Shown here: one piece after another, positions 1-64,000 of the stretch | Layout of the letters: each line of letters opens with the position of its first letter | Numbering within the stretch: position 1 is the first letter of the stretch | NCBI GenBank assembly: GCA_949752745.1 | Contig: OX457026.1 | Coordinates: 37,490,723-37,554,722, forward strand | Length of the DNA stretch: 64,000 nt | DNA from: Protula sp. h YS-2021 | Taxonomy: Eukaryota; Annelida; Polychaeta; Sabellida; Serpulidae | Reading direction: 5' to 3' | The notes under the pieces: generated by a model | Told to the model about the DNA's origin: nothing | The model's input: the letters and a program-made list of their open reading frames with translations, nothing else | Databases searched by the model: none | Made by a program: the position numbers and the translations under genes

Positions 1-62
1 TAAATTCAGGGCTGTTGATTTCGAAAAAGAAAACAGTGGCATATCAATTTCAGGTTTATTAA

Positions 63-385
63 ACAGAAGTTTATCAGAAACTTTTGGAAGATATTAATGA
101 ACAATCTGGACCACTAACTGAAAAATTTGACAGTCTTGTCTCAAGTAGATCTCAATTTTTTCTTCGGAATAATCCATTAAAATTGACTCATTTTTCCGGA
201 TTGGATATTGAAAATACAAGTCTTGGAGATGAATGGTTTGCTTCGCTTGATACAGAAAAATTGTCAAACTCTGCTCCTGATGTATAAAAAATACTTATCC
301 ATCCTTTAAGGATATTAGTGATCTAGAACCAGAGGTACTTCAAAGGGACTGGAACGATTTCGATTTGTTTCTGAGGAATTTGTAG
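63..385 (+). pseudogene. Possible 3' terminal exon of an unknown gene, frameshifted
   Basis: An open frame from 63 to 287 has strongly coding-like composition, with charged and hydrophobic residues alternating (for example LEDINEQSGPLTEKF), and ends at a TAA beside an A-run. Immediately downstream, in another frame, a second coding-like stretch (YPSFKDISDLEPEVLQRDW...) runs to a TAG at 383-385. The switch lies at the A-run near 287-292, so a single-base indel or assembly error is the simplest reading. Possible splice acceptors (TTTCAG near 53, TTATCAG near 77) precede it. No ATG start is visible, so this would be a final exon whose earlier exons lie left of the window. I do not recognise the family. 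Confidence 0.4.
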
Positions 386-2061
386 GAACGACCCACACAA
401 CTGAACGGGTCTTCATGGGAAAATAATACCCACAAACAACAAAACATTTTGAGTTATGACGTTACAGTTATGCTTTAATATCGATATAGCATGGCTTAAT
501 AAGCACATGGAGGCCAATTGTACAGACTGAGATTTGTGTGTGTGTACGTATGCCTGTGTGTGTGTTTGGCTTTCCAAGAGCATTGAATAATTTCTTAAAG
601 TAAAATTGACAATAAACACACATATGGAATCATATCTTAAGACGCTATGAACCAACAGGATTTATAGAAAAAAGGGCAGCGCTACCTGAGACACATATTA
701 TAAGCTGATGACAATAATTGGCAGATACTCTGGTACTAGATGTTAGTTAAGTACAGCACAAGATATATCTTTCTTGCATTTATTGTGCGATGTCTTATAT
801 AACTTCGTGATAACACTTTGCAGTTGTACTAACCAATACCTCAACTGTAATTAAAATTGGTTAACATAATTCAAATACTAGTTTAAGAACTTAAAAATTA
901 GAAGTTTGTGAAATTTGCAAAAACACAATATCTGCTTTCTTTGGTGTTTTTAGTATGCTGCTAAGGAAAGAAGTAAAATTTAAAGACAGTACATGAATTT
1001 ACTGAAAAGAGTTAAGCTTTCAGTGTGCACTCCCTGTAGACTCAGACTGCAAACAAGGGCATACAAACATAATGCAGGCACAACTTGTTCAAAGAAAAGT
1101 GATAAACCATTAATTTGCACAATTGTATAATGCTGAAAAATATCACACTATCAAGGCGATTGTTTAGTTGTGAACTATATATATATATATATATATAATA
1201 TAAATATGTATTTTTGTCGCACTTTGCTGACCATTAAGTTTAAAGGACAATAACAGGTCTCACATTATATTTAGATTGATTTTAAAGAAGATCATCTTCC
1301 AATTATAACTCAATATCATTTGTCTGTTTTGAGATAAAACATTATATATAGTCCTTTTATCAGTAAGTACTTTATTTTGGTTCGGGAGTTATTATATATA
1401 GAACAATCAAGATAATGTTGACGTCAACTGGTTTCTTGTCTTAAACTTGTAGTCTATTTTAAAATACTTTGTATTAAAATATATGTTTGAGATTTCGAAC
1501 GAGAGTACTTATAAATGTATTTTTCGTAACATCTGCATTTAACAGACTCTGATGTAAAACGTGTGAAAAAGCGGATTGTTTTCATCCATATATACCGGAA
1601 CCCCGGGAAAAAACCACCCCTTAATTAAGACCGCTTTTCGCCAGAACTGAATGTTTTCCAATGGTTTCTGTAGTAAAGAAACCCCGCGAAAAATTAAGAT
1701 CACCCCTCTAATACGACCAAAGACTACTTTTCAGTCCCACAGGCTATATTTCACTCCGCTTACGACCAGTCATAACGTGCACATGATTTTCTTTCAACAC
1801 ATCTCAGCTGTGTCAGCAACACGAACTCTCTCCCAATTATAAGGATTATCCAAACAAAAGATATCAATGGCAATAGTGCCATGCAAATAATGGAAGCTTT
1901 TTCTTTGATGATGCGTGTGATGTGCAATGAAAGTCTGTTATCTGTGGATTTATATTTACTCGTTGAGTTCTGCTCCGGTTTTTAAGTGGCCTCTTCATTG
2001 TTGTATAAACATACATTTTTCTGCTTTTATTTAGACGTTTTTTAATGATTACGTTGCAAAT
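386..2061. other. Intergenic, no gene seen
   Basis: AT-rich sequence with only short spurious ORFs. A short (TA)n run lies near 1177-1196. Near 1598-1640 a GGAACCCCGGG...TTAATTAAGACC segment resembles the ends of the Tigger-like elements elsewhere in the window and may be the left end of the relic at 2062-2345. Confidence 0.5.
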
Positions 2062-2345
2062 ATGGATAAGAAAACTCAAAAAGAATTCTCGCTTCAGGAT
2101 AAAGTTTAAATAATAAACGCAGGTAAAGATCAAAGTCAAAGAAAGTTAGCTGAACAATTCGATGTTAGCAAAACTCAAGTTCTAAAGCGAAGAGCAGAAT
2201 ATCTAACGGCATTTGAAGAACACGCACAACCAGAGAAGAAACGTGTCTGTTATGACACGATCGCCAAGATATTGATACTGCTGTTTGGGAACGGTTTGAA
2301 GTTGCACACAGCAACAATATTCATCATGTGCCCATACAGGTCAAT
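2062..2345 (+). pseudogene. Relic of Tigger/pogo-type transposase N-terminus (CENP-B-like HTH)
   Basis: Starting at ATG 2062 the reading begins MDKKTQKEFSLQDKV, hits an in-frame TAA, then continues IINAGKDQSQRKLAEQFDVS, which matches the first helix-turn-helix (psq type) of Tigger/pogo transposases. A frame change near 2260-2270 restores a second segment with the AVWERFEVAHSNNI pattern that begins the CENPB/Tc5 HTH. No DDE domain follows. GGAACCCCGCAATTAAGACC at about 2353-2372 resembles an element end. It is broken by a stop and a frameshift and cannot encode transposase. It is homologous to the relic at 4453-4884 and shares the position of its stop. Confidence 0.6.
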
Positions 2346-2415
2346 TTCACTCGGAACCCCGCAATTAAGACCAGCCCGGAATTAAGACCACTTACGGCCA
2401 GTCCCGCAAGTGGTT

Positions 2416-3437
2416 TTAATTCTGTCTTCTGGTGTATTTGTTCATTTGCATAGAAATTGCAGCCTGTTTACATCTTATAAAGATGTACTACCATCTAACA
2501 AATAACGGTGAAAAGTAAATGTAAGCATTGTAGGCATTGACAACTAAAATGGCTGGATTTAATTCTGTAGAATTAAATTCTGTGGAGGGGCTGGGGTGGG
2601 AGAGGGGTGGGGACCTGAGCAGTTTTATGTTTATGGCTGTTCTGTCTCCCTAAATATGAATGCAGCTTACTTGTTAAACCAATCCGGATTATGTAATCTT
2701 TTGTTTGTGGTGTGTATTAATTTTCACTGATACACTGTATTATACACTGCCTAATTAAAATAACGACGGCATACTCAGTCACGACTGCGATTGAAATAGC
2801 GGAATAATATTTTAATAACGGGGTTTACTTCTAATTGTTTTTCAAGAGTTTGAGTATTATGAAGCAATTCCTCGTCAGACTGATCAGAAAATATAAAAAC
2901 TAAGCTTCATAACAGCTTCCGCCTCTAATGTTGTATTAATAGTACTATCCGGGAGAATATTTTGGGTTATAAAAATTTCGTCCCCGTTGTTCATGGTTGT
3001 AAACTGGTCAGATAATTCAACTGAATGAAGCGCTTGCAAGAGGCAAAGAGTCTAAATGTTGGATAGACAGTGTATTATGTAATGAGAATATTTGACACTG
3101 CTCATCCGGCATACGTCGTATTGTAAAAAACAAAGGACTTTAAATCGATTAATTAAAATCATTATCACTGAAAACATTTTTTCTGATCCGAGTGAAGTGC
3201 ATTATGTTGTGATTATATTTCACGCTCTATTGGAGTTGGGTGGGATGGTTTAAGTCCGATAAACCATTCAAAGTCGTAGAGTCGTGAAACACAATACATC
3301 TCGGGTGGCTACACCACCCTCGATGTATTATATTACGCGAATCCACTCCTTTTCATGGTTCATCTATAACGTAAATACTCGTAACAGGGCATTATGATTG
3401 TTGATCTAAGTCACTGAGCCATTCACTTTGCACACAT
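2416..3437. other. Intergenic, no gene seen
   Basis: No coding-like ORF. A short inverted repeat lies around 3285-3340 (AATACATCTCGGGTGG ... CCACCCTCGATGTATT), able to form a hairpin and possibly a tiny MITE. A G-rich patch lies near 2585-2615. Confidence 0.4.
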
Positions 3438-3439
3438 AT

Positions 3440-3690
3440 GAAATGTACGAAAGACCAGAAAGCTCATTTCCTTCCAAGAAATTTCCACATCACTTCCTTG
3501 GAAATTCATGGAATTTCCAACAAGTTCCCTATTGAACAAAGCCCAGAAGACTCAATTCTTCCAAGAAATTTCCATGGAAATTCTTGGAACTTCCAGAAAG
3601 TTCTCACCTCACTTCCATGAATTTCCAAGGAAGTGATGTGGAAATTTCTTGGAAGGAAATTGAGCTTTCTGGTCTTTCGTAGAAATGGGA
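3440..3690. repeat. Palindromic foldback repeat
   Basis: The left arm (about 3444-3518: ACGAAAGACCAGAAAGCTCA, then TTCC-rich sequence) is repeated as a near-perfect reverse complement at about 3616-3686, with a roughly 100-bp centre that itself repeats TTCCAAGAAATTTCC-like units. Arms of about 70 bp with little divergence indicate a recent foldback or MITE-like insertion. The ORFs read on both strands here are by-products of the palindrome. Confidence 0.75.
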
Positions 3691-3995
3691 TGTTCGACTT
3701 CGTATTCGTGGGTGTATACGCCAACCTGTCCATGTTATTACGTTATCCAGATATGTCAAGTGAAAAACAGGTTGAAAAAGAAAAATCTTTATCTTTCCAT
3801 TAGCGTAATATTCTTCCAGTAAGAACGAGGTGCCTTATTTGCACTTTTTTTTATTAAAATCGAATTTTTCAAACAAAGAAGCAACAAAAAAATGCAAACA
3901 TATGTTCATTCCGTATGATCAGTGTTGAATGTGCTGTGCTAAATTCTGTAAAAATAAAACAAACAGCCTTCATTCTCACATTCTCACATGTACTC

Positions 3996-3997
<2 letters not shown>

Positions 3998-4086
<89 letters not shown>

Positions 4087-4107
4087 TATATTATATATAT
4101 ATATATA
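3998..4107. repeat. (TA)n microsatellite, left block
   Basis: Nearly pure TA dinucleotide repeat with minor interruptions near 4085-4092. Together with the block at 4244-4366 it forms one TA tract split by a 136-bp insertion. Confidence 0.95.
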
Positions 4108-5395
<1,288 letters not shown>

Positions 5396-5408
5396 TATAT
5401 ATATATAT

Positions 5409-6803
5409 AATGTATCAAACTCACTATCCTCACCCGTCTTTACACAAAAAAACAGCATTTCCAAGGGTAACAAAACCTGTTCTATGTTCTGCAGGCCGAA
5501 CAAGCTCCAGGGGGAGGCCACCCACGAACCAAGTGGTCACTCACGTACCGATTGGTGCATGACCTCTTAAAACAACCCTAAACACGGAGTGGTCATTGTG
5601 AAATAATAACTCCTTTTTAACCAAACACTGAGAGAAATTCTGAAATAACACTTTTTTGCAGGCGAACGCCACGAGCGCAGTGATGGTGTTGCAACACTTA
5701 TGATTAATTTGAAACCAGTTTAAAAACTTTATTAGATGTTTCATTTGAAGACATAGAAACGTAATAATCCGCAAATGTTGCTTTTTTACCTCAGTTGTCA
5801 AGGTCAAGGCAAATTGAGGTCAAAGGTTTTTTTTCAACCAAATGGTTTCCAGAAAACTCCTCATAGCGTTTGAAGCTTCATATTCGGTACACTTAAAGAC
5901 AATCATCAAGTGTCATTAAAAACCGCAAATGTTTTTACCTTGATTTCAAAGGACAAGGTAAAAGTCAGATCAAAATATTTTTCGAAACTCCTATTTATCA
6001 CGAAAAGTAGCCATAAAAGATGTTCATATCCTAGTGTGAATACATAACGCGTACTCAGCAGGAGATAACCTTCTATCCAGAATCTTGACCTTGAGGGTCA
6101 AAGTCAAAGGTCACGTGCCTTGTGCGCGGTTAATGACAGGAAGACTTATCTCGAAAGCGGTTAAAGACAGAGCGATTATAAACTCCTTTTCGACCATTTT
6201 GCCCCTGAACAATGCTGCATAACAGGTCTTGAACTTCTCTGGACCGATCACTCCAAAAACCGGAAGTTGCCCATTATCTCGAAAGAGGTCAGAGATACTG
6301 CGATTTTGAGCTCAATTTCGACCCCTTGGGCCCAAAACAACGTTACACAAGGACATCTCGGTGACCTTCGGCGATTTTGGCTTCAGTTTTAACCTGTTGG
6401 GCCAAAACGACAACAAATGTTTTCTTTAGTGGTTTCTGCAAGTGGGTCATTCCTATTTGGCGGAATTCTGTCTAGTTGCAGTATAGAAGCCAGCGTGAAA
6501 CCATGATTTGCACAGTAGTGAAATTGCGATTCGCGCAAAACGGCTTATCCTCACTTTTTAATGGCGAACGCCTGCTATTGGGTTTCTGCAGCGGTCAGTT
6601 CTGTCCAATTGTGTTTTGGTTATTGTCGGGAGGCTAGGATTTTTTAAGACAAAACTCAGCATTTGATAAAGCATAATATAGTAGAATGTATGTTTTTAAA
6701 GGAGGCCATAATATTGGTGGCGTGATAAATGTAATTATCTATATACGTATAGAGAACTCCTGAAACATTTGTTCAACTAGAAGCTCATTCCGCTAGCGAA
6801 ATG
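5409..6803. other. Intergenic with AGGTCA-type repeat remnants
   Basis: No supportable gene. About 6060-6440 holds degenerate copies of the unit seen at 14830-15890 (phrases such as TTGACCTTGAGGGTCAAAG, ATCTCGAAAG, AAAACCGGAAGTTG). Confidence 0.5.
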
Positions 6804-7248
6804 TTAAACACTTGACAAAAATTAAAACGCAAAAACACTTCCTTCAACGGGTTATTTCTTAAATAATATATTGCAAACAACACAGCTTGAATACGTCTTA
6901 TAAGCCGAGTAGTGTTTGGCTTGCAAGGGTTATGTGAATTTGTGCGAGCAAAATTCGTCCTTTTTTTTTCTTCTTGTTAAATGTTACGCATGTATTTGCA
7001 AAAATACACTCTTTTCACATGACGTTTTAACAAAGAAAACGAAATCAAAGACGAAAATAAAAAGTGACATGCACATGTTCAGATCAAGGTCTTCATAAGT
7101 CCCAAGTTTCATGGTCGTAGGGCCCATAGTGTCAGAGAAGAAGAAGACACAAAAAATCGGAAAAAGTGTCAAGAAGAAAAAAAAAGGACGAATTTTGCTC
7201 GCACAAATTCATATAACCCTTGCAAGCCAAAGGCTTGTCAAGTGTTAA
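6804..7248. mobile_element. MITE family 1, copy A
   Basis: Ends are TTAAACACTTGACAA (6804) and its inverse TTGTCAAGTGTTAA (to 7248). A second, inner inverted repeat, GGCTTGCAAGGGTTATGTGA at about 6918 against its inverse ending about 7228, gives a large foldback. Inverted or partial copies lie at 58003-58495 and 62556-62792. Non-coding: the short ORFs on both strands are products of the palindrome. Confidence 0.7.
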
Positions 7249-7771
7249 TAAACTGCCTAGGTGTTGAAAGTAAAAGAAGATGATGCAGTAAATAACAAGC
7301 GAGATTAAAAGGTTTAACTGGACGTCGTCAATTGTGAAACTAAGCAAACACTTTTTATCTCAGAGACGATATTTTTCACTTTTGTTTATATTTTCGTATT
7401 AAATCATTTTTGTGGCAGGTTTTAAACATGATGCAAGAATGTCTGTATTTCAGGGTGAGCCAATTAGGAATTACCAGGCATTGGATTATTACGTAAGTAG
7501 AAAATCGTGCAAGACCAATAACACTTTGAAATTTTCAGAGGATCACATATGCGATAAAAAATAAAAAGTTATGGTGCAGAGGCTAGAAGGCAATGTGGCA
7601 GCGGTTTCCACTGGCATTTTTGATGCTGTCGAGTAGTCAAATGTTTTCAAAATGCTTTTATACTGAAATCTCCATTCGTATAAAGTATGCTGAAAATCAA
7701 AGACGCAAGATTGTAAAATACATATATGCGTGCGTAATGAAAAGATATCAAATGGTAAACTGTTTTCCTAC
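7249..7771. other. Probable intron of the minus-strand gene
   Basis: It lies directly downstream of the splice donor at 7771/7770 (minus strand). No convincing exon is visible in it. Confidence 0.3.
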
Positions 7772-9498
7772 CTTTCTTTCTTTTCGGGTATATTTGGCAG
7801 CATCACCAATGAGTCCGGCCTTGGGGTGACCTTAGAGATTTCAATTAGCGAAAGACACGCTTTGACGTTCTCCACCATATTGCTCACAGAATCTGAACTT
7901 TTGAGACCTTTAGATTTAGGGGAATCTTCTGGCGAGCTGAGTGTTTTATTTTTCTTAGAATTTCTCTTGTTCGTTCTGCTGTCTAGGGATTTTGATCTTC
8001 TTAATATGTCTTTTTTAAAGAGACCGGGATCGCCAGAGGATATCTGCGTAGCCTTCAAATCCTCATTGACACTAGACGAACGCCTCAAAATCTTTCCAAA
8101 TAAAGGTTTTGCAGGTGAAACACAAGCCGATGATACATTTTCAATTTTGTTTGTATTTTTGCATTTTGGGTCGTTCTTCTTAGGAGAATTGGGAAGACTT
8201 TGATTGTTCCTTTTGTTCTGACAGTTACTTGCATTTGGGGAAGGCGGGAAGGGTTCATCTGTTAATGTTTTATTTGCCGGATTTAGATCAGCATCATTGT
8301 CTTGCAGCTTCTTGAAATCGTCCAGTGAAGTAATTGTGTTGCGTTTGCCTGTTGTCTTCATGTGTTTTCTGTCAAGTGACTTGGATCTGAAGAAAATACT
8401 ATTTTTGCCAAAGAGCTCTCTTGCAACAGAGGATTTTGGTCTTCGTTTCGGCACTTCGTTTGGACTGGTTGCGGTATTTGGTGTTGAGGTACACAACACG
8501 GCTTCCTCTTTTCCAAGAGTGTCATCTTGGCCGATTTCAATGTTTACAGATTCTTTGTTGTTGTTTGATGTCTTCCGTCCTTCAACATTTTCGCTTCTTA
8601 ACTTAACATTTTCACTTGGCGACTTAACATTTTCGCTTGGGGACTTAACATTTTCACTTCGTGACTTAACATTTTCGCTTGGGGACTTAACATTTTCGCT
8701 TGGGGACTTAACATTTTCGCTTGGGGACTTAGCATTTTCGCTTGGTGACTTAACATTTTCGCTTGGGGACTTAACATTTTCGCTTGGTGACTTAACATTT
8801 TCGCTTGGGGACTTAACATTTTCTTTGTTTTCGCTGTTGTGTGCTGTTGCTGCGTGATCGATTGAGCTAGATCTTTTTATATGGTTATTTTTACCAAATT
8901 TATTTGGTGAAATTGCTTCCTTGTTTATCTTTTTATTGAAGTCATTTTCGCTTAAGCAGCGTTTATATATTTCTTTATCAGGGGAACTTTTGCAGGAAAG
9001 AGGTTCATTCACGATTTGTTTTACCCCTTCATTTTTTGTTTGCATTGCACTGGCTCCATCTGTCTCATGTTTTCCTTTCTTTTTGGAATAAACTGAACTT
9101 GTCTGTGAACTGTCTATGAAAGGGATCATGGCAATGGAATGAGGGTTTTCTTGAATGGCATAACTGGCGCTACTTTTCAGCGTGCTCGATTTTGTGCTGT
9201 TGCGTCTTCGGCTCCTTCCTCGCTTTTGTGGCTGAATCACTGACGAAAAATTGGTGCTGGTGAACAGTGGGTGTGCTTGCCCTCCAGTTATCAGGGTATG
9301 TAAAGTCACATTTTCTAAAGTCAATGGTTTCGTTTCAACGCTTATTTCAGTCCGTGTTACGCGCATGTTGTTGGGATTGGAACCGGACTTATCAGTTCTG
9401 CTTCGTTTCTTTAATTTGGCTTTGTGAGCTTCCGGTGAGGTGTTCCCAGCTGCATCTTGTGAGAGCGTTGTCGTGGTTTTTACCGTAGTGAGCATTAT
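7772..9498 (-). CDS. Large exon: Ser/Lys-rich protein with SPSENVK heptad repeats (partial gene)
   Basis: An open frame of about 575 codons. It is preceded on the minus strand by a strong acceptor (T-run then CAAG) and ends in AAAG/GTAGG, a good donor, so it reads as an internal exon; the ATG at 9495 just inside could instead be the start codon. The stop read at 7768-7770 lies inside the presumed intron. The protein is low-complexity, basic and serine-rich, with a basic stretch (QKRGRSRRRNS), about eleven tandem SPSENVK heptads, and three copies of a motif LFGK..(F/L)RRS(K/S)S(L/V) that look like basophilic kinase or 14-3-3 sites. No enzymatic domain is evident. It may be a nuclear or cytoskeletal scaffold; the family is not recognised. 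Other exons are not identified. Confidence 0.6.
8605..8822. repeat. 21-bp coding minisatellite
   Basis: About ten to eleven tandem copies of a 21-bp unit (GGGGACTTAACATTTTCGCTT on the plus strand with small variants) encode the SPSENVK heptads of the exon at 7772-9498. The unit is a multiple of three, so copy-number change keeps the frame. Confidence 0.9.
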
Positions 9499-9799
9499 CT
9501 TGAAAAAAAAAACACACAAAGAAATTTGTAAAATTGAAGGTAACGATTGAAGATGCAGTGACCTATTTTTCTACTCAAATTCAGTTCATGCGAATTTATT
9601 AATATTAACAAAAACAGCACTGTCTGTGACCTGCACATTATTATGATGGCAAAAGCACCCCACCCCGGTGGGAAAGAATGAAAACGGTTTAAGCCACCTA
9701 CCACGCTGGTTTTGATTCAAGCTAACAAGGCTGAAAAAAACGATGAAATGACTGAAACTGTGGTAGAATGTTCAGGTCGTTGATCGGGAAAATAATTTA

Positions 9800-9898
9800 C
9801 GTATTATTATTATTATTATTATCCTTACTACAACAAATATTACTACTACTATTATTACTATTATCATCATCATCATCATCATTATCATCATTATCATT

Positions 9899-9933
<35 letters not shown>

Positions 9934-9946
9934 TATCATCATCATC

Positions 9947-10026
<80 letters not shown>

Positions 10027-10097
10027 TACTACTACTACTACTATTACTATTATTATCATCCTCATCATCCTCATCATCATCATCATTATCATCATCA
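9800..10097. repeat. (ATT/ATC/ACT)n trinucleotide microsatellite
   Basis: Long imperfect trinucleotide tract switching between ATT, ATC and ACT units. It gives long but meaningless ORFs of Ser/Leu on one strand and Met/Ile on the other. Confidence 0.95.
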
Positions 10098-12433
10098 CAT
10101 TGTCATTATGTTTAGAAATAGTTCGTCTTCCATTACAACGTAGATAACAGCCAATGAATTTTCGATAATAATTTTACTGAGATTACACCAGCATTTTAGT
10201 CTTGGGGGTGGTGGGGGGGGGGAGGTTGGTGGATGCAAAATGAGCTAGGCTTGTAAAAGTGAACAGAGGAATTGCTCGGAGCATATTGTGTATGTGTAAT
10301 GTTATATTTTAAAAGATTAAATAAAAATGAAAAAAAAACCGAAGTGACTTGACGTACTTTGTCATAGTTACATTAAAAAAATTTTCTTTGAGATGAATTT
10401 ATTGACCAGCTTACCTCTTCTAATGTTTTGCTCCGAATACTATCATTTCTATATGTTTCTCTATTCCAACAAGTGATCATTTATATGTCCATTGTCTGTT
10501 TTAATTCGGCGTTAAGTGTGAACTCCATAATTCATGTCTCAGTGATCATACAGTTATTTATAAACACCACTGAGTTAATTGTGTTTTATTATTCCCGTGC
10601 TCAGCCGTTCATGGTGCGATTAGTCATTCGAAGGACTAACGATAATACACAATAAATTAGAATAAAAAAGATAAGAAGTTAACAAGTATCCGAAGAGATA
10701 AAAATGTTAAACATTTTGAACCAACATAATTAAGTTATTAATTAGCATTTTATTAAAAAGTACTGGTAATGCATGTCTTATATTTTGGCTGTTCACACAT
10801 GGACAGTGCAACCCAGCAAAATCGGGCTTAATGTGCGGTTCAGAAGTATTGCCCCTTCTTAACCGTACTGAGTAATTTATTCTACATTACATCTCTGTAG
10901 AAATTTAAATGAAACGCTTAAAGCAAAAAATCATTTTCTAGTGCATAAAGTGTAATGGCTGCACTTAGCGAACAACAGATTACCCCACTGTCGTGACAAA
11001 TTTTATCCCCCAAACTGACTTTGTCATCGGATTGGGTTCTGTGTCGCCCAACCCCAATCTGCCTTTATTTCCACATAATTCAGCGGCAAACTCAACAACG
11101 CATGTGGGACATTGTGTGTTTAATTGTATGAACTTAACGTTTGACAATATCTTTCAAATAATTTATGCCTCCCTTTAACCAGAAGTATTGTTTGGAAAAA
11201 ATATGAAAGTTCATGTGTATTGAATGATGACTTTGTTCCAAAGATATTTCTAAACAATGTAATTGAATTACAGATATCTGCAATTTAACAAGACACAACT
11301 TTCTGGAAATCACTAAAAATTTCTATAGCCATTCAGATATATTAAAAAAAATAGGGGCAAGGAGCTTTTGTCTCTTGACAGGGGAAGCGTTGCCTTACTT
11401 AGCTGAGTTTACACATATGTGGCACGGTTATAGTAGTATACTTATTATATTAAAGGACTGTGGCAAACACTGACGCCTAGATAAGCGTGCTTTTTTTTTA
11501 TAAATATCAATTCAGACAGATAAGAAGGAAAAAGTCGTGGAGGTTACTGTGACACAAAATAACTTTTTTTTTCACTATAGTAACCATCTGTGGAGCTTTA
11601 ATGATAACCCTGACACTCCTCTATTCTGCTGGGCCCGTTCATTGGATAGGTGAAGGCGCTTGCAGTTTTAAAAAAAACTAATTTGAATATTATAAGTGTC
11701 TGACATTAACATGATTACATATTTACTGCATTTGCTGCAAGAGAAGTCTCTTCAGACAACGAAAAACGGAACCGCTTTAGGGTATTCTGGCGCTCGCTGA
11801 CAGCCCCACAAATCTGACTACAAAAAATACAAACACATAATACAAAAAAAAAAAAAACGTTTGAGATAATATCTTTGCTAGAACCCATTTGTATTAGTTC
11901 ATCAACGAAAACGCGCAATAGGATTAAACGAAGCATGTCCCTCGTTTTCTGCACAAGGCATAATAGGTGGAATTTAATCGTAGTGTAAAGATGCCAAAAA
12001 GACTTGGCTAACCAGAGCGAATTAAACTAGGGAATGTAAGCAAAATATATAATAAAAATAACGTGTGCAAAAAATTACTTAAATGGTGATAGTTTTTAAC
12101 ATATTAATCCAAGGTCATATGAATCCTCAAGACTTTTGTTACATTCATGCTGCCTTCATTAAAAAAATTGTTCAGTTCAGTTAAATGCACATCAGTTTTA
12201 AGGACAAACTTAGTGACGAGCGGGGCATTTTACATAAAGATATTTAAAGTAAATGTCATAAAAATCAGTGAAATGAGTTAAGCTGTGTTCAATCTTTAAG
12301 AAAAGACCAACACTCTGTAAGAAAATGCTAATAAGTAAATATAGATTATATTTAAACCCCATAACAAAAAAAGTCAACATGTCAGAAAATAGCACCATTG
12401 TGAAGTAAGGATTCCTGTGGAACGATTCATATT
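10098..12433. other. Intergenic or intronic, no gene seen
   Basis: AT-rich, with a G-run near 10206-10223 and several homopolymer A/T runs. Short ORFs lack coding character. Confidence 0.5.
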
Positions 12434-12684
12434 CTGCTGAGGCATGTGTTGCTGAGGCATGTGTTGCTGAGGCATGTGTTGCTGAGCTATGTGCTGCTGA
12501 ATCATACGTTGTTGAGTCATGTATTGCTAAGTGATGTATTGCGGAGGCATGTGTTGCTAAGTGATGTGTTGCTAAGTGATGTGTTGCTGAGGTACGTGTT
12601 TCGGAGACATGTTTTGCTGAGACACGTGTTGCTAAGACATGTGCTGTTGAGACAAGTGTTGTCGAGACATGTGCTCCTGAGGCA
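12434..12684. repeat. 15-bp minisatellite
   Basis: About sixteen tandem copies of a 15-bp unit close to TGCTGAGGCATGTGT, progressively diverged to the right (TGCTAAGTGATGTGT and similar). The ORF across it simply translates the repeat. Confidence 0.85.
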
Positions 12685-14829
12685 TTGGCATTACCATGAA
12701 TGAAAAAGCCCCAACCATCCCAGACTTATTTGCCGTACAAGCTGACATGACGAAAAATAAAAAGAATCAGATGGGAATGCATCGTATGAACTCAAACCAT
12801 AACAATTCACCTATTTCACAAGTGTAACAAAGCAGCCCGTTGCAAGAAAAAACATCAATGGCACCATTTTATGACAAACAGTTATGACGGAACAACCGAT
12901 ATACAATGTCTTTATAAGGTCAACACAAGTAGCAGCCTTTAGATTTAGTATTTTTATTGTATTTTTACTTCTGCACTGAATGATTTAAAGTATGTACTAG
13001 CATCGGCTCAAAGGCTACAGATAAGATAACATGCGATTCATGTGTTTATTAGAACTCTCATTAATGGTTGTTGAAAATCAAATGATAAGACTTCTGTTGG
13101 AACACTTGAATAAAATGCACAAATAATATGTTATTTTATGTTTTAAGTATGCATAATATGCAAAACATGCATGATAATGTTTCGAAGTGCCAGCTTCACC
13201 AATTAAGGAAACAGCTAGGCGTTTTGTGGAAATTTTCATATTATATATATATAATATGTATATATATAATATTAAATTCCAATATATTTTGAATAAAATA
13301 AAACAATTAACATTGTTATTTCTCCAAAATTATGTACTACTCATCCCAGGCGGCTTTATTAAGGAATATTACACCAAAATTGTCAGTTAATTTGGCTTAC
13401 AGAAGATACCCCCACCTCCACACCACTATACATATTTTATGAAACAAGAGCTTGAGGAAAAAAGAAAAATGGCGAATGCATTGCGGTGGAATGTCCCTTA
13501 GAATGAAATGACAGCTACTGCTGCAAAATTTCTAGGGAAACTTTCATTCTTGTCATACCAATGATGTGATTCCAGAAACTGATTGCGACCCAAACATGAA
13601 TACTAAATAAAACTAATAACAAACTTGTCATGAAATAAACTACCTGTCATGAAAAAGTAAGCGTTTTAACATGTCATCATTATCCCCCAATTAAGGTAGA
13701 ACTGGGTTTTCATGATAACAATGAATAAAAACTCTGATTTTTGTGAAACCAAATGAAAAGTAGACATGTCCTTTTAGTTCTCATCTTATTTTCCTGGGTT
13801 GTGATTACGAATCAGTGTTTGAAGAAAGAAGAAAAAAACCATATTGTTCCAAATGGTTGTCAAATAATGAACAGAAAGGGTAAGAGTATGGGTTTTACAC
13901 CAGGATAATATCGATGTTCACAAGCACTGTGCAGAGGTGAGAAGAAGCGAAGAGTTAGAAGCACGGGGCAGGGTCAAAAGGTCAAGACCCCAGGCCACGT
14001 AATCGACTTGTAACAGAGCCGGAGCAATGCACAATGACATCCCGTTGATCACGTGACTTTGTTGGTGCGGCGACAGTGACGCCAACAGCGGCACTAGAGG
14101 TCTAAGTAACTGTATTTGCGTCGGCTTTGGGCCAAGATATGCAATACTGCCGTGATGTTGTCCAAGAACTGTTCTCGAGAAAATTAGTCATAGAGGATAA
14201 TCAGGCCTGCTGTTTTCCTGCCTGTTTGGAACCGAAAGTCCGAAGAGGTTATTGCTTTTTTATGTCTCGTCAGCATGAAGGGGAGACATTTTGAGTTACT
14301 TTCGTCCGTTCGTTCATTTCGCGTCCTGTTTAATAGCGTTATTTAACTGTTCTTAGAAAAAGGATATCCTGTTTATATTTTTTTACTATTCATTTTAAAC
14401 TGTCGACCTGCAAAAAGCTTTGATTTATCGGGTGTACTGATAATCCTGTTGTATCTCTAGCCAAAAAAAAAGAAAAAAAAAGAAAAAAAATAACAAGTGG
14501 AGTGAACGAGTTAACCGGCAACGAGTTGATGATAGCCTGTGACGTACACAAAATGATACTATATGAGTATTTTAGTGCATGTTTCATTGTATGAGACCCA
14601 CATTAGTCAGGAACCGGGCAGCAAGGGTGGACTGAATGGGGGGCCTCTACGAGAAAGAAGAACAGAGAAGCTCAAATTTGCATCAATATTTCAGTATCAA
14701 ACTGGACCGTTTTCGCTACCAAGTAGCGAAAATTAAAGTGAAGGGCGACAAAAATTTCAAAAAAAGGTCAAAATTGACCATTAACGAAGAGGTCAATGTC
14801 ACCGAGGTACCTGTTATGTAACGTTGTTT
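12685..14829. other. Intergenic, no gene seen
   Basis: No coding-like ORF. A small AT palindrome (TATATATATAATATGTATATATATAA) at about 13243-13270 and an A-rich purine run at 14461-14490 are the only structures noted. Confidence 0.5.
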
Positions 14830-15890
14830 AGGCCCAAAGGGTCCGAAATCCGCTCAAAATCACTCTACCTGTAACTGTTTTCGAGATAATGGTCAACTTC
14901 CGGTTTTTAAAAGTGATCTCGAATGAGGAGGTTAAGGTCACCGAGATACCTCTTGTGTAACGTGTGTTAAGTATAAAAGGATCGAATATTACCGGAAGAT
15001 CTCCAACCGTTTACGAGATAATGGTCAACTTCGGTTTATGACATTGTTATGACTGAAGAGGTCTAGCTCACCGAAGTACCGGTTTTTGACCTTGGCCGAG
15101 GAGGTCAAGGTCAAAGAGCACCTCTTACATATCGTCCTTTAGGCCCAAAAGTCGAAAATAAGCTCTATCTCTAACCGTTTAAGAGGTAATGATCAGCTTC
15201 TGGTTTTTGACTTTGACTCTGACTGAGGAGGTCAAGACCACTGAGATGCCTATTACATAACGTATTTTAGGCCCAGATGGTAGAGAATGAACTCAAAATC
15301 TTACCGTTCTCGGTATAATGGTCAACTTTCGATTTTTGATCTTGACCATAACCGAGGAGGTCACGGTCAACCGGGTATCTCTTACACAACGTCTTTTAGG
15401 CCCAAGGAGTCGAAGAGAACCTAAAAATCTCTAACCGTGTACGGGATAATGGTCAGCTTCCGGTTTTTAATAAGAAGAAGTCTTGCTCACCGAGATACCT
15501 CTTACATAGCGTCTTGATATCCAAACGGTCGAAATTAAGCTCGAAATCTTTCTACATCCAACCGTTTTCGAGACGATGGTTAACTTCTTGATTCTGACCT
15601 TGGCCATGACCAAGGAGGTCAAGTTCACCGAGGTACTTCTTACATAAAGTCTTTTAGGCCCAACTTCCTGGTTTGGACATTGTCATTGTCGAAGACTTCA
15701 AGGTAACGAGGTACCTCTTACATAACGTGTTTTAGGTCCAAAACGGTCGAAAATCAGCTCAAAATCGAGATAATGGCCAACTTCCGGTTTTTGACCTTGG
15801 CTATGGCCGATGAAGTCATGGTCACCGGGGTACCTCTTGCATAAATTCTTTGATCTCAATTTGACCTTGACCATGAAGGTGAAGGCAAAA
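14830..15890. repeat. Degenerate tandem repeat rich in AGGTCA half-sites
   Basis: Roughly eight diverged copies of a unit of about 120-150 bp. Each contains AGGTCAAGGTCACCGAGGTA-like sequence, CCTCTTACATAACGTCTTTT, AGGCCCAAA, CGAGATAATGGTCAACTTCC and GGTTTTTGACCTTGACC. The recurring AGGTCA/TGACCT words equal nuclear-receptor half-sites. Similar but fewer copies occur at 6060-6440 and, as a fragment, at 63540-63660, so this is a dispersed genomic family rather than a gene. Confidence 0.8.
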
Positions 15891-17370
15891 TTCGGATTTC
15901 ACGACGCCTCATCATTCTCTATTCGCGAGCCTAATTTAATCTTGCTACGCTAAACTGACGTTGAGTTGGTTCAACTAGACATGCTGGAAATTTGGTCGTC
16001 CTAGCCCTAACCATCTCAGAGGAGTTTGCCTGACAAGGTTTTGGCGGACAAAGGAATTGTACGAAAACTTTTTACCGAATCGAACGAATTTAATAAACAA
16101 GGGGATTACAAATTCCCAAGTGTAACAACGGACATCAACTAACTAATAAATGTCAATTTACAGCAGCCAGTGTACAAACGTCAGTGTGTAGGCACAGATC
16201 TCACACTTTTTAGGATAAGCATCACCTGTGAAAGGCTCTTGCTGTTCAGTACTGGTTTGTGCCTTCCTGGTTCATCTTTTCCCTTGAACATGTGTTACAC
16301 ACGCGTTCGGCCGGTCGATTTAAGAAACTGAGCTTGACCAGTCAGACATGCTACATATTATTTCTTTGCAAAATTTGGTCGTTCTAGCCCGAGCCGTTTC
16401 AGAGGAGTTCGCGTGACTAGGTTATGACGGGAAAAAAAGGAATCATACGGAAACACTTCGTAAGAATTCACGAAGCGAGGGGATGGAAAATCCCAAGTGT
16501 GATGATGAGAATTGGTGCAACGACGGTCCCGTTAAGTTTGTCTACATCAGAATGTCAAGGAGAGATTACCACAATGAGCTGAATCGATTGGCTCAAGTTT
16601 TTGTCGTTTGTAAAGGGCGTTAACATTTCAACCTCATGATCAGCCGCATTGTAATGCAGGCAAGTGTTAAAGATGTTGTAAAATAATAATCACGGATATT
16701 TCACTTCATTTCAAATGCAATTTTTATCATAAAATTGTCCCGATAAAAATTGTTTGCCATAAAATTAACATTTTTTTCTCGACCGATTGCACATGATTTA
16801 TATGAGTGTTCGTGTTTCACTGTGTCAGCGTTTCATGTCTCCGATGAATGGCGGGAGGCACATTAATAATGTCGGTGTCCGTCCGACCACAATTCAGTAT
16901 GTCCGACTGTCTGTCCTTGGATAATCGTTATATTCTTCGCAGCATTTCTTTTGAAAGCCTCAGCTAATTTTCTTTGTGAAATTTGTGAGAAATACTCCTT
17001 ACACAAATGCCAAATGGTGATTAACTCTAGGTGACCTTGACTTCAAAGTCACCAGTTGCCGAGGCAAAACAGCTGATAAATTTTTGTTCGTGGTATACCT
17101 TTTACATTCCTATGTTCATTTCGCAATGATTTTTTGTGCTCTCACTCTCAGCATGAAGTCCAAAATAGGGTAAACGGTCAAACAGCTTAGCTTTTACAGT
17201 GTATTTTTTCTCAGGCGACGAAAATTGTAACCACAGAAATTACCAGACGATTATTAATATTGGTGACATATCTGATACCTTTTGTGGCCATTGTGGCAAC
17301 GATGACTCCGATGTTATAATGCATATTTGTTATTGTTTGGTGACCACTGCCCACTATAAGTGTACACTGC
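15891..17370. other. Intergenic, dispersed repeat fragments
   Basis: Two related segments (about 15905-16100 and 16330-16500) share wording such as TCTAGCC, TCAGAGGAGTT and ATGACGGGAAA-like tracts, pointing to copies of one dispersed repeat. No gene is supported. Confidence 0.4.
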
Positions 17371-17447
17371 TCAGTACTCCCGGAACCCCGGAAATCGGAC
17401 CACCATTGGGACTGAGTAAAAGTGGTCCGATTTCCGGGGTTCGAGCA
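17371..17447. mobile_element. Tiny MITE with Tigger-like ends
   Basis: CCCGGAACCCCGGAAATCGG at the left is mirrored by CCGATTTCCGGGGTTCGA at the right across about 30 bp of spacer. The GGTCCGAT...GGGGTTC wording matches the units of the minisatellite at 17860-18420 and resembles the Tigger-like ends at 4367-5395. Confidence 0.55.
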
Positions 17448-17859
17448 TAGACGAGTGTCTTATAATCCATACTATCCTAACTGCATCATAGTCGATAAAG
17501 AACACATATTTTTCATTTTGTTAATTTTTTTTCAAGAAGTTTTAATGCGAGTAGAAAACGCATAGGAATACTACCTACTGTTCAATCAAAATCCAGCTAA
17601 AACCTCATTGAAAAATAACAGAAAAATTTTACTAGCACATTTTTCCCATTTGATTTTCTACCTGATTCTATTTACTTAGTTCTACCTTCCTGGAGGGATA
17701 TGTTTTTACATGTTTTTTTTTTAAATTTTTTTCTTCTTGCGCTTCCACACAGAATATGCTCCAACCCTCTGCCCAGTTACCCTCTACTTGGGAATCATCG
17801 ACTGTTGGTTATTCAATACACGTGTGCTATGATTGTTCTGAGGCCGATCCGACTTAAGG
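17448..17859. other. Intergenic, no gene seen
   Basis: AT-rich sequence separating the small MITE from the minisatellite; nothing supportable. Confidence 0.4.
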
Positions 17860-18420
17860 GGTTCAAAACGACTTTAGGGACTGCAGGGTCGCTTATAATA
17901 GAACTGACTGGAAGAACTTCGGTTCTGGTGAATAGTGGTCCGATTAGGGGGTGGTCCGATCCGGGGTTCTAATGAATAGTGGTCCGATTAGGGGGGGGGG
18001 GGGTGTCCGATCCGGGGTTCTGGTGAATAGTGGTCCGATTAGGGGGTGGTCCGATCCGGGGTTCTGGTAAATAGTGGTCCGATTGGGGGGGGTGTCCGAC
18101 CCGGGGTTCTGGTGAATAGTGGTCCGATTAGGGGGGTGGTCCGATCCGGGGTTCTGGTGAATAGTGGTCCGATCCGGGGATCTGGTGAATAGTGGTCCGA
18201 TAAGGGGGTGGTCCGATCCGGGGTTCTGGTGAATAGTGGTCCGATTGGGGGGGGGGGGTGTCCGATCCGGGGTTCTGGTGAATAGTGGTCCGATTGGGGG
18301 GGGGGGTGTCCGATCCGGGGTTCTGGTGAATAGTGGTCCGATTAGGGGGTGGTCCGATCCGGGGTTCTGGTGAATAGTGGTCCGATCAGGGGGTGGTCCG
18401 ATCTGGGGGTTTCTGGTGTA
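17860..18420. repeat. Minisatellite built from a transposon-end-like motif
   Basis: About a dozen tandem units, mostly near 44 bp, each reading roughly TGGTCCGATTAGGGGGTGG then TCCGATCCGGGGTTCTGG and TGAATAG. G-run length varies between units (5 to 11). The GGTCCGATCCGGGGTTC core equals the terminal wording of the MITE at 17371-17447. The 186-codon ORF across it is a translation of the repeat. Confidence 0.85.
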
Positions 18421-19595
18421 CTTGGCGATTGCTTCAGATACCACGCGTTTCAAGTATTCTGCGGTGTTGCAATAAACCTTACTGGCTACAATCTTGTTTC
18501 TCATCCCCTGGTCGGGTCAGTAAAATCAACAATGAAAAAAAGTAACCCGGCCCGGTCTAAGTAATTTCGAGTAAAAAACAAAAACAGGAATCGGCGGCCC
18601 GGCCGCATGGGTATCAAGAAAAAAGATTAACCCAGAAGGCAGAAACGGTACTGAACAGTATGGGCCTGTCACATGTGATATTTATCCTAAAATGTGAGAT
18701 CTGTGCCTATATACTGATGTTTGTACACTGGCCTTTCTAAGTTGGCATTATTAGTTCGTTGATGTATGTTATTTTAACTGTTTTTTTCTGCATTTGGCTA
18801 CGTAAATACAAGTTCATTCCAAAGTGGTGGCGGTATTAATTAAAATTCACACTCCTTTCGCTTAAATTTGTGCTTGTATGTAATATTGCACAGAGTATTA
18901 AGAAGTTTTTTTAACATCTTCACAAGGACATTTTACGCAAATATCCAAATAATCTACCTTTTGAAATACAATTCATTTCGCAGATGTCTAGTAGTTCATT
19001 TTTGCTTATTGAAATTTATTTATCCAAGCGTTTTTATGAAATGTAACCCTGGCATTTGTTGTGTTATTTGACCCCAAATAAGGAGAAAAAAACTCCAATT
19101 GCTATTTGGCCTTGACATCATGCCTCATATCATTTCAGTCAGAATCAGAACAAGCAATTTCGTCAGGTCAACGACTACACGTTTTCAAAAGCACTTTTCT
19201 ATTCACCACCATTTTCGTGATACCTATGTTATGCAATTTACTTAGAATATATCTTTTTTTTTGCGAGGACTTATCTCCGATTAGGTCCAGGGATTCAGAT
19301 TTATAGCTTTCTTTTAAAGGATAACTGAAACTCTACGCAGATGAGCTTTCAGAAGATTGACCAGTCAGCTCAATGGCAATAATTTGAAAAAAAAAAAAAA
19401 CACTTTTAAAGTCCTTATGAATTAAACAGCGTGCATTTTAAAAAATCTACACCATTCGCTTTTTAACCTTTTTTCAAAACTGTTGTATCGTGCACTTCGG
19501 TGCAAAAAAAAAAAGCACGAAAGAAATTTGAGTTCAAGTTTAGTCAATTTTTTATCGCATCTTTGACTACATAGTACGATAACATTTCTGCCTCA
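18421..19595. other. Intergenic, no gene seen
   Basis: No coding-like frame; short A/T homopolymers only. Confidence 0.5.
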
Positions 19596-19935
19596 AAACT
19601 GGCGTTTTATTTTCGTAAAACGCTCTTTTACGAGTAAAAGCGTAATTCGCGTTCTCCACTTTTATACGGTTTTTCTCCTAAACTCTAAGAATCACACAGA
19701 GTGGGAACTAAGAATTTTTCTTAGTGGCTCGAATAGTCCCGTTCTTGGTAACAGCTAATCAGCATCCTTGTTACTTTGGTACCAAGCCTCATTCGAGTAT
19801 TGTTCTCCTGCACCAACTATACCTAGATCCGTGGGATGGCTGGGAGGGAAAACTATGATAAAAGTGGAAAACGCGAATTACGCTTATACTCGTAAAAGAG
19901 CGTTTCACGAAAATAAAACGTCAATTTTACTTCAT
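19596..19935. repeat. Inverted repeat (stem of about 70 bp, spacer about 190 bp)
   Basis: GCGTTTTATTTTCGTAAAACG...TTACGAGTAAAAGCGTAATTCGCG at 19596-19672 is mirrored at about 19858-19935. The spacer contains the left copy of the long inverted repeat that bounds the DIRS-like element. Confidence 0.7.
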
Positions 19936-21111
19936 AAAAGCTCCGAATTCGCTTATCTCCACTTTTATACGAGACTAACACAGCAGTCGGGTTGACCTGC
20001 GTTGTGAGCCAAGCTTAGAATATATTTTTTTCAAGAACTTTTACTCCAAAAGAACGTGCCGAGTTCCGTGTGAAGGAAGAAAGACGTAAATAAAGCACTG
20101 CTGAAGATGGTTCATGTGTTTAATGTGCCTTAGTTCAAAATATAATCGAGTTGGTGAACAGCTCACGCCCACGGAAGGACGAACAGGCGAAAAAGAGAAC
20201 AGGTAGCGAAGATGCACCAACGACTAAGCTCTTCTCCGCTATCAACCCTTGCTAATACCATCTCCCTCCATCCTCCCACGAGATGGTAGCCAACCTTATC
20301 ACAAGGATCGACCTGAGAATACGTACTGTAATATTTTTTATTTGGTTTTCTCACAAACATGATCGTAGACGCAAGTCCACGCAGTCAACAATGTGACCAA
20401 GCAGTTTTATTACTGAGAAGGTGCATGGTCACTTACAAAGAGTATACACCAGAATTCATTACAATGACAAAACATGAATTAGCTATGGTCAAACGCAATA
20501 TGATACTTAAAGTTTCAGATATGTAACCAAGACCCAATCCAGTGGCTTAATACGCAGTGCCCTTGCCATGGTATAGGGGCAAGCAATAGGAAGTACTCGT
20601 ACAAGACAGATGGACGCACCATTGCGCTCTCTTTTAGTATACTACCTCACATTATCGAATGATCAACACTGAACGCACTACAATACGCTCAACTCAAAGG
20701 CAGTGACCAGAAAGGAGGAGCACTCTTATGCTCATTCAATAATGACCAGATGCTATTAGTTACACAACGAAGGCACTGTAATGTGCTTATGTAGGATTTC
20801 GGTTACTTGCTAAGTGAACTGGGTTAGTCTAGGTATATGATCCCTGCGAGTCCGACTCTATTGGCCGTGACGGATACACCGATGAAGATGCGTAGTGTGC
20901 ATATACACCGCGTTTGCCAAGGGAAGATGGAGTACCGGCCTCGCAGAGGTGGACCACTGAAACCCAGCGCTAACCAACGTTCAGGTGTGTGGGCTGCAGT
21001 AGGACCGTCCTCAGGGTACTGAGCCATAACAAGAGCGTACGGTGCTCGTGTCTTTAGGGAAACTAAGGGGTGTCAAGACATAGTTATCGGAGGCCTTGGT
21101 TCTGGCCCCTC

Positions 21112-21760
21112 TTATATTTGCCTGAGCCGTTGCCGGGGCGCTGAACGAAGGCTTTTGTGTTTGGGTCTGTCGCACTGGGAATAATCTATTAGATAATATT
21201 TAATGAACGAATTAGGTGTTGACCAACAACCAGTTTTCATTATGTCCGTTAAGGGTAAGCTACGCAGAGCCCTGACTGAAATGACAACTTGTCTTATTTG
21301 ATAGGTCTTAACATTACATGGGTCCCTGAACTCCGTCTCTGTTTGAGCTTTACCGTAGGCGTCCAGAATTACATTTTTAATATATTCGGATATGGTCTGT
21401 TTTGACGGATCTTTATTGAACTTGAGCATGAAGGAAATGGTCAACGCTTTTTGCCCCTCTTTCCTGTAGCCGTTTGAGAGACGAAGATACTTTCGTAGAA
21501 CCAGACAGAGAGATACCACGCCTCTCTCTATGTCTTCCTCTGCCAAGGCTGGCAGTGTTATTTGTTCCAAGGTACCAAGACCGGCGGTGGCAATGTGGGA
21601 CTTGCCCATCAACTCTGCCCTCAGTTTTAGAAAGACTTTTTTCACTCACCATTCTCCTTCATGATCTGGCGATCCAGGGCGTTGATTTCATTCTTCTCTT
21701 GCCTGATGCCAGTGCTTGCAGGAAGGTGAATCTTACCGCTCCGTTTTTGGGGATATAATC
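21112..21760 (-). pseudogene. DIRS-type tyrosine recombinase, frameshifted
   Basis: The N-terminal box FTFLQALASGKRRMKS, which carries the first catalytic Arg region, lies at about 21690-21732 in one frame. The C-terminal part follows in another frame: LRKYLRLSNGYRKEGQKAL, TISEYIKNVILDAYGKA, the TYQIRQVVISVRAL box (where the usual His of HxxR is not evident) and the nucleophile box TGCWSTPNSFIKYYLIDY. The order and spacing match the YR of DIRS1-like elements, whose integration uses a circular intermediate. The frameshift near 21650 and the missing His predict loss of function. Confidence 0.65.
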
Positions 21761-22099
21761 TCGTCCCCAAAAATGTCTGCCCTTTGGAGGGACCAAGGAC
21801 AGGTCTCACTGTGCTATGTTAGTGACTGAACGGGGAGAGTGGCATAGGCAGTGCCGGTCTTTCCGTGGTTTATAACCCATCAACCTCGAACCTATGGCCG
21901 CCCGATAGCCCTAGATCGAACACACCTTCAGGTATTCTGACATGAACAGGTGCTCAAGGAAATCTGCCACTACTGCTGGCGCAGCCTGAAATGGATCTAA
22001 CCGGGCTTTAGCTCACCAACTAGCAAATATGTTCCACTTCGACCGATACACCTTTGCTGTGGACTCACTATGGTTATTTATCATTTTTTGACACTTCCT

Positions 22100-22701
22100 G
22101 GAGATGTCTTGCCTCTCTAGGAACGAAGGGACAGACATCACAGATGCAAGTCTAGCAGGTAGGGATCGGGTGGAGGCATGGCCAATGGGGCTAAGACAAG
22201 ATCTTTTGGTGGCATGGTAACCTCAGCAGCATTCGAGTCACGCACTTGATCAGGATGGTGAACCAAGGGGCGTCGGGTGACCACGGGGCTATCAGGAGCA
22301 GGTGACTGGGTTTGAGTAGTACTGCTGTCTGGATAACTAGCAGTAAGATTGATTGAGGGGAAAAGGCGTCGGACTTCGCCTCCTGGCCACTCGCAGGTCA
22401 GGGCGTTGATTGCCTAGATCCGTGCGTCTGGACACGGGAAGACAGATATCTTGGCAGCCTGGTCGTCAACGCGTTTGAAAAACAAGTCCAGGGTAGGTCT
22501 TCCCCATGGAAAGTGTTTGATTGCCCACGCGAAAGCCAGGGCTGATAGACACCACTCCTTGTGTATTACCTCACCGTACTGTATCGTACTGATGACTCCT
22601 GGCGCGAGAGAACGCAAGGGGTAACTCAGGATCGACCAAGACGCACCCGGGCTTGGTAGTGAACCAAGGATCCTGATGGTACCTGTTCCTTGGTAAGTCA
22701 C
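22100..22701 (-). pseudogene. DIRS-like RNase H C-terminal region and linker
   Basis: The frame at 22414-22701 contains HKEWCLSALAFAWAIKHFPW, GRPTLDLFFKRVDDQAAKIS and VFPCPDARI, then a stop; the same frame continues AINALTCEWPGGEVRRLFPS with Pro-rich text. These correspond to the end of the RNase H-like domain and the linker before the recombinase in DIRS-like elements (pattern EWSL...WG.P..DLFA.R.N.....F..PDP.A). No upstream reverse transcriptase motifs were found between here and 23400. Confidence 0.55.
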
Positions 22702-23410
22702 CTAACCAAGATGTACTAAGCCTTGGTACGTACCTGGCTCTTAATACTTCTTGGCACTTGGTACTTGAGCTCAACCCCAAGCAGCGTGCTTAGTAGCTAG
22801 TACTGAGTGCAACCAAGGCTAGACTGACGGTGCCTGCCGAGCAAGAAAGGCGACTGCGTCGGTTGAAAATCAACCTTCTGCGTCCAGGCGATTCACAGTA
22901 ATCTCCTACTGCGTTGGAGTTATTGGTACTAGGAAGCAGCAAGCTACGCGGCTTGGTCACAAGTGACCAAGGTTGAAAAGTAGCTTGAGATTCGGAGAGA
23001 CGTCAGCAATCTGACAAAATCCATGCTCCTAGATGGACCGCCAGTTCGTGCTCCCAAACTAGCAAACGGTGGAGACCTACCAGTCATATTTTTCGTTGAA
23101 AGATTTACTAGCAGAGAGCCAATATCTCCAAAATTCGCGAGCCCACAACGCTCGTGTTGACACATCCAAAAAAAGGAAAGTACCATCCAACATTTAATAA
23201 CAAATTCGGAGAAATTCACTTTAGACTGAAGGCAGTAAAACAAAAGAAATCTGCCTAGAGAAACGCGAGTGGTTGGTGCCGCACGCAATACGAGAATGAG
23301 GCTTAGTACCAAGGTACCAAGGATACTGATTGGCTGTTACCAAGAACGGGACTATGCGACACACTAAGAAAAATTCTCAGTTCCCAATTTGCGTGATTTT
23401 TAGAGTTTAC

Positions 23411-24829
23411 GAGAAAACCCATATAAAAAAAAGAGATAAGCGAATTCGGAGCATTTACGAAGTAACAGGACACACTAAGCAGTACCGGAGTTGAGTCGGT
23501 AAATACAGAGTTGTGGGTATCAGTCTGTCTTTCTTTCTATCTCTGCGGTCTGCAGTCTGTCATTTTGATCTGCCCTGTCCACCTTCCATCCGAACACTTT
23601 TAGGCGCGAAAGAAAGCAACATCAGGAGTTCGGCAAAATGTGGCGTGAATTGGAGCTGGAACGTAATATAGTAAAATCTCAGAGATCGTTTACTCTCCTG
23701 CCACACCATCGCGCGACGACAACCGGGGCGACATCAGGCACTGTGAACGCAGCATATCTCCTGCCACCTCGTTTAGCAACGACACCGGGGATGGCCTAGG
23801 AACTTTTTATCTTCTTGTATTCCCACCGTATTCCCAACGCCCCCCCCCCCGTATCTTTATCTCGGTATCTTATCGTTTTCTTCCATAAACATATATACAA
23901 ATGTTCCATCTTTTTTTTAAACTGAAACTCATCTGACGTTGAAATGTCTTGATCACAGCAGCAATGTAAATGGCAATGACGTTTTCATGAAAGTTTCATT
24001 TTCGTTTTGAAATTTTAGATTAAGTATGTTTTTAGTGAACATAAACCCTTCTAACAATCAAAACATGCGTATTTTAATGAAAAATATGAAACTGGAGGAA
24101 TGAGGACGCGATTTTTCTTATTGTTTCAAACGTTTTTTGTGTGAAAAAAATATTCCAACAATCGCAACAAAAATGCCACTATCGCAACAAAAAGGACACT
24201 ATCAGTAGGCTAGTATTGCCGCCAAAAGTAGTTTTCATATTGTGAAACTCAGTTGTAGAAAATCTGTACAAATTTATAAAGGAATTCGCTGAAAAGTGTG
24301 GGAGAAGAAGCTTTTTGATAATTGACTACCAAGTACTTTTTAAAGCCCCTCCCCATTTAGCCATTTTTTGGCGGATCACCAGAAAGGTACATTTTTAAAA
24401 GAGGACTGAATATTTATGAAAAATTTGGCGACAGTCCGATCACAATCGTGAAAGAAGGATCGCTTTGAAAGTTGACTACCGAAAAATGCCTCCCTTCCCC
24501 ATTTGGCCAATTTTGGGGGAGAGGGATCACAAAAAAGTAATTTTTCAATAGAGGCCTACCTAAAGAACATTCGTGCAAACTTTAAAGAAAATATAAGAAA
24601 CAATGTGGGAGAAAAAGCATTTTGAAAATTGGCAACGAAAAAATTTAAATGCCTTAATTTAGAGCCAATTTTTTGCGCAAAAAATTGCTAAGTTTATCTG
24701 CCTTATTGTTGGAGCTGAAGTTAATAGTATGTGTTTCTTCAATTAATTTTTGCTTACTTGAGTATTTTGCGTGGGATGGCATTGAGTTCTTTATATTGTC
24801 GTAATTGTAAAACGATTGAGAGAGCTACT
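23411..24829. other. Intergenic, no gene seen
   Basis: A C-run near 23840-23850 and short near-repeats around 24300-24620 (GTGGGAGAAGAAGC.TTTTGA and related) hint at a diverged tandem duplication. No ORF is supportable. Confidence 0.4.
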
Positions 24830-25411
24830 TTTTGACGTGCTTTGGCGCATTTTCAGTCATCATTGAACCATTTTTGTGCGGGCTTTTCAGCAATGCTCTG
24901 AATGAGAGCGGCGAATAATAGGATTGGATTGTCATCTTCAGCAAAATTGTCACTTTTAATACCATGATGGCATAATTCATGGAACAACGACCATTCTGCT
25001 TTACCAAATTTCCACTTCGGTAACCTTTGCTCGCGCATGGGTACGGTCTGCCTCAAGAAAATGGTCGCTTCCATACAGATCGCCTAAAAGTTCCGGAAAG
25101 ATAGGTTGACAGAGGTTTTTGAACCAGTTCCAGGGTGAATGTAAGTTGAGAGATTTGTCATTGAGTAAAGAGAGACCATGGTGGATTGAAAAATTTTTCA
25201 CAAGCTTCCTTTGAAATCAGTGTTGCTGTTGCCCCATAATAGGATGTGGGCATTGAAATCACCTAAAACAATATTGGATAGGTAGTTAATAAATTGTTAA
25301 ATGGATGTGGTATCCTATTGTAACATGAGGTGCCTGGTCTTAGAGGGTTGTATACATTGGAATTGGGCCTTGGATGATATATGTTTGTAAAACATAGATA
25401 CTCCACCGGTA

Positions 25412-25461
<50 letters not shown>

Positions 25462-26260
25462 TTAGCTAACATAGCCTGTTAGGTTCAGTGGGTTGTTTTC
25501 AGGACCGTGAGTTACTTATATACAGAAAACGGCTGAGCTATGGAAATGTATTAAAGTCAATGTAGTTTGATCCATAAACCTCTAATGCTACACTGAATTA
25601 TAACCACATTGCTTGCTGTTTGATCATGTCCAATGTATCGAAATCCTGGCTGGTTTTAGCTGCACGGGGAGTGAGGTGGAGATGAAGTCTTTCGTCTGAT
25701 GTGTGCAGCTGGACTGGTCGCGGTGGATGAGGTAGCGACTATCCCTCTACGCGCCGGTCCGTCCCCATCAATAGATGAAACATGTTGCAGCCCAGTTGCA
25801 CTCGTTCTCTGGCCTTGTTATTCAGTCTTGACACAGTCTATTTGTATGGAGTAATCACTTTTTTTACCCTTCGGTGACAGACTAGGTGACTTTGAAAAAT
25901 TTGGTTTGGCTCTTGGATGCGGGAGGATGCAGAGTGACTTCTAGATAATTGTTTGACATGCTATTTTACGTGTCGTCGGCTTAGCCACTTACGCATAACT
26001 TCCTCCTTTGGGTGTACTCGCTGTTGCCAATGTACAGACTTCTGGATTTGTGGTTGAGTCCATGCGCTTTATCTTTTCCAATTTCCAGCACGGGCAGTCT
26101 TTTGAGGACACTGCGTGGTTACCTTCACAGATGGCATCTTATCGGAGTATGTCCATACATTGGAAATGGAAGCATACCATCAGGTTTGGACCATATACTT
26201 TTGCTGGTAGGCTCAAATAGCCAACCTGAACAGACTTTGACAGATCTGCCTTGCAAATGT
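24830..26260 (-). pseudogene. Jockey/CR1-like LINE remains (ORF1 zinc-knuckle and endonuclease)
   Basis: Read on the minus strand from about 26230 downward: an ORF1-like segment with CEGNHAVSSKDCPCWKLEKI, matching a CCHC gag-knuckle followed by a Cys-Pro-x-Trp motif; an endonuclease start-like VVIIQCSIRGLW near 25600; GDFNAHILLWGNSNTDF near 25215-25262; and LYGSDHFLEAD near 25050-25090, equal to the conserved GDFNAH.LWG and LHGSDHFPI boxes of apurinic-type LINE endonucleases. Stops and frameshifts are frequent and no reverse transcriptase is present. An (ATT)n microsatellite at 25412-25458 interrupts it. Confidence 0.6.
25412..25458. repeat. (ATT)n microsatellite
   Basis: About fifteen tandem TTA/ATT units inside the LINE relic. 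Confidence 0.95.
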
Positions 26261-27129
26261 ATCCACCACAGCACCTGTGCGGCCTATAAATCTTGCTTCT
26301 GTTGTATCTTGTGGTTCCCTGTCCCTTTTAAACTATTCTTCTGTACAAAATTTAAGTACCCGTTGTGCAACGACTGCCTTCGATGTGTTTAGCGATCGAT
26401 TCACACTCCATTTCACATTAACGCTCACAAAAAAGTTCATCTGAAAGCACACTTTTTATGGTGCAGTGCTTGCTGACTTTATCGGTAAGTCTCTTTTCGA
26501 TATTGAAGGACGAGTGCTTAAGGCGGCCGCCCGTGGAGACACAACAATGAACTCCGAGAACGGTTGGGATGGCGACTTTATTTCCACTTATGTACGACGG
26601 AAGGCAAAAAGCCTTGTTCCCTACTTCTCACTTCACATATTGCAAACTTTAATATCAGGCACAAACTTTGTTAGGTATAAAGTGTATCATTTATAAGGTG
26701 TAACTCAGTTTTTTTAGGTGTAACACTTATTCATCTGGGTAGCAGCATCGATGTTATTAAGTTGAATAATGACGTGAAATCTGTGCATGTACTTTTTAGG
26801 TTGCTTATTTTTTTGCCATTTGTTGTGAAGATAGTGCCATTCGGATTAAAAGATGGGTTATTGACTTCTGCTGTAAGCTTTTGTTATTGCTTTCTTGGCA
26901 GCTTGAATGACCCCATAAAAGACCAAATATTGGTTCAAATGCTGTTTTCGCGTAATTTGTTACTATGACAAAATGTTTTTGTTCACCGCAGAGATCGTGG
27001 ATTTTCACGACCCCTTTATAAATTAGATCTCAATAAATTTTACTACCTCGCTTTTTGATGCTGCGTCTGACTTATATCCCCAACTAAATTTCGTAATTTG
27101 AGATTGAATTTTGTGCTCCCTGTACATGT
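26261..27129. other. Intergenic, no gene seen
   Basis: Only weak ORFs. A GC-rich patch with GCGGCCGC at 26523-26530 stands out but has no supporting context. Confidence 0.4.
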
Positions 27130-27830
27130 ATGGAATGCCGTTTTAACATTTAATGCTTATTTTTGATATCAAAATATATTTAGAGATATCAATAAATCAA
27201 TGTAGATCTCATTAATTTATATTTTGCTATCAATAATTGAATTTTAGATGGCAAAAATTTATTTTTAAGATCAAAAAATCAATTTTACAAACCTAAAAAA
27301 TCTTACGGGAGACACACATTTATGGAATGCCGTTTTCACATTTATTAGTGAATTATTGATATCAAGAATTAATTTTTGATCTCAAAAATTGATTTTTTGA
27401 TATCAAGAATTAATTTTTGATCTCAAAAAATCCCTATTTTGATATCAAGAATTCATTTTTACTATCTGTAATTGTATTTTTGATATCTCTAAATGTATTC
27501 TTGATCTCAAAAAAATAATTTTTGATATCAATAAATATTTAGATATATCAAGAAACATTTATTGATATCAAAAATGACTTAATGATATCTAAAACTGATT
27601 TTTTGAAATCAAAAATTCAGTTCTTGATAGCAAAAATGAAATATTTGATAGCAAAATATCAATTTTGAGCTCAATAATTGATTTTCTATATATTGATATC
27701 AAGAATTTATTTCAGATATCATTATTTCAGACTGATACTTTTTTAATTTGTATTTTGAAATCTGTAAACGATTTTTTGATCTCAGAAACTGATTCTTGAT
27801 ATCAAAATATCAGTCCATTGCTTTAAATAA
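27130..27830. repeat. Degenerate array of TTTTTGATATCAAAAAT palindromes
   Basis: Roughly twenty-five imperfect copies of a 25-30-bp unit centred on GATATC or GATCTC flanked by T and A runs. Each unit is itself palindromic, so the array can fold locally on either strand. It has no coding content. Confidence 0.75.
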
Positions 27831-28629
27831 AAAATCAGAACTTTCAGGACTTTCACCGAGTTCGGGGTAGCCAAACATTCTGATTTTCTGTTAGACCGCG
27901 TTAAAATAATGGGTGCTTTAACGCTACAGACGTGATAATGTGTAGCGTTGTGAACTGGGGTTTTGGACGGATTAAAGAAGCCCGCCTAAATGTATTTGCT
28001 ATATATATATATCGATTGGCATTTTGAAAATACTTGCTTACTACGAAAAGTTAAAGATAATTGAAGATATGCCAGTATAAAGAAATAATTTTCTCTTCAA
28101 TTTCTTATTTGTTATTTGAAGAAGACACACACGTGGGTTCAAAACATACTGCTTTCGGGTTGTCAAAACATGTATACATAACCTATATTCTTGTTATCAA
28201 CACTATTATAAAATAAAATTCAAAAGTAAAAAAAGAATTTGTTGTCAACAACTACTTAATCTGAATTTGAATGTCTTTAAAACAGGATTGTTCTAAGAAA
28301 AAAATTGAAAGTGTCCTTGCACTTTTCCTGGGAACGCAAAGTTGCATGTCTTACGTTATCCCCTGTATGAGTCCTTGAGACAGAAGTTAACTTCACTTTT
28401 GTGATTGCTTATATTTAAATCAATTTAGTGTGAAAACTTGCAATAACAAACTAAAGTGCAACAAGAAATGTGACCCAGTTGTTTCCCATAAAGCATGAAA
28501 AAAGTCAGTCTTATCGCCTGCGTGACGCAAGTAACTAGACACAATATTAGTTCCAAAAATCAACAGAAATATTTAAATGATACTGTATGTTGAATTAAAA
28601 TGTGTATTTTGGTTACATAAACTTTTTAA
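27831..28629. other. Intergenic, no gene seen
   Basis: AT-rich, with a short (TA)n at about 27999-28010. Nothing supportable. Confidence 0.5.
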
Positions 28630-28800
28630 AGGGGTGGCCAAAAGACTCAGTGGTCTAACCCTCTGCATTTGCTTCGCTTGTGCAACTGAAGCGAAAGTCA
28701 ACCCCCCGCGTACCACCCCAAGCTGGATTCCAACTCGAGACCTTGGGCTACCAGACCAGCGTTCTAACCAACTGATCTAACCAACTGATCGGATCATGCC
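28630..28800 (-). mobile_element. tRNA-derived SINE fragment
   Basis: The minus strand reads GATCAGTTGGTTAGAACGCT (A-box-like), then TGGTAGCCCAAGGTCTCGAG and TTGGAATCCAGCTTGG (B-box-like, degraded from GGTTCGAATCC). The spacing is that of a tRNA pol III promoter. The 3' side does not fold as a full tRNA, so a decayed SINE head is the better call than a functional tRNA. Confidence 0.6.
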
Positions 28801-29653
<853 letters not shown>

Positions 29654-30135
29654 CTGCTCTTGTGTCTCTCCAGTTATTGGCGTTTCTGTTTTTTGTCTGT
29701 ATGACTCATACACATAACTAGGTAAATGGTTTTGCGATATATTCTAAGACCGATTTGTTGCATTTTACTGGCCACACAGACTTTTGATGGTATTAGTAAA
29801 ATCATACGTATTAACTGTACTCTTTCTTCCCGAGAACAATACGACAATACAGCATTTTTCCTCACTCTCGCAGTAATTTCCTCATGTTTTTGCGTCTGGG
29901 AAAACATAAACATGCACAACGTTATATGCACAGTAAGAGTAAAGGTTTTACTAGAGAAAAACAATAAAATATTGAAATTTCCTCGACTGATTAAGATGCC
30001 GTTACAAGTTAAAAAAATTGTCGGTCGGGATACTAGAGTGCGGTATGGCACCAGATTAATGTTGCAAGGCACATTGATGTCAATTTGGTTACTATTTGAC
30101 ACCTTCGAAACCGGCTGAGAGACTGAATAGCCACG

Positions 30136-30660
30136 AGAAAGGCCGCGTTCATGACTGCTCAGGAAGACCGATACATCCGACTTCCATGCCTTAGAAACAT
30201 GTTTCAACCGGCTACATGTACGCTGTACTTGCGTTGCGGCAACCGAATAAGTGCACAAACTATTAGAAGACGCCTTCACCAGCATGGTATTCAAATGAAA
30301 AGCAAATATACCATTAACTGTGATCAGGTGCCGTGCGAGGGGGCAATGGGCAGCTCATAACGTTCGCTAAGGCCAAAATGATCGGGAAAGAGTTCCTTTT
30401 ACTGACGAATCCTCGATTTCTCTGATGGACGCTTAGACGTAGGTCGTAAGAATCTTTATTGATCCTTCGTGCATGAGCATTAACCACACGAAGACTAAAG
30501 CGTCATGGACAGAATTGGTTGCGGATTTAGAACTGAACTACGTTTCATCACCGAAAATCTGACGGCCTACAATATCGGAAATCTGTGTTGCTCCACGGAC
30601 CTTCATCTGCAGAATAACGGGCGTCCGCATATGGCAAGGGTGTCTATACATTACATATAA
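30136..30660 (+). pseudogene. Tc1/mariner transposase relic
   Basis: Successive pieces in shifting frames match a Tc1-type transposase in order: GR.RVMTAQEDRYIRL (GRPR hook and following helix), RISAQTIRRRLHQHGIQMKS (end of the paired-type HTH), RVPFTDESSISLMDA (catalytic Asp box, normally FTDE), RFITENLTAYNIGNLCC, and NNGRPHMARVS (second Asp box, normally DNARPH; here Asp and Ala are altered). Multiple stops and shifts make it non-functional. Sequence after 30690 (ALIRAARLRPDLRLRYYSY) has a coding look but was not identified. Confidence 0.65.
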
Positions 30661-30999
30661 GTAAGCTGAGTTGATATTTTGTCATGGCCTGGGTTCTGTT
30701 ATCCACAGAAGACCTTTATGATGCTTTGATCCGAGCGGCCCGTCTAAGACCTGACCTCCGTCTACGTTATTACAGCTACGCCAAGCCCGGTGGAGAAGTG
30801 ACCCCGTATATTTAGGATCTGCGTTCAGCGTTTGGTTACATCAATGAGGAACAGTTGCACGGCAGTTATCAACACCAACGGTGAAACGCGTTACTGAGAG
30901 ATGCAACTCAGCATCTTGTTAGACACCTTTGCCGTATGAAGGAAACCGTGGCGTGCTGAATCTGATTGACTTATCATGTGTACATGTATCCTAGTTAAG

Positions 31000-33900
31000 G
31001 TTGAACTGTTTTTTTTTCAAGTGCATGTGGCAAAAATTCTGCGAAAGAAAATATTGCGATGCCTATAATCAGGTGTTTCTTTTGCTGCTGAATATGTTAT
31101 GCATCAGTGTTACGGCGTCACTGCGTTTGAATTTATTTTTTGCCACTGTTCACATTGCACGCTCTATACTCGATCAAATCTATGCTTAATCTTGTCCAAA
31201 GTTAATTGTTAAACGCTTTTAAATTATTACCTATTACAATTTAGCAAAAACGTATTTGAAATATCACTGAGCGTAAGTTTTACAGATCACATGAATCACT
31301 GAAATTACCATGCTTAGGTCATAATCTTTTTACTGAATAATTAACTACTAATTACATTTCAGCATGCATCTAATAATGGATTATTTGTAACGTTATTGCA
31401 ACAGTACCGTGAATTCAGAAGTGCGTCATAGGCCTTCACAAGTGGTTCTAGATTTTATCGACAGTATACAATATTTGCAGGAAAACATTCGTCTTGATAT
31501 GGGTGTTTGGCTGAAGTACATAGCACATAGTACAAATTCCCCCACTCCCAAAAAATGCTTAATTAAGAAAGACCGCTCATAAAAGGCGGTGTATTTGAAA
31601 TAACGCTACTGGAAAATAAAAGTCAATTGAATGATGAGTTAAAATCACGACAACTCGACAAGTTCAGTTATTTTTTTATCTCAAAAAGATTCTACAGTGA
31701 ATAGTTTCAAACTTTCTAAACTGAAGCAAAAAGAAGAATAGGGCGATGGACGGAATTGAGAATCAGTGACACCATAGACTAGGAGGGATATAGCGGGATT
31801 TCAAAATTATATTCATTTGAGAAAGTAAGCAACAAGCTGTATGTGTTTTAGACAATTCTACCTGTAAAAAGTCTAAAGCCCATATTCGCCACTACACAGG
31901 TCATTTTTATGTATTCTTGAAGACTGCCAAATAGCTAGCATTGATTGTTTCATCGCAGCGCACCACACAACAAACACAGGCTGCTCATGTAACAGTTTAC
32001 TTTGCAGCTGGCTAATATGCCACTCATGCTTTGTTTTCTTTTTTGTGCCGTATACAATTATCAACAGTTGGTAACTTTAAGACTTATATTGAAGTTGTAC
32101 AGGCCATTCCTTTACAATGGTTTTGTCCTCAGCGGTCCGTCATTTTTTTTCTTGCTTCTTCTCTGACCATATTGGTCCTAGCAGCACCAAATTTTACACA
32201 CATATAGTAGTAGTTCATCTAAAGGTGTTCGCGCCGTTCAAGTCGTACCTCACAGGCGGTATATACATGAAACAATTTGGTGTGGGAGTGAAAAATAAGT
32301 TTTGTGTTTGGACAGGAGATTTGCTAACTCAAATTACTCACTTAAAGCAATGCTTTGAAATTACAATTCAAAGTACCTAAAGCATGAGAAATATTTCTTA
32401 GATGACATGTTTTACCCGCAGAGCAAATAGCTCTCCAATAATTGCGAATAAACTCTGCTCCATCTTATTGCTTTGAAATGATAGAAAGCAGAGAAAGGTC
32501 TTGTAATTATATATTAGTATGGCTGTTTGGGGCAAATTTAAAACAAATGTAGTCAAAAAAAATTTTTTCCATAAAAGTTTCTTCCCCTCTGCGCATCACG
32601 TTCGACACGATACAATCTGTTGCCCCTTTTTTATACTAAGTGATAGCTGTTGGATTTTGAAATGGCTACAATGAATCCACAACGCATGAATTGACACTTC
32701 TTTGTTACATTTATGCGATTAACCAGCATGCAGTTTGCCCCCAATAACGCTTATGTATGAGATGAAACAAACCGTGGGGTGGATGTTATTAAATCGTATC
32801 ACCTGAACATTTTTTTAAAACGTTCTACAGACAAGCATCGACGCACATGTTTTTCTATAAAGTAGAGCAAATTGGTCCAGACTTGAATTTCATTAATTAG
32901 CTTTGGAGAAATCAAGTGACTTTTGTGACAATTTTACAAATTTTTCCGGACCAAACGTGTAGATTATTGAAACTTTGACTCATGAATCATATGCACATGA
33001 AGTCATCACATAATTCTCGTTATATCAGTAACATTTTCACAAAGTTTTTATGTTTTTGGTAAAACATATCATGTAGATATACCAATAAATATTGATTAGG
33101 TACACAGTAATAATGCAGTGTACCATTTTTCTATGTTAATAAATGCTTCCATTGTTTTGAAATAACTCCTTGTCCTCCACAATAAAGACAAGGAAGACAT
33201 TTAAGTTTACCAGCGCTGCAGTGCTATGCTCTACATTTGCAAAGTTGATAATTTACATCTTTCTGTTTGTTATTCAAGCATCAATACAATATACTAACCC
33301 CGTTTTAGTTGAAAACAGCATCTGGTACAAATGAGCTCATAATGACTCCACAATATTGGTCTTTTTATTATGCATATTGGATTTACATTTTTGTGAGGTT
33401 GTTTTTTATAAAGTCAACACCAATGTTTAAAACAGCTAATTATAAAATAGTAGAATTCTAAACTAATGTTTGAAATATCTTCGGCACTTAAATAATTTTA
33501 TATAAAAGGGTGTAAAGAAAATTTTCAGTGACTAAAACATTATTTAACACATGCAAGCAATAAAACTGATACCCTCAGGATGAACTTAGTCAAGATTGTG
33601 AGAACAATGACTATTGCAGGGTTATTAAGTCTCTCTGAATTTCCGAACAGTTGTTGTTTTGCATTACGAAAGTTCGTGTCTCTATTATTAACAATTTTTA
33701 TGTGCATCATTCATGGATGCATCTCCAAATTGCAGGTAAAGGAAATGCATTGATCACTGTCCTAATTTAGGGCTTTCTGCTAGTAAAAAGTATTTTAGGA
33801 ATAAATGGATGAATATGTAGTTAAAGAGCTCATTTGTCTTGTAAGCTGAAGTGGTTAGAAAGCAAAATACACAAAAAGCATGATACATTGAGGTCTTTTT

Positions 33901-36900
33901 AACAAACTAAGACTACAAAACAATAAATAACCAAAATAAGTAACGAACATGACTTCAGTCTCAAAACAAAAATAAAAAATACAAAATGTGAAGGTAAATC
34001 TAAAATACTCGATGCATTCAGAAACAAAAACATTGAAATAGAGATGAAATTACCAGATATTTTAAGGATTTCATGGGTACTTACTCTACAATTTTATCTG
34101 ATAGTGCGTCAGATCTCAAGCGCACAAGTTTGAAGCTTTAGTGCATAAAAGCTACACAAGAAGTTTTCAATAAAGAAAGGGCTTACATATATGAATGAGT
34201 GATAAAATCATATTAAATTAAATCAAACAAACCACTATGCTATCAAATTGCATTCATCCACTGTTACAGATTTTTTGCAAATGGCATCCTTTTATGGCTT
34301 TTTATACGTATTGTCTGTTTATGATCCTTAATTCTCTTTTGGTCTGTTGGTTGCACTTCCAGTTCTAACAAAATCTATTAATTTTGAATCTCCATAATTT
34401 TAATGTTATTTCATGCTCATATGATTTTATTTCATGCTTATGTCATTTAATGAGTTACAAAAAGACCCTTTTAGTATAAACGTATTGTTACTCATGCTAG
34501 CATTTTCGAAATTGTCTAGACGTATAAGTCACTTCCATGCTTTTAAAAAAATGATCTTACATAACTAAAGACAAAAACTATCATCTGAAATCTAAATATT
34601 ATTCTGAAAAGAACGTTACTTACAATATGAGCGGAAGAATCACAATACGTCGTTATAACATAGTATAATATGGGGTTAGGTCGCTCTTTACTGTATGACT
34701 TCTGTAGCTTTCACTCCATTGTCGCTACGTTAGGCAATGACAAATATATCACCTGCAAACAGCTTGAATCTATCAATTATGTTCTTCAGGCAAACGATAG
34801 TCCGATGGGCGAACAAACTGGGTGATGTGACAATCCAAATGCCCCCTTTCCGCTCGATACCTTCATTGCCCATCTTAGCATACACTATTCAACAAAGAAT
34901 ATGGAATATTTCATACCAAAATAGAGGGTCATATTTGAAATTTCCATGATGCTAGATAACGGCATTTTTAACAAAAACACTTGCAAGCATTTCAACAATT
35001 ACGTGAAAGACAACAAGGTTATTCACACTCCAGACGTTGCAAATTCACGACTGCACCTATAAATAAACAGCATAATGAATATTCAAAGCTTATATTTTTA
35101 TCTCCTCACACACGGTAGTGCCAAACGCAATTGGTAATCATTGTCTCAGAAATAAACAAAGAATGATGGTTTTTTATGGTCTTTGATTTCTTCACACCAG
35201 AGCTATAGGTTTTAGCATCTATTAAACGTTGCTTTTGTTTTAAACAAACCTTTTAGAAAATTGCACACTTTTTGTGCAGATTCCTGAAAACATAGTCCTC
35301 CTGCACGCAGATTTAAATTATATGTTCCACACACATTCAACTAATTTATATTGCTAGATGTCAACCACGTGTTCAAATATTGGCTCGTACATAAGCAAGC
35401 AAAACATACTCTGTTTATGTTCATTATTAAAACACTATATTTTTGGAATCGTGAGTAAAGAAAAATGATGGGCCTAACGAGTTTAAGTCTAACTTGTTAC
35501 TGGGTTTGACCAAATTTTTAGAGACAATTGAATGCAGAACATCCATTTTGTCAATTGCTGTCTGATTTAAAATATCAAATATGAAAAATATCGCTAACGG
35601 TGATATAATGTCCAACTTTGATGCAGCCAAATTTCATTATAAGATAGATTGATTACAGCATTCTTTTCACTCATAATTAGCGGATAGAAAACTTTGTAAA
35701 AGTATTTTTTTCTTGCAATCATTAAAATTTGCTTCCAAGATATTTACTGAAAAGGAACCAGACAGTTTCCTCTGCCGACTAGCGAAAATTATACTTGGGG
35801 CCACAAATCACAATCATGGTGACTTGAAACGTAACAGTTTATACTAGCAGACATTCCGATAGCTATCCATAGTCATTTTGAGGTAAGAGTCGAACTGATC
35901 AAACAGCAGGATTAAACCTAGTTATGATTTGTGATTGGTCCATATAGGTCAACGTCATTCACACCGCTTTGCATAGACGTTTGATAAACAACGCCGTTTA
36001 GGCGTTGCTTTTGGTCTCAATCAAAATAGAACATTTCAGTTTTCTTTCTTTGCTATAAGGCTTTGAATAAAAATATAGATTTACTTTTTCTTGCTTCAAA
36101 ATTTTTTTGCTGTGCCATGCTTTTCCCTAAGACTGACTAAAATTTTACTTTTTTATCCTTGTTGAAGTGGCCATATAAATGACCATGGGCACGTTTTTTG
36201 CTTATGTTGCCTCCATTTTTAGATGCTTTATCTGTTGTTGTATTTTAAGAAATATAATATTTTTAGTTCCTAAAAATTCCTGGAAAGTAGCGAACACTTT
36301 CGGATGCAAGGGGAAGAGAGGGGCGAAATCACTTAGGCTCCATACACTTTTCGTCCTCTTAGACTGAGTCTATGTATAAGTCATGTACTTATTCCTGCGC
36401 AGAGACAATTTACACTTGAGGATTTTCAGTCCCCGAAATTTATCGAAATCCTAAATTGTGTTTTATCTGTTTGTTATTTTTCCGTTTCGTGAAATTATCC
36501 TGAAAACTATAGTCGATTTTATATTAGAATAACATAGATTTTTAACCGCAACTCTGAATTCAAGTTGTGAATGTACAATGTGGTGTCGGGAATATAGAAA
36601 CATTCTTCAGTTCCGACTATTAGTCCCGTATATAACTTTCTTTGCTGTTCACATGAGTTCTGTTCATGCTGCTTGCAGCAGTGACCTATTTTGCGGTCAT
36701 TGGGAAGAAGCAACAAAGTTGTACTGCATGTATGAAAAGAGTATACGACCTTGCTTTAAATATGCATCTTCATTTGCTAATTTCGCAGTGAAAATCGAGT
36801 TCTCTTTTATTTTCTTTCCAAATTCGTCAAAACGCGAAAAACAGAGTCAAATTTTTACATAAAAGTTGGAGGTCTATATTCTGGTGCTGCGTGAAATTTT

Positions 36901-37030
36901 AAGGCGAAATATACTTAGATGTTGTATTTTAGCGAAATAATTTTACACCTCACTAATTTTTGAGGCTGAAGGCCGGGCGAATGTAGCAAAGGAACTCGGA
37001 TATGAGTAAGCAATCCCTCTAAATATGTTA
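31000..37030. other. Gene-poor AT-rich stretch
   Basis: Six kilobases with no convincing exon, RNA gene or recognised repeat on either strand. ORFs are short and lack coding texture. Confidence 0.45.
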
Positions 37031-37036
37031 GGGGGC
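37031..37036. repeat. Polinton target-site duplication, left copy (GGGGGC)
   Basis: The hexamer GGGGGC precedes the element terminus AGTAGGG and is repeated exactly at 54705-54710. Six-base duplications are diagnostic of Polinton integrase. Confidence 0.9.
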
Positions 37037-37069
37037 AGTAGGGTGAAAACAAGAGTTCTGGGTCACTTG

Positions 37070-37300
37070 ATGACGTCATACTGTCTGGAAGTGACGTCAT
37101 CATGTCTGGACCGGAAGTGCTGTCTAGACCGGAAGTGCTGTCTGGACCGGAAGTGCTGTCTGGAGTGACGTCATCATGTCTGGACCGGAAGTGACGTCAT
37201 GATGTCTGGACCGGAAGTGACGTCATCATGTCTGGACCGGAAGTCATGATAAGCGTTAGGATAGGCGCGACCATGTGTGACGTCATCATGACGTCATACT
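37070..37300. promoter_or_regulatory. CRE/ETS site array in left TIR
   Basis: I count seven perfect TGACGTCA (CRE) palindromes and six ACCGGAAGT (ETS) sites here. Two sites are the fused CCGGAAGTGACGTCA arrangement, known in animals as the ETS-CRE composite element bound by ETS factors with CREB/ATF. The same array is present in mirror image at about 54440-54670. It is likely a host-factor enhancer for the inward-facing genes and might also mark the replication origin ends. Confidence 0.7.
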
Positions 37301-37414
37301 GAGATGATGCTGTCTGGAGTGAAAGTGGTTTGGCCGAGTCAATCAACATGAAGCCAATGAACCCGACCTGTCAATCAGTGTAACCATGGCAACAGAGCCT
37401 AAAAAGGTCGACAA

Positions 37415-37942
37415 CCCCCCCCCTAGGACATACTATGTACCGACCCCCCCCCTAGGACATACTATGTACCGACCCCCCCCTAGGGCATACTATGTACCGA
37501 CCCCCCCCCCTAGGACATACTATGTACCGACCCCCCCCCCCCCGAAATTGTGATTTTTGCATATTTATCCGTTTCAGACGATTCTGAACATTTTGCATTT
37601 TTTGGGTCGACCGACCCCCCCCCCCCTCGAAATTGTGATTTTTGCATATTTATCCGTTTCAGACGATTCTGAACATTTTTCATTTTTTCGACCCCCCCCC
37701 CTCGAAATTGTGATTTTTGCATATTTATCCGTTTCAGACGATTCTGAACATTTTTCATTTTTTCGACCCCCCCCCCTCGAAATTGTGATTTTTGCATATT
37801 TATCCGTTTCAGACGATTCTGAACATTTTTCATTTTTTGGGTCGACCGACCCCCCCCCCTAGGACAGACTATGTACCCCCCCCAGGACAGACTTTGACCC
37901 CCCCCCCCCTAGGACAGACTATGTACCGACCCCCCCCCCCCC
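37415..37942. repeat. C-run / TAGGACATACTATGTACCGA tandem array
   Basis: C-runs of 7 to 15 bases alternate with a spacer of about 20 bp (TAGGACATACTATGTACCGA). Four tandem units of about 75-85 bp beginning CGAAATTGTGATTTTTGCAT lie at 37543, 37628, 37703 and 37778. The complementary strand has regularly spaced G-runs, capable of G-quadruplex formation. The ORFs across it are repeat translations. Confidence 0.85.
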
Positions 37943-37967
37943 AGGAGAACAAACTAAAAAAAAATTG

Positions 37968-38021
37968 TGCTGAATCAGCATGATGAAATCGTTGATTCAG
38001 CATGAAAAAATCGTATATAAG
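37968..38021 (+). promoter_or_regulatory. Promoter: MARE-like palindrome plus TATA box
   Basis: TGCTGAATCAGCA (37968-37980), a second half-copy TTGATTCAGCA, then TATATAAG at 38014-38021, 54 bp before the ATG at 38075. The right end has the equivalent TATATAAG at 54018-54025 (minus) in the same context. Confidence 0.7.
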
Positions 38022-38074
38022 TGTAGTGTCTCGAGGCTTAGGCATCGTCAGACACACCAGCTATCAACATAGAC

Positions 38075-39220
38075 ATGGATGACTTTGAAACAGTTACTTT
38101 TGATGATACATTATTATCGTTGGAAGAGATAGATGCGTTCTTTGAAGACGCTGAAACAGCTTTGAAGGAAGCGTTAGTTGTTCTGCCAGATGTCGCTACA
38201 GTGCAACAAGCAATGCCTCAGGAGGAAGCGTTAAATGCACCATCAGATGTCGCTACAGTGCAACAAGCAATGCCTCAGGATGAAGCGTTAAATGCACCAT
38301 CAGATGTCGCTACAGTGCAACAAGCAATGCCTCAGGAGGAAGCATTAAATGCACCATCAGATGTCGCTGCAGTGCAGCAAGAAATGCCAGATCCTGAGGG
38401 GTCTGACTACCCGTTCTGGGTTGCGAATAGACTTATCAATGGTGACAACTCACAACTAAGTGCAAAGTTAAAAGCGCATCTAGCACATTATGAGGAAAAC
38501 GAAGTGAGTGATGATGATGAGGATTCAGAATTGGACATGTCAAGCGATAATGAGGATTCAGAAGTGGACATGTCAAGCGATGACGGAGAAGACAAACAGC
38601 TGAAATCTAAAATTGAATCGAGTAAGACCATACCTGTTACTGAGGAAGATGTTATAATGTTGAAACGGAACTTTCGAGCAGTACTTCCTCTGATTGATTG
38701 TAACATTTTATGGTGTTTATGTGAAGAAGGCTTTTTCAACAACCACACGTACATGTATCTAACGGAAGAAGTGAATACCGTCATTCAACTCATCTACATG
38801 TTAGAAGGAAACACAGAACATGTTCCGGCGTCAGAGCCAAAGTTCTCCGAAGCTATGACTCAACGTTTCATTCAACTTATTAAAAGTCTTCATGAGGAAC
38901 TTTTTAAGACTTTATCTCTACCGGCGCCAAAGTCTCTGGATGAGGATCGTGAATTCAAATGTGCAAAGGTCATGTTGCATGGTTTCAAATACCTTGAAGA
39001 ACGCATTCATGTGTATGATATGATGGCTTACCTCTATGAAAAAGGACATTTCACTATGTCAATGCTGTTTCAATGGATACTAGGGCATCGGACCCCAGGA
39101 GACTTTTTAGTGATTGTCATGGTACAATCGCTAACAAACGGTTTACCAACAACCTTTCTCGACGGTTTCAATGACATGACTCCGCGATTTTACAAACATC
39201 TCATGAAAACCTACATGTAA
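38075..39220 (+). CDS. Acidic repeat-containing Polinton protein, function unknown
   Basis: 381 residues from ATG 38075, 54 bp after a TATA box. The N-terminus is acidic. Residues of about 50-110 hold three to four copies of a 19-residue repeat (DVATVQQAMPQEEALNAPS). A second acidic run of DDED and DMSS units follows (about 140-170). The C-terminal half (about 185-381) is a predicted-helical globular region with no motif I recognise. The first codons lie at the inner edge of the left TIR and align with the start of the gene at the right end. Regulatory or host-interaction roles are possible but unsupported. Confidence 0.8.
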   Translation: MDDFETVTFDDTLLSLEEIDAFFEDAETALKEALVVLPDVATVQQAMPQEEALNAPSDVATVQQAMPQDEALNAPSDVATVQQAMPQEEALNAPSDVAAVQQEMPDPEGSDYPFWVANRLINGDNSQLSAKLKAHLAHYEENEVSDDDEDSELDMSSDNEDSEVDMSSDDGEDKQLKSKIESSKTIPVTEEDVIMLKRNFRAVLPLIDCNILWCLCEEGFFNNHTYMYLTEEVNTVIQLIYMLEGNTEHVPASEPKFSEAMTQRFIQLIKSLHEELFKTLSLPAPKSLDEDREFKCAKVMLHGFKYLEERIHVYDMMAYLYEKGHFTMSMLFQWILGHRTPGDFLVIVMVQSLTNGLPTTFLDGFNDMTPRFYKHLMKTYM

Positions 39221-39226
39221 CATCTG

Positions 39227-39235
39227 TATAAAAGG
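39227..39235 (+). promoter_or_regulatory. TATA box TATAAAAGG
   Basis: Perfect TATAAAAGG 62 bp upstream of the ATG at 39289 and 7 bp after the stop of the preceding gene. Confidence 0.75.
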
Positions 39236-39288
39236 AGGTAAAACCATCTACAATGTCAACATTGCTTCTTCATCGATGTGTAGAGACC

Positions 39289-39635
39289 ATGGATGACGTC
39301 TTCAAAGTGAATTATGCTGACTATGTGTTTTCAAAGCTTCCTGCTTTTGAATCGGATTGGATGCTGCAAGTGAAGAACTTACATCAGCATTGGGAAGCTG
39401 TGAAGATCTACATTTACCGTTAACTTATGACATTGATTTAGCATTTATCAACGTGAATACAATTTGGGCAGTTGAGCTCATGTTAGATGTGGCTGCAAGA
39501 ATCATTTTACATTATGATGATGATGTTCCATTGAAGACGAATGTATCAGAGCTTGTCCGATTCAACCATGGACGAGTTGAAGTGAATTCAAAACTTTGCA
39601 AGTTCTTTGCTGACTCAGCAGATAGTTGGGTATAA
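39289..39635 (+). pseudogene. Small Polinton protein, apparently frameshifted
   Basis: A well-placed ATG (ACCATGG context, 39289) downstream of a TATA box opens a frame that reads MDDVFKVNYADYVF and stops at 39423. From about 39351 a different frame is open to 39635 with coding-like sequence and has no ATG near its start. The simplest view is one gene interrupted by a one-base shift near 39350-39360; a programmed shift is possible but no standard slippery heptamer is visible. The N-terminal pattern MD..FK and a later D.D.A motif recall the gene at 40388-40720, suggesting paralogy. Function unknown. Confidence 0.5.
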
Positions 39636-39639
39636 AAGG
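39608..39639 (+). promoter_or_regulatory. T-MARE palindrome plus TATA box
   Basis: TGCTGACTCAGCA at 39608-39620 is the perfect Maf-recognition (TPA-type) palindrome and contains an AP-1 core. TATAAAAGG follows at 39631, and the next ATG is at 39716. Confidence 0.7.
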
Positions 39640-39715
39640 GAGTGAACTCAGCAGAGTGAAGTCATTTCTCAGCAGACAGTTGGAGGGAGTGGATCATCAG
39701 TACATTGTAGCAGCC

Positions 39716-40363
39716 ATGGAGAACAAGACAAGCAACGCAACGCAGCGCAGCAGCAGCTTTAAAATTAGTGCTAACTTAACCATTACTGTGGAGCATGGAG
39801 AATATGGGCCATTTCTACGCATCACACGTGGAGAGAGATGGTGTGCTTATTCACCATCTTTGTGGAAGATTGTATGCCAAAGCTTGAAAAATTTACGCGA
39901 CATTGGCTTCAAACTGTACTTAACGCAAACGAAGTGGCTTGAAGTCATTTCATACTTGGATATGCGCTATGTGAGTTTTGTGCGCACGTCACGGTTTGAA
40001 GGGAAAGAATACACACATCACATCAACATGAATGATGGTGAATGGGAGACACTGCTTCAGGAGATGGACAACATCAACTCAGCCCTATCACCATGTGAGG
40101 AATGTCATGACAAGAAAACGATCATCAAGCTGCAAAAGGATGGTCGGATGAAGGTGTCAAAGCTATCCAAGAAAAGGCTGGCTGAAGTTCAGTTGGAGAA
40201 CATGAACGTACAAAATCAACTTGGACTTACCTGTGACTATTGCGGTGCTTGTGGATATGTGGAGGATTATCATTGCCACTGCCACAAGTATAATTGCAAG
40301 TTGTGTGAACCAAGCAACTTCTGCGGCAAGTGTGGAGTACTTAAAGTCAGTGAAGCAAAGTAA
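39716..40363 (+). CDS. Zn-ribbon protein with PC4-family-like module
   Basis: 215 residues. ATG 39716 is chosen because it lies 85 bp after a TATA box; the in-frame extension upstream overlaps the promoter. Residues of about 12-120 contain alternating beta-like stretches and end in INMNDGEWETLLQEMDNI, the C-terminal Trp-helix signature shared with four genes at 48072-49477. The C-terminus (about 170-215) has many Cys and His residues (CDYCGACGYVEDYHCHCH, CKLCEPSNFCGKCG), probably binding zinc. Nucleic-acid binding is the most likely role (inference). Confidence 0.8.
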   Translation: MENKTSNATQRSSSFKISANLTITVEHGEYGPFLRITRGERWCAYSPSLWKIVCQSLKNLRDIGFKLYLTQTKWLEVISYLDMRYVSFVRTSRFEGKEYTHHINMNDGEWETLLQEMDNINSALSPCEECHDKKTIIKLQKDGRMKVSKLSKKRLAEVQLENMNVQNQLGLTCDYCGACGYVEDYHCHCHKYNCKLCEPSNFCGKCGVLKVSEAK

Positions 40364-40387
40364 AAGCCCACAAGACACTGAAACAAG

Positions 40388-40720
40388 ATGGACGCATGTT
40401 TTAAAAATGCTTATATTGACTTGATGATTGCTAAACTTGCTTGCTGTGGCACTCCAGACTATCAACTTTATCATTTGGATGCTTTTTGGGATGTTGTACA
40501 TCATAGTCTTGATGTGATTGAACTGCATTCAAGATTTCTTGGAGAATGTCATAAAACTGGAATAGAAGAAGATCCTGACTTTGACTTTGATTCTGCACTT
40601 TATTCTGCTCGCACTGATGTGGAAGTATATTTCACCGTGGTTGATCATTTGAGAGATTGTTGTAAAGAAGAAGAGGAAACCGAGCAGCTTTATCAGGTAA
40701 GTTATAAAAACCTTTTTTAA
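40388..40720 (+). CDS. Small Polinton protein, unknown
   Basis: 110 residues from ATG 40388, 24 bp after the preceding stop. Mostly alpha-helical pattern, acidic in the middle and end (EEDPDFDFDSALYSARTDV, CCKEEEETEQLYQ). CAG/GTAAGT at 40694-40702 is a perfect splice donor in phase 0. A spliced form joining to a TTATTACAG acceptor at 40873 would replace the last seven residues by about seven others, so the exact C-terminus is uncertain. Similar N-terminal pattern to the frameshifted gene at 39289. Confidence 0.65.
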   Translation: MDACFKNAYIDLMIAKLACCGTPDYQLYHLDAFWDVVHHSLDVIELHSRFLGECHKTGIEEDPDFDFDSALYSARTDVEVYFTVVDHLRDCCKEEEETEQLYQVSYKNLF

Positions 40721-40765
40721 ACATGTTTATGACAACATAGTGAATTGTTTCTCAAAGACATAACA

Positions 40766-40897
40766 ATGTTTTTCTTACTAGCAAATTTAGTTTTATGTGA
40801 GTGGTTTCAACGTAAACAAAGAAAGAATATGATAGAAGAGGCAGCAAATATATTAAAAGATATTTTATTACAGGAAGAAACCGACATGTCAGAATAA
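40766..40897 (+). CDS. Small membrane-protein candidate (43 aa)
   Basis: ATG at 40766, 56 bp after TATAAAAA (40703-40710), opens 43 codons ending at TAA 40895-40897; the stop overlaps AATAAA at 40893-40898, a polyadenylation signal. The N-terminal MFFLLANLVLCEWF is hydrophobic, followed by a basic patch (QRKQRKN) and an acidic tail, typical of a single-span small membrane protein. The competing reading is that this stretch is an intron of the gene at 40388. Confidence 0.45.
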   Translation: MFFLLANLVLCEWFQRKQRKNMIEEAANILKDILLQEETDMSE

Positions 40898-40912
40898 AGA
40901 AGCAAAGTCAAC

Positions 40913-41350
40913 ATGAAGAATCTTGTACTATTCAGCGGTCATAAGGACGTTCTTTCAAATATGTTTCCAACACGACTTGAAAAGTATGGACATGTGTTCA
41001 ACTCAAGTGAAGCGTTGTATCAATATGAGAAAGCAGTGTTTCATCACCGTCAAGATATTGCTTCAGCCATTGCTTCATGTAGAAATGGATATGAAGCAAA
41101 ACGTATTGCTAAAGTGATAAAGCCATGTCCTTTATGGCATACAGTGAAGAGAAGCAAAATGCAAGATGTTTTACAAGTCAAACTGGATCAGTGTGTATTG
41201 TTTCGCAACAAGTTGAAAGAATGTAAAGACAAAACTTTAGTTGAAGCAACGTATGATCATTGGTGGGGAGCTGGTGTGAAACAAGTGTCATCTAGATATC
41301 CTGGTCAGAATATCATGGGAAAGTTGTTAGAACTGTTGTGTGAGGGTTAG
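40913..41350 (+). CDS. NADAR / YbiA-like (N-glycosidase superfamily) protein
   Basis: 145 residues from ATG 40913. The whole length fits the NADAR (YbiA-like) domain: a start LVLFSGHKDVLSNMFPTRL (usual F.G....SNF.P), then VFNSSEALYQYEKAVFHHRQ (usual F.S.EH.YQ..KA..F.D), an A..I......A..I...IKPC segment, WHTVKRSKMQDVLQVKLDQC (usual W...R...M...L..K..QN) and LVEATYDHWWGAGV (usual LVEA...D..WG.G). Family members act on N-glycosidic bonds, including riboflavin-pathway intermediates and ADP-ribose attached to nucleic acid. In a virus-like element this could be counter-defence against NAD+ or ADP-ribosyl signalling (inference). Not part of the core Polinton gene set as I know it. Confidence 0.8.
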   Translation: MKNLVLFSGHKDVLSNMFPTRLEKYGHVFNSSEALYQYEKAVFHHRQDIASAIASCRNGYEAKRIAKVIKPCPLWHTVKRSKMQDVLQVKLDQCVLFRNKLKECKDKTLVEATYDHWWGAGVKQVSSRYPGQNIMGKLLELLCEG

Positions 41351-41451
41351 AGACTTTTTCATTTGCTTGCCAACCGTCATGGTGTGCAGACGTGTGAACA
41401 TGTAAATTTGAAGTATGTTTAACTTGTGTTGCATTGATTCAAGACTGCACA

Positions 41452-41784
41452 ATGGCGGACATGACACTGAGACAATATATTGTGCAAAAAGCTTATTGTG
41501 AAGAAATGTTATCCGCTGTAAAAAAGTTTGCATATTTAGTCTGTCCTGCTTGTCAACATGAAGAGTGTCAAGAACATACTTGTCATTTTGCATCTGTTTA
41601 TACATATTGGAATGAAGCTAAATATTACATGCATTTAGATAAAGTGTTAGAGAATGCAAATCAACGTTGTGAGAAATATGGTGTAGATGCTATTACATTG
41701 GATGAACTCAGTCATTGGTTAGTGTTCATTGAAGACCAATGGTCTCCAGTTATTCATACCATTGTATCTATACTTGATTTGTAA
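41452..41784 (+). CDS. Small Cys/His-containing Polinton protein, unknown
   Basis: 110 residues from ATG 41452 (ACAATGG context); the frame is open 18 bp upstream but without ATG. It contains VCPACQHEECQEHTCHF, a plausible zinc-binding cluster, in a mostly helical protein. No domain recognised. AATAAA at 41844-41849, which overlaps the next promoter, could be its polyadenylation signal. Confidence 0.65.
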   Translation: MADMTLRQYIVQKAYCEEMLSAVKKFAYLVCPACQHEECQEHTCHFASVYTYWNEAKYYMHLDKVLENANQRCEKYGVDAITLDELSHWLVFIEDQWSPVIHTIVSILDL

Positions 41785-41838
41785 AAAACTTGTTAGTTAA
41801 GTTATAAATGCATGTTAGTTAAGTGATGTTGGTTGAGT

Positions 41839-41846
41839 TATAAAAT
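41839..41846 (+). promoter_or_regulatory. TATA box for the virion/integrase block
   Basis: TATAAAAT 44 bp before the integrase ATG at 41890. It is the only clear TATA box I see before the nine tightly packed genes 41890-47673. Confidence 0.6.
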
Positions 41847-41889
41847 AAAAGCTGTTCTGTTGAGAAGGTGGTTTTCATTCGGTGTGACC

Positions 41890-43002
41890 ATGTCGACGTG
41901 GAAAGACTACTTGACCAATATTTACTTCAAACCTGGACAGCCTGGAGCATTTGCTGGTCCTTACAAACTGTATCACATCTTACGAAAACATAATCAACCA
42001 GTCACACAGTCACAAGTGAAGAAATGGTTGCAGGATCAAGATGCTTTTAGTTTACTCCAACCTGTCAAATACAGGTTCAAAAGACAACGTGTCATTACAC
42101 GTGGTATTGATGACATGTGGGATATTGATTTGGCTGATATGGGAAACATAGCTCCCTATAATGATGACATACGCTTTTTACTCATTGTCATTGATGTGTT
42201 TTCCAAATATGTCTGGGTACAGCCAATACCTAATAAATCACATACCAGCGTCATACAAGCTTTCCAAAAGATTTTTCATGACACACGACGAAGACCGCGA
42301 ACTCTAAGGTCTGATAAAGGAACAGAATTTAAAAACAGATGGGTAAAAGCATTTTTGAAGAAAGAAGGCATTCATGCTTATACCACAAAGAATGAAACCA
42401 AAGCCAACTTTGCTGAAAGAGTCATTCGTACTCTAAAGGGAATGATGTATCGGTATTTTCTACATAATCAAACTTACCGTTACTTAGACATTCTTCCAGA
42501 CTTGGTGTACAATTACAACCATAGACCTCATGGTTCTCTTCCTAATAAATATGCTCCAGCCGAGATTCGTAAAGACAACGAATCAAAAGTGTGGAAGTAT
42601 ATGTATGTCGACAAACTGAAATTGAAACCTAAGAAGAAGAAGAAGAAGAAGTACAAATTTAACATTGGTGATCATGTTCGCATTTCTCACATTAAATATG
42701 TGTTTCAACGGGATTATCACATCAAATGGACGCAAGAAGTCTTCATTGTCACACATCGTTGTAAGAAGCAAGGAATACATTTATATCGTGTGAAAGACTT
42801 TTTAGACGAAGATATTGATGGTCATTTCTATGAAGAAGAACTGCAGAAAGTGACCAAAGATATTGAATCTATTTATAGAATTGAAAAAGTCTTGAAAACA
42901 CGTAAAAGACGAGGAGGAGGTGTGAAAGAATTATTTGTCAAGTGGTTAGGTTGGCCAAACAAGTTTAACAGTTGGGTGAAAGAAACAGACATTCAACAAT
43001 GA
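41890..43002 (+). CDS. Retroviral-type (rve) integrase with C-terminal chromodomain
   Basis: 370 residues. ATG 41890 (ACCATGT, 44 bp after TATA) is preferred over an upstream TTG in the promoter. Residues of about 20-75 form the zinc-less N-terminal region. The RNase-H-fold catalytic core has Asp80 (WDIDLADM), Asp142 (LRSDKGTEF) and Glu176 (NFAERVIRTLK). A Lys-rich SH3-like segment (about 250-320) follows, and a chromodomain at about 322-368 (ESIYRIEKVLKTR ... LFVKWLGWPNKFNSWV). This is the standard Polinton integrase, responsible for the 6-bp duplication seen. The chromodomain probably directs it to modified histones. Its TGA overlaps the ATPase ATG (ATGA). Confidence 0.95.
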   Translation: MSTWKDYLTNIYFKPGQPGAFAGPYKLYHILRKHNQPVTQSQVKKWLQDQDAFSLLQPVKYRFKRQRVITRGIDDMWDIDLADMGNIAPYNDDIRFLLIVIDVFSKYVWVQPIPNKSHTSVIQAFQKIFHDTRRRPRTLRSDKGTEFKNRWVKAFLKKEGIHAYTTKNETKANFAERVIRTLKGMMYRYFLHNQTYRYLDILPDLVYNYNHRPHGSLPNKYAPAEIRKDNESKVWKYMYVDKLKLKPKKKKKKKYKFNIGDHVRISHIKYVFQRDYHIKWTQEVFIVTHRCKKQGIHLYRVKDFLDEDIDGHFYEEELQKVTKDIESIYRIEKVLKTRKRRGGGVKELFVKWLGWPNKFNSWVKETDIQQ

Positions 43003-43658
43003 AGCATCCATTTACATGTTTAGTCTCTGGACCTACAGGCAGTGGCAAAACGTCTCTGGTGAAGGAAATTCTAGAACAAAAGTTGATTAAACCCTCTCCA
43101 AAAAGCATTTTATGGCTCTATGCAGCAGATCAGCCTTTGTACAAGGGAATGAAAGGCGTGAAATTTTACCAAGGCATTCCAGATGACATTGAAGAGCGTT
43201 TTAACCCGAAGAAACCAAACTTACTTATCATTGATGACTTAATGACGAAATGCCATAGTGATGAGCGTATGACACGTCTCTTTAGTGTTGGCAGCAGTCA
43301 TCAAAATCTAAGCATTATTTTTATTGTGCATAATTTATTCCATCATGGGAAAGAGATGCGAAATATTAGTTTGAATACACATTATATCATTCTGTTTAAA
43401 AATCCGAGAGACAGTCAACAAATTAGTACATTGGCGCGGCAAATGTATCCTAGAAGATCTCAATTTCTCATAGAAGCCTATCAAGATGCTACTAGCAAAC
43501 CTCATGGTTATTTATTCATTGATTTAAAACCAAAGACAAATGATCAACTACGTATTCGTACAGGCATTTTACCAAAAGATACACATTATGTATATATTGA
43601 TAAAGCAGTGTATGAACAAGAACCAAGTCATTTAACCATTCGCAGTCAAGATGTCTAA
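42999..43658 (+). CDS. FtsK/HerA-type genome-packaging ATPase
   Basis: 219 residues from ATG 42999, overlapping the integrase stop by 4 bp. Walker A is GPTGSGKT (residues 11-18) and Walker B is NLLIIDDLM (about 75-82); a sensor-like IIFIVHNLFHHGKEMR follows. Length and motifs match the Polinton/PLV A32-like packaging ATPase, which pumps DNA into capsids. Located directly upstream of capsid genes, as in most Polintons. Confidence 0.95.
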   Translation: MKHPFTCLVSGPTGSGKTSLVKEILEQKLIKPSPKSILWLYAADQPLYKGMKGVKFYQGIPDDIEERFNPKKPNLLIIDDLMTKCHSDERMTRLFSVGSSHQNLSIIFIVHNLFHHGKEMRNISLNTHYIILFKNPRDSQQISTLARQMYPRRSQFLIEAYQDATSKPHGYLFIDLKPKTNDQLRIRTGILPKDTHYVYIDKAVYEQEPSHLTIRSQDV

Positions 43659-43977
43659 ACGTATTCGAGCGAACCAGCCGTTTCTTCACTTGCTTGCACG
43701 CAGTGGGCCTAAACGACGTAAATCCTTGCTACAGCAAGCTACAAAGGAGGAATTAACAAGCTTGTTTGAAATTTGTTTGAATATATTGCAAGGACATTTA
43801 CCCTTAAGCTCAAAACGGTTTAAGGAATTTAAACGTGAACGCCATACGCTACGTACTCTAGCAGATAAGAAGATATCCCTTCGACGAAAAAAGAAGTTGA
43901 TTAATCAGAAAGGAGGATTCATTGGAGTTATTGCTAGATTGGCATTGCCCTTGTTAGCCAAACTGCTGCTAAAATGA
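43651..43977 (+). CDS. Small basic Polinton protein with QKGGF motif
   Basis: 108 residues; ATG 43651 overlaps the ATPase end by 8 bp. Very basic, helical, ending in LINQKGGFIGVIARLALPLL and a hydrophobic tail. Polintons commonly carry such a protein next to the ATPase. The QKGG/F step fits an adenain-type cleavage site (x-x-G-G/x), which would release a hydrophobic C-terminal peptide with a possible membrane-active role in the virion (inference). Confidence 0.75.
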   Translation: MSKRIRANQPFLHLLARSGPKRRKSLLQQATKEELTSLFEICLNILQGHLPLSSKRFKEFKRERHTLRTLADKKISLRRKKKLINQKGGFIGVIARLALPLLAKLLLK

Positions 43978-44552
43978 AACATACGATGAAAATGGTCCTC
44001 ATTCCTGAATATGAATATAAAATGTTGTTAGAAAAGAAGGGTAAAGATGGTGAAATCAAAACGAAAGTGAATAAACTTTTACGTGGGAAGCGAACGCGTG
44101 AAAAGGTTATTGAAATGTCTCAACTTCTTGGCCGTCATTTACGAACAAGTCAGTCTAGGCAGCAAAAGCCCTCATCATCATCACCACCTGAAAAGCCAGA
44201 AAAGCTAGTGTTAAGTCATTTTCAACCTATCTATCATGGAAAAGTACTACAACTTTTAGCCGAACTGAAGAAATATGGTACGACATGGTCAGAGAAGAAT
44301 GAACTTGTGTTTAAAACGGGCGATATTATAGCAAATTCCAACATGGTTGATTTGATGAAAGAAGCATTGGTGGCGACAAGAAGAAAAGAACGAGTCAAAC
44401 CACCACATGGCTGGCATCCGTTTATCCAGGAAATTGTAGATGCGAATATTCCAAAAACAATGTTTAGTAAAAAGACCACTCGTGACGACATTACAACAGA
44501 AATGAAACAACGTCAACAAAGACAGTTTCCTGAAGGATGGGAAAATTTTTAA
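43974..44552 (+). CDS. Conserved Polinton accessory protein
   Basis: 192 residues; ATG 43974 overlaps the upstream stop (ATGA). N-terminal VLIPEYEYKMLL, a Ser/Pro linker near 65-80, then a conserved-looking C-terminal domain (YHGKVLQLLAELKKYGTTWS, ELVFKTGDIIANSNMVDLMK, PPHGWHPFIQEI). The arrangement of WS..NEL.....I..SN..DL and PxGW.xF is one I associate with a widespread Polinton protein of unknown function encoded beside the ATPase and capsid genes, probably a virion component. Confidence 0.75.
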   Translation: MKHTMKMVLIPEYEYKMLLEKKGKDGEIKTKVNKLLRGKRTREKVIEMSQLLGRHLRTSQSRQQKPSSSSPPEKPEKLVLSHFQPIYHGKVLQLLAELKKYGTTWSEKNELVFKTGDIIANSNMVDLMKEALVATRRKERVKPPHGWHPFIQEIVDANIPKTMFSKKTTRDDITTEMKQRQQRQFPEGWENF

Positions 44553-44746
44553 CATGGCTGAAAGAGCTATGTTGTTGTTGTGAGGAAGATAAACCAACTA
44601 TTCCTGTGAAGATCAGATGTACAAGCGCGTGTTGTGAAGGAGAAATAAAAGACCATGTGAATGAGGATGAGATTTGGCATACTTGGTCGAATGGCGCGCG
44701 CTATCGTGAAGTATATAGACAACGTCAACGCACCTATACCATTTAG
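44537..44746 (+). CDS. Small Cys-rich, possibly lipid-anchored protein
   Basis: 69 residues from ATG 44537, overlapping the preceding gene by 16 bp. The start MGKFLTWLKELCCCCEEDK has Gly2, Thr6, an amphipathic stretch and four consecutive Cys, suggesting N-terminal lipidation (myristoylation and palmitoylation). Lys3 is unfavourable for classical N-myristoylation, so palmitoylation alone is possible. More Cys follow (CTSACCEG). Located between virion genes; perhaps a membrane-associated assembly or entry factor (inference). Confidence 0.65.
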   Translation: MGKFLTWLKELCCCCEEDKPTIPVKIRCTSACCEGEIKDHVNEDEIWHTWSNGARYREVYRQRQRTYTI

Positions 44747-44758
44747 TTCACATCCATC

Positions 44759-45517
44759 ATGGAGTCGACAAGCTTTTACATTACTTTGCCTAGCAATGCG
44801 AGTATGACCTATTATCCCAACAACAAGGCTTCAAATTATCAAATTCGTATGCCTCGAACCATCTATCTGAATGGAAAATATGAAGTGGCTTTAGCTGAAA
44901 TTCAATATCCACATACATGGACAACGATGAGACAGGGCATGGACTATTCTATTCAGTATCGACAAGAACTATTCGATGATCCTATTCTTAGCACTCTCAA
45001 TATTCCTTATGGGTACTATAGAACCATACAAGAACTATGTGAGGCAGTCAATGAAGAAGCGACTAATGCTCTGAAACTTACAGAAGCTATTCGGCTAAAG
45101 TATGATAAAATTAGACGACGTGTGTTTCTATTTCTCGATTATGGCTATGAAGTGTCTTTTTCCACTGGATTAGCTGAGATTTTAGGATTTATCCCAGATC
45201 AATGGTATACTGAAACATGTACAGCTGACCATAAAGCGGATGTGAAACAGGGGTTTTATACACTGTATGTGTATTGTAGCATTTGTGAACCACAAGTTGT
45301 TGGTGATTATTATGTTCCCTTACTACTTTCTGTTGGCATACAAGGCCATGATGGAGATATTATCATGAAAACGTACGGCGAACCACATTATGTTCCTGTA
45401 AACACATCCAAATTTGACGTGATAGAAATGAATATTAAGGACGACACAGGCCATAATGTTCCATTTCAAACTGGAAAGGTGATCTGTAAACTTCATTTTC
45501 GACCAAAAGCAATATGA
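44759..45517 (+). CDS. Minor capsid (penton-like) protein
   Basis: 252 residues, ATG 44759, 12 bp after the preceding stop. The start SFYITLPSNASMTYYPNNKA followed by YQIRMPRTIYLNGKYEVALA is the typical Polinton penton opening (Y.I.LP.......P.N....Y...L...I.L...YEVAL.EI.YP..W). A single jelly-roll is expected; the C-terminus GKVICKLHFRPKAI also matches. It would occupy capsid vertices. The stop overlaps the next ATG. Confidence 0.9.
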   Translation: MESTSFYITLPSNASMTYYPNNKASNYQIRMPRTIYLNGKYEVALAEIQYPHTWTTMRQGMDYSIQYRQELFDDPILSTLNIPYGYYRTIQELCEAVNEEATNALKLTEAIRLKYDKIRRRVFLFLDYGYEVSFSTGLAEILGFIPDQWYTETCTADHKADVKQGFYTLYVYCSICEPQVVGDYYVPLLLSVGIQGHDGDIIMKTYGEPHYVPVNTSKFDVIEMNIKDDTGHNVPFQTGKVICKLHFRPKAI

Positions 45518-45855
45518 AAGCTTATACACACGATCCGTCTGCATATCGCAACCATTTTCTTCGTCAAGTGGGCGGGGAATTACCAGGATTTAAAGGAGCG
45601 CGAATCCAATATGGCGATGGTATTGGTTCCATACTGGGATCATTGGCTCGCAAAGCTATTCCACTACTTAAGGCTGGGGCTAAGATCGTTGCGCCACATC
45701 TTAAGAAGGCTGCAAAGAATGTCGCGAAAGATGTGACGGGCCGAGTAGCAGAACGTGTGTTTGGTGAACAAAAGCGTATGCAACCAACGAAACGTGCCAG
45801 AAGACGAAAAACAGCCAGACGGATAACATCAAAATATCGCAAAGATATTTTTTAA
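45514..45855 (+). CDS. pX/pVI-like basic virion core protein
   Basis: 113 residues, ATG 45514 overlapping the penton TGA. It contains LRQVGGELPGFKGARIQYG, then DGIGSILGSLARKAIPLLKA and a Lys/Arg-rich tail ending in ARRRKTARRITSKYRK. Two potential adenain sites are present, VGG/E and GIG-type. The layout (cleavable N-terminus, GxG hydrophobic helix, PLLKxGAK, basic tail) is that of Polinton/adintovirus proteins compared with adenovirus pVI/pX. A DNA-condensing or membrane-acting virion protein is likely. Confidence 0.8.
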   Translation: MKAYTHDPSAYRNHFLRQVGGELPGFKGARIQYGDGIGSILGSLARKAIPLLKAGAKIVAPHLKKAAKNVAKDVTGRVAERVFGEQKRMQPTKRARRRKTARRITSKYRKDIF

Positions 45856-45865
45856 AGAAAAAAAA

Positions 45866-47239
45866 ATGTCTCTCATTCATAATCATTCGTGTGAATGTAG
45901 TCTTTCTCCATTGGAATGGTTTCACGTACCACCAACGCAAACTGCTGTAGAGAAAAGTTATAATGTTGACTATCAACCACTTACAAGCATTAGAGAAGGC
46001 GCTCCAATAGAATTCTACATTCCTGCGAGTACAGAAGAATATCTGGATTTAAAGAACAGCAAACTTCATATTGTATGTCGCATTCTAAAGGCTGATGGAA
46101 CAGCGTGTGGCGCAGATGATAATGTCTCTTGCATCAATGATGTGTTTAATGGGTTATGGTCTAATATTGAATTGTTTCTGAATGATCGTTTGGTTTCGCA
46201 TAGCAACAATACTCATGGTTATACCAGCATTATCTCTCATCTCATCCATGATTCGGAAGAAAGTCTGCATTCTGAGCGCTCTATGCGTCTCATGTACAAG
46301 GATACTGCTGGGTCAATGAATAGTCATGAGGTGAAAAGACCTAATCATGAACAATATGTATCCGGGTTTCATGTCAATGCCGACGGTGGTGACTTGGCTG
46401 AGCAAGGCAATAATGGCTTACATCATCGTTATTTGCATACTCGTCTTAGCCGTGATGTTATGCTCGCAGGTGGTTTAAGGATAGATTTGTTTGAGCAGGA
46501 TCGTTATCTTCCGAATGGCATCAGTTTGAAATTGCGTTTCCATAGACAAAAAGATGACTATGTATTGATGGCTGTAAATAATACCTATAAGGTAGAAGTG
46601 AAAGAGGCATTTTTAACCATTCGCAAAGTGAGGGTGAGTCCAGGTATTCAGTTAGGACATGCAGATGCATTGATGAAAAGTCCTGCCAAGATCATCATCA
46701 CTAGAAAAGAATGTAAAGTCTTGGCCATTCCAGCAGGATTTCAGTCTTTTGTGAAAGATAACATCTTTTTGGGTCAATTACCAAATCGTATTGTCATTGG
46801 TCTGGTTCATAATGAAGCTTTTGGTGGATCAGTATTGAGGAATCCATACAATTTTGATCATTTTAATCTGGACTATATGCAACTGTACACGGATGGTGAA
46901 CCAGTTCTATCCAAACCTCTCAAGCTTGACATTACACAGAACAAATACCTGAACGCTTTTGAAACGCTTTACAAATCGTTTGATCGGTTGAATGGTGAGA
47001 AAAGTTCCATTATAAAACGGGAAGATTGGCCTAGAGGTTATGCTTTATTTTCGTTTGACTTAACACCGGATTATGATGGTGATGATCATTTCCCCCTGAT
47101 CAAGCATGGGAATTTGCGGCTAGAAATGAACTTTGCTAGGGCTTTGCAACCTACAATAAATGTCATTGTCTATGCTGAATTTGACAACATTATTGAGATC
47201 AGTGCCAATCGCAGCATCCAATTCGACTACCAGTCATGA
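45866..47239 (+). CDS. Major capsid protein (double jelly-roll)
   Basis: 457 residues from ATG 45866, 10 bp after the preceding stop. The early VPPTQTAVEKSYNVDYQPLT and then APIEFYIPASTEEYLDLKNS are hallmark segments of Polinton hexon-type MCPs; NGLWSNIELFLNDRLVS and the C-terminal FDLTPDYDGDDHFPLIKHGN, LRLEMNFARALQPTINVIVY are equally characteristic. Trimers should build a pseudo-T=25-type icosahedral shell as in related viruses (family knowledge). Full length with no break. Confidence 0.95.
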   Translation: MSLIHNHSCECSLSPLEWFHVPPTQTAVEKSYNVDYQPLTSIREGAPIEFYIPASTEEYLDLKNSKLHIVCRILKADGTACGADDNVSCINDVFNGLWSNIELFLNDRLVSHSNNTHGYTSIISHLIHDSEESLHSERSMRLMYKDTAGSMNSHEVKRPNHEQYVSGFHVNADGGDLAEQGNNGLHHRYLHTRLSRDVMLAGGLRIDLFEQDRYLPNGISLKLRFHRQKDDYVLMAVNNTYKVEVKEAFLTIRKVRVSPGIQLGHADALMKSPAKIIITRKECKVLAIPAGFQSFVKDNIFLGQLPNRIVIGLVHNEAFGGSVLRNPYNFDHFNLDYMQLYTDGEPVLSKPLKLDITQNKYLNAFETLYKSFDRLNGEKSSIIKREDWPRGYALFSFDLTPDYDGDDHFPLIKHGNLRLEMNFARALQPTINVIVYAEFDNIIEISANRSIQFDYQS

Positions 47240-47673
47240 ACACGAAGCAGATTGATGCCATATTGAGTCATGATGTCATGACCAAAGACTTGTTTCAAGG
47301 CGTGTTTGCCATGGATCAGTTACCGTCTTTACAACGCGGCGCCTATGTGATCAACACAGACGATCAAGATGAACCAGGAGAACATTGGGTGGCAGTGTAT
47401 TATGATAAAGACCCTGTGGAATATTTTGACTCTTATGGACTGTTCCCTCTCGATGATCGTTTAAACATGTTTTTAAGAAATGACTATATGTATAATTCTA
47501 TATCATTACAAACGCCAATATCATCGTCATGTGGTTTTTATTGTGTATATTATATATTGCATAGAGCTCGAGGTCAGAGTATGTTTGATATTGTGAATAT
47601 ATTAAAAAGAAAGGATGGTGATTTTATTGTAAAGGATTTTGTATATAGACATTATAAACCATTGTTTTATTAA
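47236..47673 (+). CDS. Adenain-like maturation cysteine protease
   Basis: 145 residues, ATG 47236 overlapping the MCP stop (ATGA). The catalytic set is visible in the C48/adenain order: His50 (EHWVAVYYD), Asp65 (EYFDSYG), Gln92 (SLQTP) and Cys99 (SSCGFYCVYY). It should cleave virion precursor proteins at GG-type sites, such as those seen in the products of 43651 and 45514. Last gene of the rightward block; a polyadenylation signal follows at 47786. Confidence 0.95.
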   Translation: MNTKQIDAILSHDVMTKDLFQGVFAMDQLPSLQRGAYVINTDDQDEPGEHWVAVYYDKDPVEYFDSYGLFPLDDRLNMFLRNDYMYNSISLQTPISSSCGFYCVYYILHRARGQSMFDIVNILKRKDGDFIVKDFVYRHYKPLFY

Positions 47674-47791
47674 TGTTGTTGTTGTTATATTAGTTAAGTT
47701 GTTGTTGTTATATTAGTTAAGTTGTTGTTGTTGTTATATTAGTTAAGTTGTTGTTGTTGTTATATTAGTTAAGTTGTTGTTGTTAAATAAA
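47674..47791 (+). terminator. 3' UTR repeat and polyadenylation signal
   Basis: Four tandem units of GTTGTTGTTATATTAGTTAA (about 20-26 bp each) follow the protease stop, then AATAAA at 47786-47791. It probably ends the transcript(s) of the rightward block. Confidence 0.65.
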
Positions 47792-47817
47792 ACAAATCAA
47801 GTTTCAAACAACTGTCT

Positions 47818-48080
47818 TGTTTATTGTGTTCTATTTACAAATTCTTAACTACAAACACTCTTTACAAAGTTTACAAACACTATTTACAAAGTTTACAAAC
47901 ACTATTTACAAACTCTTAACTACAAACGCTATTTACACTATTTACAAATTCTTAACTACAAATTCTATGTACACTATTTACAAACTTTTATTTACACTAT
48001 TTACACTATTTACAAAATTCTTAACTACAAACTCTTAACTACAAAGTCTATTTACACTATTTACAAACTTTTTATTTACA
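47818..48080. repeat. Low-complexity tandem repeat between convergent blocks
   Basis: Imperfect copies of TTTACAAACTCTTAACTACA and CTATTTACACTATTTACAAA. It separates the convergent rightward and leftward gene blocks. On the minus strand AATAAA at 48071-48076 overlaps the stop of the gene at 48072-48449. The plus-strand ORF at 47817 is repeat translation. Confidence 0.8.
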
Positions 48081-48449
48081 AACACATTCATTTTTCAATA
48101 CATTCATCAATGAATACCATTCATTAGAATCTAAATTGATATAGGTATCATAGACATTACATCCATGTTTGTAAATGCTATGAAAGCTCACATAACACAC
48201 ATCACCAAACTTTATCACTTTAACAGTTACATGTTCAGACAGTTTCAGTTCATATCCTTCTTCTTCTAAGTCAATGTCCATCACACGCATAGGTTGTGTC
48301 AGCTCAATGGATTTGGTGCCTCGTGTAAGCCATATTTCTGTTTCTTTGAATTCAAGCGTTAGGTTCTTTCCAATCCAATGCTTGTAACAACGCGTTCCAT
48401 TCCACTGTGTTGAGGGTGATGTAATCATAGTTTTCTGTAAGCTCGTCAT
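48072..48449 (-). CDS. PC4-family-like paralog 1
   Basis: 125 residues from ATG 48449. It overlaps the upstream gene by 98 bp in another frame, so a downstream start is possible, but the conserved-looking region begins about residue 28 (KNLTLEFKETEIWLTRGTK). It ends YINLDSNEWYSLMNVLKNE, the shared Trp-helix. NLT.....I.LTRG resembles the start of the module in the gene at 39716, supporting common ancestry. The stop codon lies inside AATAAA. Likely nucleic-acid binding (inference). Confidence 0.7.
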   Translation of the reverse strand: MTSLQKTMITSPSTQWNGTRCYKHWIGKNLTLEFKETEIWLTRGTKSIELTQPMRVMDIDLEEEGYELKLSEHVTVKVIKFGDVCYVSFHSIYKHGCNVYDTYINLDSNEWYSLMNVLKNECVCK

Positions 48450-48693
48450 ATTGGCGAAATTGTATAAACACGTCTAAGCAGTTCTCAGTCACACGCACTT
48501 CTAATTCATTTGAGACTGTCAGGAGAAAGCCAGGTATCCTAAACTTCTCTAGATGGTCTTTCAACACGGATTGGTCATCAAGTGATAGGACGAGATACTG
48601 TCCAAAATGTCTTAGCACAATGTCATCATATTCGTTTCTCAGATATGAGAACCCATGCGTAATTGGTTTATATTCCGTTAAAAAGTCTTCCAT
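48352..48693 (-). CDS. PC4-family-like paralog 2
   Basis: 113 residues from ATG 48693. Beta-rich alternating pattern (DDIVLRHFGQYLVLSLDDQS, GFLLTVSNELEVRVTENCLD), ending YITLNTVEWNALLQALDW, the same Trp-helix as its neighbours. It overlaps the next gene. Weak similarity overall; grouping rests on the C-terminal signature and position. Confidence 0.7.
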   Translation of the reverse strand: MEDFLTEYKPITHGFSYLRNEYDDIVLRHFGQYLVLSLDDQSVLKDHLEKFRIPGFLLTVSNELEVRVTENCLDVFIQFRQYDELTENYDYITLNTVEWNALLQALDWKEPNA

Positions 48694-48748
48694 CTCGTCC
48701 AGCAGTCAGATGAACTATGAGCTGTCTCCTTGTCTGCAAAGACGTTTT

Positions 48749-49120
48749 TTATGCTCGCAAGATGGCGAAGAGTGGATGTTGTATCACTTCTAGGAATCGT
48801 AAGACTGCGCGCCAGTTCTTGATATCAAAGATGATCAAATCTGTATATGGTGTATCTGGCACAACTCCCTTATAATCCTCTGGATAATCCTGTAAAAGAT
48901 TTCTACAGATTTCTACACGTATGTTAGAATCATATTCAGCCACCGTCACTTCCACTTTATTTTCAAGTCTGCGTTTAAACCCAGCTTCAAGCGGTATGTT
49001 TTTAAAGTCTTTCCACACTTCAGGTTTAAACCGATGATAACTTGTCTTAGAATCTAGTATCACTTCATTCCTCTCATTGACAGTAAGGTAAACACCACCG
49101 TTCAGCATGAGTGCATTCAT
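48749..49120 (-). CDS. PC4-family-like paralog 3
   Basis: 123 residues from ATG 49120, 12 bp after the stop of the PC4 gene. YLTVNERNEVILDSKTSYHR and FKPEVW, then GFKRRLENKVEVTVAEYDSN and finally IIFDIKNWRAVLRFLEVI. The order (strand, W, GFK strand, strand, Trp-helix) parallels the gene at 39716 (SPSLWK, GFKLYLTQTKWLEV, DGEWETLLQEM). Confidence 0.7.
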   Translation of the reverse strand: MNALMLNGGVYLTVNERNEVILDSKTSYHRFKPEVWKDFKNIPLEAGFKRRLENKVEVTVAEYDSNIRVEICRNLLQDYPEDYKGVVPDTPYTDLIIFDIKNWRAVLRFLEVIQHPLFAILRA

Positions 49121-49132
49121 GTTTTTACCTTG

Positions 49133-49477
49133 TTATGACTTGTCGTCTTGTCTGCGAAGCCTTTTATCCACTTCTTTCACCTGCTTCTTCAGCATTTTCC
49201 ATTCAGGTATTGTCAGCAAAATTCCCTTTTTCGTTGGACGGTTTTTTCCAGTCCCCTCATCTCTGAGGTATTTGCGAATGTTTACCACGCCTTCATTACT
49301 TTGTTTCATAATCTTGATATACTTTCCATTGCCTAGAGAAAGCATTCCATCCCACGACTGTGGTGTTGGTGCTATCTCCACTTTTAATTTCTTAATGGTA
49401 GTATCAGGATGTTTCACTTTCATGTCTTTGACTGTATCAGCAAGAGTATCCATATCCGTTGGTGCAGATCTTTTCAT
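49133..49477 (-). CDS. PC4/Sub1-like transcription coactivator / ssDNA-binding protein
   Basis: 114 residues from ATG 49477, 55 bp after TATATAAG (49532-49539, minus), a box that overlaps the PolB stop codon. Residues of about 45-105 fit the PC4 domain: LSLGNGKYIKIMKQSNEGVV, NIRKYLRDEGTGKNRPTKKG and ILLTIPEWKMLKKQVKEVDK match the order F.L....Y..V......V.IR.Y......PT.KGI.L....W..L...I..ID. PC4 folds bind single-stranded DNA and act in transcription. Here it may coat the displaced strand in protein-primed replication or activate late genes (inference). Confidence 0.8.
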   Translation of the reverse strand: MKRSAPTDMDTLADTVKDMKVKHPDTTIKKLKVEIAPTPQSWDGMLSLGNGKYIKIMKQSNEGVVNIRKYLRDEGTGKNRPTKKGILLTIPEWKMLKKQVKEVDKRLRRQDDKS

Positions 49478-49531
49478 GTTGACGCTTCAGTGTTCACACC
49501 ACAACTGACTCTCAAGTTGAAGTGTCTCCCC

Positions 49532-49539
49532 CTTATATA
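49532..49539 (-). promoter_or_regulatory. TATA box for the PC4-like gene
   Basis: TATATAAG on the minus strand, 55 bp before ATG 49477, overlapping the terminal codon of PolB. Confidence 0.65.
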
Positions 49540-52500
49540 CTGTAATGCCCATGCGCCAAAGTGGAATAGCCATCACTCATCACATATCGCTTGTCATCAA
49601 AGGGAGAGAGAGCCACTTTCCTCAACTTCTCCGAGAAGATCTGGTGGTTATGACTTCGAATGATGTGTCCTGTAGTCATCGTTTGCGTTTGGTTGAACAC
49701 ACTGTCTCTATACTGCTGATGTTTCATCCGTCTTTGACACGCGCGAGTGATGCCTTTGGCCGTACGTTTTTCTTTCCCACCATACATCATACTATACATT
49801 TTCGGTCGAAGTCCAACAAACTCTTCAATGGGAATGCCCGCCGTCTCATCTTTCATTTTCCCAAGCACTTTCTTGTTCACGTTGGAATGTAGGAAATGAT
49901 CTGGCGGATAGTCACTTGTGTCGAACAAGTCAGCATCTTCCTGCATGTCTTTGTATATATCTTCCGTTTCTATGTCATAACATAGACTGTCGGTGTCGCT
50001 GAACAAGAGTTTGGCGTTGGGATACTTGGTCATGATGTAGTTGTAATGAAAGTGGAACATGAGCACCTTGCTGAGGTCGAGAATGGTGAACCCAACTTGA
50101 ATGGGTTTATCCAGAAGCAGATCCACTTTGCGCAAATGTACCGCGGTCAAATCTTCGTTGAAAATTCTAAATTTGTGGAAGGAAGGTTTGGCTACAAGTT
50201 TCTTGAACCGCTTTTCCTGGTGAACAAGTTCCACATTCATGCGCTTTCTTACATTTTCCATGGTTTTGCCAAACACAGAGTTGTTCATCAGTTTGAAAAA
50301 GTCTTTCTCAAACGGGTTCTTCGCCAACTTTCTCTTTTCCGTGTTCAAGGAGATGTATTTTGCCAACCATTTGCTCTGTGCAAACATGATGGCACGGTGC
50401 ACCTTCGTGACTTTCAATCCCAGTGAGACATATTGCTGTAAATTTCTATAATGAAGCACATATTTCTTCTTGTCACACAAGTTGGGAATGAGCTTTTCAC
50501 TAGGTTTGCCTTTCATGTTTAGATCTTTCCGTAGCTTCTGACTATGTTTTGACAATTCTCCCACTTTCACACATTTCCGTTCTGGAGCCACTGGATAGTG
50601 ATTATGATGATCATGGATTGAATATGGGTATTCCAAATCCACTTCTAAAATGTATCCAATCTCGTCATCTTCATCCACATCCATAAAGTCAATGGATTCT
50701 GGCTCGCTCACCCACATAAATCCACTTTCCGGCATGCTTTGCGACATAGCCCTGCCATACAAGTTGTTTGCATCCAGGTAAGTCAAGTAGTTGGTTGGTT
50801 TCGTGGGATCGTAATCTGGTACGTAGGGGTTATTTGCTTTCGCATACTTGTGTGTGATGACAGATATTCCTCCACGTAAACCTTGTTCAACCATTTGGTA
50901 CATGTCAATGTCGTTGATCAATTCCAATTTCACCTTTGTCGCTTTCAACATGGCATCCCACGACAGTCCTGGCGCTGTATAGTAGTGAGCAGGATCCAAT
51001 TCATACGTGTTGAGACATACGTGACGAAAGTTTTCAAACACGTCAGCCAGCAGCAACACATCTGATTTCAGGTACAAGTCATGGTATTCGCCAAATGTAG
51101 TACAGTGGAATGTCTCCCACACCTTCTGCGCATGCGCATAATCCTCATCGCTAATGTCTTCTTCACTGAGTAGACTGTAAAACTTGTCCTTGGACGGCAG
51201 TTGTGTTTCAGCAAACTTGGATGGCTCATCCACGTAATCATAAGGGTACACTCCCTTTCTCAACAGTAAATCTTGTTGGTCGCTATCGTGAATGTGTGAC
51301 GTCATGTGATAAAAGTTGTCTTTCCCTTCTGCTGCCAGGTTGGAGACCAACTTCTGTAGAGAAGTACTCATGAACTGAAAGCTGTCTGTAAATTTCAGAT
51401 TGCTCATGGTGAATGCAATATATTTCTCAACGGTGTTGGGAATGACTGTAATCCTTTCGTTTTTGAACTTTCCAATTTCTTCCATGATCAAATGGCTGTC
51501 ATAGCCTCGTAAATTGTGGAAAAACACAGGAATGATGAAAGAATCTTCAACATCCTGCTGATCTTTTCGAAATCGGAATTGCAAATTGCATTCACTATGT
51601 GCAGCTCCGCGGTATTTGCCATTGATATGGTCATGATCTCTCACATGATCTGCTCCTAGAGGCTCATGACAAATGTAGCAATCTGTGGCGTTCTTATAAT
51701 GCTCTTCATCTTCATGAGTCATCACCATTTTCTTTGGCTGTAGCAAGCCATGCACAATACGATCACGTTCATTCACCATATGGTCTAAAAAGACTTTCAC
51801 AGCATTGTCTCCTCGATATACGACTGGCGCACGTGTATCATACTGGCTCACAACCACATAGGCAAAGCTGTTTGGACGATGATGCTGATACTTGTCTCCT
51901 TCATGCTTTTTCGTGAAACATTCAAAGTCTGCATAAATGACAAACGGCGCTCGCTGTTGTTTGGCTACATTCTTGAACTTGATGAAGGGTTCCTTGGGAA
52001 ATGATAAACGTTGTGCGCCATGCTTGCCACACACTTCACGATGCTTGTCTAACAGATCTTGCCGCATAAACCCATGAAGACAGTTGAAACAATAAAAAGT
52101 TGCACCATTATACTTTGATCGATAAGCCATCAGTCTGCTGAAATTCTTGATGAGGCAGTAATGTCTTGTCTTGTCATTACTAATCAAAAGCAAGTTGATT
52201 TCTCTGGCGCTGTTGGCGCTGGTGTTTCGACTGAGTTGTATGGGAACAACGACATCATGTTCATATCCAAACACATTGATAGAAACATCATTCTCCTTTT
52301 CAAATTTTGGAATGTCTGTAATCGGTGTGGGAAATGTCATGCCTTCCACCTTCAATTCGTTCTCAAATGGTGTGTAATGACTCACGCGGCAAGGACTGTT
52401 TGTTGAAGGGTGAAGGTGAGCCAATACAGACCATAAGAAGCACTTGTTGTCTTTATTCTGAATGTTTAACACCGCCTTTGTATTCTTTACTTTCTTCGGT

Positions 52501-53216
52501 AGTGGGATAAAACTGCTTGCTTCCAATGGTGCTGACGTCGCTGTATGCACTTCAATGAATAATATGTTATCCAACACCCAGCCAGAACCTTGTCGCTCAT
52601 GTTCATCAAACCTGGTAAATAATTCTTTATAGGCTTCTGGCAAGTCCTTCTCAATATCTGTTGGATTGTATGCTGCATACGTTGGACTACTGATGAAGGC
52701 ATTATCCACTTGTTCTACCATCACGCCTTCAACATTTGGTGTCATTTTCTTGAAGCGTGCATGCACGACAATGTACCATTTCATACCACGGTTTAACGTT
52801 TCTAGCAAATGTCTCTTGATTCGGTTCTCTTGTTGTCGCATTTCAAGTAGCAAATCTGATCCATCTTCAGGCTCAAACCGTCTTTCCTGCGCGTTTTCAC
52901 CAAGACTCACTCTTCTGCCTCTGCCTACTTGTCCTGTCTCTTTCTTTCTTTGTTCTTCATGAGACACATTTTCCATCTCATCACATGCGTGTGTCTCAAA
53001 TGCATCCAAAGATGAAAATATCTTGGCGCATTTACAGCAGAGGACTGGATCAGGTCTGTCAACACCATCTTGTACGGTCTTTCGTCTCTTGGCTTCAATC
53101 TGCTCAACAAGCTCTTCATGAGCACGTTTCATCCTAGCTGGTTTGCATGTATGTGTCACGAACACTTCCAGAGATGGAAATGTCACATCACAATCATGAC
53201 AGTAGACTGGTGCCAT
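49533..53216 (-). CDS. Protein-primed family B DNA polymerase
   Basis: 1,227 residues. ATG 53216 is chosen because it lies 59 bp after TATAAAAGG (53275-53283); an upstream in-frame GTG falls next to the promoter. Two N-terminal Cys/His fingers (about 5-24, 60-78), a third finger (about 374-396), an exonuclease domain (ExoI FVIYADFEC about 425; ExoII FFHNLRGYDSHL about 565; ExoIII YHDLYLKSDVLLLAD about 711), an HNH/endonuclease-VII-like insert (CYICHEPLGADHVRDHDH about 512), then polymerase motifs A (YLDANNLYG about 813), B (KLMNNSVFGKTMENV about 975), C (FSDTDS about 1074) and KMYS (about 1140). A complete Polinton replicase, with no break. It is expected to replicate the linear element from protein-capped ends. 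Confidence 0.95.
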   Translation of the reverse strand: MAPVYCHDCDVTFPSLEVFVTHTCKPARMKRAHEELVEQIEAKRRKTVQDGVDRPDPVLCCKCAKIFSSLDAFETHACDEMENVSHEEQRKKETGQVGRGRRVSLGENAQERRFEPEDGSDLLLEMRQQENRIKRHLLETLNRGMKWYIVVHARFKKMTPNVEGVMVEQVDNAFISSPTYAAYNPTDIEKDLPEAYKELFTRFDEHERQGSGWVLDNILFIEVHTATSAPLEASSFIPLPKKVKNTKAVLNIQNKDNKCFLWSVLAHLHPSTNSPCRVSHYTPFENELKVEGMTFPTPITDIPKFEKENDVSINVFGYEHDVVVPIQLSRNTSANSAREINLLLISNDKTRHYCLIKNFSRLMAYRSKYNGATFYCFNCLHGFMRQDLLDKHREVCGKHGAQRLSFPKEPFIKFKNVAKQQRAPFVIYADFECFTKKHEGDKYQHHRPNSFAYVVVSQYDTRAPVVYRGDNAVKVFLDHMVNERDRIVHGLLQPKKMVMTHEDEEHYKNATDCYICHEPLGADHVRDHDHINGKYRGAAHSECNLQFRFRKDQQDVEDSFIIPVFFHNLRGYDSHLIMEEIGKFKNERITVIPNTVEKYIAFTMSNLKFTDSFQFMSTSLQKLVSNLAAEGKDNFYHMTSHIHDSDQQDLLLRKGVYPYDYVDEPSKFAETQLPSKDKFYSLLSEEDISDEDYAHAQKVWETFHCTTFGEYHDLYLKSDVLLLADVFENFRHVCLNTYELDPAHYYTAPGLSWDAMLKATKVKLELINDIDMYQMVEQGLRGGISVITHKYAKANNPYVPDYDPTKPTNYLTYLDANNLYGRAMSQSMPESGFMWVSEPESIDFMDVDEDDEIGYILEVDLEYPYSIHDHHNHYPVAPERKCVKVGELSKHSQKLRKDLNMKGKPSEKLIPNLCDKKKYVLHYRNLQQYVSLGLKVTKVHRAIMFAQSKWLAKYISLNTEKRKLAKNPFEKDFFKLMNNSVFGKTMENVRKRMNVELVHQEKRFKKLVAKPSFHKFRIFNEDLTAVHLRKVDLLLDKPIQVGFTILDLSKVLMFHFHYNYIMTKYPNAKLLFSDTDSLCYDIETEDIYKDMQEDADLFDTSDYPPDHFLHSNVNKKVLGKMKDETAGIPIEEFVGLRPKMYSMMYGGKEKRTAKGITRACQRRMKHQQYRDSVFNQTQTMTTGHIIRSHNHQIFSEKLRKVALSPFDDKRYVMSDGYSTLAHGHYSI

Positions 53217-53274
53217 CGTTGTTGCTTCTTCAACTGCTGGAACTGAAATGAAGTAAAATATACGTTTCACTCTT

Positions 53275-53310
53275 CCTTTTATACCACTTCAATGGTGTGT
53301 TGACTCAGCA
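53275..53310 (-). promoter_or_regulatory. PolB promoter: TATA box and near-MARE
   Basis: On the minus strand TATAAAAGG (53275-53283) lies 59 bp before the ATG; TGTTGACTCAGCA (plus strand, 53298-53310), one base from the T-MARE palindrome, sits 15 bp further upstream. Confidence 0.7.
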
Positions 53311-53603
53311 GAATGTATCACTAGTTGACTAGTTGACATGTTTCACTCATGCTTTTATGCTACTTCCATGTAATCAAAATATGGTGTGTAACTTTTCAAA
53401 CTTGTTCCAAAATGTTAAAATTGCTGACTCAGCAGAATTTTACTTGTGTATATGAATGTCTTACTTACAGTTGTGAAGTTGTACAGCTGCACTGCTACAC
53501 AGCAGAGACATCTAGCGGTGAAGTTAATTGGTCTGTCAAATGGTATTCATCCGCCAAATGGTATTCATCCGCCAACTAGACCTGAAATGTGATAAAATGT
53601 ATT

Positions 53604-53639
<36 letters not shown>

Positions 53640-53702
53640 TGTTTTGCTTCATTTCATAATATAGGATGGCCCTTAAAAGGGCCCGAAATATTTTAGTATA
53701 TA
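53311..53702. promoter_or_regulatory. Regulatory gap with T-MARE and (CA)n
   Basis: It contains a perfect TGCTGACTCAGCA (53422-53434), a duplicated AATGGTATTCATCCGCCAA segment (about 53536-53575) and a (CA)n microsatellite (53608-53634). No supportable gene; the plus-strand ORF at 53349 runs through these control elements. Confidence 0.5.
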
Positions 53703-53978
53703 TCAGCAGCAGTTATGGGGTTGTCCCTCATATTCCAACCACACTTGACACTTGCAGTATCGTTGAGTCAGTGTTACTATGCGGTTGTTCCACATAAATG
53801 TAATTACTACGTCAGGCTTCACTGCAGTGATCTGAGTTGGAAATTGTAGCACCTCCTCCAAAGCAAATGTAATATCAGCTGCTTCAGCTTCATCACGCAT
53901 ATTTACCCAGATGCAAACAGATTCATTCGCTTGAAACGCTGTTAAGTCATCAATGATGATAGCTGGTGTGTTATCCAT
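53703..53978 (-). CDS. Small TIR-adjacent Polinton protein, unknown
   Basis: 91 residues from ATG 53978, 40 bp after TATATAAG (54018-54025, minus). Its first codons (MDNTPAIIIDDLTAF) lie in the inner, diverged part of the right TIR and align at DNA level with the start of the gene at 38075. The remainder (VCIWVNMRDEAEAADITFAL, VVITFMWNNRIVTLTQRYCK) is beta-rich. It ends in Cys residues. Possibly a distant member of the beta-rich paralog family, but it lacks the Trp-helix. Confidence 0.65.
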   Translation of the reverse strand: MDNTPAIIIDDLTAFQANESVCIWVNMRDEAEAADITFALEEVLQFPTQITAVKPDVVITFMWNNRIVTLTQRYCKCQVWLEYEGQPHNCC

Positions 53979-54704
53979 GATGTGTCTGACAATGTCTCTA
54001 AGCCTTGAGACACCACACTTATATAGGATTTTATCATGCTGATTCGACAAAAATTTTTGTTGCTCTCCTGGGGGGGGGGGGGGGGGTCGGTACATAGTCT
54101 GTCCTAGGGGGGGGGGGGTCGGTACATAGTCTGTCCTAGGGGGGGGGGTCGGTACATAGTCTGTCCTAGGGGGGGGGGGGGTCGGTACATAGTCTGTCCT
54201 GGGGGGGGTCGGTACATAGTATGTCCTAGGGGGGGGGGTCGGTACATAGTATGCCCTGGGGGGGGGGTCGGTACATAGTATGTCCTAGGGGGGGGGTCGG
54301 TACATAGTATGTCCTAGGGGGGGGGGTTGTCGACCTTTTTAGGCTCTGTTGCCATGGTTACACTGATTGACAGGTCGGGTTCATTGGCTTCATGTTGATT
54401 GACTCGGCCAAACCACTTTCACTCCAGACAGCATCATCTCAGTATGACGTCATGATGACGTCACACATGGTCGCGCCTATCCTAACGCTTATCATGACTT
54501 CCGGTCCAGACATGATGACGTCACTTCCGGTCCAGACATCATGACGTCACTTCCGGTCCAGACATGATGACGTCACTCCAGACAGCACTTCCGGTCCAGA
54601 CAGCACTTCCGGTCTAGACAGCACTTCCGGTCCAGACATGATGACGTCACTTCCAGACAGTATGACGTCATCAAGTGACCCAGAACTCTTGTTTTCACCC
54701 TACT
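53950..54704 (-). repeat. Polinton right terminal inverted repeat
   Basis: The outer 378 bp (54327-54704) are the reverse complement of 37037-37414 with no difference I could find. Inside are about eight G-run/TCGGTACATAGT(A/C)TGTCCTAG units (54069-54326) and an inner diverged part (53950-54068) holding TATATAAG and the start of the 53703-53978 gene. Confidence 0.9.
54440..54670. promoter_or_regulatory. CRE/ETS site array in right TIR
   Basis: Mirror image of 37070-37300: the same TGACGTCA palindromes and ACTTCCGGT (ETS, reverse) sites, including fused TGACGTCACTTCCGG. Confidence 0.7.
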
Positions 54705-54710
54705 GGGGGC
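54705..54710. repeat. Polinton target-site duplication, right copy (GGGGGC)
   Basis: Exact repeat of 37031-37036. The reconstructed empty site reads AAATATGTTA, GGGGGC, TTACATCTCA. Confidence 0.9.
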
Positions 54711-57700
54711 TTACATCTCACATATAACTATTCAACCATTTTTATGAATTTCCTTTTTGTTATACATTTTTGCAAGTAGCGAAATGTTTAAAAGCGATTT
54801 TATAAGATTTTTACATACTTTAATTTGTTATTATACATTTTATATTCCCGGTTTGATCGATATTTTAATGGCAACCCCATATCTTTCAACACTAAGCATT
54901 AAATATGAACCAATAGAGTAAAATAAACAAAGAAAGATTATAATTATCCTTATCGTTATCTTAAGTATGTGTTTGCATCAGGAACTGAATGTACAACATC
55001 TCCATCCACACACTTTATGATATCTGATTGACGCAAATAAATAGGTTTTTAAGTTTAGTACATGCTCCATCAAAACTAAAATTGTGATGATGTAGAAGTG
55101 TGATGAAGTAGAAAAGTCGGTTTTTGTATTATTGGGATTTCTTTGATATGATGAATTATGACCAGAGATAAGTTTTTTTCTAGAACAATTCTAAGGACTT
55201 CAGCCATATATTCCCGTTTTCTTCAGTATATCCAGAAAAATATTATGGCATGCCATGCGTATTTGATTGGTGTCTGGATGGCATGAGTGAGTCAGGATAC
55301 ACTGGTGTGCCAACATCGAAACGATTCGGTTTAACAGCATCGGAAAATTTGTCCCTGTGCAAGTCAATAATAAAGACATAATAAACAAATGTTCAATTGT
55401 GCAAGTCAAAACAGATCCCGGTACTCTATCCTCCGCTGCATTTTAACTTTTTTTTTTTGTGTTTTTTTTTTTTTTTTTTTTTTTTTATTGTATTGCCTAG
55501 TACCCCGTTGTGTGTCAGAACGACTCACAGGGGTATGCTTCACTTTATTTGGATAAAAATGTTATCTATGACCAAGAATATTAATCTAAGTAGTGCCATC
55601 AAAGTCAATACACACCACCGTAGTGTAAGTAGCCGTGAATATGAAAAGGATGTACTATTCAGATTATACGTATTTGTTATGAATACGCCTGTTGTGCGAT
55701 TAGCAAACAAGGTGATGTGACGTTTTAAGAAATTAAAACGCATTTTTATGTGTTACTGGAGATTAATCTCAGCAATGAAGCCAATATGAAGCCATATTTT
55801 TTCGAGCGCCACAACAAAGTACTGCTGATTGTCAAAGACAGGCACGGGAGGGTTGGGCTGGGTTGGTGTAGGCTTATTGGCGTCATTGCTGACATTAATC
55901 TCAAGTAACACATAAAATGCGTTTTAGTTTCTTAAAACGTCACTTTTTATGTGCTGTGGAGTAAACTTAACCCAACAATGCCGTCAATAATGGTAGACGT
56001 TGAACCGGAGGTGGGCGTCTTTGACAATGCAAAATTTTTTCGTCTGGTCGCTCGAACGAATGTTCCACGTAGCCCCTGCCCGACGGACACGTCACCTCAG
56101 TGCTTGCTGACGAGGACCATGACCTTGAGTGAATACATACAGTAATCATTTGCTAATGTATATACATTCCCATGGTATGAATCTACTTTCGAGGACCTTG
56201 TCTGCCCGACAACGAGGAGGCTAAATTATTGAATCTAATTATAGCCCATCCCTCCCCAGCCACTCTTTTGTGAAATCGATCTCAGCAGTCAGCGAAATTT
56301 CCTTGCATCATAACAAGTAGCTACCCGCAAGCTTGAACGAATTCAGTTAAGTTGGCAGTTATTATGAGAACATTCCAGACGACTTTGTCTGACAACCCGA
56401 CCGCCTATATATAACGCTCTTGTATAAAAACTTGGCATGACAAACTAAATTATGCTCGACAAGGTGGGCGTTTAAGCAATTTTTTCCAAAGAAGGGGATG
56501 GGTGTTTAACCGGGAATGGGCGTTTCGGCGGTCGAATACAGTATTAAACTGTGGTGGGGCGATACCGTATCTGAATCTTTTATGCGAAGAAACCCATCTC
56601 CTAGATTTACCGACTTTAACGTTATTTAGTTATTTACATACAATATATTACATACAATTCAAATTGCTGCATATAGTATCCCGACAATGTCCCTATCGAC
56701 AATACGCCCGGAGTAAATTGGTCTAACTTTTTACACGGTGTGACAATATTGCCTTGAGGCCATTGGCCTGAACTGTTAAGTGCGACGATTCTCCTATTTT
56801 TTTTTTAAACTTTCAATGTCATTTCAGTTTTGAAATGCTCAAGGTTTTACTCTTTCAAAAGAAAAATTTCTCCGGAGTTCTCCTGTCAATTCAAATCAAG
56901 TCATGCCTGCGCTGGGAGAGAAATACTTCGGAGTTCTATCATTTCTAATAATGCTAGGATATACAGGAGGCGGTTTGCCAAAAAAAATCAGAATAATTTT
57001 TAAGTTTGGATAAGCGGAAAAACGGGAAAAAGTGAAAAGGGTTTACTCAAAAATTTTCCCAACTTTTTTTTCAACAAAATACTGTCAATATAACATGTTT
57101 AACTGCAAAATCTTATCTGATGTCACTACATCTTACCCGCCGCATTTTCGAACCTGTGCACGTTTCCCTTCCAAACCGCGCATCAAAGATAATTTTTTAA
57201 AAATTGAATAGATCAGTGGGATTAGTGGATGTGAATTCATTCTTGATACTGATCCGCCGCACGTTCATAAAATCCTTCATGCTTTTAAGTGCCTCTTTCG
57301 AGGGATTAATATATGTCGATTCGCGCTGCACCGAACGTTGAACTACTCACTATGGCATTCACTGAGTACAAATGTAAGTCTAATTTTTGAATTACTCCGT
57401 AAACTGAACTGAGTTTTTTCAGTTGATTTACTCAAATAACTTACGTTTTGGAAACCCTCGTTAATATCGTCAAGCACAAAATCTCGCTTATAATTTATTT
57501 TTGCTTAAATAACTTACGTTTTGGAAACCCCTGTAATTTATTTTCTGTATGAAGTTTTCCAAACACAGTGTTTGTTCCCCCTTAAACGCAGACCAAAATC
57601 ACGGATGTGAGATGTCCACTTTTTTATCTGGATGTGAGATGTCCAAATTCGAGATGTCTGGATACCTTTAACTAGCCAGTAAGTTTCAATAATATTCGAC

Positions 57701-57930
57701 ATTTTCATTTTTTTTCAAGGTTATTCAAGATTTTGTTTTTCTCCATCTAGGGGTAGTGTCCCAACGCGGGTAAATGTAAATACCCATGCCGTGTAAAGTC
57801 CCTGCGGTTAAACTCCTCTGTAGGTAAAGAGCTAAGTTTCTCAGATGCAAATGATAGACAAAAAGTAAGTACAATCTTCACACTGTTTTGAAAAGAGAAA
57901 AAGAATTACCGATGCAAAATGTCCAAAGGC
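54711..57930. other. Intergenic, no gene seen
   Basis: AT-rich; a T-run at about 55449-55486; two related segments near 55720-55760 and 55905-55950 (inverted GTTTTAAGAAATTAAAACGC-like words with TTTTTATGTG) that bound about 200 bp and may be a small MITE. No coding-like exon. Confidence 0.45.
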
Positions 57931-58002
57931 TTGTCAAGTGTTAACTAGGATCTACAAAAAAGAACAGTCATAGTAAAGTAGAATGTCCTCAGTGAATGTA
58001 AC
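57931..58002. repeat. Solo end of MITE family 1
   Basis: TTGTCAAGTGTTAA at 57931-57944 is an element end in inverse orientation just before the full copy at 58003, suggesting a neighbouring truncated copy. Confidence 0.4.
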
Positions 58003-58495
58003 TAACACTTGACAAGCCTTTGGCTTGCAAGAGTTATATGAATTTGTGCGAGCAGCCGTTCGTCCCATTTTTTTCTTCTTGACAGTTTTCCGATTTTTTG
58101 TGTCTTCTTCTTCTCTGACACTATGGGTCGTAGGACCATGAAACTTGAGACTTACGAAGAGCTTGATCTGAGCGTGTGCATGTCACTTTTTACTTTCTTC
58201 TTTGATTTCGTTTTCTTTGTTAAAACGCCATGTGAAAAGAGTGTATTTTTGCAAGCAAATGCAGTACATTTAACGTACATCACAGAACACAGTTGCTGAG
58301 CTTTTTGCGAGCTCTCACTGCGTAAATAGATAACACGGCGTATGCTTGCTCATTCAATAAAACCTTAAGCCAACAAAAACCACACACTGCTCGGCTTATA
58401 AGACGTATTCAAGCTGTGTTGTTTGCAATATATTATTCAAGAAATAACCGATTGAAGGAAGTATTTTTGCGTTTTAATTTTTGTCAAGTGTTTAA
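58003..58495. mobile_element. MITE family 1, copy B (inverted)
   Basis: Starts TAACACTTGACAAGCC and ends TTGTCAAGTGTTTAA. The interior matches copy A in reverse orientation (GCTTGCAAGAGTTATATGAA, TTGTGCGAGCA, ...AATATATTATTCAAGAAATA). It carries a CGTACATCACAGAACACAGT segment also present in copy C but absent from copy A. Confidence 0.7.
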
Positions 58496-58606
58496 CATTT
58501 CGCTAGCGAAATAAGGTTCTAGTTTTATGTTTGTTTTAGTTACATTCAGTTATAAATAGCTCCGGTGATCAGAGAAAGCAATAAAAGATTGTGGTGGTAT
58601 TTTGCC

Positions 58607-58683
58607 CTAGTTTTCATTTCCTTGGTGGTATTACGTCCGGTGGTATTTTGCCCGGTGGTATTATGTCCGGTGATATTTTGTCC
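58607..58683. repeat. Short tandem repeat GGTGGTATTTTGCCC
   Basis: Four to five imperfect units of about 17 bp (GGTGGTATT(T/A)TG(C/T)CC). Confidence 0.7.
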
Positions 58684-60845
58684 TACACCCTAAACATACA
58701 TACCAACAAAGACACTTTTCACCACGGAGTAACAAACAGGTGATAATAACCAAGAGGAGATAGCAAGGGCTCAGTTATGGTTCAACAGCGCAAAATAACC
58801 AAAGGAAAGATCTTAAGCATATGTCGGCATCAAGGACTGAGTGCTTAACACGTATTTTATATTTAAAAAGAAATCGAACAAGAAGTGCAGCAGTGGTGTT
58901 TTAATTTTAAATTTTACCCGAACACATTTACGCGGGCGGAGGTAAGTGGTCGGGAAAGGCCATCAACGCAAGTCGGCTGGGATCAAAATGAACATGGAGA
59001 CAGACTTTCTAAAATTGTCTATAAAATTCAATCCGAAACAGACATCATATGGAGATTATCAGACGAAAAACAATGTACAAAAGGTTTATCAAAGTGCACG
59101 CGCACTGTTCTACTTTGCGACCCGTCGCATAAATGTTTACGCAGTTTAAATTTCAAACCTAACCTTTCAGCGATCATCATAAAGAAATCGAAGAAACTTA
59201 ACCTGCTGTATCATAATAGAATATCTTCTGAGGCATTGCTCCGCAGGATTCCGGTTTAAATGTATAGCAGAATATAGCAGAACCAGAAATATGCAGTTCT
59301 GACCGGTTCACGGGCTGAATGATATTATAACTGTTCTTATTGCACTGAGAAGTGGGTCTTCTTATCGAATGTTGGTTAACGCTCGTAAATTGTGTTGCAA
59401 GGCTACAGTGAAACCTCCCGACACCGACCAATTACTGAATTGCATCTCAAATTAGGCAAGTGTTCTACTTAACATAGAATGTTTAAAAGGCACGCATTGG
59501 TACTCTGTGATTACATTGAAGGAAGAGCGAATAAAATGCAAAAGACCCAGACCAAAGAGCAGACAGCGAAAGTAAGTCATTTCCAGCCAGCCATAAAAAA
59601 TGCAACTACTTTAGTTGATCGCACGTCCGATGCCCTCACCCTTAAAAGAGGATGCGCACAGCTCTACCCCTCCCACATTTTTATTTTGACGAATAAAAAT
59701 ATTCTGAGAAAAAGGGTTTCTAGCCGGGATCACACACTCAAACCAGCAATCCGGAAGCCATCGCTCGTGACGGGTTACTCTGTACCAAGCAGTATGTGTG
59801 ACACGAATAGGATATCGGCCGCAGCCATTGACCAACCGCCACACACTTTATGGTACGGACGTTACAGTTTGAATAAGTTGATGATAAAACATATAAAACA
59901 TAAATATTAAATGGGATGCGTTATATATTACAATGCACAACGTTTTATGCGCCAAATAGAATAAATGGTTTATAGCTGTGTGCAAATTATGTGTATTGTG
60001 ATAGGTTACGGACATTCCCTCGATGATGACTTGCACAAGGTAAAGAGAGCTAAAATGGTTTCTTTTTAGCAATCTGTAACGTAGTTTTGTGTGATAACAA
60101 TCAAGACTGCCAAAAAAAGCAAATAAATAAATAAAATTAAAATTGAAAATCTACGAATAGTATGTGTCTCACAATAATTGCGGAGAAAGTATATAATGTT
60201 GAGACCAGAAGCTTGCTAATTTCGTCAAGAAAGGAGGGTTGGAGCAATTTTTAATTCAGCAATCGATGTTTCTCACAAAATAGAAAGTTCTTTCGGGATT
60301 GCACTCCGCACTCTACAAAAGTGCAAATGTTTGTCTTGTAGTTTTTATTCTTTGATTAGAGTAGCCTGCATTTTAGCTACACATGGGACTCATAAATATA
60401 TGATAATGGCCTTTTTTTAAAATTAAATTTAACACTTTGTGTTCAGGGGGTGAAATTAACAAGGGTGACCTCGTTTTGTTAAAAAATGATATATTTTTTT
60501 AAGTTTGAAATTAAAATTTTGTCCGCGCGAGTGCTCAATTACTGGTTGCCTGTCAACCAACATCACATTCTACATGACAAATTCCAATCTTTAGACAAAC
60601 TTGCATTTTTAATTACTTTAAATTTGTATTTATAAAATAAATAATTATCGACACCCGGATATTTATGGCACTTCTTTGGACCATAAAATCTCGTTATCTG
60701 TCTTGTTTTACAACTCTGCGTCATTTTATGAAACAAAAACAGAAACCGATTTATCTGCTAGCAGAAATATATGGCTTATAAACAAATTGTTATATGAAAT
60801 CTTGTTCAGTAGAAGAGTAATTTAAAATTCATTTTTTAATTTCAG
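58684..60845. other. Upstream or intronic region, no exon assigned
   Basis: ORFs at 58885-59259 and 59479-59910 have mixed composition. The latter contains a good AAA/GTAAGT donor at 59582, but the phase does not fit the acceptor at 60845, so I do not join it to the SOCS-box exon. Confidence 0.35.
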
Positions 60846-61932
60846 CAAAAACAACAATTCGGGACACAAAAAGAATGCAAAAGACATGTGTAATTTGAAG
60901 CCATTTCACGCACGCTTCTACCTGGAAGGGACGAGTACAAGTGGAATCAATGAAAAGGGAGCGATGCCACCGCCCTTTTCCTGTGCTACAAGAACGCTTC
61001 TTATACAAAATGATGTCGTCGTTTTTGTTCACATGAAACCGAAACAACATAAATTACACGAAATAATAAATTATAAAAGGGAAGAAATATTCATTTGTAG
61101 AACAGACCCATCTGGTTTACAGAAGGTGGAGTCCGTCACATTGAGACATGGTCTAAGTTTTGCAGATCCTGATGTCGCTGTATATTCCTGCAGCGTAAGT
61201 GCAGAGGGAAAGTTTTTACTCCTCAGCGCGGAGATATCAAAAATAAACGGATACAGTAAGACTAGTGAATGTTGCATAGTGCAGTTCTGTCTTTTAACTG
61301 GACAGGAAATTGGCCGACATAAAACCAGCAATGCCGTGAACCCAGCCGTCACTTTCCATCGCTTTAATTCAGTAATATTTTACACCATCACGTACAAGCA
61401 AAGTAAGGAAAAGTTGCAACTAAGTAAAATTTGCACACACAATAAGCACATTTCAACTACTGCTGACCTGAACATCGACACAGAATCGGAACCTTCGATC
61501 ACACTAGACCCAACACCCGATGGTCACTTCTTGGTTGTCCAAGTATTAGAACAAGAGTTCGACTCGAATGAATATATAAGCAAAGTGTTGGTGTACGATT
61601 CTTTTAACCTCCAGTGTTTGAAGAGATACATACCAATTATTGTTCAGACTTGTCATATACAATGCGTTCTTAACTTCAGGCCTATGTTTTTATCAGGAAA
61701 CGAATTTCATAGCAGTTTTCCTCACTCATGCACTGATGATATTTTCAGCTCCAGTAAGGAAAACTCACAAACTTCCCAAAGCAACGGAGCGGTTAGTTTC
61801 AAGCTCCCAGTAAAGCTATCGTTGAAATGGCAAGTCCGAAACTTTATCAGGTCAAAAATATGCTGTGAAAAGTGCATTCAGAATTTGCCCTTGCCCACGC
61901 ATCTTTGCGCTTATCTGAAAAACCCGTATTGA
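60846..61932 (+). CDS. Terminal exon: beta-propeller-like protein with C-terminal SOCS box
   Basis: A TTTTTTAATTTCAG acceptor at 60845 precedes an open frame (phase: one base, then codons from 60847) to the TGA at 61932, giving about 361 residues; the ATG at 60886 is internal or an alternative start. The body has repeated beta-strand blocks (VYSCSVSAEGKFLLLSAEIS, CCIVQFCLLTGQEIGRHKTS, SITLDPTPDGHFLVVQVLEQ) like a propeller. The first block resembles the N-terminal propeller of gamma-secretase-activating (GSAP/pigeon-like) proteins. The C-terminus LKWQVRNFIRSKICCEKC then IQNLPLPTHLCAYLKNPY is a SOCS box (LPLP...L..YL), which recruits Elongin B/C and a Cullin ligase. Likely a substrate receptor of a ubiquitin ligase (inference). 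AATAAA occurs at about 62476. Confidence 0.7.
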
Positions 61933-62555
61933 TCACAGCTGTGTGTATTTTATCGCTGTAAAATGGGACCAAGGTATTTTTCAGTGCATCGTGATGTATA
62001 AAACGGGGGATTTACTTTGACCTGATATATTGGTACAATTTAATGTTGTCTATGAAAAGAGCTAGTTTGCAAAGCACGCAAGTTTAATGTTAACCAATTT
62101 AAAACAGTTTACATATGACAGTTCTGGAATAGTATCATTTAATGTGAATATCACCCTTGCTTTGTACTATATATTTATGACATGCTTCTAGGACGCGTAA
62201 AAACTCTCTTATAAATGGTTCTTGAATACCAACTCCCACAAGAAGGGAATAGAAACTAAAGTACTTTTAGTATGTTTTAACAGTTGTTGATTGGGCTGGT
62301 TTAATTCTTAAGTAGGTTAGTAAAACAGCGAACTCATTGGGATTGAAAATGGTAGTAAATAATTTGAACCCTCTCCTAATATCCAAGGTAACATCTACTG
62401 AACCCACTCCGTAATCGATGTACAGAACTGAATTGTGCATAATAAAACAATACTATGTATACGTTAACAAAACGTCAATAAAAGTATGGAGAAGAAATAA
62501 ATATATCGTGTTTGGGAACCGATTTAGACCAGAACCTTATTCCGTTAGCGAAATG
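61933..62555. other. 3' flank of the SOCS-box gene
   Basis: Probable 3' UTR and flank; candidate AATAAA polyadenylation signals near 62440 and 62476. Confidence 0.4.
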
Positions 62556-62792
62556 TTAAACACTTGACAAAAATTAAAAGCAAAATACTTCTTTCAATGG
62601 GTTATTTTTTTAAATAATATATTGCAAACAACACAGCTTGAATACGTCTTATAAGCCGAGTAGTGTTTGGTTTTTGTTTGCTTAAGGTTTTATTGCTTAA
62701 GGTTTTGTTTGCAGGCATACGCCGTGTTATCTATTTACGCAGTGAGAGCTCGCACAAAGCTCAGCAACTGTGTTCTGTGATGTACGTTAAAT
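62556..62792. mobile_element. MITE family 1, copy C (truncated)
   Basis: It begins TTAAACACTTGACAAAAATT like copy A and continues through AATATATTGCAAACAACACA and GAATACGTCTTATAAGCCGA to GATGTACGTTAAATG, where similarity to copy B stops. The second half is missing. Confidence 0.65.
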
Positions 62793-64000
62793 GCTAGGCA
62801 TTCATATTGATTGACATGAGAATAAAACAGCTGGAAACAAAAAATAAAAATGAACTTTATTCCAAACTTAAAAGACATTTCACAATAAATGTCTTCTACG
62901 AATTAAACCAGAAATGATCATTTGAGAGTATATCAGGGTGCCAGAAAATGACATTTAACAACGGCGACAAATTGCTTGTCATGTTAATGTAATGCTGTTT
63001 GTCTCACACGTAAAGTTACTTTCTTGAACATCAAAAAAATTAAGTGGTTCGCACCTACGATCTCCGTAGGTTTATGTCATTACCAGTTAAAGCTATTTGT
63101 CATCTGTCGTCTATGGCTCTTCCACCACCGCTGAGATTTCCAGCAAGAAGAGTCCGGCTTCGTGTCAAGAAATCCCAGATACCACAGACTGTCTGTGACA
63201 CGTGAACTCACGACAGCGTTTTAGAACTATACATCTAAATGCTGAATCAATGGCAATGTGTAGAAAACACACGCAACCAGAACTACGCACCTTTTGTGTG
63301 TGATTTGCTTCAAACGCACCGGAAACACGGTTGATACACACAACAACTTCATTAAATATAACCTTAATAGAACCCAGAAAGAGCACAGAGTTATTTCAGT
63401 ACAGTTGGTCTGATATTTGGGTTGAACACGTAAATCTGAAATTAAAACCCGCATCCCTTTCAAATCTTTTGCCGAAGCCTTAAAACTGGAGTCTTTAGCG
63501 GCTGCTTCCGTCCATGACCGAATGACTTGATCGCGTCTTGAGGTCAAGGTCAACAAATTTGGCTGTTTTGCGATGTCTCATCACGCTCTATCTGTGTGCC
63601 AAATTTCATCTTCCTACATCAAATAGTGTTGGAGAAATTTTCTGGAAACCATTCGGGTGGAAAAAAAAACACTTTGAATAAAGAAGTAACTAATACAAAA
63701 AAGTACGATGAGAAGGGTGTGGGATGGGGGATGGGGGCGATCAACAAAGAGAATACATGCCATACACATACCTTCTCCACAAAAGCATGGAGACCGGGAA
63801 GGGAGCTGGCAAGGATGTAACTTGTTCGTTAAATACGATAACAGGGGGCTTGGGAGAGCGTGGCACAAAAACATAAAAACCATAATAACACAATAACGTG
63901 TACGACATTATTGCAACAAAGAAGGAAAGGGGACTGGCGAACAGACATGGTTTACATACGCTCATGTAAGGATTAAGGGGGAAGGGGATGGAGGTGGGCA
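62793..64000. other. Intergenic, no gene seen
   Basis: About 63540-63660 (GAGGTCAAGGTCAACAAATT, CAAATTTCATCTTCCTAC) is a fragment of the dispersed AGGTCA-type repeat. Other ORFs lack coding character. Confidence 0.45.

Follow-up and report, generated by a model that had tools for sequence, protein, structure and literature searches.

The reading that we favour, with a probability of roughly 70%, is that the 64,000-nucleotide stretch of Protula DNA analysed here (the window) carries an integrated Polinton/Maverick genome, most similar to the adintovirus type, and that this genome belongs to a recombining family of at least 224 loci which spread very recently, probably by way of particles. The element is of a known kind and has an unusual cargo and load. 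It spans positions 37037-54704 (17,668 bp), with the termini AGTAGGGTGA...TCACCCTACT, and its ends are arranged as follows.

37031-37036, no strand: left copy of the target duplication (TSD), GGGGGC (sequence; also compared across copies)
37037-37423, + strand: outer TIR, left arm, 387 bp, same as the right arm (arm-to-arm comparison)
37414-37946, no strand: left inner TIR region, poly-C/29-32-bp and 75-bp tandem arrays
54077-54327, no strand: right inner TIR region, poly-G/30-bp tandem array
54318-54704, - strand: outer TIR, right arm (arm-to-arm comparison)
54705-54710, no strand: right copy of the TSD, GGGGGC (sequence; also compared across copies)

The hexamer that the first-pass annotation had placed on both sides is present, and the two 6-bp copies match perfectly. 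The identity of the outer TIRs, given there as 378 bp long, was confirmed as well, but the identical length came to 387 bp on comparison; past this point the arms diverge in the length of their poly-C runs, at one base and in their repeat units. Base-level alignment, proposed as a check for many TIR differences, revealed none such. A chance TIR is ruled out by the 387-bp identical arms. The genes between these repeats are the following.

38075-39220, +: 381-aa acidic ORF with 57-bp (19-aa) tandem repeats, without family
39716-40363, +: 215-aa ORF, in its N-terminal part a paralogue of the 48072 protein (Pur-alpha/Whirly-like), C-terminus Cys-rich
40388-40720, +: 110-aa ORF, without family (Pfam)
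40913-41350, +: NADAR domain protein, 145 aa (Pfam PF08719, E 1.8e-18; phrog_1017, E 3.5e-30)
41452-41784, +: 110-aa ORF, without family (PHROGs)
41890-43002, +: integrase, 370 aa, rve core and C-terminal chromodomain (Pfam above cut-off; D, D, E motif patterns)
42999-43658, +: A32/IVa2-type packaging ATPase, 219 aa (Pfam; Walker A/B patterns)
43651-43977, +: 108-aa basic ORF with hydrophobic tail, unknown
43974-44552, +: 192-aa ORF, unknown
44759-45517, +: putative penton/minor capsid protein, 252 aa (position alone)
45514-45855, +: 113-aa basic ORF, frameshifted in copy C4a
45866-47239, +: major capsid protein (MCP), predicted double jelly-roll, 457 aa (structure model)
47236-47673, +: candidate adenovirus-type cysteine protease, 145 aa (Peptidase_C5 just under cut-off; motif patterns)
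48072-48449, -: predicted Pur-alpha/Whirly-fold protein b, 125 aa (structure model)
48352-48693, -: paralogue c, 113 aa (sequence comparison)
48749-49120, -: paralogue d, weaker, 123 aa (sequence comparison)
49133-49477, -: PC4/p15 domain protein, 114 aa (Pfam PF02229, E 2.3e-9; PDB 6ycs, E 1.6e-7)
49533-53216, -: putative PolB, 1227 aa, first ATG at 53216, with motifs exo and A/B/C, an insert resembling Endonuclease VII and an OTU-like motif
53703-54095, -: 130-aa ORF, unknown

The integrase, PolB, ATPase, protease, penton and MCP genes had been called unbroken, and all of these ORFs are open in the window. Their names held to different degrees: Pfam placed the integrase and ATPase above cut-off and a structure model supported the MCP, whereas the protease fell just short, PolB was assigned by motif patterns and the penton by position alone. 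The integrase combines the rve domain of Polintons (PF00665, E 8.2e-11) with the C-terminal chromodomain of adintovirus integrases (PF00385, E 6.9e-8), and the ATPase matched PF04665 (E 5e-7) and PF02456 (E 1.1e-6), both above cut-off, as in Polintons. For the MCP, the model supports the double jelly-roll fold typical of Polintons, with a Cotesia sesamiae Mombasa bracovirus protein as the best viral match (29% identity). The protease scored 20.7 bits with PF00770 (Peptidase_C5; E 3.5e-4) against a cut-off of 21.3, the putative penton had no meaningful match in Pfam, and PHROGs gave no family for MCP, putative penton or protease. No match to PolB was obtained in Pfam or in the PDB sequence search; what we take to be its exonuclease and A/B/C motifs were matched with motif patterns, and the OTU-like motif in its N-terminus, an adintovirus trait, was seen by motif pattern, the Pfam OTU match being absent. 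From its composition, the 45514 ORF is presumably core- or membrane-active-like. Rfam gave no match reaching the gathering score. A SOCS-box ORF was also among the ORFs examined and points to an animal host.

The identical arms, perfect TSD and open ORFs bear out the earlier description of the insertion as full-length, very young and equipped with open virion genes. What the sequence alone did not reveal emerged from the search of the 863-Mb host assembly: at least 224 distinct loci carry the element's NADAR or capsid gene, so that the key point is a recent burst and not rarity. This copy number rules out a lone provirus. It also already contradicts the first-pass picture, in which an otherwise exogenous virus was captured only once, and recently, in the germ line. 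Such a capture would agree with the perfect TSD, identical outer TIRs and open named ORFs of the window; in eight other copies, the left TIR departs from that of the window at 0 to 9 of 340 bases, with indels besides, and we consider a capture of this kind barely credible.

Nine copies, including that of the window, were compared at base level. All have TIRs with perfect TSDs (eight of 6 bp and one of 7 bp), as in Polintons, in eight different sequences; matching TSDs at nine of nine TIR pairs in the host genome are more than chance would give. Within copies, the two arms showed a single mismatch in 9 x 340 bp. This uniformity could in principle arise after insertion, by gene conversion between TIRs or copies, or from an assembler collapsing or copying repeats, and conversion would indeed yield arms that are identical within copies while the copies differ. 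Yet the TSDs are perfect and varied, the copies are unlike in length, flanks and mosaic pattern, and in copy C9:2.36 the arms are only about 92% alike, so homogenisation is not general; we regard this explanation as improbable. A lower-ranked sample of loci also includes copies with other or unlocated ends.

The copies are mosaics of several lineages, with 378/450 NADAR/capsid site pairs incompatible, and their genomes recombine with each other. Those examined at base level are young, and nearly all of their genes are open, with the orf45514 frameshift in C4a as the one exception; a decayed fossil is ruled out by these copies and by the open ORFs of the window. Amino-acid changes were below the neutral expectation in the capsid, putative penton, integrase and the compared part of PolB (1,191 bases), counting only full-length, in-frame matches from the nine copies (five for orf40388, eight for orf41452, four for orf45514, whose fifth was frameshifted, seven for the 48072 gene and nine for the remainder; orf38075, orf39716, orf43651, orf43974, the protease and orf53703 were left out). 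A comparison of best loci comprised 31 sequences; for orf39716, 10 were removed for gaps and 1 of the 21 retained has a stop, for orf40388 one was removed for gaps and one for truncation, and for the 5′ part of the integrase 23 were removed for gaps. NADAR was stop-free in 149 of the 150 best loci of 2,819. Its counts on the 30 best loci (0.34, p 0.064) were not used as evidence because these loci were chosen by protein score.

These results bear on whether amplification was purely intracellular, that is, a transposon burst with the capsid genes as passengers kept intact only by the youth of the copies. Many near-identical copies in one genome do resemble transposon amplification. Among 7,629 candidate capsid loci, the 93 with the highest scores encode a 457-aa MCP that is 100% identical, so recent selection on it is not visible there, and IMG/VR scans of viral contigs with the integrase, MCP profile, PolB, NADAR and TIR end gave no confirmed relatives. 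Against this stand the MCP, putative penton and ATPase, open in all nine base-level copies, the deficit of amino-acid changes in MCP and putative penton, and mosaics in place of a star from one master. We find a purely intracellular burst rather unlikely and prefer recent spread by particles.

The element encodes four predicted Pur-alpha/Whirly-like proteins in addition to PC4; the fold model comes from the 48072 protein alone (pLDDT 81, built from 4 sequences; Foldseek E not below 0.001). In this model the protein has the beta-sheet-plus-helix repeat fold of Pur-alpha, Whirly and PC4, and the family is predicted to bind single-stranded DNA. From the known binding proteins of this fold it differs by its low identity (7-14% against Pur-alpha, Whirly and PC4). 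A profile built on the four paralogues matched one protein. PC4 appears linked to them solely through fold, as sequence comparison did not join it to the paralogues (z -0.8 to 0.8 in 4 pairs).

The other cargo gene encodes a NADAR protein, predicted to act as an ADP-ribosyl hydrolase, in which the residues of the active site are conserved; it scores 67.7 bits with PF08719 against a cut-off of 35.1. A protein database search with it gave 15 candidates, none at E 0.001. Its E33, K40 and E111 line up with two phage NADARs; the roles of the ribose-binding glutamates and lysine are described in PMC11543638, and their pairing with these residues is our own. With the NADAR/YbiA hydrolases described in PMC11543638, PMC11125620 and PMC9503650 it has in common the domain family, active-site residues and stand-alone form. 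Phages, NCLDVs and RNA viruses are the carriers given in the virus survey PMC9503650, and its main text does not contain Polinton, Maverick, adintovirus or virophage, whereas here NADAR sits in a Polinton.

In the life cycle that we propose, the integrase inserts linear DNA at varied targets, as seen in the 6-bp (once 7-bp) duplications. PolB, judging from its family, would copy the linear genome from the ends, displacing one strand, which may be coated by the PC4 and Pur-alpha/Whirly-like proteins that the element itself encodes. The two ends of this strand could pair; the TIRs within a copy would then stay identical and yet vary from copy to copy, a pattern that we observed. Element genomes recombine with one another, as the mosaics show. 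The ATPase probably packages the genome into double-jelly-roll capsids, and particles may then reinfect germ-line cells; we infer both steps because the capsid genes are under constraint. From its fold and residues, NADAR would remove ADP-ribose from guanine bases or nucleotides as a counter-defence. A bolder reading, possible though short of even odds, is an ongoing particle-borne epidemic of hundreds of intact recombining proviruses, with their own Pur-alpha/Whirly/PC4 set for strand-displacement replication and a NADAR erasing host-defence ADP-ribose from DNA or nucleotides. To our knowledge, present-day particle production by animal Polintons is an open question, and encapsidated DNA and RNA could naturally be sought in a genome such as this, where young, open copies are numerous. 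We also know of no candidate single-strand binding protein for Polinton replication, which the Pur-like/PC4 set would provide, and with NADAR in such a Polinton, ADP-ribose counter-defence would reach one more class of animal DNA viruses.

The passages of Barreat & Katzourakis 2021 (PMC8097293) on vertebrate Mavericks describe 134 intact elements in 17 species, with at most 38 intact copies per genome and bigger sets, which reach at least 287, termed defective; the family described here has its NADAR or MCP at 224 or more loci, of which nine were verified as complete elements. Both groups have TIRs and 6-bp TSDs, keep the ATPase, integrase and capsid genes open and show purifying selection on core genes, and the open putative PolB of the Protula element would correspond to the protein-primed PolB there; the AGT-type end motif is similar, but not equal, to AGTAGGGT of the Protula element, and those passages do not mention NADAR or the Pur-like genes carried here. 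Likeness to adintoviruses was judged by the published definition (PMC11071296): in the parts of that source used, animal association, an rve integrase with C-terminal chromodomain and a hexon-like MCP are common to both, and the putative PolB has a possible OTU-like motif. The NADAR, PC4 and Pur-like genes set the Protula element apart, the words NADAR and PC4 being absent from that main text. Protist Polinton-like viruses and Trichomonas Mavericks, as covered in the consulted part of PMC10120064, also reach tens to thousands per genome as 14-40 kb integrated elements, whereas the Protula host is an animal and its copies form one tight family.

The window carries a real Polinton/Maverick element with perfect target site duplications (TSDs) and identical outer terminal inverted repeats (TIRs), as the first-pass annotation had observed. 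The span given there counted both TSDs in. The element proper and the other features of the window are as follows.

37037 to 54704: adintovirus-like element, 17,668 bp, flanked on both sides by GGGGGC
38075-39220: acidic ORF of 381 aa containing tandem repeats of 57 bp (19 aa); no family matched
4456-4755, minus strand: Tc5-type transposase DNA-binding domain (E 2.6e-11)
17921-18418: G-rich tandem array, units 44 to 95 bp
21112-23336, minus strand: ORFs that we take to resemble a DIRS-type retroelement with tyrosine recombinase; the three showed no Pfam match
60826-61932: host ORF of 368 aa whose C-terminus has a SOCS box (E 1.2e-4, slightly under the cut-off), which points to an animal as host

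At base level the outer arms are identical over 387 bp, and the many TIR differences named beforehand as counter-evidence were not seen. Inward of this stretch the arms differ in the length of poly-C runs, in repeat units and at one base; on the left the inner TIR consists of tandem arrays (poly-C/29-32-bp and 75-bp), and on the right of an array of 30-bp units.

The host assembly comprises 863 Mb in 218 contigs, with the window on contig 3. Of 1940 first-look candidates for TIR ends 40 were scored and listed; by our pairing, 18 of these formed nine pairs spaced 17.1-18.0 kb apart (window included), and 22 had no listed partner. All nine copies have perfect TSDs (GGGGGC, TATGTG twice, TAGTAGG, AATCTA, ACACCT, GAAGTC, AACTTA and TCTAAC). 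Arms within copies showed one mismatch in 9 x 340 bp, and TIRs between copies differed by a mean of 4.9 and a maximum of 9 per 340 (indels excluded). The claim of youth was right. If neutral change runs at 1-5 per billion sites a year, as we assumed, the single mismatch among 3060 positions corresponds to an average age of about 30,000-160,000 years, for a set whose selection favours young copies. The bases just after AGTAGGGT take six forms across the nine copies, the two ends of one copy always sharing the same form. This would follow if one end were copied off the other in replication, e.g., by pairing of displaced-strand ends; gene conversion after insertion would likewise produce it.

Searches with two element genes showed that such copies are numerous. 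For the predicted ADP-ribosyl hydrolase gene (NADAR, 40913..41350), the best 150 of 2819 candidates were 97-100% identical, covered all 145 residues in 149 cases and 144 in one, and contained a stop in a single locus; all 30 loci fetched, the window being one, match the element across about 3.4 kb (97.2-100%). For the major capsid gene (MCP, 45866..47239), each of the best 93 of 7629 candidates was identical at 457/457 residues with zero stops. As both lists hold only the top-scoring loci, up to a scoring limit, they demonstrate that such loci are numerous and say nothing on the intact share of all copies. Merged, they give at least 224 distinct loci with NADAR or MCP. At 18 of the 93 MCP loci a listed NADAR lies upstream in the same orientation, at a distance of 4.9-5.0 kb; taking the lists as independent samples, 93 x 150 / 18 gives about 775 elements, only a rough total because both lists are non-random and the MCP list ends at contig 8. 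Two complete, identical MCP genes lie 3.2 kb apart on the same strand (C1:82902676 and C1:82905859), suggesting a rearranged or nested copy.

Intact vertebrate Mavericks have TIRs, 6-bp TSDs and purifying selection, with up to 38 intact copies per genome, larger sets of up to at least 287 being termed defective (Barreat and Katzourakis, PMC8097293); Bellas and colleagues (PMC10120064) report protist genomes with tens to thousands of related viruses. Judging by these accounts, the element belongs to an already-known kind; in the available text of each we found no description of such an animal load, of NADAR or of the Pur-like set.

To counter that bias towards young copies, we also sampled ten lower-ranked NADAR loci (rows 31 to 121 of the best 150, at intervals of ten). 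Three have matching 6-bp TSDs and TIRs strongly unlike those of the window; across 340 bp their own arms show 0 mismatches with 26 gap columns, 0 with 0, and 1 with 63. At C9:2.36 both ends match the TIR, the two arms being about 92% alike; C1:109.19 has one end only, and in five loci no element end was located. Stretches L102, L103, L108, L109, L112 and L113 encode NADAR proteins 97-99% identical but have other TIR types, with ends AGTAGGGTAGAAACGACAGT, AGTAGGGTATAAACGACAGT and AGTAGGGTGAAAACGTTGGT. End stretches of several sampled copies (L098-L101, L104, L106, L107, L110) have inverted sequence in common, 74-78% alike within two copies.

Comparison of 13 genes in up to nine copies showed all counted copies open, except orf45514 in one (C4a; frameshift, 3 stops). 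Normalised amino-acid/silent change was 0.12 for the PolB part, 0.14 for PC4 (49133..49477, minus strand), 0.17 for integrase, 0.21 for MCP, 0.46 for the putative penton and 0 for orf45514 (0 vs 5 changes, 4 copies), each at p ≤ 0.0033 as single-test values uncorrected across the 13 genes. Significance was not reached for ATPase (0.33, p 0.062), NADAR (0.45, p 0.083), orf40388, orf41452 and the Pur-alpha/Whirly-like 48352, 48749 and 48072 genes (the last 1.14, 7 copies). Since 26 of 30 informative MCP sites fall on a single split, constraint was seen on that branch and not necessarily during the last burst. The putative penton gene (44759-45517) is the most variable of the 13 between copies, with up to 7.1% of bases differing from the window, as might be the case for a receptor-binding protein.

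MCP and NADAR group the copies differently. All four combinations occur in 378 of 450 MCP-NADAR site pairs, vs. 0/435 within MCP and 22/105 within NADAR, indicating that element genomes recombined. In place of the single candidate live virus first proposed, our reading is of a recombining family that amplified recently and bears unusual cargo. Particle-borne spread is likely; the competing readings overlap in probability, since homogenisation or intracellular copying could run alongside it.

As to the cargo, no paper joining Polinton or adintovirus with NADAR, or Polinton with PC4/transcriptional coactivator, was found in a literature search lying mostly outside subscription papers, and the main text of a survey of NADAR in viruses (PMC9503650), which gives phages, NCLDVs and RNA viruses as carriers, names no Polinton, Maverick, adintovirus or virophage. 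A protein database search for NADAR found no relative; phage records gave 344 with a match, relatives being about 30% identical. E33, K40, E111, D115 and W118 are common to the element and two phage NADARs. In the available part of PMC11543638, E43 and K50 of an oomycete NADAR are reported to contact ADP-ribose, and E125 is the glutamate of the YbiA type. By our matching of positions, E33 and K40 correspond in spacing to E43 and K50, and E111 corresponds to E125.
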